Made by a program: the position numbers and the translations under genes | Shown here: positions 1 to 64,000 of the stretch, piece by piece | How positions within the stretch are numbered: the stretch's first letter is position 1 | Layout of the letters: each line of letters begins with the position of its first letter | Assembly (NCBI RefSeq): GCF_026151205.1 | Contig: NC_087077.1 | Coordinates: 6,990,983-7,054,982 of the forward strand | Length of the DNA stretch: 64,000 nucleotides | Direction: 5' to 3' | Source of the DNA: Bolinopsis microptera | Taxonomy: Eukaryota > Ctenophora > Tentaculata > Lobata > Bolinopsidae | The notes under the pieces: generated by a model | Told to the model about the DNA's origin: nothing | The model's input: only the letters and a program-made list of their open reading frames with translations | Database searches by the model: none

Positions 1-676
1 CATAAAAATAAACTTGCTCGGATTTTAAAAATTTTTGTACCATTGTTTTCTAGAGACTGTGAGAATTTTCACAATACCAAATTTGTCATACCTTTTTGAA
101 AAGATCAGTGAGTTTCGCCTAGGTGCCATATTTGATGGTGCGCGGCTTTTGGAGCAAAATTTGCTGTAAAAGTCGCGTAATTTGACCAAATTTGACCAAA
201 TTCGTTGATTTTTGTCGTATTATTTGGATATATCTTCAGTTCCTTGAATGAGATCATTCTGAAAATTTGCGACGACCTTCCAATAGGGCTTTCACAACTG
301 TCCGAAAAATTTGGTGGATATCGGAGTTGATATAGTGATCAAAATGGGGCAAAATACGCTGCTTTTAGCTGTAACATAATGTCTGATGGTTGGATATGCT
401 TTAAACTTTTCGGACACTTTCCTTGTAAGTCTATGAGTAAGCTTACCAATTTTTGTTGCAATCAGAGGTCGGGAAGGATACTTAATATCTATTTGTTTGA
501 AGAAAATTGTGCTGGCCGAAATTAGCGCTAAAAAACCATCCTACAGTCGGCACGCGCGGCTCACTGTCGATGGCGCACTACCTACATATACACAGCCTTC
601 CGAATGTAGGTACGGATTTCAGAAAACCGAAAATACATTTTCGGCTCTTAATGATCAAGTTAGCATGAAACATGAA
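1..676. repeat. Dispersed AT-rich repeat, right end shared with 9281-9357
   Basis: No gene is recognised in this AT-rich stretch. Its right end (605-676) reads GTAGGT, then GAAAACCGAAAA, then TTTTCGGCTC, TAATGATCA and GCATGAAACATGAA. The same ordered words recur at 9281-9357 with small differences, so both are copies of one dispersed element. The words flanking ATTTTCGG form an imperfect CCGAAAAT/ATTTTCGG hairpin. The left part (1-600) resembles non-coding transposon sequence, but no terminal repeat could be fixed. Confidence 0.55.
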
Positions 677-1434
677 CAATAGTGGTTTCCAGAAAAACTT
701 TAAACTTTGAAAATTTTTGAAAGGGAGGCTTCACATAGCCATGTGCCTACGCGTACTGCGTGACGCGCTTGTTTCACAAGTAGGATAGGCACATACAGAT
801 CAGCACACATAAGATGGTACGTGTGCGCGCGCGCAGTGCTGACAATTGCGTCGTACTTAACTCCGTGTGCACGTACATCGTGTGCGATTATTTATACTTA
901 TTGAAGGCTATAAATGCCTCTTGTTTATTTTAATTTGGTATTGTTCACTTTTAGACGATAAAATACAGGAATTGCGGTATAATAATACGAATAATTAAGA
1001 TTGTACGATCAAAATACATCACGAAACAGTATCAACTACCTCGCTACTTATCAACTTATACTATGTACTATGCGACAAAGATACACAAAGCAATATTTAT
1101 ATACTTATAGAATAAACGAAACACAGTATTCAGTATTTACTAGTACTACCCCGCTACTAGTAGTAGTACTACAACTTAATGCGACAAAGGTCAAAGATAT
1201 TGTATAAAATATAACTAAATAAACAATACGGTGCCCATGCCTGAGCTTTATAAAACTGGAAACACTTCTCAGATTAATTATTTTGCTTCTCAAAAACAAT
1301 TACAAACTAACAATTTTCGACGTTAAACAGCTACATTAAACATTAACATTACACTTCACAATCCGAAAGAAAGGGGCTCGTCGCTGCAGGCCTGACTTTG
1401 ACTTGATCCTGAAAAAGTACATGTCATTTAGGTA
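677..1434. other. No gene seen
   Basis: AT-rich sequence with a short alternating GTGTGCGCGCGCGC tract near 820-835 and ACTAGTACTAC / GTAGTAGTACTAC words near 1138-1171. Open frames here are short and lack any family motif. Confidence 0.5.
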
Positions 1435-2004
1435 CCGCGACAATTGTGAATTGACCCCTCGACAATTGACCCCCTATGTAATTACACTGGGGTCAATTGT
1501 CGCGAAATCTAGGGTTTAGTACGACAATTGGCCCCCCGAAAATTGACCCACCGACAATTGACCCCCTACCTATGTAATTAAACTAGGGTCAATTGTCGCG
1601 AAATCTAGGACTTAGTACGACAATTGACCCCCATGTAATTACACTGGGTCAATTAATCGGGTTAGGGTCATGGTCAGGGTCAGAGTCAGTGGTCAGGGTC
1701 AGGGTCAGGGTCAGGGTCAGGGTCAGGGTCAGGGTTAGGCCTAGGGTTAGGGTTAGGGTCCTGGGTCAGGGTCAGGGTCAGGGTCAGGGTCAGGGTCAGG
1801 GTCAGGGTCAGGGTCAGGGTCAGGGTCAGGGTCAAGGTCAGGGTCCTGGATCAGGGTCAGGGTCAGGGTCAGGGTCAGGGTCAGGGTCAGGGTCAGGGTC
1901 AGGGTCAGGGTCAGGGTCAGGGTCAGGGTCAGGGTCAGGGTCAGGGTTAATTGTATCAAATTATATTGTCGGGGGGTTAATTGTCGGGGGGTAAATTGTC
2001 GCCC
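1435..2004. repeat. Foldback-like repeat with telomere-like hexamer core
   Basis: The left arm (1435-1660) consists of about 2.5 units, each roughly 90 bp, with CGACAATTGACCCCCTA facing GGGTCAATTGTCGCG, so every unit is internally palindromic. The core (1661-1947) is a near-continuous array of GGGTCA hexamers with GGGTTA variants clustered near 1733-1758 and occasional interruptions such as GGTCCTGG. The right arm (1948-2004) carries GGGGGGTTAATTGTC and AAATTGTCGCC, the inverted version of the left-arm motif. The TTAGGG-type variants suggest an origin from telomere-type repeats. Frames through the array are low-complexity artefacts. Confidence 0.85.
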
Positions 2005-2399
2005 ACCCGTCATTTAATGTAATTACATAATACAATATAATACATAATTTGGTTATGTAGACAGCATGAGAGTAGGCCTGGCCATCTCGAAGTGATAATA
2101 ATACATAATACAATGTAAATGTTGCTGTTACAAAATGTATAGCTAACATAAGCGAGCGTTCATGTATGACGTCAGCGACCGAGGGAAAAGGGTATTTGGA
2201 AATGCTGACGGTTGCTGACAGGAGGGGGAGGTATGAGCCTTGTTAACGTCAACAAAAATACGTGAATTCAAATCAATTTTATTAGCAATAAAACGTCACT
2301 AATTTCCTTAAAATTAGTACTCTAACTGAACTCTGGTGACCAACTGCTTAAATCAGTCACACACTAATTTTCCCTGCCTCATGCCTACTACTGGAAACT
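2005..2399. other. No gene seen
   Basis: AT-rich spacer between the hexamer repeat and the Penelope-like remnant, with several TACATAATAC-type words (2026-2115). Nothing else is recognisable. Confidence 0.4.
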
Positions 2400-3622
2400 G
2401 TATCTCCAGACAAGTGTCAGACGTTACTATGCATTGGTTGCTCTTCAAAAAGGTTAGCAAAAAGATAAAGAGTGCGACCCTGATAAACTTTTGGGAGAGA
2501 TTCATCGACGACATATTTGGAGTGTGGATGGGGACAGCGGGACAATTTACAATGTTTGTCGAATTGTTGAACAAACTGGCTAAATCAAACTGGCAGAACC
2601 ATATAGAATCAAGGTTATCTTTTTAGACCTTACCTTGAGCTTGGACTCAGAAAATCAGATCTGGTACAAGCTATTTAGAAAGGAAACAGATGCTAGGAAC
2701 TACTTGAGATCAGATACATATGTAGTTTCCAACCCCACCATGTGTAGAGGACCTGGGCGAACTAAAGGAGGATCTTGCCAGATGCGGACACAACAACAAC
2801 GGTGACAAACTAGAAGAAATCGAGCCGAAAGCAATACAGAGGTCTATTGAGAACCCAGGAAATCCAACCAGAGACACTGAGGATAAGACACAACAGAGCC
2901 TCGTATTTTCCGTACAACACTCTTGATAACATTAGTCTTACAAAGTTGGTTAAGAACTTAATCTGGTCATTAAGCTACTAGGTTAATGTTATGTGGGGAT
3001 GTACGGATAGTATTTGCCACTAGGAAACACCCTTCAATCGGTAATACACTAGAAAAGAATCGACAACTGGGACAACTGGAAACCCTTGATGTAGGACAAT
3101 TACAGAGGTGTAATGGACCTAGCTGCAAAATTTGCCCCGTCCTCTTTGACAAGGACTCAAAAGATCATGGGGGGGGGGGGGGGGGGGCCAATGACTACCA
3201 ATAGAGACTTTTGGGGACTAATGGGGACTAAAAATCATGGGGACTAGAGGTCAACTCGTTGACGTAATTCACCATTTGTCCCCATAAGTCCCCAGAATTT
3301 TTGACAGTTATTTATGGTTTTCAAGTTAGTTTAATAACGATACGATCGAGATGTTTTGTCCAAGATAAGAGTAGGATAAATCTAAATGGGGACTAATGGA
3401 GACTTTTGGGGACTAAAAATCATCTAAATGGGGACTAATGGAGACTTTTGGGGACTAAAAATCATGGGGACTCTGGGTAAAATCGTTGACGTAATTCCCC
3501 AAGTCCCCAAAAGTAGTCATTGGCCCCCCCCCCCCCCCCCGATCATGGTCAACAACATAGAACTGGTGCTAGACGGAACTCTAAAATGCAAGGACAAGCA
3601 TGTTATCTACCTTATTGGTCAT
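2400..3622 (+). pseudogene. Penelope-like retroelement remnant (RT and linker), frameshifted and interrupted
   Basis: Decayed Penelope-like element read in several + frames. At 2490-2620 the RT catalytic motif appears as FWERFIDDIFGVW followed by a helix-like stretch. After a one-base shift near 2620 the frame continues as IFLDLTLSLDSE and YKLFRKETDARNYL, the usual PLE block after the YxDD motif. Several stops follow. A third block at 2980-3165 has VFATRKHPS and CNGPSCKICPV, the cysteine-rich linker before the GIY-YIG endonuclease. Beyond an inserted MITE the frame resumes at 3545 with LKCKDKHVIYLIG, the start of GIY-YIG, and is then cut by a second small insertion at 3621. The upstream RT and the endonuclease body are missing. 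Clearly non-functional. Confidence 0.82.
3171..3540. mobile_element. 370-bp MITE with G17/C17 caps and 8-bp target duplication
   Basis: Inserted in the Penelope-like remnant. The 8-bp direct repeat GATCATGG flanks it (3163-3170 and 3541-3548). The left end is a run of 17 G followed by CCAATGACTAC; the right end is GTAGTCATTGG followed by 17 C. This gives perfect 28-bp terminal inverted repeats. Inside are repeated blocks of GACTTTTGGGGACTAA, including a 42-bp direct duplication (3380-3421 and 3422-3463), and two copies of TCGTTGACGTAATTC. It has no coding capacity. The 8-bp duplication would suit a hAT-like enzyme, but the ends lack the usual CAG-type hAT terminus. Confidence 0.88.
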
Positions 3623-3732
3623 AATTATCACGGACATTACTTTCACACTGAAGACCTCAGCGTGAATTATTATGTCCGTGAAAATAATGTCTGTGGTATT
3701 AAGGTCCGTGAATAATAAAGTCCGATAATTAT
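3621..3732. mobile_element. Small (112-bp) inverted-repeat insertion
   Basis: The Penelope-like reading frame stops matching at the word ATAATTATCACGGAC (3621-3635). The segment closes with GTCCGATAATTAT (3720-3732), an imperfect inverted copy with a two-base indel. Inside, GTCCGTGAA recurs at about 3674 and 3704. No clear target duplication is visible, so the boundaries are approximate. Confidence 0.5.
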
Positions 3733-4261
3733 TTCCATTAATTTTAGTGTGCGTCCCACATAGGCGTAGATATGTCTGTAGCCGATTACTATATTAGCTA
3801 ATTAGTATACTAGGACAAATATAATCACTCCTCAGTCACATTCTAGAGTTCAGAAAAAGAGTAAAAAACTGAATATTATAAACTGGAGTTATTTCAATTT
3901 TAAAGAAGACATTTTGGCTAGTATCCCGAACCGAGATATTATATGTGCAATTTTTTTCATGGAAGCCTTTTTACTTAGTATCCACTACAGGCACGTAGCC
4001 AGGATTTTTCTTTGGGGGGCCCTTTGCGAGCGGAGCGAGCCGACCCGTTCAATCCAGCTGCACAACAAAATTTGTTGTTTTCTTGATTTTTTATGTATGG
4101 TGTAAAACAGTGTAGAGAAGTGTACGATCGAAGAATATTTCCAGATTTAAACATGTAACAATTGTTGTTTAAATGCTACCTGAAGCTGTTCAAATGAAAT
4201 TGAACTGGGAGAATCGAGAAGATTACAAGTCACAGCTACGTACAACAATCAGGGTCAGGAA
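3733..4261. repeat. Non-coding stretch with a dispersed repeat fragment (about 3988-4060)
   Basis: AT-rich sequence without a gene. At 3988-4060 it contains GGCACGTAGCCAGGATTTTT, a G-run and the palindromic GCGAGCGGAGCGAGC. Words of this kind are common in dispersed repeats of marine invertebrate genomes (from memory, not searched). Element ends could not be fixed. Confidence 0.45.
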
Positions 4262-5355
4262 TGAAAAGGGATACGTAGATAGAGTTCCTTATAATCCCTG
4301 ACTACGACAGGGAGCTGAAGGCAGATCTGGGAGGGTCTGGGCACAATATTATATTGCTATTATATTATCATCTGCACACTTATACTTTAACTTAGCTTAA
4401 ACTAATTACAACACTACAAATCCATTACATTTATTGAGGATATGAGTATGACGTAGTTATGTCGATACGTTATTCAACTATTTATTTCTATTAGAATCTG
4501 TCTTCACTAAGTCTATTTAGAGACAATCAGAAATTTGAATCATTTATCAAGACATTATACTTATACATCACAAAACCTCCGACTTGATTTACAACTTAAC
4601 TTCACAAACACTAATCATATAATACAAACTTACTCTGTCGGTTATCATACTATAATTCAAGGCAACATTAGCGTCCGTGAATTGATCTCTGCAGGAGCCC
4701 TCCCTTACTAAAACTTGTGTCTTCATCTGCCGTATTACTTGGGAATATCGCCGGTCTCAGCTTCAAACATAAAGGTATGATATTCAATAGATGCCGCTCT
4801 GCAAACTTCACCTGAAAAGGGATAAGTAGATAGAGCTCCTTATAATCCCTGACTACGACAGGGAGCTGAAGGCAGATCTGGGAGGGTCTGGGCACAATAT
4901 TATATTGCTATATTATCATCTGCACACTTATTCTTAGTTTTAAACTAATTACAACACTACAAATCCATTACATTTATTGAGGATATGAGTATGACGTAGT
5001 TATGTCGATACGTTATTCAACTATTTATTTCTATTAGAATCTGTCTTCACTAAGTCTATTTAGAGACAATCAGAAATTTGAATCATTTATCAAGACATTA
5101 TACTTATACATCACAAAACCTCCGACTTGATTTACAACTTAACTTCACAAACACTAATCATATAATACAAACTTACTCTGTCGGTTATCATACTATAATT
5201 TAAGGCAACATTAGCGTCCGTGAATTGATCTCTGCAGGAGCCCTCCCTTACTAAAACTTGTGTCTTCATCTGCCGTATTACTTGGGAATATCGCCGGTCT
5301 CAGCTTCAAACATAAAGGTATGATATTTAATAGACGCCGCTCTGCAAACGTCACC
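4262..5355. repeat. Tandem segmental duplication, two copies of about 0.55 kb
   Basis: Copy 1 (4262-4812) and copy 2 (4813-5355) align over their full length with few substitutions and two small length differences, near 4363-4395 and 4912-4935. Both start TGAAAAGGGATA and end CTCTGCAAAC-TCACC. High similarity implies a recent unequal exchange or replication-slippage event. Each copy contains the coding-like minus-strand block described at 5211-5366, so an exon may have been duplicated. Confidence 0.93.
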
Positions 5356-5366
5356 TTATCACCTAC
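5211..5366 (-). CDS. Candidate exon of an unrecognised minus-strand gene (second copy at about 4660-4813)
   Basis: On the minus strand a 3' splice-like ATCTGTTTCAG ends at 5367. The frame then reads VGDKVTFAERRLLNII, then LRPAIFPSNTADED, to a stop at 5211. A possible donor, TTTTA/GTAAGG, lies before that stop. In the upstream copy of the tandem duplication the same peptide follows TTATCCCTTTTCAG at the duplication junction, with VKFAERHLLNII in place of the first residues. A candidate donor (CACCAG/GTACTC at 6018/6017) upstream would join in phase 0 to this exon. I do not recognise the family. It may be a real multi-exon gene, a decayed one, or chance. Confidence 0.25.
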   Translation of the reverse strand, partial: VGDKVTFAERRLLNIIPLCLKLRPAIFPSNTADEDTSFSKGGLLQRSIHGR

Positions 5367-6017
5367 CTGAAACAGATTTTAAGATAAGCAACTAAATAAA
5401 GATTCGTTGAGATTCTGAGTTTCTGCCCTGACGGCTAACCAAATAAAATTTGGTTTAAGATATTTACCTTCTTTCAGATTTCTTTTTTAGACTGAACTAA
5501 ACTTTAAACGATAACCTCTGAATGATCTGAACAACTAACTTTAAGGACATCGATCCTAAGAAATGGCCGTTTTTAAAAGCATTAAAAAATTTCAAAGGGT
5601 CTACACAATGTCAATAACGCGCGGCCGGCTGGCGCTAGATATTGTAAAAGGCTTACGATTTTTTCCTTTATTCATCAGAAAGTCAATGTGGCAGACATAA
5701 AGAGCTAAAACTCTGTCAAAGCTTCTAGATCAATCTTTCGATACTGTTTAGGCGGGAACTACAGGAGGTGCTATTTTCAGGTCCGTCTAGATCTCTGATA
5801 GGAAAAGTTAGTGGATCACTGGATCCGTCCCTGAAGTGAAACAAATGTTACTATCTTGCAAATGTTAACCATTTTATTTCGATTAGAATCGAATTTAACA
5901 TACTTAAACTTGATATGATGTAATAATGAGGTACGTGTAAAAATCAAGGGTATCCCTCGAGCCAGTTCAGCTTGTGTAGTATAACAAAATAAATAGGGAA
6001 AAATAAGGGAGAGTACC
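5367..6017. other. No gene seen (possible intron)
   Basis: AT-rich sequence between the two candidate minus-strand exons, consistent with an intron if they belong to one gene. A GCGCGCGGCCGGCTGGCGC patch lies at about 5615-5635. No repeats were recognised. Confidence 0.3.
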
Positions 6018-6320
6018 TGGTGCCATGCTGTGTCAACAGAAGCGCTGAGGATAAATTCAGTGAGCATTAGTTGGAAAGGATTGTCATCAGTTACTGTGTG
6101 AGTTAGTGTTGTGGTGGACGAAAGGATAAGCCGCTGATCAGGGATATAGGCCCCTCCTCACGAACTCTCTGCTGTGTTGGCGCAACGAGTGAGACTTTGG
6201 GGTGGTCAAAAGATGTGATGGTCCCGTCAAGTCTTGGCGAAACTCAACATAGGTCAGATAGGTAGAAAACAATGCCATTGGAAAACTCTATCCAATGCAA
6301 TAGTCACATTATAGTCATTT
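6018..6320 (-). other. Candidate coding exon or gene relic, frame broken
   Basis: On the minus strand a strong acceptor-like GTTTTTTTCTTCTTCTAG ends at 6321 and a donor-like CAG/GTACTC lies at 6018/6017. Between them two overlapping open blocks look coding-like but lie in different frames: one has LDGTITSFDHPKVSLVAP, the other YIPDQRLILSSTTTLTHTV continuing to SVDTAWHQ at the donor. One base difference near 6160 would merge them, so this is either a frameshifted relic or an assembly error. An 84-codon open frame lies just upstream (6353-6607) with FSSDKARFAMIQRLF. No family is recognised. Confidence 0.22.
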
Positions 6321-6673
6321 CTAGAAGAAGAAAAAAACCTGGTTAATGTTGTTTAATGTGAGAGAATAAGATAAAAGAGTCGACCAATTTTTGTCAGTGT
6401 AAATATTGTCAAACAGCGGGCTCCAAAATCGTCTAGGGGGAAAGAGCCCTGAATATCAGCTATCTGCCTTAGTACCTTGGCTCTAAAGTCTAAATTATGC
6501 AGCGATGACGACATAAAAAGTCGCTGTATCATGGCAAATCTTGCTTTGTCAGAACTAAAAGAAGGTTTAGGAGCAAAGTAAATATCAGACTTAAGATATG
6601 AAAGCACAGAAAGACTGAGTCAAATGTACAATTGTAGCTGCTGTCAGCTATTCTGCATCAAATAAAATATTAA

Positions 6674-7224
6674 GGGGCCATCTACTTAGGACGTCCAGCA
6701 AAAAGGGAGGGGGAGGTGGTTTTGGAATTTCGGACAAATCCGGACAGTGATAGGGAGTGGTTTCTGAAAATCCGGACGTCCGGAAATTTTGGCAGAATTA
6801 ACGAAAAAGTCGCATTTATTTCAACTCTTTGACACTAATTACTCAGTAAGTTTAGATCCCTGTATTTTGAACGAGAAGTCGTTTCCCAGAGCAGCTCATG
6901 AGAGCTGAGACACAACTCGCATATTCTGCTACTGCCTTAAAACTTATTCCATTGGATGGCTACCTACTTAAGTACCTTAATGTAACTGTGCTAAACTTGT
7001 TCGACACTAAATGTATTATTGTCTATTCTAAGTGACTACACATTTTATTAACAATGAATTTGAGTTGTATTGGTTTTATTTGTACTCTTTAAAGTAGCTG
7101 GAAATCCGGACGTCCGGGGGAGGGGGTTTGAAAATTCGGACACACCCGGACAGGGGGAGGGGGTGCTCCCCGAGGGTGGTCTGAAAATCTGCAATTTTGA
7201 CGGACGTCCCAAGTAGATGGCCCC
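6674..7224. mobile_element. 551-bp PIF/Harbinger-like MITE
   Basis: Terminal inverted repeats of 23 bp: GGGGCCATCTACTTAGGACG at 6674 faces its near-perfect inverse ending in AAGTAGATGGCCCC at 7224 (one mismatch over 23). The element is flanked by TAA on both sides (6671-6673 and 7225-7227), a 3-bp target duplication of the type favoured by PIF/Harbinger transposases. Subterminal palindromes CCGGACGTCCGG occur near both ends (6772-6783, 7108-7119), together with CGGACA words in direct and inverted form. No transposase is coded, so it is non-autonomous. Confidence 0.87.
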
Positions 7225-7227
7225 TAA

Positions 7228-7560
7228 AGTCTAAACAAAAGTTCTCAAAACGTACACAACGAGAGAGTGTCGACCTACATGTCAATGAAACAGACTGTTT
7301 CACTGTTTGAGACAACACGTGTGTTTGCGCGCAATTCTGGAATAATCCGAGAGATGAACTGTAGCGAGTGTAACTTTAGTGTGCAGATGAGTGTGTACTT
7401 CGATGTATACTATTTCTGCACGTACAGGATCCTTTGTAAGGGGTCATTCACATATTTAGTTATCACTCACTTTGCTAACCAATACAGCAATACTGGGGTA
7501 GGTTCACTGATAGTGTTTCTCAGAGATATAGATGGCTGTAAATTATGCTAATAAATATAT
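7228..7560. other. No gene seen
   Basis: A 94-codon open frame (7267-7551, +) is present but shows no family motif and no neighbouring splice signal worth trusting. No repeats were recognised. Confidence 0.35.
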
Positions 7561-7567
7561 AAAAATA

Positions 7568-7845
7568 AATATGGTCAAATGTGAAATGTTAAACAATGAG
7601 ATGATTTAAGAGAAGCAAATATTAGTGGACTGAAATTATAATCTGATAAAGTGCAGCTGTGAACTCAAATGTATAAAACAAACTCACAATTCGGATCGAA
7701 CAGTTTAAAATGAAACACAATAAGACAGAGTAATTGGTAAAATGTTAAACAATAAGCTGTTTTAAGACAAGAAAATATTAGTCGACTGAAATTATGATCT
7801 GATAAAGTGCAATGTGAACTCAAATGTATAAAACAACAGATCGAA
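7568..7845. repeat. Two-copy tandem repeat of about 165 bp
   Basis: The block at about 7575-7700 (TGTTAAACAAT, TGATTTAAGAGAAG, ATATTAGTGGACTGAAATTA, TGATAAAGTGCA, GTGAACTCAAATGTATAAAA, GATCGAACAG) is repeated in the same order at about 7740-7845 with substitutions and a shorter right part. It directly precedes the 230-bp satellite. Confidence 0.75.
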
Positions 7846-7877
7846 CAGTATACAATAGTACATTTAACAAATGTACT

Positions 7878-9020
7878 ATTGCAAATGACAAAAGTGTAAT
7901 AAGGTAACTGGTAACAAGTCTGCTGGTTATTCAAAATTTAACATTAAAATATGTCCCGGCCCTTTGAATCATCCACCGAATGATCAACTGAATGATTGCA
8001 ACAGACAAAGAAACAAGCAAAATTTGTTAAATGGAGTGCATGATCAAAGAAGGTATATTAGCTCCCTACAAAAATCTAATCCAATGAGAAAATAAATCTA
8101 AAGTCCAATTGCAAATGACAAAAGTGTGGTAAGGTAACTGCAGGTAACAAGTCTGCTGGTTATTGAGAATTTAACATTAAAATATGTCCCGGCCCTTTGA
8201 ATCATCCGCCGAATGATCAACTGAATGATTGAAACAAACAAAGGAACAAGCAAAATTTGTTAAATGGAGTGCATGATCAAAGAAGGTATATTAGCTCCCT
8301 ACAAAAATCTAATCCAATGAAAAAATAAATCCAAAGTCCAATTGCAAATGACAAAAGTGTAGCAAGGTAACTGCAGGTAACAAGTCTGCTGGTTATTGAG
8401 AATTTAACATTAAAATATGTCCCGGCCCTTTGAATCATCCGCCGAATGATCAACCGAATGATTGCAACAGACAAAGAAACAAGCAAAATTTGTTAAATGG
8501 AGTGCATGATCAAAGAAGGTATATTAGCTCCCTACAAAAATCTAATCCAATGAGAAAATAAATCTAAAGTCCAATTGCAAATGACAAAAGTGTAGCAAGG
8601 TAACTGGTAACAAGTCTGCTGGTTATTCAAAATTTAACATTAAAATATGTCCCGGCCCTTTGAATCATCCGCCGAATGATCAACTGAATGATTGCAACAA
8701 ACAAAGGAACAAGCAAAATTTGTTAAATGGAGTGCATGATCAAAGAAGGTATATTAGCTCCCTACAAAAATCTAATCCAATGAGAAAATAAATCTAAAGT
8801 CCAATTGCAAATGACAAAAGTGTAGCAAGGTAACTGGTAACAAGTCTGCTGGTTATTGAGAATTTAACATTAAAATATGTCCCGGCCCTTTGAATCATCC
8901 GCCGAATGATCAACTGAATGATTGCAACAAACAAAGGAACAAGCAAAATTTGTTAAATGGAGTGCATGATCAAAGAAGGTATATTAGCTCTCTACAAAAA
9001 TCAAATCCAATGAGAAAATA
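7878..9020. repeat. Satellite-like array, 230-233 bp units, about five copies
   Basis: The word ATGTCCCGGCCCTTTGAATC recurs at 7951, 8184, 8417, 8647 and 8877, giving unit lengths of 233, 233, 230 and 230 bp. The array begins near 7878 (TTGCAAATGACAAAAGTGT) and ends near 9020 (TCCAATGAGAAAATA). Units differ by few substitutions. The 3-bp difference is CTGCAGGTAACAAG against CTGGTAACAAG. The conserved words GAATGATCAACTGAATGATT and GTGCATGATCAAAGAAGG make it easy to recognise elsewhere. Confidence 0.95.
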
Positions 9021-9060
9021 TTGTTTTCCGATATTACAATCACAATCCACGGACATGACT

Positions 9061-9357
9061 AAAAATGACTGACACGTCCCGCGCGGCATCAGAAATATGG
9101 GAGGAAATCTGGCACCACGATTTGTGGTGCCAGTTTGTGGCCATGGATAGAGCCCTCTTTGCCGCCTCCGGCGGTCGCGCGCTACTGCAAGCGAGAGGGC
9201 TCTGGTTAGAGCAAAAGGGAGGCCTAGGCTTTCAGAAATTGCACTACAAAGGGGAACCCTCGAGTCCAAAATCGTATAGGGGTAGGTGCAGACTTCGAAA
9301 ACCGAAAAAATATTTTCGGCTCATAATGATCAGGGTTGCATGAGCATGAAACATGAA
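9061..9357. repeat. Hairpin-rich dispersed repeat
   Basis: GC-richer than its surroundings. It has a perfect 10-bp stem CTGGCACCAC/GTGGTGCCAG with a 5-nt loop (9109-9133) and a second perfect 10-bp stem AGAGCCCTCT/AGAGGGCTCT (9149-9158 with 9194-9203) enclosing GCCGCCTCCGGCGG. The right end (9281-9357) is shared with 605-676. It abuts the end of the 230-bp satellite. Could be a foldback element or a copy of a structured RNA. No coding motif. Confidence 0.6.
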
Positions 9358-9439
9358 TTGACCAGTGATTAGTTGCTGATGTGATTCATAGATTGATACA
9401 TTTCACATGAAAACTGTGTACATCTTAACTCTAAATTTT

Positions 9440-9565
9440 GAACATGATCTTTAAAATTCTCCGTTCGATTCGTGGATCACATTAGGGACGAGAACTTTTG
9501 CTAATCGGGATGGATCTCGTATCAAGGGACGTGAGACTTGCGTGTCGGAGGCATTGAGGACATTA
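9440..9565 (-). repeat. LINE 3'-tail module shared with 36490-36607
   Basis: Downstream of the LINE stop codon. On the minus strand it reads TCTCACGTCCCTTGATACGA, TTAGCAAAAGTTCTCGTCCC and ATGTGATCCACGAATCGA, ending in GATCATGTTC. The + strand at 36490-36607 carries the same words in the same order with scattered substitutions. So this is a 3' untranslated tail used by more than one element. Confidence 0.7.
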
Positions 9566-9600
9566 GTATCTCATTATATCAACATGCCTGCCTATCCTGC

Positions 9601-10375
9601 TTAGGTCGATCCAGATGAACTCTGGAACGAGTTTCGCGGCAGTGCTTTCCTCCATTTATCTCTAGCACTTATGAGCAAACGTAACTTATCAGGATCCAAT
9701 CCAGTATCTTGTTGTAGGATGTCCGGAAAGGTCTCATGAGGTCGTTCTCGATACTAATGGCCATTATACGATGGTTTCCAGAAAAGGAGTTGCTGAGCAG
9801 ATTGGACATTGGTCCTGTGTTAACAGGTAAAGATTTCGTTCAAAACGAAGTCTACGTCTTTTTACGGTATCTGTCACCGGTGGAATATTTCCGTAAAGAA
9901 CGGATTTAGGTGTGTGTGATTTCCACCATATGCCAAAGACCCTTTGTAGCATTCTTGTATAGACACTGTCTAGTGCTCTAGTGTCAGCCTTCTTAAGAGT
10001 TCACGTTTCTGTGCCATACAGGAGAACAGGTGCTACGCAGCTGCAGTGGCGCACTGTTGCCTATTGGCGCCCCCCTGAAAAAGTGCCCCCTCTGTTGGCG
10101 CCCCCTCCCTTTTTGGCGCACCTCCTTAAAACTGGACAAATTATATGATTTTAGAGGATACGCCAGTAAAATCTCTAAAAAATCGTGTTTCTAGAGCAAA
10201 ACGAGCAGTTTTAGTACTGTAGTTAAGTTTTTCCAAATTGTCCCACATTCAAGTGACGATTTGGCGCCCCCCTAAGATGGCAGCCCCCCACACAGTAGGA
10301 TCGGTAGGGCCCTTCAATACGCCACTGCTGGCGCGGTTCTAAAAATCTTGGTCTTGATCTTCCTAGATTGCGTCT
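9601..10375 (-). pseudogene. LINE reverse-transcriptase C-terminal remnant (RTE/jockey-like), interrupted
   Basis: On the minus strand the frame gives KIKTKIFRT, then after an inserted element VAPVLLYGTET with a TGA at the usual Trp codon, then TLKKADTRALDSVYTRML, FGIWWKSHTPKSVLYG, VKRRRLRF, and, after a frameshift, DILQQDTGLDPDKL and ARDKWRKALPR to a stop at 9601-9603. The order (YGxETW, LDxxYTRML, LYGxxPP, RRLRF, a Lys-Trp-Arg block) is the C-terminal tail of LINE ORF2 proteins of RTE/jockey-like clades. Catalytic RT motifs are not present. Stops, frameshifts and the insertion show it is dead. Clade assignment is uncertain without a search. Confidence 0.8.
10044..10327. mobile_element. 284-bp non-autonomous inverted-repeat element inside the LINE remnant
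   Basis: It splits the LINE frame between KIFRT and VAPVLLYG. Ends are CAGTGGCGCACTG and the inverse of CAGTGGCGTATTG (11 of 13 positions match). CTG stands immediately outside both ends (10041-10043 and 10328-10330), which could be a 3-bp target duplication. No 8-bp duplication as expected for hAT is visible. TTGGCGCCCCCCT occurs near both ends. No coding capacity. Superfamily unresolved. Confidence 0.7.
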
Positions 10376-10532
10376 CTGTTAGATGAAACTATGTAAGATC
10401 CTAACTATCGAACATGCCTACCTTCTCTAAATTCATCTCTGATGGAACAGTTGCTTGAATTTGGAAAGGTCTTAACATCTTGGCACACCTGTGCATTTTA
10501 AGTTGTTGTGCCACTATAATCTATAAGTTTAA
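10376..10532. other. Boundary sequence between two LINEs
   Basis: AT-rich sequence between the recognisable RT tail of the first LINE remnant and the (ATT)n tract that marks the 3' end of the second LINE. It may hold more decayed coding sequence of the first, but stops are frequent and no motif is clear. Confidence 0.3.
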
Positions 10533-10550
10533 ATTATTATTATTATTATA

Positions 10551-11333
10551 AAGGGTCTCAATAAGAGGTCTCGACTGCCTAGGCGTCAGACCTTGGCAGT
10601 CGGTAGTTTTCCTCTGGCCCGGGATCAGCTGACCCTAGGGACCAGAGGATAAAGGTGTAGAAACTATATGTATCTACAAAACTTTCAAGGTTGTTTTTAC
10701 AAGAGACAGGGCTTGCTGCGCAAGGGAAGAAAAGCGGGAGAAACACTCACAAATTATACAAATAAATATTATAAAACATAGCAAAAAGAAATTCAAACAA
10801 TCCTACACTACTACAAATGTTTATTACATACTACAATGTGATACATGATAATTATATGCTGTATAGACAAGAAACAGGGCTTGCAGGGCAAGAGATGGAT
10901 CAAAGGGACTAGTCACAGAGTGTAATATACAGTGATTCAGCAAGAACCCATTGCTAAATCTGGCACACAAAATACCACAATCAATACAAAAATATACAAT
11001 ATTATATCAAACAATATGTTTATACAAGAATCAGGGCTTGCAGAGCAAGAGAAGAAAAATAAGAGAAAACTACCATCAACTGTATATACCGTAGTCCATC
11101 AGATAGGTAATCATTACTAATACACAAATCAGCAGGGCTAACAACAATATAAAATCCATAATAAATACTCAATCTACCCAATATACGAGTTAAAAATTGT
11201 ATAAACAAGAGACAGGGCTTGCATAGCAAGGGAAGAAAAATAAGAGGACCAGGTAAAAAGTGTTTATTAGAGTACCCAGTGAAAATTAAACTAAAAAAAA
11301 GAGTATTTACAGTGTATTATACACTCAAATATA
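10551..11333 (-). repeat. LINE 3' UTR with four hairpin-bearing tandem units and two terminal stem-loops
   Basis: Four copies of ACAAGA-ACAGGGCTTGC-nnn-GCAAG start at 10699, 10867, 11024 and 11205 (spacings 168, 157 and 181 bp). Each contains CTTGC-nnn-GCAAG, a small stem whose loop varies (TGC, AGG, AGA, ATA) while the stem is unchanged. Near the 3' end are two larger potential stems: GACTGCC/GGCAGTC (10573-10579 with 10595-10601) and an imperfect 38-bp palindrome from CCTCTGG to CCAGAGG (10611-10648). R2-type elements use structured 3' UTR RNA to bind the RT, so these are candidate recognition structures. Confidence 0.75.
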
Positions 11334-13055
11334 TTATATGTCTAAGACCATCCTGAGAATCCTGGCTGATCCAAGCAGAGCTGTCTTCTGGAGATTAGAG
11401 ATGCTCAGATTGCAGTGGACTGCGTCGAGGTGTTTACGAAAGTTTATGGTGATAGTTCCTAATGCGCCTATCACCACAGGGACGATTGTGACCTTTCGTA
11501 AATTCCAGTTCTTCTTAATTTCTCTTTTCAGGTCTTGATATTTCAGAATCTTTTCTTGTTCTCTATCCAAGATCCGGGTATCTCCTGGGACTGCAACGTC
11601 AATGATGGTTGCTGCGTTGGTTACCTTGTCTACCAGGAGGAGATCCGGTCTACAGTGTTCGATAACGTGGTCCGACTGGACATGGAAGTCCCACAATATC
11701 TTGACTTGTCCGTTCTCCAGCACCTTCTCTGCCCGGTGTTCGTACCACCTTTTACTGCGTGGGAAGCCGTATTCCTTGCACAGACTCCAGTGCAATGCGG
11801 CAGCTACTTTGTCATGCCGACACTTATATTCTGTCTGTGAAAGTTTTGGGCACCCATTCAGTATGTGGTCTATTGTCTCGTAATGATTTCTGCAGAGTCT
11901 GCAGAGGGGAGAAGAGCCAGGTGTTTTGTCAATCCTGTGCTTCACGTAATTAGTCCTAAGTGCTTGGTCTTGGGCTGCTATCAACAATCCTTCTGTCTCC
12001 TTCTTCAAATCTTGTTGGGTGAGCCAGTTCCAAGAGGTTAACGGGTCTGCTGTACCCATCATCTGCCTTGGGAACTGTCCGTGCATCACTTTAGCAGTCC
12101 ATTTCTCCTTGCGGATTTCCTCGCGTTGTGTTCGGTCAATATCTTTCTCTATCTCTTCACCCAAGAGTATCTTGTCTTTGACAAAGTAGTCCTTCAGAGC
12201 AATCAGTTCTGGGTCTCTACTTCTCACCACATAAGTAGTGAGTGCATTCTCCTCTCTCTTAACGACTTCCTCTATACTATGTAGCCCACGGCCACCCAGT
12301 TGACGGCTGACGTATAACCGATCAACATCTCCTTGGGGGTGGTGAGCTCCATGTATCCTCATCAGTTTCCGGGTCTTGACATCTAAGGCTTTGGTCTCCC
12401 CAGCATTCCATGAGAGAATTCCAGCTCCATATCTTATCACAGGTACAGCCCAGGTGTTAATCGCTTGTATACTATTCCTGCCATGAAGCTGGGATTTCAA
12501 AACCTTTTTAACTCTTCTGATATAATCTTTTGTAACCAGTGCTTTCATCTCTTTGTGTAGTATATCATTAGCTTCTAGTATTCCGAGATACTTATAGCCG
12601 TCGTCCTCCAACTCATGGATCTGTTCACCTGTGGGTAGGGAGATGCCTTCAAAAACGGCTCTTGCTCCCTTCTTCACCTTCACCACGGCACATTTCTCTA
12701 GCCCAAATTCCATTTTTATGTCACTGCTGAACTCTGCTGTGGTATTAACCAGTGTGTGCATTTCGTCTTCACTCTCGGCATACAACTTGAGGTCGTCCAT
12801 ATATAGCCTATGCGACACTTTCGGTTGACCTCCTCTCTCCAGAGAGTATCCTATGTCATGCTTATTCAAAAGAATGGACAGGGGTATAAGACTAATGATA
12901 AAGTGGATAGGTGAGACTGAGTCTCCTTGGAATAGACCTCTATTAATTTTAATTCTCCCAAGGGAAACTTTACCAAGCATCAGGTTAACATACGATTGTT
13001 TGAAGGAGGCTTCAAACAGGTCTATGATGCATGAAGAGATGCCACACATGGTCAA
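11334..13055 (-). CDS. R2/R4-type (Dong-like) LINE polyprotein, N-terminally truncated: RT and restriction-like endonuclease
   Basis: Open frame of 573 codons without a stop. It begins inside the RT domain: GLFQGDSVSP (residues 40-49) is the conserved block before the catalytic YMDD (85-88), followed by FGLEKC (117-122), YKYLGI (154-159) and a thumb-like region near 203-212. The C-terminus holds a C385-x2-C388-x8-H397-x4-C402 zinc knuckle, then RHD (413-415) and the PD..D core of a restriction-like endonuclease (RPDLLLVDK 469-477, IDVAVPGD 485-492). This arrangement is diagnostic of the site-specific R2/R4/NeSL group rather than AP-endonuclease LINEs. The RT catalytic motifs upstream of GLFQGD and any N-terminal zinc fingers are missing, so this is a 5'-truncated copy. 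The intact frame suggests recent insertion. Confidence 0.94.
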   Translation of the reverse strand: MTMCGISSCIIDLFEASFKQSYVNLMLGKVSLGRIKINRGLFQGDSVSPIHFIISLIPLSILLNKHDIGYSLERGGQPKVSHRLYMDDLKLYAESEDEMHTLVNTTAEFSSDIKMEFGLEKCAVVKVKKGARAVFEGISLPTGEQIHELEDDGYKYLGILEANDILHKEMKALVTKDYIRRVKKVLKSQLHGRNSIQAINTWAVPVIRYGAGILSWNAGETKALDVKTRKLMRIHGAHHPQGDVDRLYVSRQLGGRGLHSIEEVVKREENALTTYVVRSRDPELIALKDYFVKDKILLGEEIEKDIDRTQREEIRKEKWTAKVMHGQFPRQMMGTADPLTSWNWLTQQDLKKETEGLLIAAQDQALRTNYVKHRIDKTPGSSPLCRLCRNHYETIDHILNGCPKLSQTEYKCRHDKVAAALHWSLCKEYGFPRSKRWYEHRAEKVLENGQVKILWDFHVQSDHVIEHCRPDLLLVDKVTNAATIIDVAVPGDTRILDREQEKILKYQDLKREIKKNWNLRKVTIVPVVIGALGTITINFRKHLDAVHCNLSISNLQKTALLGSARILRMVLDI

Positions 13056-13091
13056 ACATGGTCAAACAATTATTATTATTATTATTATTAT

Positions 13092-13722
13092 CTCAGCAGT
13101 AAGTCCAGAGAAAAAATCGAATCGTTAGTGTTTGAACTACACTTTAAGAAAATATTTTCTGATCCATTTCTAGATAAGGTCAATGATCTGGTATTAGTAC
13201 CAGCATATTCATTCTTCATTCTTCAGTAGAATTTTGCTATTGTACAATGTATAAGCTTAGTATTCCTATCACTACCTGATGTAAGGCTTTTAAAGATATT
13301 GATGCCATGTTAAAGAAGATATCGGATCATCAATGTGAACTTACCTTAGTTCGTGTATTTATGGCAGGTAATATTGTGATGGGTAAAAATAATGACGGTA
13401 AAAATATTGCGGATTTTCCGAAAAACCGCCAAATTTAACCACAATTTTTTTTGTTGATTTACGAATAAAACCACCTAAGGTATACAATACGATTAGGACT
13501 TAATTAAGACTTAGCTCAGAAGATATTATGGTCTCTTCAAAAAGAAACAGGGAGAAGCTCTTGTCTTAAAATTTTTATTGTGTTATCAAATCCAGGCGAG
13601 GGAAGTGTTGCAAAATTTTATTTATGATCAAAAAAATCAAAAATAGGCTATCTGGATGAAATTAACCAACTTCAGAGCTTTTAAACTATGTTTCCAATTA
13701 AGAAACCATGGGTATTCCATGA
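13092..13722. other. No gene seen
   Basis: AT-rich sequence with no motif. It lies between the LINE and the readable frame beginning at 13723. Confidence 0.4.
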
Positions 13723-14954
13723 AATGTGTTTAGAAAAGGGCTGGCTTTCCGTGATGATGATATCATAGCTTTTCTCCGAGAGAGATACTTGGAGGAATTC
13801 AGCAAAGAGGAGAAGATTTTGAGCTTTGAGCACGTTGAGCGGGGGGAATGCAACGTCAATTAATGTCAGTATTCCATAAAAACCCCAAACTGACATTGAC
13901 ATTAATTGACATTAATTGACATTAATTGACATTAATTGACATTAATTGACATTAATTGACATTAATTGACATTAATTGACATTAATTGACATTAATTGAC
14001 ATTAATTGACATTAATTGACATTAATTGACATTAATTGACATTACTTGACATTAATTGACATTAATTGACATTAATTGACATTAATTGACATTAATATGT
14101 CTTGAAATTTGAGATTATCATTATTCGATAAATATTCAAGATATTCACGTCTATGTAAGTTAGACCGGTTCAAAAAAACAAAATGTCCTTGAATAATTAT
14201 GAGTATGTTCTTATCTGTTGATCCTTAGGTTCAAAGACCACCAAAAAAAATTTCAGCTTCCAACTCTTCCATCTTCGGTCCCCACCGGCCACGCCCATAT
14301 TTTATTGGTTTCTTATACAGGTAAAATATCTAGAATCGGCTTCTTTAGTATGAAGGAGTAATGTTAGCTGTTTAAGATTCGTTATTCAAATATAAATGTC
14401 ATGAAGGCATTTCGTTTAATGTGGGTTTTAAGTTCTGATGATGTTGAGAACCACGCCCTTGGATGGCCACGCCCATTTAAGAAAATTAAATTTAGGGAAA
14501 CCGTATTATTTTAGTTTTATTGTTTAATGATCTGAATTTTTTCACATTTCACATTTCCATATGTGATAGTAGTGAATAAATTAATGATATAAACGTTCTA
14601 AAGTGCTAAAAATATGGTAGAACTACATAATCTCTGGTCGAAAAATATCGTGTCAATTAATGTCAGTATTCCAAAATTTTGCAAAACTGACATTGACATT
14701 AATTGACATTAATTGACATTAATTGACATTAATTGACATTAATTGACGTTGCATTCCCCCCCGTTGAGCAGGAGGGAGAGGAATCACTAGTAACTTATAT
14801 CCAGCAGTGTTGCAATCATGGTGAATTATCTTTCTCTGGTTTTAGGGAGAACTCGATCATTGAGTTGTTTGGAACTTTATTGCAGGACTCAGAGATCTAC
14901 TGTTATTGCTACAAAGTGGATGCTTCATCAATCAGAAGCAGATCCCTGTTCTGA
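13723..14954 (+). pseudogene. Readable frame split by a G-capped element, unknown product
   Basis: The left part (13723-13840) reads RKGLAFRDDDIIAFLRERYL and KEEKILSFEHVE up to the element. The right part (14770-14954) reads EGEESLVTYIQQCCNHGELS, FRENSIIELFGTLLQDSE and a Cys/Tyr-rich end before a stop. Omitting the element and one copy of the 8-bp duplication leaves the two parts in the same frame, about 100 codons in total. A different frame (14818-15144) continues with LKRAEWESEMFTFKKEL, so the original coding sequence may have been longer and frameshifted. The family is not recognised. It may be an exon or an old transposon gene. Confidence 0.35.
13841..14761. mobile_element. 921-bp G6/C6-capped element with 8-bp target duplication and internal 10-bp arrays
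   Basis: Flanked by CGTTGAGC at 13833-13840 and 14762-14769, a perfect 8-bp target duplication. Terminal inverted repeats are perfect for 28 bp, beginning GGGGGGAATGCAACGTCAAT. Just inside each end is an array of the 10-bp unit ATTAATTGAC: about 19 copies at 13901-14096 (one variant, ATTACTTGAC) and about 5 copies at 14698-14747. Before each array stands the same lead-in, GTCAATTAATGTCAGTATTC then ACTGACATTGACATTAATTG, which can itself fold back. The middle (14097-14648) is AT-rich and non-coding. Non-autonomous; transposase source unknown. Confidence 0.92.
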
Positions 14955-15144
14955 GATACTTAAGCGTGCAGAATGGGAATCAGAAATGTTCACATTCAAG
15001 AAAGAGCTAAACAGCTCTGCTGACACCCAAGAAGCTAATGAATCCCCATTGATAAGGAAAATGACATCTTCATCAGAAGAATTATGCTCCCAAGGTTACA
15101 AGAATACACAACATCTGAAAGTTAAGAATGTGTTTCATTTTTAG

Positions 15145-16037
15145 ACAATAGTTAAACAGTACATGTTCTTAGAAAAATAGATTATTATAGTGCTTTCAAC
15201 TGAAGCTACAACATCAGATCTCGGAAAATATTCCCCTTATTTATTTAATCGTTTTTTAATTCTTATTTTTCTCTTCCTTCCTCATGTCATTTTTCTAGAC
15301 ATATTCTTGATGAGGTGTGCAGATGATGTTGGTGTAATTATTATTTTATTGTTTAATTTGATTTGATTTGATTTAATTGGGTCGACAATCATTGCTATTA
15401 TTTATAAATTATTTATCTAATGGAATAATTACATCATTAATATCTGGTATGGTTTATGCTTGCTGCTTTGATATTGCAATAATATTCATTATTTATTTTC
15501 AAATTATTAGTTTTTTAGTGAGATGATCGATTTACAATACTTTTATCGTGAACTGTGATAATGTTTAATCAATTTGAATGATAACATGGAATAATTACAC
15601 TATTAACATTTAACATCTGGTATCCGGTTACTGCTTTGATATTGATTTACATTATTAGATGCTTACTGTTTAGTGAGACGATTGATTTACAGTGCTGTTG
15701 TATTGTGAATTGCATTGATCATTGTCTTACTTTTCCTTCCGACTATCTACCCAGCCAAGAGGCAACATGTAGCTGTGGTGGTTGCGAAATCACACTATAG
15801 ACTTAATGCTACACTAGGTAACAGCCCTCCTATAGCCCTCTAACAGCCAACACTTAGTTGTATTTTGTTATCGGCTATTAGCCGGTTAATATTCTATCGG
15901 CATTGTACCTATTTGCGGTAAAGTTATAATATTGATTACTATGTCACAATCATGCTCATTATCAACAAATTAACTCAACTTGCTCCAGTCATCCTGCCCA
16001 TCTAATTGTAAAACCTTATATGAGGGTAATTACATAG
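15145..16037. other. No gene seen
   Basis: AT-rich. Imperfectly repeated words (TGGAATAATTACA, ATCTGGTAT, TGCTTTGATATTG, GAT-GATTTACA) occur at about 15420-15560 and 15586-15720, suggesting an old tandem duplication of about 165 bp. A (TTTGA)n-like stretch lies at 15355-15377. Confidence 0.5.
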
Positions 16038-16275
16038 ATTTATATTTAGGTGTCAGGAATCTCAGTGAAAGACAATAACTTTATGTACTACGTTGTGTTT
16101 TTTGTGTCCAAGTTTGCCTTAAAAATAAAAGTAAAAAATCTTAAACATAGATTTATATATAGATTTAAACATAGATTTATATTCAGGTGTCAGGAATCTC
16201 AGTGAAAGACAATAACTTAATGTACTACGTTGTGTTTTTTATCTCTAATTTTGCCTTAAACTCTTAAACATAAAA
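16038..16275. repeat. Two-copy direct repeat, period about 140 bp
   Basis: The block AGGTGTCAGGAATCTCAGTG, AAAGACAATAACTT, TGTACTACGTTGTGTTTTTT, TTTGCCTTAAA occurs at about 16038-16130 and again at about 16180-16265 with few differences. Short ATAGATTTATAT words lie between the copies. No coding signal. Confidence 0.85.
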
Positions 16276-17050
16276 GTTTTAGTGTTTAGGCATGTGCAGA
16301 ATCGCACTATTTGCAAAATATTACTGCACCCACACGTTGCCTTTGGCCTGGTTTAATTAGACAAAGTCGATCGTAAATTATTTCCCCTGGAGGTATTTTC
16401 GTCAGCAAGAATAAATCTTAGGCTAAAATCAGTCAATAAAAATGTTTACTTTAATTTTTACTTGATGTTGATCGTTTATGAGTATTCAATGACAGATTAT
16501 ATGTAAAATTTCACATTGTCAAATCATTTTTCCTGTAACCATCCCCTTGCAAACATTATGATGCCTTCTTTGTAGACCATATTACGTCACATAATATATT
16601 TTGCTTAGTGTATTTTTATTGAATTCTTTAATATTATTATTATGTATTTAAATTACAGAATTGTTTATTCCTTGTATTAACGTATTAACCTCTCTCCTCT
16701 TCAGATAGGAACAATGATAGAAATGATTGAAAATATCCCCAAATATTATCTGGTAGGATAGCATCTTTTTGTCATTGTGTATTTTGAATTTCGATATCTG
16801 TCCAGACATGTAGGTATTGCCGACCTTAAAGATGAAATAGTGGCTACCTGCAAAAAATACTTAACTGAAGGATCTTGCTTAGGTATTATCTATTGTGACT
16901 GTAATTTATGATAAGTTGTCCTCTTTACACAATTCTCAATGGATATCTGCGAACCACTTTATGATCTTTGATACTTTGTTTCTTTACCATAAAATTATCA
17001 GACCTTCAGACCTTTCATTCATTATTCATTAGCACTGTTATTCATTAGCA
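16276..17050. other. No gene seen
   Basis: AT-rich, no recognised repeats apart from doubled TTCATTATTCATTAGCA words at 17018-17050 next to the hairpin. Confidence 0.4.
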
Positions 17051-17140
17051 TTCTGAAGAAGCTATTTTCATAAACTAGAAACATGACATACTTAAAAGAG
17101 CAAGTCATGTTTCCAGTTTATGAAAATAGTTTCTTCAGAA
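17051..17140. ncRNA. 90-nt near-perfect hairpin (miRNA-like or foldback element)
   Basis: Two 37-nt arms (17051-17087 and 17104-17140) are inverted copies with only two differences, separated by a 16-nt loop. The arms start TTCTGAAGAAGCTATTTTCA and end in TTCTTCAGAA. On the + strand one difference is a G-U wobble and the other an A-C mismatch. On the minus strand the roles swap. Length, loop size and near-continuous pairing resemble a precursor hairpin, but a small palindromic transposon would look the same. No expression evidence is available here. Confidence 0.4.
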
Positions 17141-17611
17141 TAGAACACTAAAACGATAACATCAACACGATTAAACTAACTAATACACCATAAAACTAAT
17201 CACGCACAATATCCTCACTACACGTTTTACATGGCTCACGCGAAGACCAGGCTGTTCTCCAAAACCAGGTGAGTGACACAGGCCACAAGTCTCACCTAAT
17301 TGTGTAATGACTTCTACACACCTCACACACCGTCTTATAAACCTTGCCGCTAAGTGGGGGAGTAGCGTGGTTAACTCTCTCACATTTCTAACTCACATTC
17401 TCTCCCCTCTGTTATGATAATTCCTACTCCTAATTCCCTGCACTCCATTGTGCTCTTTCTGAAAGGATGAGCAGGGGAGAAGGTGGTGTTGGGCTCTAAT
17501 TAGGGGAACTGTGCCCTCCAGTGTGGGGAATTGTAACCCCAATGTGTCTATAAACTGTGTTACAGTGAAATTGTTGTTTGGTAGACTTTCTTAACCTTCA
17601 CACGTAAGCAC
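17141..17611. other. No gene seen
   Basis: Mixed-composition sequence with CTCACAC-type words. A 67-codon minus-strand open frame (17180-17383) has no recognisable motif. Confidence 0.4.
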
Positions 17612-17840
17612 TAAGCAGTTACCTCTTTCTTTGGCCGTTTATATTATATTATAATATGTACCAGAGCAGTTTACCTTTTTCTTAGGCCGTTTATATATTA
17701 TAATGATATGTACCAGGGCAGTTTACCTTTTTCTCTGACCGTTCTTATATATAATAATTTGTACCAGAACAGTTTTCCTCTTTCTTTGGCCGATTATATT
17801 ATATATAATATATAATATGTACCAAAGAAGTTTCTTTGGC
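17612..17840. repeat. Degenerate tandem repeat, about 62 bp, four units
   Basis: Units hold GTACCAGAGCAGTTTACC, a TTTTTCTTAGGCCGTT-like block and an AT-rich (TATA)n segment of variable length. The block CAGTT-CC-TTTCT recurs near 17617, 17667, 17728 and 17772, with GTACCA near 17658, 17711, 17761 and 17819. Divergence between units indicates an older array. Confidence 0.75.
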
Positions 17841-20800
17841 TGTTTTCTCTTTTCGAGCACAGTCACCAAGCCACCGCTAGCTATTCAGATTCAGCTTCTT
17901 CGTACAGCGTGTACTCTGTTCGTTGCTATCGGTTATTATTGTTTATAAAATATCTTTCAGTTGATTTACCTACTTGGAAACATGGATAGTGAATCTTAAC
18001 GTGAATTGTGAAATGGCTGCAAATAATAGTGAAGAAAACAAAACATGAACGATACACTGTAAGAAATAACGAAACTATTGCAGATAGTATTTTTATTATT
18101 TCAATAAATAGCTGATTCATAATTTTGGTATCACCATTGGTTTGACTTGAAGTCGTGTGGTCGTTTGAATCGAAAACTTATGGAAACTTGATTGAAAACT
18201 TGATTATAGAATAAAATATGCTTGGGCACAAACAATGGTTAGTAGTTATTTAAAATTAGATTACCAAGTTTGCTTTTAATTTTAATTGGTATAGCTGAAC
18301 ATTATGTAATTTCAATTTTAGTGATGCAGTTAGGGTTAGGCCAGGGCTAGGCATTGCAATTATTACACACTGAAACTCTCATCGTATATTAAATAATACC
18401 CCAAAACATCTGCACCATGAAAAATATTAGCTCACAGTTTTAGTCAATTACTTGTCACTTTAAGTATGCAATAGTCATTCTGTTTTTGGGCAACTTGGTA
18501 ATTCGTCAAAAAACTCTTGGTGTTTATCTAATATCTAGGCCACAACACAAAGATCACCTGATCCCATCAGGCACTCTCCAAGTATAAGTCTTTTATCTGT
18601 CTCTATATTCTTCATCTCCGAATGTGCTTCACGTGGGCCTCAGGTGTGTTACATTACCAAGGTTTCTGTTTTTGTTCCCAGACTTGGAGAATTATTTTTT
18701 ACTTAAGTGCGTAGCTCGATAATTTTACCTTCCAAAGTTGTGGTATACAGTCTACACGATAGTGTAACATCGCACCTCGATAAAGACCGGTAATAAATTT
18801 GCCTAACGAAGTATTTCTTTCTAAACCACATTTTACAAATTAATAAATGTTTTGTTGGCTGAAGCCTTTTATTAAACAGTGAGCTCAAAACTCGGCTTAT
18901 CTTGATAATACTTTGAATGGTGATGATTCAACCATTGCTCAGACCGACACACGTTTTTTTATATCTCGTTGAATCTGCAATGCCTTATGCCTAGTTATCT
19001 TTCATCATGTTTGACTCACTGTTATTGTGACGAGCGTAAGCTGACGTTTGATATGAAATGGAGCAGTCAGTAATGATGCAGACGGTGCTCATTGATATTA
19101 GATCATAGCACACAAACCCGGTGAACTTGCACGGCAAGACAAGGATTTCTAACTTTCGCCAAACTCACTGGTTGAGGTATTGTAGGTGTAAATTGGGCTT
19201 TCAATAGATTTTTTTCAACGGTTAATATAACCGTAGACACATGGCTTTAGTCAATATCCGGTATAAGATACCCTCATGGCTTTATTCAATATCCGGTATA
19301 AATATCCTCCCAGGCACTCTGGGATGGGAATAAATACGCATAGATTTAGACAGCTCATTAATGGGCAAATTATACAGTCAATGCTGGCTAAATTGAAAGA
19401 TGAATTACAGCTATTCTATTGCTAATAAGCAAGGTGACAGGCTGACTGTGTGGGATAATCTCGCACTAAAACACCCACACATTTAGACCAACCTTGACCA
19501 AATTTAAACGAGATCTTTTTAATTCGCCTCCACCATTAGGTTTGGTATGGTATAATCGTCTAAGAGTGTATAAAATATGGCCAGCCCAAGCCGCTTCTTA
19601 TGGCTTTATTACACTTCAAGGTCGTGTATTCCCCTTTAGATATACGTCTTCTTTTGTTTCCTCCCATTTAACGGCAGAAAAATCCCTTTCAAATAAGTTG
19701 AATACCTACACAATTTATAAGCAGTGCAAATTGGCTGACTTCAAGGAGTGTTCCTGTATGTCTAATTCTCAGCATTAGATCGGCCGGGAGGAAATGGTTA
19801 TTATAGGTTACCCTCCGGGAGTAGCGGGAGGGAAGTTCACCACATATATTACATATGGAGCTCAGGGTTAACAGAAATACATGCTATTCACCGGGGGAGA
19901 ACCTTTTCTTTAGTCTCTCGCTCGGGTGTGTACAATGGCTACTTTAGAGAGCCACACATGCTCCTGTCACTCTGTTGAAGATGTGCTATCACTGTTTTAC
20001 TTGTACCATTGCTCAATGTTTTGTTATTGTTCAGAATGGTTTGGAGTTATTGAAGTTATTGTAACTAGCAATTCATGAACATCAGTTACTGGGAAGGTGG
20101 AGAAATGCGAGTAAATGAAGGAGTATATTGTTTAGTTACGCATTATTTATTTAGTTTGGCCAACAGCCAAGGAAGACGCCTGCTGATTCCTTGCTTAGAA
20201 AAATATTATTATTTTTTTCCCGTTTTTCTGTGGCCAATTTGCAGTACAAATTTTCACCAAGCCGAATCTGTGAAGTGCACAATCAAATTCTCCATTAATT
20301 TTTCTTTGATAGTTGCAACAATAAGTCTAAGTATTAGAGTTTTAACTAAAGCAGAATCTTTGAAGTTGAAGTGCAGGTGTTTTTTTCACGGATTCTCATT
20401 AAATCAACTCATCTATTTTCCTCAAATGACGCTAATACATCTTTAAGATTTTCATTTAATGGTCTAAGGGATAGTTTCTCCTGTAATCGTTTAGAAGGGT
20501 GACATCCTGCAGTCGGACTCTGTAGAAATGGAGAAATAGAGAGTGGTGCATATTTAGATTTCAAGGAACTGCTAGTTGATTGGTGTATAGCAATCGATTC
20601 AAAATACCATGTTTTACCACCTGCGATTAATTGATATTGATGTTCTTAAACCAAGCTTTCAGCCATAAAAGGAATTATCACACGTCGTTTATCAACGCTC
20701 GGCGTCACAAAAAAATCTGATGTTCTCTCTTGAGGCTTTGTTACTTTTTGTTTTTGATTGGATTGTCCTCGGTATCGGTGTCTGCAAATTGCAATTGATC

Positions 20801-22765
20801 TCACCAACCTTACATTTTCACGATTTTAAATCTGTGGACGGATTGTGCTTTCGATTCTAAATGGCCAGAGCTTGAACTAATTCACACAGTGATCATATAT
20901 TGTACCACTCCAAGGATATCTGGCACAGAACTAGAGATCTTTGGATTCGTGACTTGAATATGAGTGAGACAAAGCATGTTTAACCCACAGTCTGTTTGAG
21001 GTTTAAATTTAACACTCAATATAGCGGAGCAGGTGTGTTGTTAAAAGGTAGACTTCTGAGAGCACTATTATTCTACAGAACCACATCAACAGGCAGCTGG
21101 CTGCTGGCTCCTGGTAGTTGCATGGCTTCTTTCCAACTAAACTGGTATTATGTTTTTATTTTTCTGCACATATCTCTGCAGCAAATAATACAACTTCACT
21201 CGGAAGTGCCGTGCCGACGTTTCTGTTACCTAGATAAACCTTGAAGGGCTTCGATAAGTTAGCAGCCTTTTTACCTTTTTACCTTGCTCGCTGCTCAGAA
21301 TTTTGGTCCAATTTTATCATAGAGCCTAACGACATAATCGTACCTATCTCTTCTTGACTTTTACCTTATTGCATTGGGAGATTTCACGCTCATCGCGGTC
21401 CATGACCGACAAACAGTTCTTTTAAAAAATTCGCAATATCAGCTGCAGACGTCTATTTTAAGGCTTAAAGCGGGTATTGTCCGTCGGTATATAATGCAGA
21501 ACTCGCTATACTTGTAGGGGATGTTATCGGGCCCATATTATAGTGAGGGTTACAGTCGTGTATCTTCTTACAAATTTCTACCTTGACAACTTTAACTGGT
21601 GGAGATGTGATCGTAAAATCTTAGTGATGTACCCTTCGATGCGATTAGCAGCAAAGTGTAAATTGGATTGGATGATATTATGATTGTTACCTCCTGTAAT
21701 CTTATGTCTTGATATCACCTGCGCTATTACCCTCCCTTCCATCTAATTGCCAGATCTCTTATTTAATGTACATTTAATGTTGAATCAACAGACAACCTAA
21801 TGAGTGAGTGTTTTTTCCTAAAACGACTGAAGTGCGACCAAACGTTTGCGGAGTAAATAACCGTAATATTCGTCACACTCACCGTCATCACGGTGCTGCT
21901 CTGGGGTTGTGTATCATATATTGTGTGTTCCCTTGGTCATTTCATGTTTAATTCATGTTTTTTTTAAAATCAAGATTTGTGACGAAGAAAAAGTTGCATT
22001 TTGCGTTTTGTATCTAGCGAGATCTCGGTAACTGTGCGGTTATTCTCAATTATTGTGATAAATCTAGAAAACCTGCTTAATTCAACCCTACTTTTGGCCT
22101 GGTAATTGTTCTAATGTGATGTAGTATAATGTCTATCTAATTACGCAATTAGTGGAATCCTATTAATCTTATCCTTCCTCAGTCACTCTGAGTCTGGCAT
22201 GTTACATAGCATACATGAGCGGGGCACAACACAAGATACTCAGTTATATTTCGGATTTAGAGGAATTAGTCTTGTCTGCTGCATCTAATTACATATAATT
22301 ATTTAATTGGAATCCTAGGGGCTGTCAAGTGACTTCTTTGTGATCTCAGGGACTTTACTTCGTAGTAATCTGTCATTCTTAACAATCTGTGACGTTTTAG
22401 TTTTACTAGAATTCTTACATTCGAAATTGGAACCTTTGTAAAAAACGACTCCGAAATTATTTCAACTGATCGTGTTATGAACAAGACCGGTGCGGTTGTG
22501 GAGGGCACGACCAGCTTTCATCAGTTTTTGGGCTCTGGCCCAGGTATGCAAGCAATAATTCCATAAAATCCACATTTATAGCAATTTGTTAGGCATCCAG
22601 CACAAGATTCTAGAACGGCATTTTATGGTTTTGTCAATCTAATAATGAGAATAAAATTCGCTTTTTTGGCTGCCGTCGCTTGATTTAGTTGACCCACTCC
22701 AAATATTGTAAATGCATCGTATTGAATTAATAATATTCATCATAATTTTAACTATATATACATGT
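17841..22765. other. Long non-coding stretch, no gene seen
   Basis: About 4.9 kb without a family match on either strand. A short doubled word ATATCCGGTATAA occurs at 19253-19265 and 19289-19301. Open frames of 94 and 123 codons (19494-19778, 20075-20446, +) lack domain motifs, and their composition looks like AT-rich chance reading. Likely intergenic or intronic. Confidence 0.4.
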
Positions 22766-22817
22766 ATCATAAGATAATATCTTATGATATGTATATCATA
22801 AGATATTATCTTATGAT
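22766..22817. repeat. AT-rich palindrome cluster
   Basis: ATCATAAGAT-AAT-ATCTTATGAT (22766-22788) and ATCATAAGAT-ATT-ATCTTATGAT (22795-22817) are perfect palindromes in tandem. A third palindrome is centred between them on ATATGTATAT. The segment could extrude a cruciform. No gene nearby. Confidence 0.8.
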
Positions 22818-24299
22818 ATGTATTTAAATTATTCATCATTCTGTCCTCTACAAATGATGGTTGCCCCTCTCTTGCTCTCATGTCCTCAGTAAAATATGCA
22901 CAAAAAGTCCGAAAGGTATGAAGATCTGGAAAACTTAATCAATCGAGTATCCAGCATGATTCGCATTCCCCTTTTTACAGATTATATGGAAATGTCATTA
23001 TGGCTTCATCGACTGAATAACCATACGGTCGATACTGAGTCCAAGAGTACAACTCTACAGACAACTTGCAGGACTTAAAAGGAAAAGTTGAATATAATTG
23101 CAATCCATATCTTTACACAATCCACACAGTATTCAGCCGTTTTTATTCTCTAAACTTAAAGACTACAAAATAACGCTATATGAAACAGTAAGACCTCTCG
23201 GAGAGTTAGAATTAACCCAAATATCAGGGACACGAATGCCTACTCCAGGATTTAAGAAACTAAACTTTCAACACTGAAAACATTCAGAGTAAGACCTCTC
23301 TTTACCGTGCCTCTCTATACCTACCGGATATCTCGATATACCGGGCCTCTTCTTCTAGTGTGATTTCAGTGCTCACATCGCATTTAGTAATGTGATTAGT
23401 ACCTTAATATTATTATCGAGCTGTATTCCATCGCTGTACGACACAATACGTGCATAATACAAATACGTGCATAATACAAATACGTGCATAATGAGAATAC
23501 TAGGAATGTTAGGAATAGCTGGAATACTAGGAATTGTGATCATGTGAACCGCTCTACAATCTACACCAGTGTAGTTATATAAACTGTGCTATTTTCCTTC
23601 CCCCCGAGGAGCCCGGTATAGAGAGGTTTAACTGTATATTATATATATTATATTATATTCAAAACAACAGTACTGAGTATCAGTAACTCACTACTGAGTC
23701 ACTACTGAGTTAACGTGTTTGAGAAAGTGAGACAATAATTCACGCTGTACTTAGGGCTACCTTTTAAAGTTTAGCGCCTTTCTATGTCTTCACATGAATG
23801 TTTTCCATGATTCACCCTAGGGTTAGCCTTGTGTGCCCCGCTTAATCGTTCTGTACGGGTCGCTTCTTCAAACGGTCCCCGTCCCGTCGAATCTATGTGC
23901 ACTAATTTTGGATTTGGGCACATTTCTAAGTTTTTTGGCCAAGCCTTAATAATTAGTGCGGTAGACTTGACTAGTGACTACTCATTCTGAACTCCGGTTT
24001 GTGACAGTCTTTTAAGTTACTTCAACTTGTTGTGTAAGTCAGAGATTAACCATTTAGTTCACCGCTCGGTCTACGACCTGGTCTAATATTAGAATATTGA
24101 TAGACAGTTTTTGGGTTTTCCAAATAGTTTCTGATTATTCTGATTTGCGACAAATGATATTGCACTGTTAGGATAAACGACGTTTCAAAGTAACAACTTC
24201 TTATTCATGCTGACAAAATTGGTAAATATGTGAGAAAACTGTCTCATAAAATTTATTAATCAAAAATGGCTAAACGACAACAAATTGTTCAAATACTCG
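22818..24299. other. No gene seen; small 17-bp triplicate
   Basis: Mostly unrecognised AT-rich sequence. The unit AATACGTGCATAATACA is present in three tandem copies at 23445-23495, followed by repeated GGAAT-CTAGGAAT words to 23540. Short, unremarkable open frames only. Confidence 0.45.
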
Positions 24300-24627
24300 A
24301 CTAAAATTAGAATCAAAATCTATATATATACACCACTACTCGATCTGCTATTCAATAAACTTAAAACATCCACTAAGTCTAAACAGCAAGTACGTGATTG
24401 TGATCGTGTGATGGAATGACATGTACAGTGATAACAGATGATAAGATGTAAGTGATAACAGATGATAAGGTAAAAGATACAATACATGTGAGATGGTGTA
24501 TACACAATGTGAGTGAAATTATAGTGAGTGGTTACTGATTGTGAGCGAGATGTGAAAAAACATTAAAAATTACTACTGCTAGAAAACTGAAACTGTATGC
24601 AATAAAAAGGGAATGAAACTAAAATAT
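24300..24627 (-). other. Possible 3' untranslated tail of the Penelope-like element
   Basis: Lies directly downstream of the PLE stop on the minus strand. It contains a doubled GTGATAACAGATGATAAG (about 24427 and 24451) and GTGAGTG/GTGAGCG words. The element's 3' boundary was not identifiable. Confidence 0.3.
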
Positions 24628-26105
24628 CTAAAATTCTTCAGTACTAGCTATGATAAAACGTTTAATAGTATCCAGTTCTTCTCTCTTGTTAATTGTAGGG
24701 TTCAGATTAATAATAAACATCGCTTCGAAAATCTTTCTTCTGACAGTATTGGGCTCAATTCTTAAAATATCTACTTCTAAACTGGGATTTAACCCCTTAT
24801 GACAGCTCGAATAATGTATGGCAAAAGCTTGACTAACATTAGAAGGGGTAGCAGGGTAGGTAGCGTAACGTAAGTGTTCTCCTACACGAGCATGTACTTT
24901 CCTACTGGTTTCTCCAACGTACAGCTGGTCACATAATTTACACTTAATCTTATATACAACATTCTTCACTTCACAATCTTTATTACAAACTATCAAAGGA
25001 CAAATTTTACATGAATTAATACTGCACACACGTTTATCATACGGTCTGTTACTACATAAAATATTTCTCAATTTCGAAGTAGGTTTAAAGTTTACTTTAA
25101 TAGGTAAATTGTTCTGCTTTACATAATTTCTAATCTTATTGCTAGTACTGTCCGAAATAAAATCTAAATTAAGAACTGTCCTGGAATCATCCTCAACACT
25201 CTGACGCCTGTTAGAATTACTACTGTTACAATAACGTCTTGGGTTCTGGTACCCGTTTTTCTGTAATAGATCATCAAGGAGTCTGAGAGAGTGCTCCTTT
25301 TCCGCTGGGCCAGATGAGATACGGCAAGCCTCGCTATATAGGTTCTTCACTGTATTAATCTTAACAGACTCAGGATGACAAGAGTTGTTGTGCAGGGTAA
25401 TATCCTTTTGTTGCGGCTTGCGGTACAATCTGCTGGTTAATTTACCGTTTGGCTCGATCCGGACCTCAGTGTTCAGGAAGGGGATAAAATCGTCCTGTTG
25501 TTCTGGAAAGTCGACCTCCCACTTCAACTTTTTGTCCGGATCTTGGTCTGCAATCTGTTGAACCAGAGCAAGGGCTTCTTCTTTCGTCTCTGCAGTACTG
25601 GCAGCATCATCTATGTAGCGTTTGTAGAAGTTCGATAAGTATACCGATAGGTAGTGTCGATCGGTGTAGATAGAGTTCTTCTCGAACTTGTACACTCTAA
25701 TGATGGCACAGAAGGGCCCTGGCCTCAAACCCATGAACAGACCATCCTGCTGTAGCCAGAGAGTCCTGTTAAAAACAAAGAAAGAGTTGGTAAGGATGTG
25801 TAGTAGGATCTCATGAATGTCTGTCAGGCTGAGTCCCATCAGGTCCAAACTGTCTCGGTGCTCTGTAGCTAGCTCAATGACATCGTCTATACAGCCCTGT
25901 ACGTTTATGTTAGTGTATAAAGCTGAAATATCCGCGGCAAAGAACTTTCTCCTGGCAAGCTGTTCCTGAGAGATCTGGCGGAGCATCTCTATGTGCTGGA
26001 TTAAATTACTCAGGTGACTAGGCACCTCATTAAGGAGAGGTTTAAGAATGGTCGTCACTAGCCAACTGAGTCTCTCTGTAGGTGAGTCCACGCAGCTGAT
26101 TAGAA
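24628..26105 (-). CDS. Penelope-like element polyprotein, 5'-truncated: RT and GIY-YIG endonuclease
   Basis: Continuous open frame; residue numbers count from the GTG codon at 26091, which is not a real start. RT motifs run in order: DISALYTNI (54-62, catalytic Asp), GLFMGLRPGP (117-126), YIDD (159-162) and FIPFLNTEV (202-210). A cysteine-rich linker follows (C356, C361, C364) and then the GIY-YIG domain: VVYKIKCKLCDQLYVGET (378-395), R402 with EH (405-406), and a C-terminal Glu in IFEAMF (456). This RT plus GIY-YIG layout defines endonuclease-bearing Penelope-like elements, which prime reverse transcription at a nicked chromosomal end. The frame is open upstream to SCVDSPTERLSW near 26100, where similarity stops; the finger motifs and N-terminus are missing. 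All visible catalytic residues are intact, so insertion was probably recent. Confidence 0.94.
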
Positions 26106-29060
26106 TATTGATTTATTTACTATTGACCGTCAAGTCTGAAGGAAATAGTAATTAAGCTTGCTCCATTTTTAACCTTTTGTTACCTTGGCTGTAATTCCTT
26201 TCATTAATTCTTCACTCCTTCCATCGTTAACCGATAGCTCTTGTAACTGACAACAATGTAGGCCAAATTAAAACTGATAAAATCAATCTCTCCCTTTCTC
26301 TCTCTTTTTCTTACAACAAATCAAGTCCGGCGGCCACGAGTTGTTGGCTGAGCTCTTGTTAAATGTTATTTGGCATATTTACACCGTAACTGACACGTTT
26401 TGTAACATCTCTTTTGACCGATCGGTAGCAAATTTTTAAACCTTCTTCCGTCTCTTTAAAGGATGGGATATTTCATTTACTAATTAATTAGCGGATTGAA
26501 AATTCACATTCTGTTATTATTTTCTCCCTGACATCCCGACAACATGCAGATCATTATGTGTATTATCATTACCCCTCTTTTTCCTCACTTTACTCCTCCA
26601 CTTTACTCCTCTCTTGCTTCTCACTACTACCCATTTGCCATCCTCCTGTCAATCTGTTCCCTTAAACAAGGATAATCACCAGAACATGTGACATGACTGA
26701 TCACCCATTTGCCTGTCTGGCTGCTCTCTACGTCACCCATTCTTGAGATCTGCTGCACTGTGTGGCATGCTGAACTGAGTTCTACTGCCGTTGTAACTTC
26801 TTGGTTGTTTTATTGTTTAATATATGATTGTGGTGGAGGTTGTACTTTGCTAGGAAATAACTAATCTAATAATTTGTGGCTCATATTTCCAATCAAAGTC
26901 TTAAATTAAGTTAATTTCTGGATTTAAATGAGCTTGCTAGAGTTATTATAGAGGATCAGAGAAAACGTTCTTTAGAATAAGATTATTTAATCATACATCA
27001 TGTATTTTTATAATTGCTGCTCTTTACACTAATTAAAATGAACGGATCTCTTTGTTCTGCTACACTCTAATAAATTAAGTCATTTGCCAATGTAATTATA
27101 TATTCTGAAATGCGATTCCTTTAATTAACAAGATCCTTTCCTTTTATCTGTGACTCAGAGGGGATAATATCATTACAGGTCAATATCATTACTATTTGGG
27201 GTCATACCTACTTTTGTTAGAGCTTGGTGGCTGGATTGATAAGCTAGGTTTTTATTATCCAATCTTTTGCTGTTTTCAATTATCTTAAGCTAGCGTGATG
27301 TAAATATCTAATCAAAAATTGTGACCAACCGTTGGAGAATAATATTTACTATTTTAGATTTAAATAATATTCCATATTTTTCGAAACCCCTCACCATCTT
27401 ACTATACAATTTCTCTTTCCGGTACAAGCTGCAGAGTTCCCCGAGTTGACCTCTATAATCTATTTGCCTATGACAATATCGCACTTAACTCGCACTTAGC
27501 AAGAAATTTGACTATGAAAAGTATGTGGCAGCTTTCGGCAATTTGGCTATCGAAAAGGTTGTTATAACACCAAGAATTCTTGGTCAAAGTGCTGATAGGC
27601 ATTTCCACGGGTCGAAGTTTACAATTTGGGAATATAATGCCGAGTCAGAGAGTCCTAGTGTGTCGGACAGTGCGACGGTTCCCACCTAGAGCACACTTCC
27701 CTCCCTCATTACTCACACTTTCATCGGGGTGGCTCCACGCTGCAACTCGTGCTGCAGGTAGGATCTATGCAACTTCTCCTTCCATGCAACTTTTAGCTAC
27801 GCGCAGTGACGTTTGTCACACCAGGAAATTCGTACAACAACCTAACCTTCTGGGTGATGTTGACAGATGGATCTGACTTGGTCGTGTCACAGTTGTTATA
27901 ACAGTGTAAAACTACTGGTTCCTCTGCCTCCACCCCGGCTCTCTGGCTTTATGGTTACCCTCACCAGTCACCACCACCTGGGTAGCTGTTTCAGGGTTAC
28001 TACCTGTGTGGTTTCAACATGACGTTCTGTTCACAGTCTCGTGAGATTTTAGTGTGTGAGTCTCTAATGTTTCTAAAAGAGGTAACGGGGGCGACCAGTT
28101 TAAAATGTAACTAGATTATCATGCCCCGTTGTAACTTCTAGACTAGCATTTGTCAAACTACTCATTTATTCAATTCCTTTCGAGCTTTTGGAGGGTGTAT
28201 GAGCGGCGACATGCCCTGTTCGCCTTACTCCTTTACTCTCTAGAGTTTTCTTTACTGAAGATGAGTACCTAATTGTGCGAAATTGTTCAAAATTCCTCTC
28301 GCGTCTACATAAAGACATAAATTTTTTGAAATCAAAGAGCAGTTTGTGCATTTTAAGGTTTTCTTCTTCCTTTGCTTCATACTGTTTAATATTTCCTGTT
28401 CTTGTTATTTTCTTTTCAACACATAATCTCCCGGGTATTCCACAGAACAAAACTTAAGCTGATGTAATATTATATTTCTATTATATAAAGTCGCTGTTCG
28501 TGGGTGATCTAAAAGACGCTATGATATAAAAGTAAGTTTTCTCCACTTCCTTTAGTTCACACTTTTACTTGCCCAGTTTTCTTTCTTTTCGACAAATTGA
28601 AAGTTTCCTGATATTACCCGGAAAACTTAAGTTTACTAACACTATTTTTTACGTTATAGAAGTATAACACTTTAGAAGGCACTACGATATTCATATTTTA
28701 TAACCCTACTAGGAAGGCGTGAGCCATTTAAATACTGAAACACTTTCCGGTTATTTAAATGTCAAACTTAAGTAACCGTCCAATCGTGGCCATTCTTACG
28801 CTGTTTAACAAAATCCGTCTAAAATATGATACCATTTGAAATATCAAAATAGTCTACATTTTATTCAGTTTTAATACTTGCATTTTCAACACTACTTGAG
28901 CTATGCAATCTGGGCGACAAGCTTGAAAAGTTAAAATTGACTGAAGGGCGTTCCCCCTCAGTATAGCAACACCTCGCTATATTTATTCAGGGTACTTTAA
29001 AATCATTTTATTTATTATAGAATGCATTTTGAATAAAATAAATTTTTCGAGAAAAAGTTG
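26106..29060. other. Long non-coding stretch, no gene seen
   Basis: AT-rich with pyrimidine-rich patches (about 26280-26315, 26565-26620). Open frames at 27580-27876 (+) and 28166-28450 (-) have no recognised motif. No repeats or element ends were identified. It may be intergenic or intronic. Confidence 0.4.
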
Positions 29061-29069
29061 CGTTTAAAT

Positions 29070-29879
29070 CGGGGGGGGGGGGGGGGGGGGGGGGGGGGGA
29101 GGGGGGGTGCAGGTACTTTTTTGATGGAACATATATGCTGACTTTTCGAAATTTCTGAAAATAACCACCCACCCACCTCCTTCACGAATGGAATAACAAA
29201 AAAGTACCACGGTACTTTTCGAAATTTTCCCGAATGACCCCCCACCCCCTCCTTTATTTTTCAAAAAATTCCTGTTCATCAGCAAAAGTCCACGGCTTAT
29301 CATGCTCCTTCTACAAACTGCGTTATGTTGTGCTTAGTGTGCCCACAATACCACTGGAAGTACAACATGGCGCAGCACTTTTCCACCAATCATGGTGACC
29401 ACGAGCTCCCAGAGGACTATGCCCTGGAAAAGGCAGAGGAGGAGTGGGTAAAAAAAACTAAAATTTTAGATTTTATATGTATTTTGTTATGTTGACTATT
29501 TACTATTATGAATTATTTTAGATTTTGTATATTGACACGAATTTTTCAATTTATTCTTCAGCAGGATTCTATGTTGATTTTTTGAAATTATGCATCTATA
29601 TTAGAGGACAAAAAAAGTTGAAGCAAATTATCTCATAGGTAAATCCTGTGTATCATTTATTTTTGATAATTCACCATAGCATAAGTTGGTTGCAAATTCT
29701 AACATTTTGGTAATGAAAAAGTACCATGTACTTTTATAATCATGTTTTGGGGTACCCCTTCTTTTTTTTGGGACAAAAAAAGTACCATTATATACTTTTC
29801 GAAAATTTCAAAAAACACCCACCCACCCCTCGGGTACTTTTAGGGTTATGTTCCATCAAAAAAGTACCTGCTCCCCCCA
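29070..29879. mobile_element. About 810-bp G-capped element with 8-9-bp target duplication, carries a zinc-finger fragment
   Basis: CGTTTAAAT flanks both sides (29061-29069 and 29880-29888), a 9-bp duplication, or 8 bp if the C is not counted. The left end is a run of about 29 G, one A, seven G and TGCAGGTACTTTTTTGATGG; the right end inverts it as AAAAAAGTACCTGC-TCCCCCC. The inverted match continues through GAACATA. Subterminal repeats include CTTTTCGAAATTT and AAAGTACCA words in both halves. The interior encodes a C2H2 finger fragment (see 29296-29488). No transposase domain is visible, so it is probably non-autonomous with captured or residual coding sequence. Confidence 0.85.
29296..29488 (+). 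pseudogene. C2H2 zinc-finger fragment inside the G-capped element
   Basis: The + frame reads CLVCPQYHWKYNMAQHFSTNH, a C-x2-C-x11-H-x4-H zinc-finger spacing, then GDHELPEDYALEKAEEEW, after which a possible donor GTAAAA and an A-rich tract appear; the frame closes with TGA after LLC near 29495. Fingers with a YHWKYN-like core followed by an acidic helix remind me of zinc-finger modules in transposon-related proteins of cnidarians (memory only). It may be residual transposase N-terminus or a captured host exon. Confidence 0.5.
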
Positions 29880-29888
29880 CGTTTAAAT

Positions 29889-30301
29889 TAGAAAGATCCT
29901 ATATATTTTGTAAAAGAACCCCCAACTTCAACTTGAACATGGTCCTGCAACTACCATCCACCGCGGATTTATCTAAGGATAGATTTGTGCTGTAATCTGA
30001 CCATAAAACTAAAATTTAAATCGCTGCATATTCATAAGATCTGTTCACTGTTCAGTTCCTAACACCCCATACTGATTCGCTCTCATCTCAGATAATTTCG
30101 CCCCTCCCAGACCGCAATGCTCAACCTGCTTCCGGCCATTATCGGCTATCAGTTCTAAACTCCCAGACCTTGTGTGCACAGAGAGATTATTGTTGCTCTC
30201 AAGCCGTAGCAGCAGTTGAGAGTATACGTGTATATTATATTATAAGCTCTCTCCAGATGCTTTATTATTATCTAATTGCTGTCCGTATTTCCTTATGCAC
30301 T
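29889..30301. other. No gene seen
   Basis: Unrecognised sequence between the G-capped element and the CCAAT/E-box array. It contains AT-rich ATATTATATTATAAGC near 30231-30246. Confidence 0.35.
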
Positions 30302-30556
30302 CCCACCAATCACAGAGCATTAATACGCCCACGTGCATTCCTTCCACCAACCACAGAGCATTAACACGCCCACGTGCACTTCCCACACCAATCACAGAGC
30401 ATTAACACGCCCACGTGCACTCCTCCCACCAATCACAGAGCATTAACACGCCCACGTGCACTTCCCACATCAATCACAGAGCATTAACACGCCCACGTGC
30501 ACTCCTTCCACCAATCACAGAGCATTAATACGCCCACGTGCACTTCTTTCACCAAT
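30302..30556. repeat. 41-bp minisatellite, each unit with CCAAT box and CACGTG E-box
   Basis: Six units plus the start of a seventh, average period 41 bp. The consensus contains CACCAATCACAGAGCATTAA, CACGCC, CACGTGCAC and a variable CTCC/TTCC tail. Each full unit therefore holds an (A/C)CCAATCA motif (NF-Y type; one unit has CCAACC and one ATCAATCA), a CACGCCC box and a perfect CACGTG E-box about 20 bp downstream. The period is close to four helical turns, which would put all sites on the same DNA face. Confidence 0.93.
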
Positions 30557-30905
30557 CAGTGAGGAGGGTCCGATCACATGAGGATCATGATTGGTCCTGT
30601 GTGTTGAAGTGGTGTTTGCATCCTCGCTTTCCCAGCTTTCTCGCCTAGTGAGTCTGCTGCTAGCCACGCCAGATCCAGAAAAAGAGCGGTGTCTATTATT
30701 GCTGTGACCAATGGAGGATGGATGTGGGATGTGTGGCTAATCGTCAGGTGGGAAGAGTAGTTACACGTTGTTATTCATCCTCCTCCTCGTCCAGCCTCCT
30801 CTAATTTATAATCACATTCAGTGTGTGACTTTGTGTGCTTGTGTGCCTGGTTTGATCCTTCTGTTTTTAGAGATTGATTTGATTAGTGTGTAACGGCGAC
30901 TTGCG
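30557..30905. promoter_or_regulatory. Promoter- or enhancer-like region next to the CCAAT/E-box array
   Basis: More CCAAT motifs lie beyond the array in both orientations: ATTGG at 30590-30594 and CCAAT at 30708-30712. TCACATGA and pyrimidine-rich CCTCCTCCTCGTCC (30779-30792) are also present. Base composition is GC-richer than nearby DNA. No transcription unit can be identified on either side, so the assignment rests on motif clustering only. Confidence 0.35.
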
Positions 30906-31089
30906 CTGCTTTGTTGAGCACCACTTTGTTGAGCACCACTTTGTTGAGCACCACTTTGTTGAGCGCCACTTTGTTGAGTGCCACTTTGTTGAGCACCACT
31001 TTGTTGAGCGCCACTTTGTTGAGCGCCACTTTGTTGAGCGCCACTTTGTTGAGCACCACTTTGTTGAGTGCCACTTTGTTCAGCTCCAC
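30906..31089. repeat. 15-bp minisatellite, about 12 units
   Basis: Unit TTTGTTGAGCACCAC with variants GAGCGCC and GAGTGCC; the last unit is changed to TTTGTTCAGCTCCAC. The 15-bp period keeps several frames open on both strands (pentapeptide repeats such as NKVAL or FVEHH), which is a by-product of the period and not evidence of a protein. Confidence 0.95.
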
Positions 31090-33384
31090 TGTCTATCTGG
31101 TGTTAACTATTAGTAAACCTGTAGTGGAAATCTAGGGTTCCTTTATCTTGTTGAAATACAGCAGTTTTAAAAAATCTGGGTTTCTAAATATATAATACTC
31201 CAGAGTACACTTAAACAGTTAAACCTTACAAGCGTTGTCAGTGGAAATAAAGATGTGTTAGCTAGATAAAAATAGTCGACAAATCCTGTTTGCGTTTGGA
31301 ATTCGCCATAAATTTATTAAACTGGAATAATGAATATTATGCTTTAAGGTATAACTTTTCCTTCGACGCTTAACTTCAGCATGTGATATTAGAGTGTCAA
31401 AATAATCAGGCCATTTAAATTAGGCTTGCAGCTCTCTTAGTATTGTTGTTTTCTATTTATATCCGAACTGCAATGAGAACTTCGGATCCAGTTTTAATTG
31501 CTTATAATCATTACATATTGACATATTATTAGCAATTCAACATACGGCCTGACACTTTTCAAACATATTCCATTTTAAATCCCATAGAAAATGGACAAGC
31601 TGAAATACTGAAATAAAAGCCTGTATCCACTTGAACGTAATTCCCTTAGCTTTTTCTTTCTAGATGTGCCGATATTATGGAATGCAATACCCTGTTAACT
31701 AGGAATGCTCTGCTTCAGCCGGGTTATTATCACTAGTCACTACTAGGTATTTAAAGTTCCAGGTCACTATCAAAAATCAAGCCACTAATGACACGAGTCG
31801 ACCACTATTTCAACATCATATTTGGAATTTTTCCGGAAACATCTGAAGGTAGCCGGACCACTTTCGTTGATGGGAAATACCATGCTCTAACTTGCTCTAT
31901 CTTGCTCTAACTTGCAGTTGATTGGATAATACTTTCATCGTTGTGGTCAGTTGAGATTTAGTATGCGGATATTATGTTCTTTTGAAGAAATAAGTTCCGC
32001 CTTTTGAACACTTGCAATTATCAACCTGACACAAACAGAGTGGAGTGCTTGTAACTAATTAATGCATCGTGTTTAGAGCGAATTAAAAATATTTCCGTAA
32101 AACAAAGGTTTATTTGTGGAGTAATAAGGATATTTACCTGAGTACTAGAGGACTGGCACCACATGTACCATGGTGAGTGCTGGGCTCACAACACAAATGT
32201 AATATCCGGCTCGATCAAATGTTTTACAGTACCTGGACCTGGCTTTCCTCGGGTAATAACCCTTCTCAGTCACTGATGAAGTGCTGATAGGAACTTGGTA
32301 TTTTACATGCTTTAATTCTTGGACGTTTTGACATCATGCTACAAGACATTTTGAACTATATTGTGAACTATATTCTCATAAAGTATCCATACAGCGTTTA
32401 GTCGTTGCTTTATCATTAGCTTTCAAACAGTATCAAGATTCTTTTAACTATTACAGTATTACAGTGAACCCAGATCTAAGCTCGCCGCTCGAACCATTCT
32501 TTTATCTGCTAGAAAGTATCAAGATTCTTTAATCTATAAGAAAGTATCAAGATGGGTGTGCACCATTCTCTTATCCAGACTAGTATCTTTTAGTAATTAT
32601 ACAGATTCCAGACAGAAACACGTGCTGGGAAAGCCAGATTGGCAGATTTACTACCGATCTCTCAAAGTAAAGAGTTAGATAGCTCCCTTTCCTTTAGATT
32701 AGAATCATCTATTGTTGTCAGAAAAACAGCTTTCTATAAACCGTTGTAAAGCGCTATTGTTCCCGTTCTTTAAGAAGGCTTTACTCCGCGATTTTAAAAT
32801 AGGGATAATGCCTATTAAGCTTTGAATCACCACTAGATTCAGCGTATGACATAGTGACGATCATTAGCCTGGGATCCTTCTTTCTTTTTATTCTATCGAG
32901 TGTTCATTCTATAAAACCTGTTGATCTTTTGTGACATTTTATTTCTGCCTGTGCTCACAAGATACCGTCCTTTTAATCTGAGCTAATAATAGCCCGTCAA
33001 TGAATGGGTCAAACATAGCATAATATAGCTCCTCCATCTTTAAAAACAGCAGTCTGAATACATCATTGAATAGATCACATGATATTATAGCGCTTTGATT
33101 ATGTTTGATTACACGAACCCTGATTAATGGTTCATTAATAGAGCTTTATCCGTGATTGTTGGGGGCCGTGCACAGTACCTGCTTGCAAATTGGCTGCTAG
33201 GTAACACACATGTGGGACACGGAGCACTGCTAGGTTGTCTCGTGTAATAACACTCACGCTGCTATCGGAACACTCTCGGAACCAGCAAATAGCCATGAAT
33301 ATTGAATTATGGAAGGCGTTTAAAGAGCAGTGGGCGTAAGAGCTACGATTATCAAGTTTGCTCTGTGGCACGAGTTTTGTTGAG
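31090..33384. other. Non-coding stretch, no gene seen
   Basis: AT-rich, unrecognised. A short AAGTATCAAGATTCTTT-type word recurs three times at 32429-32555, and TTGCTCTAACTTGC-type words are doubled near 31890-31915. Confidence 0.4.
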
Positions 33385-33502
33385 AGTTGCTCGCGCCTAC
33401 CACCACGTCTGCAACGATTGGGCGACAATCGACATCTGTCCGACAGCGACATCTGTCCGACAGCCGAATTAGGGATTGCGGACAGATGTCGCTGTCGGAC
33501 AG
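33385..33502. repeat. Perfect 24-bp inverted repeat built from a 17-bp unit
   Basis: CTGTCCGACAGCGACATCTG and four more bases (33436-33459) are matched exactly by the inverted copy at 33479-33502, with a 19-bp spacer. The left side consists of two direct copies of CGACATCTGTCCGACAG (33431-33464). A CTACCACCACG word (33395-33405) matches the 12-bp repeats found at 33757. Confidence 0.85.
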
Positions 33503-33700
33503 GATTCGTTTTTGGCGATATCTGTCCGAATTTCGGATCATATTGTAATTTCGGTTCACATTCGTATTTCACAAGCTCACGGGTAATCTCGTGACGTTGC
33601 TCCCATTGTTCTAATGCTGATGTGATCCATTGAGAACTGATCCATCGATACGTGATTGACTAGTTGAGGACAGGAGCGTGCTAGCCGTACACTAACTGAG

Positions 33701-33816
33701 TCGGACAGATGTCGCTGTCGGACAGATGTTGCTGTCGGACAGGAGTCGTGTTACCCCTGCCACCACGCCTGCCACCACGCCTGCCACCATTCCTGCCACC
33801 ATTCCTGCCACTACGA
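33701..33816. repeat. Compound repeat: 17-bp TCGGACAGATGTCGCTG units and 12-bp CTGCCACCACGC units
   Basis: About 2.5 units of TCGGACAGATGTCGCTG (33701-33742), in the opposite orientation to the 33431 copies, are followed by five 12-bp units, CTGCCACCACGC or CTGCCACCATTC (33757-33816). Together with 33385-33502 this forms an inverted pair about 200 bp apart, suggesting a foldback structure or the two ends of one element. Confidence 0.75.
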
Positions 33817-36065
33817 CTGACACCGCAATTTGTAGCCACTGACATCCCTTCAAAATATGTTTTTCACATCCTTTCACATTATATAATATCATGTTTATTG
33901 TTCGTGTACATTTGTGGCTAAATTTCTGCGGTCCTGAATTGTTTGAATTCCTTCACACCGTTCCTTCTCCCTTTCTCCAACTCAAATTACATTTGTGGCC
34001 AGAAAATTAAATTTTGACAGCTTCACCACTAGATCTTAGTAAATTTGAAAATGTAAGTTTTGCAGGCTGAACGGGTTTTCAGTTCCCTGGCTCCCTGGCC
34101 CTGGTTTCTTTGACTTAATGTTTAAAAATTCCTGTCTTTTCTCGATGTTGTGTGCTCAGGAGTCAGGGTGTTTGTTTGGTCTGCTAATGATCGTGATGCA
34201 CTCAGCGCTCTCTAAAAGCTGCAGCAGACGGGGTTTGGATTTAACTGGAAGGATATTGAAATTGACCAGCCATTGAAGATGAAATCTTGATCTCCAGCTA
34301 ATTGAATAATTCTGAGAACTTGCTTGATCGTCCCATTCTAAAGTTATTGACCCAGCTTATCGTTACATAATGAGACGCGAGAATAGATTATTGAGTAGAT
34401 ATTGTAGACTCATAACTATATTTGTAAATAACCGCGCAGCCGATAGTTGGGCATTCTCGGCCACAATGATCTAGTAGCATTATGTTTCATATGACAATAT
34501 GATAGAATCGAGTGTTGAATCGAATAAGATAATAGCCCGTGACGTCACATATCTGATGCACCAGACTTACATCTTCTTCTAAGTTCGTAAAATTCTATTG
34601 TTTGCAAATAGCAAATAATCCAGAATGATCCCTATCACGGCATGTCCCTCATTTCTCTTGTGCAAATACCTACATATAATATGATGATAGTTAGCTTTGC
34701 GGTAACATCCACTGCACTCTGTTATTTCTACCGTGATCGATTGACGGATTGGCTCTGAACTTGCCAGCTTGTGCACGATCATGGGTGAAAGAAGCTATAC
34801 AAATTTCTGAATGCCAACTCTCAGATACTACGAGATGTGTCCAGTTTTGTACTGACCGAAATTTTGTCTTATGCTCTAAGTATTAGTGTGCATGTCTGAG
34901 GCCCATATCATTCATAACTTCATGAGAATCAATGTTACAGGCTAGCTTCTATAATGCTTGTGATGCTATCAATTACACGCCACACGTACCGTGAGTTTTA
35001 AAATCTTCATCAGTGATGTCTCTTGTGTTAAACTGTGTGCGAGTTGCTTTTCTTGTCCCTCTCTTTAGTTTATAACAGTTTACACTTTACAAGATTTAAT
35101 ACTTTCCGTACTTGGTGTATTTTTGGATATTCTAGAGAGGGGTGACCTGTTGAATCTGTGATCTAACTTCTAGCACCTCGGCCTCCTTTACTATTCGTAA
35201 TGAGGCAGCCTTTACTTTTCTGGCTTTCTAAAAATTGTGTTTCTTTGAGTTTTTTTGTATCATCGCTTCAATGGTACAACTTGAATGCGTCTAAGTTTAT
35301 TTCACTTCAATCTTGACATCAATTTGCATTATATTATATTTATTAAAATATATTGGTAGTCGGCTGATCCTTACCCTCGCATAATATATCTTAAAAGATC
35401 CGCCGCTAAAGTTTATAATTGGTTGATTAGTTGTCGACATGCTAGATTACAGACGCTAGTTGTCTGTGATCATTATGCCCAACTGCAGATCATTTGCTTT
35501 CCTGGTGTCGGGCCATTTTTTGAGAACTTTATGGGATTCTTCTTACAGTTTATGTGTTTAAACTGTCCCATTATGCCGTTTACAGGCCTAGTGACAATTG
35601 TCATGTATAAATATAATGACCCTATCAGAGTATCAGATTGTAACCTGTGTAAAGGTAGCGAACCTGACCAGTGAGCTCGTCTTGACTCTCGCGGATACAA
35701 CTTTCTAACTTCGTAGTTAAGGATGGCCTGCCGTTATAACTTTATAACTTTGTAGTAAAAGAAAGTTACTTGCCGTTTTTGGTAAGAAGCAAAATGCTCT
35801 CTTTTTGAGTTATTGAGACTTGTCTGCATGCAGATTGGTTAAAACGAGGCTTATGTAATGTTGTAATTGTTTGTAGCTTTGTAGACGATGCTTGTCTTGT
35901 GCTGGTATGCTTGTTAGTATCAGCATTTACTAGAGAGCTCTGTAAATATACAAATATAAACCGTCCATCAACAATTTTGAACGTCATTGAACTATACTGT
36001 GTTCGTGTTTGGCCACAATTGCGAATTATTGCAATTTTCGTTATCTAAAAGGGCTGGACGATTAA
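33817..36065. other. Non-coding stretch, no gene seen
   Basis: Unrecognised AT-rich sequence. A doubled ATAACTT(T/TT)-GTAGT-AA word lies near 35700-35760. The repeated CATATGACGTATAATT motif begins only at the element that follows. Short open frames without motifs. Confidence 0.4.
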
Positions 36066-36780
36066 GGGGGCCCCCGATTATTAGGGGTCAGATCATATGA
36101 CGTATAATTAGTGATGTGACGTATAATTAGTGATGTGATCCACCAGCTATGATCTACAGAACATGTGAACTCTACCCTATATCTAGCCCAGTTTAATTTC
36201 CGAACAAGGATTCCCGGATCGGGACTGAGAAAGCTGTAAATGAGTTCCCGTCACAAGTGTGAGTGAAGTGAGGGGTGTCAGAGGGCATATGCGGATGTGA
36301 TACGCTGTCGACATATGGTAATGCGGACACCGCAGGGGATTGTTCTGTAGACACTAATGCTGTCGGTTTGACAAGACATAAGCCCCGGCACAATCTCCAA
36401 AAGCGTAGCAAGGATTCTCACCGTACGTAAGAATGCGATACTATTGTCTTTCATCTTCCAGTATATATACCTAAGAACACTTGATCGGCTAACTCCCCTC
36501 GCCTGCCTATGGCACGTACGTCTCACATCCCTTGATACGAGAACCCTCTTTAGCAAGAGCTCCCGTCCCTTATGTGATCTACGAGTCGAGCAGTCAGATC
36601 ATGTTCACTTCTTAATGTACGGCTATGATTTACAGAATTGACATGTGATTTGTGAACTCTACCCTATATCTAGCTCATTTCTGGGTCAATTAAATTCTAC
36701 TGATGGATCACATCACTAATTATACGTCACATCACTAATTATACGTCATATGAATTGACTCCTAATAATCGGGGGCCCCC
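36066..36780. mobile_element. 715-bp element with 77-bp terminal inverted repeats and LINE-tail interior
   Basis: Left repeat 36066-36142 and right repeat 36704-36780 are inverted copies differing at 3 of 77 positions. The ends begin GGGGGCCCCCGATTATTAGG and contain two tandem copies of GACGTATAATTAGTGATGT. No target duplication is visible. Just inside both ends, CTATGAT-TACAGAA and GTGAACTCTACCCTATATCT occur in direct orientation (about 36147-36187, 36622-36672). The interior (36490-36607) matches the LINE 3' tail at 9440-9565 in inverted orientation. No coding motif; non-autonomous. Confidence 0.85.
36490..36607 (+). repeat. LINE 3'-tail module inside the inverted-repeat element
   Basis: Reads TCTCACATCCCTTGATACGA, then TTTAGCAAGAGCTCCCGTCC, ATGTGATCTACGAGTCGAG and GATCATGTTC, the same ordered words as the minus strand at 9565-9440. 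It sits within the inverted-repeat element at 36066-36780, so either a LINE inserted there or the element captured the tail. Confidence 0.65.
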
Positions 36781-38930
36781 CTTTGTCGGCCTCCCATCTA
36801 AAAGAACAATAATGAATAAATCGTCCCCTTCGCTATGGCAGAATTGGCGAACACATGACAAAATGGTCGTAAATTTATTTGACAAAGATCCTCTCCCCAC
36901 TCAATCAATCGCCCAAATACAGTGACCTAGAATAGCCCTCTTGTAAATATCTCTTCATCCGTGAGACGTGACCACAATCCGCCCCCACATTCCACCCCCA
37001 CTATTTTCCCGCGTTTTCTGGTTATTCTCGTGAGGTTCCGCCCCCGCCCCATACAGATATTAATACATTACAGTCTCCCACACACACAAACACACTTAAA
37101 CACACTTAAGCACAGGCCCCCATGTGGTCCTCGTTCACCGCCTCAACTTCTCTACTCGCATTGTTCGTACCAGAATTTGTAATTTTACTTCTACAATTAT
37201 ATTATAATGTACTCGCTGTTATTATTCAATTTTCTGATGTTTTGTTCTCTTAGATTTGGGTGTTTTTTACTGTTCTTTCAGCAGTGAGGGTCCCCGTTTC
37301 CTGCTTTTCCATATTCTACAGAAAACATGCTTCTCATATTTTGACACTGAAAAGCTGAAGTGAAGACAGAATCTGTCTTAAATGTAAGCAAAGTGCAGTA
37401 AAATTCCTACTTATTTTCGTACAAATTTTAGACATATTCTGTCTTCGCCACCTAGCGAGGAGTCAAACCATCCTTCATCTACTCAAATCTCGTTTCTAGG
37501 GCTGTGGTCGTAAAACTTTAGTACAGTTTAGTCAACGCTCACTGCTTTACTGTAAGCACTTCCCTTTTTTGCCTTAGTTATTAAAAAGTTTTCTGTGCTT
37601 TATTTCTGTATTCTTTTAGATTTCTGAATAATGGAGCATCACCTCCTTACTCTGTATCTTATCCTAACTTCTTAACAAATGAGCAAATGACAGCAGTTCT
37701 GCTTTTTAAAAGAGTGTTTACAGTTTACACGTATGACATTAGGTCACTGTTACATTTACTTAACGTCTGTTTTGCGCCACCCTAATATTATTACATTGTG
37801 TTTAATCTTGTTTGTTATGATTGAATAGTGCTCTGGGAGGGTGTTACAATATTAGCATAAAGTGTTAAGCGCTGGGGAGGGGGGTTTGTGCTTGCTTATT
37901 CGGTTACTAGGTCGTGTTAAAATTGTGACCTTGCTTACAAGTTACTACTTAGTTCCGTGGAAATATACCACTCCTCGGTTTCTTGGAAATAGACCAACGG
38001 CTTTACCGTTTTACCATCTAATTATTATTTTTTCATTCATCTGTTATCTGATTCCTGGAGGGGGATTATTTAAAACATATAAGTGATACGAAAAGTTTGT
38101 TTTCAGCAGGAGCTTTCAGAATACATGTTTGAATCGCTTTTTCGGCTGTTATCTGATTGTGGAATTTGGGCACTATTGATTTTTTTTGATCTGATCATTG
38201 TTTTTTTTATTGTAATTGATTGAAATGAAATGATCCTTTTAATCAAACCTCTCGCAGGTTAAAAATATTCCATCGGCCTCTGCTAGTTTGTGTTTTAAGT
38301 ATACAAGTGACCACACTATTATTATGCAAATTTGTAATGTCATTAGTTTAACGTCAGTACCTAGTTGAGTGTGTACTGTGCCGGACTAACACAAAAACTA
38401 CTAAACAGTAAACACTGTATAATCTTATACTCTTCCATGTTCTTAGCAATGTGTTTTAAATGGCCGTATTCAAAATTTAAACGTTTGGTCGTGAAACATT
38501 ACAGAAACTCGGATCTCTGTATTTCACCAAGATAATTGATGTAACAATGTTCGATGTCGTATAGCAATCAGTCCTTAAAATTATCTCTGAGTCGTTATAA
38601 AGTTGTGTTCAAATTACGGTAATTCAGCCTATTGAAAAGGTTCAAAACTTTTGGCCACGAGCCACATTGGTCATTTTGTCATTTTCATATAAAAGAATGG
38701 CCATCGCTTATATTTAATTGACAGCAAAATTCACTTTCTTGGCTTAAGTCTTTAAAAGACTTTCTATAGCTCTCCAGTACTACGAAATGGTCGATGTTTA
38801 AATATGAATTCATTTTTAAATTATGGTCGTATGGCGGGCGTAGTATAATAGCACTTTGACGTTTGAGGTAAAGTCGAAACTTTTGGGCGATTGGCCTTCG
38901 TAAATGTTAAATAGATAAATGTTAGTGGTA
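36781..38930. other. Non-coding stretch, no gene seen
   Basis: Unrecognised. CA-rich words (CACACACAAACACACTTAAA) lie at about 37078-37110. Open frames at 36961-37182 and 37862-38086 lack motifs. Confidence 0.4.
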
Positions 38931-39190
38931 AATAACCGCCGTCTGCACGATTTGTATTTAATTGAGATATAATCGTTGATTTATATCCTGTACTGGTCCT
39001 GGATTATTAATTGTTCTCTGATCTACTATAGAATTTTGTTGATACAACGAAGTAGATTTATTTTAGCTTCTGGCTATCTTCCAGTTCCAGGATTTATACC
39101 GGCTACAACCCACTTTTGTTCATCAGTTCTATATCTCAATAACCGCTGACTTCACAGTCTGTATTTAATTGAGATATAATCCTCTACTAT
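38931..39190. repeat. Pair of about 45-bp direct repeats
   Basis: AATAACCGCCGTCTGCACGA then TGTATTTAATTGAGATATAA at about 38932-38974 resembles AATAACCGCTGACTTCACAG then TGTATTTAATTGAGATATAA at about 39140-39182. The second half is identical over more than 20 bp. The copies are probably remnants of one dispersed repeat. Confidence 0.65.
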
Positions 39191-47798
<8,608 letters not shown>

Positions 47799-48222
47799 TT
47801 ACTCAGTGCTCACTTTTATTACAGTATCTTAATAGAAACTGTAGAGTGCGTGCCACTATTATATCTGAAAAATACACGGCTCACCCAATGCTCACCTTTC
47901 ATACTGTATCTCTATAGAAACTGTAGAGCGCGTGCCACTATTATATCTGAAAAATACACAGCTCACTCAGTGCTCACCTTTCTTACAGTATCTTTATAGA
48001 AACTGTAGAGTGCGTGCCACTAATATATCTGAAAAATACACAGCTCAACCAATGCTCACCTTTCTTACAGTATCTTTATAGAAACTGTAGAGCGCGTGCC
48101 ACTATTATATCTGAAAAATACACAGCTCAACCAATGCTCACCTTTCTTACAGTATCTTTATAGAAACTGTAGAGCGCGTGCCACTATTATATCTGAAAAA
48201 TACACGGCTCACTCAGTGCTCA
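47799..48222. repeat. 82-bp tandem repeat, five units
   Basis: GAAACTGTAGAG recurs at 47835, 47917, 47999, 48081 and 48163, a constant 82-bp spacing. Each unit contains CTCACTCAGTGCTCACCTTT, ACAGTATCTTTATAGAAACT, GTGCCACTATTATATCTGAA and AAATACAC. Units alternate between two small variants: CTCAGTG against CCAATG, and GAGTGCG against GAGCGCG. Confidence 0.95.
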
Positions 48223-50365
48223 CAGCAGCTCGTGCTGCTCACAGCGTGCCCCATCAGCTCACTGCTATAATGTATTCTATTCTCATTATGCCTTGTAGGA
48301 GATAATCATTGTGGTTAGTCCCGGGCATGTGTTGCAGAGGCAGTGTCTTCAAGTAACAGTACCTTGTGTCTGGTGAGCGCGGCAGGAGGGCGGGGTTCTT
48401 GGAACCCTCCATCCAGTCTAATCGTTGTGTACCAAGAGTGGGTGGAGGTTCTGATAGTAGTTGCACGCATTACCGGGATGCTTCAGAGCACTACTGTAGT
48501 GTGTTGGTGGGGATCGCAGACTTTAATTGCTGGATGGTTGTGCCTGGTATTTTGGCAATTAGTGATCCTTGCAATTCATTATTTTGAGGAGCTCTTTGTT
48601 GTTGAACCTGGACAATCTTTAGTCTCGTGTTTTTCTTTCCCTTTTTCGGGTAATGATTGTAACTTTAAGCGTGTTTAGCTGCGCTATTTTCTGCTTTCTT
48701 AACTTTCCTACCGGTGATCGAGCCTTTCATACCGGTAAATCGTAGTTCAACTGTATCAGAGTTTGCTACCATAGCTCCGCTCTAACTGATATTCCAACTC
48801 CTCGTCCGGCCTTCTCTTACAACTAAACATCAGAGTTACCAGACTGCTAGATGTTAATATAAGGTCTAAGAGTTACCAGACGTTACTAAGGTCCGAGGAC
48901 CACCTCCAGTAACCTCCGGCTCCATATTATTATCCCATAATGTCATCACCTCATCCAGTTCAACAACTATTTCAGGAGTGTTTTCTCGGAGACTGTTCCT
49001 TATAACCTTAGTACCTGGATCCCAATTAATGACACGGAGAACTTTAAAGGTCTTAACAACCTTTAACAGAGGCCCCTTTCATCAGCTATTATTTCACTGC
49101 TGCAAACATCTACTGGTATGTTAGCAATGCGTGAGTTAAGTATTGCTAATTGAAGAGTTAAGCATCATGCGGTTTGGTATCATGCGGTTGGAATGAAGGC
49201 AACCTCGTCGAAAGTAATTAGTAGTTTAGTGCTCATGAAGATGTCTATTGTCTCTCCAGAGTTGCCGTGAACAGACGACCCAATGACACCCAATCTTTGT
49301 GTACACTGATCACAATCAACAAAATACCTGCTTGTTTAGTTGTCAGTACCTTTTTGAAAATGTTTGTATTTTTGATGAGGCTGAAACATCCACTATCATT
49401 ATAACTTATTAGGAGTTGAAACAATAAAAGGTCCTCATTGCAGATTAGTCTTCCTTTCAAGCAGTAGAGTAGGATAAAGAGAGGACCGTTTCCCTCTCCC
49501 TGCAGATCCACCCCTCCCAGGCAGTCTTTATGCAGAAACTTCTGATCACGTGGTTACACTTGTCAATACACGCGATTGTATTCAACCAACTCTCACTCTC
49601 CATTTACAGATTTACAGCTCGAATAATCTAGTTTCCTCCTCAAAACACGTCACGTGATCCTTGTCACGTGTTATAAATTTCCTCCGCAAGCATTTCACTG
49701 ATTGGTAGAGAATCTTTCTTTCCACTGCGAGTGTGTACGTTAGCTACTTACTTACTGTCAGTTTTGTCTCGCTGCTTAACACAAGTACATTCTCCAAGTT
49801 CTCTTCCCTGATGATTGGTGTTGGATAATATAAATACTGACGTTTATAGCTAATGACTAGACTATTAGCCATTCAGTAATATCGCCCTCTCATATCACCT
49901 CTGATATTACTTCATAATCAATAATATCACGTACATAATCAGTAATAATATTACTATTATGGCATGGTGTATTTACGCACCGTAATTTGCTTTCTGTATT
50001 TAACCTTCATACTCCGTTACCATCGTTACCTCTGTGTTGGTATCACATGCAAATGTCATCATTCGTGTAGTAGTAGTGAATCTAGTGGTACTGATATATT
50101 TTCACAAGAGTATTATACCCAACATTGACCGGCGAACTGATAGCTACTTCAGAAGCAATGAAACTACAATCTTCTAGATAAAATGAGTCATAGTACTTTC
50201 AGCCGGAGCCATCATAAGTGACATAAATCTAAAAGGTAGTATGGTTAGTTTCTAAATATAAACTCAAACTCTGAAAAGGAAACTGCCGTGAAATATGAAA
50301 CATCAATAAAAGGACCAATTATTTAAAAAAATAATTTATGGAAAGCCCCTCAGGCAAAATAAAAA
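48223..50365. other. No gene seen; E-box/TATA cluster near 49645-49690
   Basis: Unrecognised sequence. At 49645-49690 CGTCACGTGATC and TGTCACGTGTTATAAATTT place two CACGTG E-boxes next to a TATAAA-like word, with ATTGG at 49701. The cluster resembles a promoter, but no gene is evident downstream. Open frames at 48343-48678 and 49245-49511 lack motifs. Confidence 0.35.
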
Positions 50366-51097
50366 TCAATTATGCAATAAAGGAATCTTAAAAGGGTTTG
50401 TACTATTCATTCCTGAGGGGCGGAGGGAATTTAAGGCATGTATATATCGGTGCTCCTTAACATCTAAACTACTAGGACTTGAATTTTCTAGGATACACAC
50501 TGAAACACTATTGTTAAAATTTTCCTTCTGAGTCAGTCCATGCTCTATATGGAGGTGGAGTCCTACGCAGTTTGAGTCATCATCCGTGTCAACCTTTTGC
50601 CCACTGATGATCTTGTAGAATGCTCTTCTGTGTTCGCCAAACCTTACCCGTAGCATTCTGGTGGATTTGCCTACGTATGGTTTCTCACACAGTTTACATC
50701 TGATCAAATATATGATGTTGTAAGTGATGCATGTACCTGGTGCTGGTTTTACCCGTTTCCCATTGATGCTGATTTGTGTAGCACTATCAATAGACTCACA
50801 CGTTGCACAGTTCTTCTTTCTACACGGCCTTGTTTGACCATGCTTATTCCCCAGAGCTATTTCTTTCACCTTAACCAACCGGCTTTTGAGGTTGCTTCCT
50901 GTTTTCTTGACAAATTGGAAGAACTTTTTGCCATTCTTCTTTTCTTCAAGGGTGTTACTCTGTTGTTTTGAGTCACTCAGGTTACAAAAACTTCTGGTCT
51001 TCTTTAAGTTCTCCTCATACTTTTTCACTGTGGTGACAATGTCAGAGTCACTTCCGTAGGTTGAGACAACCCTTATTGGTAGGATCTCTGATATATT
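50366..51097 (-). pseudogene. Penelope-like element fragment: linker and GIY-YIG endonuclease
   Basis: The minus-strand frame is open from a stop at 51098-51100 and gives ILPIRVVSTYGSD, then a 220-codon stretch from ATG 51028. The cysteine linker is C69, C74, C77 in PCRKKNCATC, then the GIY-YIG domain IIYLIRCKLCEKPYVGKS (105-122), R129 with EH (132-133), and a late Glu in VKEHRYIHALNSL near 192. RT motifs are absent, so only the C-terminal third is present. The frame is undamaged, but the element is severely 5'-truncated. Divergence from the copy at 24628-26105, such as YVGKS against YVGET, indicates a different PLE lineage. Confidence 0.9.
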
Positions 51098-51276
51098 TTA
51101 TAAGGGGGTCGACGGTCGTGGCAGTCCTGATATATAATGCAGTGTAATGATTGTCCGAATTCTCATGAGGGGTATTTAACGTGTGTTATCTGAGCTCTCA
51201 TTGATCGGGGATCTGTTATTCAGGGATCAGGAATCTGCTGGTGCCTGCTTTGACCGGAGGAGACCTTCTGTCTTTT

Positions 51277-51688
51277 GTACCATCAGAGCATCAGTGGTAG
51301 CAATATGTGCGGTTGTTGGTAGCTGACAGACGCTGTACCATCAGTGGTAGCAATATGTGCGGTTGTTGGTAGCTGACAGACGCTGTACCATCAGTGGTAG
51401 CAATATGTGCGGTTGTTGTTAGCTGACAGACGCTGTACCATCAGTGCTAGCAATATGTGCGGTTGTTGTTAGCTGACAGACGCTGTACCATCAGTGCTAG
51501 CAATATGTGCGGTTGTTGGTAGCTGACAGACGCTGTACCATCAGTGGTAGCAATATGTGCGGTTGTTGGTAGCTGACAGACGCTGTACCATCAGTGCTAG
51601 CAATATGTGCGGTTGTTGGTAGCTGACAGACGCTGTACCATCAGTGCTAGCAATATGTGCGGTTGTTGGTAGCTGACAGACGCTGTCT
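51277..51688. repeat. 50-bp tandem repeat, eight units
   Basis: CAATATGTGCGGTTGTTG occurs at 51301 and every 50 bp to 51651. The rest of each unit is TAGCTGACAGACGCTGTACC followed by ATCAGTG-TAG. Two positions vary between units: GTGGTAG or GTGCTAG, and TTGGTAG or TTGTTAG. The first unit is preceded by a partial ACCATCAGAGCATCAGTGG. The array starts about 180 bp beyond the truncated end of the Penelope-like fragment. Confidence 0.97.
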
Positions 51689-54030
<2,342 letters not shown>

Positions 54031-54084
54031 TGTCGCACTACAGTACCTGGACTGTTATAGTGCGACACGAACTGAAGTGCGACA

Positions 54085-54498
54085 AAGAGTTCTCTGCGTT
54101 GGACTCCGGGACCAGGTCGTGTTGCTGCAGCTTCCTCCAGAGGGCTTGCTTGTGGTGGAAGAAGCATCCTTTCTTGGTAGTAGTGGGCCAGGTCGTCTCC
54201 ACAGCGTTGACCAGGGCTCTCTCGTAGTCACTCATGACAGATTCAGGGCTGACTCCGAAGGCAGAGAGCTCATCCAGGAGGGCTTCGTAATTCGTAATGG
54301 GCTTGCGTCTTTCCGGGGAGTAAGCCGAATGCGAGGGGAATTCTCCAGCCGTCAGGATACAGTCCGTGGACAGTCACCAACTGTGTCGTCGTAGGTCTTG
54401 TCGTCGCGCTTCTTATCCAGGCAGTAGCGGTATCCGTCGTGGATAAACTTTCTTGAACCAGAAGTACGTCCAGGAATGAAGGTGACTGTGGAGGACAT
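54085..54498 (-). pseudogene. FLYWCH-MULE transposase remnant, internally deleted
   Basis: A minus-strand ATG at 54498 opens MSSTVTFIPGRTSGSRK and FIHDGYRYCLDKKRDDKTY, the first half of a FLYWCH zinc finger. The sequence then changes frame into TQLVTVHGLYPDGWRIPLAF and LLPGKTQAHYE, a hallmark block of MULE (Mutator-like) transposases. After another shift come ALLDELSAFGV, VMSDYERALVNAV (the DxE-type block with the second catalytic Asp), GCFFHHKQALWRKLQ. The second half of the zinc finger and the region with the first catalytic Asp are missing, so an internal deletion fused finger and transposase. The C-terminal catalytic Glu region is also absent. Non-functional. Confidence 0.75.
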
Positions 54499-56036
54499 GT
54501 TGTTCGATGCTTCGGTAGAATCATCGTGACCTTATATATGGCCCAAGCATATGAACTTGTTGTCCCAATCAGAGATATGTCTTTATACGATGCGTGCGAT
54601 AGGAATTAGTATCATCTGCTGCTTACGACTGACTCAGTGGATCACTTCGACATACTTGGCTTGTTGTTGAAAACTTGTTGTAGCACTGTGTATTTTAGTT
54701 ACATTTAACTTTTTTCTTTGTCGGTTGATTTATCAATTTATAACTTTATAAACAGCTTGAGGAGCTTTGTTTGCACAGAGGTACAGGTATTTCACGTAAA
54801 CAGCTGCTAGATCACGATCATCCAGCTTGGTATTTGGATAATCAATAAATTGACCTGAGATTTTGCGGCTCACTGTCAAAAGAACACTTCACAGCTTTTG
54901 TCTTATCTGGGAACAATTACGCTACTGATAAGCTGATAATATTATGATTTTCCATCGTTGCTTGACAAAACCATCGCTCACAATTTCCTTTCCTCTGAAC
55001 ACAACATGAACCGATAAAAGATAATTGTGCAATTATTCTAAAGGTTTTGGTTAATTGTCTACATGCATAACTCTGCGACTTCCGGTTACATTGTCACTTG
55101 ATAGGCTTTCTTTTATTCATGATGCTGCTTTCGTTCTGCAGTCTGTAAGCTTAGAGCTGTGACGTTAAATCTCGAATACATATTATACGAATTATACTGT
55201 TTAACATATTTCCTTTTAAACTGTCAGAAAATAATATTATGCTTTTCGTTTCATATTTTATACTTCTGCGGAATAATATTTGCGGTTGTAGTTATGTTTT
55301 CGTATTTTTAATGATCCATTGATAAATCCGAGTTTTTCGACAAGTGAAAGCATGTGGCTGTAGCTGTTAACGGTCCACCGAGTTGTTTGTTTATCATTTG
55401 CTCTGGTTTCATATGCATGTCTTGTGTAAACAAAAACAAAGCGCCAGTGAAATACTGTTAAAACACAGATCTTGACTGGAATTGGAGAAACTTATCCCGC
55501 ATGAAATCATTTATGCGACATGAGCAGTGTCAAATCAGGTCCAGATTCTTAACAATTCTTAACAGAGTCAAATCAGGTCAAGTTTGAACAGTTTCTTCAC
55601 AATTCTTAACAATTAATGGCATGAACTTTACAAGCATCTTGTTAAGTGCACTATGTGAAAGCGAGCACTTCTCTCTTGTCCAGGACAAGCTTCCTCGAGA
55701 ATGGTTGCATAAGATTTAATTGACTGCTATTGTGATATTCTTATGAATGAAGGATATTTTGTTCTGCTGAACATTTTGCTATTGTTGTTGTTGCTATTTT
55801 TCCGCAGTATGTTTCTCCAGAACCCATAATGTAACACTGCTAACTATGCGACTATAAACGTATAAAGGATCCTGGTTGGAAGACCAGCAACTGTCAAGTG
55901 TGAAGAACCTTACTCCAGACTTATAGTGCAGCAAGTAGCTACTCATTTGATAATTTACGCGCCTGGAAAGGAATTCAGACAAATGATCCCCTTCATACAG
56001 TTCACACTATATCAAAGTATTCAGACCTCATCTAAG
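54499..56036. other. No gene seen
   Basis: AT-rich. GTCAAATCAGGTC is doubled at 55528-55579 with AACAATTCTTAACA words around it. No motif-bearing frame. Confidence 0.4.
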
Positions 56037-56383
56037 CGTTACATATTGAGAGCAATAGGGGCGTTACATATTGAGATAGAGGAATAGGGGCGTTACATAT
56101 TGAGATAGAGGAATAGAGGCGTTACATATTGAGATAGAAGGATAGGGGCGTTACATATTGAGATAGAGGAGCAGGGGCGTTACATATTGAGAGCAATAGG
56201 GGCGTTACATATTGAGATAGAGGAATAGAGGCGTTACATATTGAGATAGAGGAATAGGGGCGTTACATATTGAGAAAGAAGGATAGGGGCGTTACATATT
56301 GAGATAGAGGAATAGAGGCGTTACATATTGAGATAGAGGAATAGGGGCGTTACATATTGAGAAAGAAGGATAGGGGCGTTACC
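56037..56383. repeat. 25/29-bp minisatellite with higher-order structure
   Basis: Twelve full units start with CGTTACATATTGAG. Most are 29 bp (ending ATAGAGGAATAGGGG, ATAGAGGAATAGAGG or A(A/T)AGAAGGATAGGGG); two are 25 bp (ending AGCAATAGGGG). The last six units form two copies of one trimer (AGAGG-end, AGGGG-end, AAGAAGG-end), a higher-order repeat. A diverged GGCGTTACATAG follows at 56523. Confidence 0.95.
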
Positions 56384-59300
56384 CGCCACTGCATCCTGCT
56401 ACTCACGTTACTCTGATGCTGTGAGAGAAGCGGTCTGGAGAGGGACGGAGTGAGGGAGTGTGAGGACGGGTGTTTTGTTTTTATACGAACATCAGACCAA
56501 ACACATCTAGGTGTTACAGGGAGGCGTTACATAGACCGCAGGAAAAAAGACCTGTCCTTGCTATCGTAGTGCACTATCCTTGCTACTCAGATATTGTGGG
56601 GGTGAAGGAGGGGTACAGTGAGCAAGTGTAGCTGCTACTAGTGGGGTGGAGTGGGGAGGGGGCGAGATGTGTGCAGTGAGCAGGATTGAAATAGGACGGT
56701 CTCTGTACTGGACCACAGCTGGGCGTCCCCCGCCACACTACTTACGTGGTGCACTGTTGATGCTACTAGTGTGGGACTAGTGCACTGCCCATGCTACTCT
56801 GATCACTCTCCAATTACACATGTCTTGGTCAGAGCACGTGTGAGTCACGCGATCAGCTCAAAGTTGCTCATATTCATAATATGAGTCATATTGTGTACAG
56901 GAAGAGCAAGCAATTGTTTGCTTGTATTTCACAACTACTGAGGCGTTCTTTTTCATAATATTACGATTTATTTGAATATTATGCATCTATCTTGTTGTGT
57001 ACAGCATGATTTTAGCGTTGTTACCTTGACTATCGATATGTTATCATCAGTGTGATAATTGAGGGTAAGCTCTTGTTTTTCATGCGGCTTTATTTTAATG
57101 TTCATGAGGGAAGAAAGGACCGGTCACGGTGCGGTGGTTTGTGGTTAAGCGACTGAGTTTGTTGAGTTTGGTGCAGTATTATATTGTATGGATTAAGAAG
57201 AGGGAGGGAAGGAGACAAGACGGAGGTGAGTCAGGTGCAGATGAGACTGATGAATTAAGGTGTTGAAGAATGCTTTTGTTTTCATGCGGAATATTTTTTA
57301 TTATTTTTCACAATGTGTGTGCGAGGGAACAAAGGAAGAGTGGAGCAGGTGAGACTTGAGAGACGGAGTTAGCTGCAAAATATTATGAAGAGAAGAATGA
57401 GGGAAAGAAAAGAGTCTGAGATGGGCCAGAGTGGGGTGAGCCAGATGAGAAGAGACTTATGGAGCTTCGAGAAGTGAGGGAGTGAGGGAGTGAGGGGCAG
57501 AGTATTACAGTAGTGAGCAGGTGTAGCGGTTTAGAGTGAGGTGGAGTACTGTTGTTTATTGAGCAGGTGGGTAACGAGGTTACCACGTGTCCTACACGGA
57601 TAGTCCGGCTAATGAGGAGCTCCAGATCTTATTACTAGTGAGAGTTATTATCCTGGAGCTGGTAGTTTCTGCCACACACACACACTCGTTACCATGGTAA
57701 CATGACACGCCACAACGTGCACCAAGTGTTCTACTCCCCCTCGTTGCCAGGTAGCCATCTCGCTCTGCCACCTCATTACATTAACCTGCTGCTGCTACCC
57801 AAACTAACTCACCACCCGCATCTTAATTTAGTTTTTCTCTCCAGCAGTTGATGAGCTTTACATTGTAATTTAGTTGACGATGTGCTTGGTCTGATGAGCT
57901 GTATGTTAACTGTTCAGTTTGTTATTTAACCTTGGTTTACAGAAAGGTTAATTTGCGTTAGTCCAGGAATCCTGTACTGGTAGATCCAGGTTTGTTGTTT
58001 ACTTATTATCAAGTCGTTATTCCCATAATATTTTAGTTAAACCTAATGACACGTAGCTAGTTTAGTTATTTATCAACTCAGTGTTATTTCTAGCTCTGAG
58101 CTAGAGCTGTTTGTGGTACCAATTTAGGCTTTAATTGTCAGTTTTAATGATATAATTAATACCTTATATCGATAATTGATATAAGAGATTGAGTTTATCA
58201 TTAAAACTTCAAAACTGATTGGTTATCTTGATATTGAAACTTCTCGACCAATGATAATCCACGCTTGTCGCTTATTTACTAATGGCATTCCTCCACGGCC
58301 AAGTTACACTTTCATAGTAGATGCTATCTAATTTCATTTGAACTACTGATTGGTAGCACTGATATCAGGCTCCCTCGTGAGACTATAAAATCAAGTACTT
58401 CTTATAATAATTACTCTATTATTACTTTAATATCTACGTCCAGTCTCTAGAAAGCAGTTTTATTCTTATCGTAAAATATCGTGTTATTTCAATTTGTTAT
58501 AACACAATATTTATACCAAAAATTGGTATAAAAGATAAATACCAATTTTTGTAAATTTTTGTCAGTCACGTTCATATTTTTAAGCCTTCCGATTTAATTA
58601 TTACGCCCAATTTTTGCAATAAAAGAGATAGTTATTAATGTTTAGCTAACACCTGTGACCTGGTACGAACAGCGACCTAGTTCAAGCTAGACGGTACCTG
58701 GTGCGTTAGGTTATTATATATTTTTAATTAAGTTTTTAATTGAACTATTAAGTTTCTAATTAAACTATAATTGGTGCTATCTGAACAGGTGGGGCAGATC
58801 ACATAAATATTATTTCTAAAACAATAAGTCTCATTATTCCCTATTTTGCGGTGATACGTTGCACTAAACCTTCTCTCCCTTTATCGGTATCCACTGAACA
58901 CATACACATCAAAAGGCCCTTCTTTTTTACACACTAGTACATAGTCTATCAGGCCACTTTTAAAAGAGCTGACGTATAATTTCAGATAGACCTCCTTATT
59001 TTTGTAACCGGATAAGTAACTCTATCCATTTATCATGTCAAACTGCTTTGATAAGACTTGCTTGCAACACAGGCCCCAGATAAGACTAGAATACCCGTCG
59101 TTATATATTCCCACCTGTTACGTGTATTGTATTGCTTAAGTTTCTGCGCAGAATTGGCGGCTCTCAGAGAGTTTCCTAGTAGCATCTGAGTGTAGACTTG
59201 GTGAGGAGCTTCGCTACTTGAATAGATAGCAGAGCAAGGAAGCTAGTTACCATACACCTCTATACCCCACTCTCTTGGCAAACTACCAACGTAATGTTCA

Positions 59301-60312
59301 ATTGTATTCACTTAGTGGGGCCGTGTAAAGATATTCTTTACGGGGAATTGTTGCCCAGTTTGGCACCTTTAGAAGCGGCCTTATTCGGTCCCTTTTGTGT
59401 GGTCTTTCTGTACGAACTAACTGCTAAACGTTTATGATAAATTTGTAAAATGTAGATGTATTCTGCAGAAGTGACTGCAGGAGGAGACATGACCGTTTTG
59501 TATACAATTCAGACCATTAGCTAAGATATTTCGCCCAATCTCGACTATTTTTCGAACAATTTGTTAAATTATCTCCGTTCTCCTGAGAAAAGCGGCAGTA
59601 CAGCCCGTATGTACGAGTAATCACCTGAATTTCATGTGACGAAATATAATTCGATGTTTTAAACATTTTTAAAATTTTGGTGTTTTTACAATTCTTTTAA
59701 ACATACCTCCCATACCGGTCTATAAACTCGTGACATTCCTCTCCGGATTATTTGCGGTTCAGTTGATTCCACACGGATTAGTTGCGCTTCCTGACCTTTT
59801 GTTACTCTGTGACAATGCTCTGTGACAATATCCAATTAAAAGACACTCAACTTTAATTGAGACTGTTAATTTTATTGTTCTTTTCCATTAATCTCGTTGG
59901 ATAATTTTCCCTACCTTTCCCATGTCACTTACCAGGCAAGATCGCATTCCATGATTCAGACTGCAGGCTGTATTGTTCCAGCTTGCCGAGACTGTCCTAC
60001 AATAATTGGAGAATAATACAGGGTTAATATGTGCTAGCCACAACTAAACTCAACTCACAGGGCATTATTCACTCCGCTTTACTGACAACGGTTATTCTGT
60101 CTTGTGTCATTACTTTAGACGTGATATGCAATTCACACTGGTTATTTTTTTGTTTTCGCGAATAAGGCTTGCCTTTTTATCAGATCTCTTTTGTCTTCTT
60201 GAAGGGAGAATTGTTCTTGTGGTCAATCCTGCCGCTGAAAGAATTACCTTTCATTAGCTAAGGATTGGCTTTTGTGTCGGCTCAAACCCTCTCTAAAGAT
60301 TGTTTAACTTAA
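56384..60312. other. Non-coding stretch with a nested hairpin at 58140-58208
   Basis: GC-richer, CACT/GTGAG-rich sequence at 56400-57700, then AT-rich. At 58140-58208 a perfect 13-bp stem AGTTTTAATGATA/TATCATTAAAACT encloses a second stem CTTATATC/GATATAAG (58163-58170 with 58178-58185). ATACCAA-AAA-TTGGTAT is a palindrome near 58514-58530. No gene is recognised. Confidence 0.45.
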
Positions 60313-60599
60313 CCTATTGTGTCGATATCATGGTAAGATTTGGTGTTATTCTCTAGAAATAAAAAACAGATACTTCTAGTGTCTGATTTCTCTCTATGCC
60401 ACGAACCGTTCCTGTCTTCTCTACTCAGTTATTTCTGAAATGTATTGTTTTACTGTTACCTATTGTTACTGTAACCTAATGTAAACTATTGTTCCGATAT
60501 CATAGTAAGATTTGGTTACATTTTCAAGAAATAAAAATCAGACAGTACTTCTTTCTTTCTGACATTTGTCTCCAGACCACGTACAGTCCCTGTCACTTC
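60313..60599. repeat. Two-copy diverged duplication, period about 172 bp
   Basis: CTATTGTGTCGATATCATGG, TAAGATTTGGT, AGAAATAAAAAACAGA, TACTTCTAGTGTCTGA and CACGAACCGTTCCTGTC at 60315-60417 correspond in order to CTATTGTTCCGATATCATAG, TAAGATTTGGT, AGAAATAAAAATCAGA, TACTTCTTTCTTTCTGA and CACGTACAGTCCCTGTC at 60487-60595. The substitutions show an older duplication. Confidence 0.8.
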
Positions 60600-62159
60600 A
60601 CTGCTCATAGCGAATAGTTACCTGAAATGTATACCTCAGCTTAGTTAGTTAAGGTATTGTGTTACTTACCCACTCGTTACAGTGTAACATTTAATTAGTC
60701 TCCATTGTTGCGAGCTGCTGTTTTCCCATTCGCTTTTGTAAAACATCCCGTGTGTTACCTCACGCGAAACTCTACCTCTCTCGTAACTTATAGCTTTATA
60801 GTACATGCCTTCCTCGCATAATATAATAATATACATCAAGTTTCTTTTCTCTATTTCTCGTTTTTATACGCTATATTATTTGTCTTATCTGTGTAACGTG
60901 CAGTGTGACCACTGTACGTGCTTGTGACCAGTGACCAGTATGTTGTAATGTTGTATATTCGCGTAACTCGGGCGATGCTATACTACGTCAGCACGCTGGT
61001 TAGGGACGCCCTGTTTGGAGCGCCTGTAGGGCACGACAGATCCGCAGGTAGCTTGTAATCTTGCACATGATCAATCGTATATTGTCTTCTGTGAGGTGGG
61101 ATGGTGTGCTTCTTGCGTTTCTTGTGCTTATTGTGCTTCTCCGGTGTTCTATTGGTGATCTGAGCTCTTTTCTTATTTTTTTATACACCAGCTTATTCAG
61201 GATTCTTACGTCATCCCAACGGAAATTATTTTAATACATGATATCGAATAATAGAAATAAAATATCTAAGATACCGCTAACAGTATTAAATCTTCGTTAA
61301 AAGACTGCGTTTAACAACAAACATCGATATCTCATGTTGTTCGTTGATAAATGATGTTAATAAAATATCATCATTTAAAGTTGTGATATCATAGGTCTAT
61401 AATAACCCGTGTAAGGCACCCAGTCAACCTAAGCAGGAGTAAGTAGACAAGTTAATGTACCTAGATTAAAGAAGTTGTTAGAGTAGACTAATCTAGACCT
61501 CTGTAGTATTTTAATGCCAATCTATAGCGTATCTCGAACCACCATAGTCCCAGGAACCACCTCAAAGAGTTGTAAAAGTAGATAAATAAAAATACCAATG
61601 ATTTGTAATTTTTACTACTAAAACATCTCTATTCAAGATGGTATGAGCAAATTCGCGTGCCATAATGTGACCGTTTCAGTCATTTCCACCCCTTGTTCAA
61701 TCGTTGAGTGCCTCCCTCATGAGCAACAAATTTTTAAAGTTTATTTGTGGGACGCCTGGAGAAAATATGTAGCTATAATATCTACTATCTAGCTATTTAT
61801 ATGCTATTTATATTTTACGTTCAGTTTTACAACTCTTCGGGGTAGTTCCCGAAACATTGGACAACACATTCCTGCATAGAAACTCTTATATTTAAAAGTT
61901 TAAATGGCAAATTCATAATGCCCTAACTATCATGTTACGTTTTATTTTGTTAATCACAATGTATGTAGTAATTGTGTACGACCTATAATGTCGTGTACTT
62001 TTGTGTATTATATGGCTTACATGTTAGGTATATTCTTTACATTATTATGAGCATAATGTAACATTGCTATATCAATTACTTTGTGTCGCAGTTTACTATA
62101 TTTGTCATAGCCACCGTTTAGTTTTACATCATCCATTGGGTGGTTTGCTATATATTTGT
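60600..62159. other. No gene seen
   Basis: AT-rich upstream flank or intron of the exchanger gene. No motif-bearing frame or repeat was recognised before the small duplications at 62160. Confidence 0.4.
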
Positions 62160-62436
62160 TATCGTGGTTATAGCAACCGTATCATGGGTATAGCAACCGT
62201 ATCGTGGTTTTTACACGCCCTCTCTTATAGCTCCACTACTTCCAAGATTACGTGTGTAGTTCCTGGTCGTATGCTTTAGAATGATTCATTAATTAGACTG
62301 TCGTCTACTAGCTATGATAATGTCATGAGGCGAGAGATGTTCAATGTTCATTTGTTTGGTATCTACACCAGTAGGTACAAAATGTTAACTTCACTAATTA
62401 TGCGCATATACTTCACTAATTATGCGCATATCATAT
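62160..62436. repeat. Short tandem duplications (about 21-22 bp)
   Basis: Two small tandem duplications are visible. A TATAGCAACCGTATC unit is doubled at 62168-62205, and CACTAATTATGCGCATAT is doubled at 62394-62432. A CT/CCTCC-rich stretch follows at 62566-62608. None of these carries a coding signal. Confidence 0.7.
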
Positions 62437-62748
62437 ACAATATCATTACGTTGATCCAGGTAGCTTATTTCTCCGGCATAATATATCTCGCTTGGTGTGG
62501 AGATACCTGCTAATCACAATGCCATGTACACCATTCTTAAGAATCACGATAATTATCGTTATTTACAGCCTCCTCCTCCCTCACTCCTCCTCCTCCCTCC
62601 TCCGCCTTGCCTTTACTGAAATGTTAGCAATTATGCCAGTAAACGTCAAAGCTAAGTACAGTAATGCGATTCTGTACGAGTCTAAATGCTTTATTGCATT
62701 AATATCCGTGCCTGTTTTGTTTAGTCAGCCTCTACACAGCTTACATAG
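62437..62748. other. No gene seen; CTCCTCC-rich patch
   Basis: Includes the pyrimidine-rich CTCCTCCTCCCTC patch (62566-62608) and an 87-codon open frame (62492-62755, +) without a motif. It lies directly upstream of the 47-bp minisatellite. Confidence 0.35.
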
Positions 62749-63141
62749 CTTCTAGCGTTTAAACATAGCATCGGGATTGTAGGCTTGTCACATAGCTTCT
62801 AGAGTTTAAACATAGCATCGGGATTGTGAGCTTGTCACAGTGCTTCCAGCGTTTAAACATAGCATCGGGATTGTGGGCTTGTCACACTGCTTCTAGCGTT
62901 TAAACATAGCATCGGGATTGTGGGCTTGTCACACTGCTTCTAGAGTTTAAACATAGCATCGGGATTGTGGGCTTGTCAGATTGCTTCTAGCGTTTAAACA
63001 TAGCATCGGGATTGTGGGCTTGTCACACTGCTTCTAGCGTTTAAACATAGCATCGGGATTGTGGGCTTGTCACACTGCTTCTAGCGTTTAAACATAGCAT
63101 CGGGATTGTGAGCTTGTCACAGTGCTTCCAGCGTTTAAACA
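62749..63141. repeat. 47-bp minisatellite upstream of the exchanger gene
   Basis: Eight full units and a partial ninth repeat at exactly 47-bp spacing (unit starts near 62751, 62798, 62845, 62892, 62939, 62986, 63033, 63080, 63127). Each unit holds AGCGTTTAAACATAGC followed by ATCGGGATTGTG. Variation is limited to single bases such as AGCG/AGAG and CACTGC/CAGTGC/CATAGC. The array ends about 280 bp before the exchanger ATG, so it lies in the promoter-proximal region or the last part of a 5' intron. Confidence 0.93.
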
Positions 63142-63325
63142 TTATTATTATCCGCTGTTCATCACGTCAAACGATTCATTCGATTATTTAGAAGCTTTTT
63201 TAGAATTACGTTTTAGACGTTTGGTAAAGGTGATAGTGCGGAATCAAAATAATTGAGGCTCGGAAATTGATATGATTTGAACATCACGACTGATATTTTA
63301 TTAATTTATGATGACAATCTCATGA

Positions 63326-63422
63326 TCTAACCATGACTACTTCAGTTTTTAGTTGCGATGCAAAGTTAAGAGACAGACACTGATCTCAAAGGAACTCGGC
63401 TCAAGAACAGCAGCTCGCCAAG
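63326..63422 (+). promoter_or_regulatory. Probable 5' untranslated end of the exchanger exon with candidate 3' splice site
   Basis: A CTAAC branch-point-like motif (63327-63331) lies about 20 nt before a TTCAGTTTTTAG acceptor-like stretch ending at 63352. An alternative AG lies at 63344-63345. From 63353 to the ATG there is no intron-like sequence, so the coding exon may begin near 63353 with about 70 nt of 5' UTR, preceded by an upstream non-coding exon or a trans-spliced leader. This is inferred from splice-signal resemblance only. No TATA box stands out just upstream. Confidence 0.35.
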
Positions 63423-64000
63423 ATGGCAGACAACACTAGCTATGTGGACCTTTTCAAGGGGAGCGCCATGATCCTCCCCCTCTTTGAGGCATCTGAGTCA
63501 CAATGGAACAGATATGGGCGTGCCATTGCCTATCTTTTAGGGCTGAGTTACATGTTTCTTGGAGTGAACATTATCGCTGACGTTTTCATGGCTGCAATCG
63601 AGGTTATCACATCTAAAACGAAGCAAATCAAAATAGCAACGGCCAATGCTAACGGTGACAATGGTGACGACACCGCCAACCAAGGCCCCCATTTCGATAC
63701 AATTGAAGTAAAGATTTGGAACGATACAGTCAGCAATCTAACACTCATGGCACTGGGTTCCTCTGCCCCGGAAATCCTGCTCAGTATCATTGAAATAGTG
63801 GGTAACGGGTTTGAACCTGGTGAGCTTGGTCCCGGTACAATCGTTGGATCCGCCAGTTTTAACCTCCTCGTCATTACTGCCATCTGTATTTACGTTATCC
63901 CCGACGGTGAATCAAGGAGAATCAAGGAGATCAACGTGTTCGCGTGCACCTCGTTCTTCGCCGTGTTCGCCTACATCTGGTTGTATCTGGTCATTGAGGT
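63423..64000 (+). CDS. Na+/Ca2+ exchanger (SLC8/NCX family), N-terminal part, runs off the window
   Basis: Open frame of 192 complete codons from ATG 63423, still open at the window edge. NCX proteins are plasma-membrane antiporters that exchange about three Na+ for one Ca2+. Seen here: an early helix pair around residues 35-62 containing YMFLGVNIIADVFMA; the alpha-1 repeat at residues 103-157, with NLTLMALGSSAPEILLS (105-121), GPGTIVGSASFN (136-147) and conserved ion-pathway residues E117 and N147; then YVIPDGE (157-163) and a further hydrophobic helix (170-192). The loop at 72-92 is Asn/Gly/Asp-rich. An N-glycosylation sequon (N4-T-S) lies in the short N-terminus. The start has A at -3 and G at +4, and an in-frame TGA at 63381-63383 rules out an uninterrupted extension. 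Vertebrate NCX1 carries a cleaved leader, but only about 11 residues precede the conserved core here, so a leader is absent or lies on an upstream exon. No intron interrupts the 578 bp, matching the large N-terminal exon known in SLC8 genes. The Ca2+-binding loop and alpha-2 repeat lie outside the window. Confidence 0.96.
   Translation, partial: MADNTSYVDLFKGSAMILPLFEASESQWNRYGRAIAYLLGLSYMFLGVNIIADVFMAAIEVITSKTKQIKIATANANGDNGDDTANQGPHFDTIEVKIWNDTVSNLTLMALGSSAPEILLSIIEIVGNGFEPGELGPGTIVGSASFNLLVITAICIYVIPDGESRRIKEINVFACTSFFAVFAYIWLYLVIE

What the first reader, a model, noticed from the sequence alone, without database searches (positions are those of the whole stretch)
3163..29888. Three different non-autonomous elements share G-homopolymer caps and roughly 8-bp target duplications
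Elements at 3171-3540 (G17/C17, duplication GATCATGG), 13841-14761 (G6/C6, duplication CGTTGAGC) and 29070-29879 (about 29 G with a further G7 / C6, duplication CGTTTAAAT) have unrelated interiors but the same layout: a terminal G run, then a unique inverted-repeat sequence, then an 8-9-bp duplication. An 8-bp duplication is usual for hAT, but hAT ends normally begin CAG/TAG. A G run of variable length at the extreme end suggests either an unusual transposase end requirement or repeated slippage or repair at the termini. This could be an undescribed group of TIR elements.
Basis: partly seen in the sequence, partly recalled or inferred. Interest (0 to 1): 0.72.

Follow-up and report, generated by a model that had tools for sequence, protein, structure and literature searches.

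The report
G-tipped mobile elements in an animal
Several families of small "jumping" DNA elements in this animal genome, probably a comb jelly, carry a run of the letter G at their very tips; the runs are a real part of the elements, and in one family the two tips of a copy oddly trade length against each other, but the enzyme that moves them was not found.

Summary
The three elements belong to genome-wide TIR families whose ends really are G runs: six or more Gs sit outside the core in 49 of 52 exact E1 B-end cores and 134 of 141 exact E2 cores. Nine other places carry the joined flanks with one GATCATGG, so for the window's E1 the G runs lie inside the element and the duplication is 8 bp. 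TSDs: E1 27 of 33 pairs perfect 8 bp, E2 12 of 12; E3 fits 7 bp plus an outer C best (4 of 11), the window copy alone 9. A blind scan found a fourth family, E4. The run is nearly fixed at six in E2 but long and variable in E1 and E3; it differs between copies of one E1 insertion, so it changes after insertion. Unexpectedly, the two caps of an E1 copy are inversely related in length (30 pairs, rho -0.71; 7 pairs read later, rho -0.72); unexplained, and assembly error is possible. hAT is disfavoured. GG ends with 8-bp TSDs suit Merlin or MULE; neither was shown: the one transposase seen inside an E1 copy is a nested MULE with its own ends, and family searches of the genome did not complete.

The parts
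3163..3170 (.). E1 target-site duplication GATCATGG (left)
   Evidence: nine other places with a single GATCATGG between the same flanks
3171..3187 (+). E1 left cap, 17 G (two further Gs belong to the TSD)
3188..3198 (+). E1 inner TIR core CCAATGACTAC (A end)
3171..3540 (.). E1 short non-autonomous element, 370 bp, about 0.8% from the majority row of the E1 ends
3513..3523 (-). E1 inner TIR core (B end)
3524..3540 (-). E1 right cap, 17 C
3541..3548 (.). E1 target-site duplication GATCATGG (right)
13833..13840 (.). E2 TSD CGTTGAGC (left)
13841..14761 (.). E2 non-autonomous element with GGGGGGAATGCAACGTCAATTAATG ends
13895..14096 (+). E2 subterminal tandem array, about 20 copies of ATTGACATTA
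14692..14747 (+). E2 subterminal tandem array at the other end, 5.6 copies of the same 10-mer
14762..14769 (.). E2 TSD CGTTGAGC (right)
29061..29069 (.). E3 flank CGTTTAAAT: a 9-bp TSD if one base outside the G run is the element's (TTTAAAT, 29063-29069, if 7 bp as in the better other copies)
29070..29879 (.). E3 non-autonomous element: C + G29 + A + G7 on the left, C6 (+A) on the right, inner TIR TGCAGGTACTTTTTTGATGGAACATA (one base differs on the right)
29880..29888 (.). E3 flank CGTTTAAAT (right copy)

Best explanation
These are non-autonomous copies of cut-and-paste TIR DNA transposons of at least four families in one animal genome, probably a comb jelly. Their ends start with a short G run (six in E2) immediately inside an 8-bp target duplication (E1, E2), or inside an outer C and a 7-bp one (E3). 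This end type is that of Merlin-like or MULE-like transposons. In E1 and E3, and in the few E4 ends read, the run has passed the length at which slippage becomes frequent and has grown into a changeable poly-G cap (intact E1 ends 7-44). Shown: the caps lie inside the element (E1), are nearly obligatory (E1, E2), TSD length is consistent (E1, E2), E2's cap is nearly fixed, and cap length differs between copies of one E1 insertion. Inferred: transposition by a Merlin- or MULE-type transposase; slippage as the motor. Not explained: why the two caps of an E1 copy are inversely related in length.
For: Empty sites: 9 places (6 exact, 3 with one mismatch; reversed control 0) carry the joined flanks with one GATCATGG. 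Caps: six or more G outside 49 of 52 exact E1 B-end cores and 134 of 141 exact E2 cores. TSDs: E1 20 of 26 pairs perfect at 8 bp (3 of the 20 are copies of one insertion), mismatched-pair null 0.9%, plus 7 of 7 later pairs by reading; E2 12 of 12, null 0. Change after insertion: five copies of one insertion have caps 17/17, 13/25, 11/21, 23/23 (right core lost) and 22/right end lost. E2 nearly fixed at 6 versus E1 median 16.5 and E3 median 16. Seven of 23 E1 copies are under 1% from the majority row, and some of these already have long, unequal caps (25/12, 32/7). Merlin: GG ends, 8-9-bp TSDs, remnants or ORFs in three ctenophores (PMC8101967, passages). MULE: 8-9-bp TSDs in all 14 Aedes families and subterminal tandem repeats in 10 of 12 with long TIRs (PMC5225508, passages), as in E2.
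Against: No transposase was found for any family. Of 20 long copies fetched (11 E1, 7 E2, 2 E3) I scanned frames of six with Pfam: LINE or Copia reverse transcriptases in five and one MULE, which is nested with its own TIRs and 9-bp TSD; others were seen to hold minisatellites. Apart from the G run the TIRs are not significantly alike (best of 25 comparisons p 0.01). E3's 7-bp TSD fits neither superfamily well. The copies of one E1 insertion sit in a repeat that may itself be copied through RNA, so their cap differences need not all be replication slippage. Symmetric slippage does not predict the inverse relation of the caps.
Confidence: 0.6

Rival explanations
1. Sub-reading 1: MULE (Mutator) elements. 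The caps are the start of MULE TIRs and a MULE transposase of this genome moves them.
For: FLYWCH and MULE domains in L070 between E1 ends (Pfam 8.9e-7 and 2.5e-11); this MULE's ends begin GGG; 8-9-bp TSDs and subterminal tandem arrays are usual in Aedes MULEs (PMC5225508, passages).
Against: That MULE is nested: TIRs of about 560 bp of its own and its own 9-bp TSD CGGGGAAAA (read). A copy whose matched protein stretch is 100% identical over 260 aa stands at C10:265963; the DNA left of it (L089, about 185 bases before the MULE start) has no E1 end. Looking by eye through the 149 MULE matches I saw only the L070 one inside a listed E1-E4 copy; this was not a computed comparison, and the E1 and E2 lists show only the first 100 places.
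Confidence: 0.3
2. Sub-reading 2: Merlin (IS1595-like) elements, by GG termini plus 8-bp TSDs.
For: Merlin families start GG and have 8- or 9-bp TSDs; remnants or preserved ORFs in three ctenophores (PMC8101967, passages). E1 and E2 meet both features.
Against: No DDE_Tnp_IS1595 match in the frames scanned with Pfam, which are few; the genome-wide search for PF12762 did not complete. E3 has 7-bp TSDs.
Confidence: 0.35
3. hAT elements with aberrant ends.
For: 8-bp TSDs.
Against: Ends start with G, not CAG/TAG; the hAT target motif nTnnnnAn is met in 6 of 37 TSDs (both hAT features recalled).
Confidence: 0.05
4. Cap lengths, and with them the inverse relation, are an assembly artefact of long homopolymers.
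For: The genome resembles the Bolinopsis microptera assembly, made from PacBio reads with wtdbg and polished with Illumina reads (PMC10232365, passages); long homopolymers are error-prone in such data (established knowledge).
Against: Presence of caps is not at issue: 49 of 52 and 134 of 141 ends. An artefact that conserves the sum of two runs lying 2-9 kb apart (rho -0.85, n 10) is hard to name.
Confidence: 0.2

Closest known systems
Merlin superfamily (IS1595/IS1016 relatives)
   Same: 5' terminus GG; 8-9-bp TSD; known in ctenophores (PMC8101967, passages)
   Different: No transposase shown here; no poly-G caps in the passages seen; E3 has 7-bp TSDs
MULE/Phantom, Muta1 and Tm1 type elements
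   Same: 8-9-bp TSDs (Tm1 mostly 9), complex TIRs with subterminal tandem repeats (as E2), many non-autonomous derivatives (PMC5225508 and PMC3169594, passages)
   Different: Muta1 ends in a 10-bp palindromic motif and Tm1 in CGGTTAA/CCTACCC, not in G runs; the MULE met here is a separate, nested element
Microsatellite-targeting Mutator MITEs (MuTAnT in Medicago; Ac-mMITE in pineapple)
   Same: MITEs bordered by simple repeats
   Different: There the repeat is the target (TA)n (PMC8449440 abstract; PMC4486113 seen only in search listings); here the G run is inside the element, as the E1 empty sites show

Membership tests
Merlin | Termini begin 5'-GG | tested here: met
   E1, E2 and E4 ends read; E3 usually has a C outside the Gs
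Merlin | 8- or 9-bp TSD | tested here: met
   E1 27 of 33, E2 12 of 12 at 8 bp; not met for E3 (7 bp best, 4 of 11)
Merlin | DDE_Tnp_IS1595 transposase (PF12762) in an autonomous copy | not tested
   genome search did not complete; no match in the few frames scanned with Pfam
MULE | 8-11-bp TSD | tested here: met
   E1, E2; E3 not met
MULE | MULE transposase inside matching ends | tested here: inconclusive
   the only one seen is nested with its own TIRs and 9-bp TSD; PF10551 genome search unanswered
hAT | CAG/TAG-type termini (recalled) | tested here: not met
   ends read in all four families start with G runs
hAT | nTnnnnAn target preference (recalled) | tested here: not met
   6 of 37 TSDs

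The most novel reading that the evidence does not exclude
The ends may exchange Gs, by reciprocal exchange or strand switching between the synapsed inverted G runs during or after transposition, or be drawn apart by replication-fork direction, so that cap length is a state of the whole element and not of each end alone.
Probability: 0.25. Interest if true: 0.75.

Novelty: new variant of a known kind. Interest (0 to 1): 0.52.

Why it matters
If the cap lengths are genuine, these are microsatellites built into the very ends of a transposon, where a transposase has to cut exactly. Either the transposase finds the outer edge of a G run of any length from 7 to 44, and so cannot be measuring a fixed distance from the inner TIR, or the caps grow anew after each insertion. 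The near-constant total of the two caps, if it survives better reads, would be a trace of a link between the two ends that ordinary cut-and-paste models do not contain. Young copies in what is probably a sequenced comb jelly make both points testable.

Tried and rejected
First taken, then rejected: L070 as the autonomous E1. Its FLYWCH-MULE gene looked decisive, but inverted-repeat analysis and reading of the flanks showed a nested element.

E4 as the autonomous family: a peptide (L074:8180-8512) is matched in E4 copies, in five of them within open frames of 529-590 aa. In the one such frame read, L091 (574 aa), about half is a TCCTCC minisatellite read through; the remaining ~290 aa have no match above the cut-offs of Pfam, none in NCBIfam and none in the PDB sequences. 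Not called a transposase.

A shared TIR signature of the families (a TAC followed by T/A6, seen by eye) did not survive shuffling, except E3-E4 at p 0.01 in 25 comparisons.

Causes tried for the inverse cap lengths in E1: end type A or B (Wilcoxon p 0.48; p 0.24 with six later pairs), relatedness (Mantel p 0.53), age (p 0.71 for the sum, 0.35 for the difference), flank GC skew (rho -0.30, p 0.16) and TA skew (rho 0.21, p 0.33), same sign along a chromosome (20 of 41, p 0.45). Against frequent inversion of the element: the five copies of the one insertion have the A end on the same side. E3 shows no significant relation (n 11, rho -0.28, p 0.40; -0.17 without bridging); E2 cannot show one. Before I dropped 3 of 26 pairs (two overlapping duplicates near C1:19.90 Mb without TSD, one truncated at C1:21.48 Mb) and kept one without a convincing TSD (C2:4878249); Gs owned by the TSD were removed and single-base interruptions bridged by hand. 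Without these edits: n 26, rho -0.68. With one copy per insertion and perfect TSDs only: n 25, rho -0.74.

Paper searches for G-capped TIRs or comb-jelly TIR elements showed no such description in the listings; only open-licence papers are held, and Repbase and Dfam were not available. One search failed on a term.
Full report
What was checked. The three elements are present at the stated places. The window lies at C6:6990983-7054982 of a 264.65-Mb genome of 232 contigs. Contigs C1-C13 add up to 258.07 Mb, 97.5% (lengths, added by hand); the rest together is 6.6 Mb. That matches a ctenophore karyotype of 13; for Bolinopsis microptera a 13-scaffold assembly holding 97.23% of its bases and a genome of about 254 Mb are reported (PMC10232365, passages seen). 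The host is therefore inferred to be a comb jelly close to or equal to that species; no gene was used to prove it.

Genome copies. E1 (GGGGGCCAATGACTAC, up to 1 mismatch) has 191 hits, E2 (AATGCAACGTCAATTAATG, up to 2) 477, E3 (GCAGGTACTTTTTTGATGGAACAT, up to 2) 30; the reversed-pattern controls gave 1, 7 and 0. From the loci fetched I paired ends: E1 26, E2 12, E3 11 pairs. A blind scan of window and loci for G-run/C-run pairs with inner inverted repeats and a TSD found 29 places against 0, 1 and 3 in three homopolymer controls, and among them a fourth family, E4 (G32/C23, TCCAACTACAAAAA, flank CAAAAGAT), nested in an E1 copy in L074. E4 has 50 end hits (control 0), in 23 convergent pairs 3.3-10 kb apart by my count. 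For E4 only this one TSD was read (8 bp, or 7 if the C belongs to the run).

The caps belong to the elements. E1 of the window sits in a multicopy sequence that I take, by a CxxxxCxxCP motif seen by eye, for a Penelope-like element. The joined flanks with one GATCATGG occur at nine other places (six exact, three with one mismatch; control 0). These are the empty target: no G run is there, and the duplication is exactly 8 bp. At exact E1 B-end cores 49 of 52 have six or more Gs outside; at exact E2 cores 134 of 141. So the cap is a near-obligatory part of these ends, not chance microsatellite growth. The same count was not made for E3, E4 or the E1 A end.

TSDs. Up to three run bases could be credited to the TSD. 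E1: 20 of 26 pairs perfect at 8 bp and 22 of 26 with 7 or more matches, against 0.9% perfect in mismatched pairs; three of the 20 are copies of one insertion. E2: 12 of 12 against 0. Seven more E1 pairs read later all have an 8-bp TSD, three of them only after crediting run Gs to the TSD or bridging one interruption. E3: no clear 8 bp; with one outer base (usually C) given to the element, 4 of 11 pairs are perfect at 7 bp and 5 of 11 within one mismatch, against 0 of 110 mismatched pairs; the window copy alone fits 9 bp, and the others have no convincing TSD. TSDs of E1 and E2 show a weak RNYNNRNY symmetry, in part perhaps from the crediting, and no hAT motif (6 of 37).

Cap length. E2: 18 of 25 ends exactly 6. 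E1: median 16.5, 1-39 (58 ends, the two shortest being truncated ends); E3: median 16, 0-39 (30 ends; interruptions cut some runs short); the later E1 pairs reach 44. Five copies of one E1 insertion (97.3-99.1% identical to the window copy over the main aligned block; one has a second block at 93.1%) have caps 17/17, 13/25, 11/21, 23/23 (right core deleted) and 22/right end lost. So length changes after insertion, by replication slippage or, if that repeat is copied through RNA, also by reverse transcription. Seven of 23 E1 copies are under 1% from the majority row and include caps such as 25/12 and 32/7; neither sum nor difference follows divergence.

The unexpected point. Within one E1 copy the two caps are inversely related: raw, n 26, rho -0.68, p 1.4e-4. 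I noted a prediction (rho below 0) before reading new pairs. All 30 pairs after the edits told under 'tried': rho -0.71, p 2e-5, the floor of 50,000 shuffles. One copy per insertion with perfect TSD, n 25: intraclass correlation of log length -0.70, p 4e-5. It holds for ends more than 2 kb apart (n 10, rho -0.85) and nearer ones (n 20, rho -0.66), and it agrees with a model in which a copy's total is split at random with at least 7 at each end (expected rho -0.58, range -0.76 to -0.36). End type, relatedness, age, flank skew and chromosome do not explain it. E3 shows no significant relation (n 11, rho -0.28). Assembly error in long homopolymers is a live alternative, since the matching published assembly was made from PacBio reads with wtdbg and polished with Illumina reads.

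Who moves them. The seven long E2 copies fetched are the ordinary E2 body interrupted by other sequence, with a Copia or LINE reverse transcriptase in the two scanned with Pfam. Of the eleven long E1 copies, several hold minisatellites, two scanned hold LINE pieces, and L070 holds a FLYWCH-MULE gene. That gene belongs to a nested element with TIRs of about 560 bp starting GGGTATA, a 9-bp TSD CGGGGAAAA, and related copies elsewhere. One of two long E3 copies was scanned and holds a LINE. E4 copies share up to 1.5 kb at one end and a peptide without a known domain. Searches of the genome for the Merlin, MULE and hAT families did not complete. By end type and TSD, Merlin (GG ends, 8-9 bp; PMC8101967, passages) and MULE (8-9 bp, subterminal tandem arrays; PMC5225508, passages) both remain open; hAT is disfavoured. 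I file the elements under no superfamily.

Verdict. A real end structure, consistent in E1 and E2, shared by at least four TIR families, best read as Merlin- or MULE-type ends whose short G start has turned into a changeable cap in E1, E3 and probably E4. It is a new variant of a known kind, with one unexplained regularity (paired E1 caps of near-constant total) that deserves a test on better reads.

Noticed in passing
L070:583-3447 (C3:20490982-20493846), TSDs 574-582 and 3448-3456; related copies at C10:265963, C4:3110992, C3:19388445, C7:3976809: FLYWCH-MULE element with long TIRs starting GGGTATA and a 9-bp TSD; the related matches lie in open frames of 362, 441, 356 and 501 aa, so this MULE group may be recently active.
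   Followed up: partly
L091:62-931 (minus strand) and E4 copies genome-wide: A ~290-aa stretch related across E4 copies without an accepted Pfam match and without NCBIfam or PDB match; dozens of remote hits (about 40% identity), many in frames of about 113 aa.
   Followed up: partly
window 11337-13061, 24631-26112, 50369-51097 (all minus): A reverse-transcriptase frame, a second RT-like frame and a GIY-YIG-like frame, the last two below Pfam's cut-off: probably LINE- and Penelope-like remains.
   Followed up: no
L074:5348-7584, L069, L072, L073, L075, L079, L090, L091: Kilobase arrays of a TCCTCCTCAGT-type minisatellite inside long E1, E2 and E4 copies, as if these elements often pick up or grow similar arrays.
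   Followed up: no
E1 and E2 target duplications: Weak symmetric target preference RNYNNRNY, strongest in E1; crediting of run bases may contribute at positions 1 and 8.
   Followed up: no
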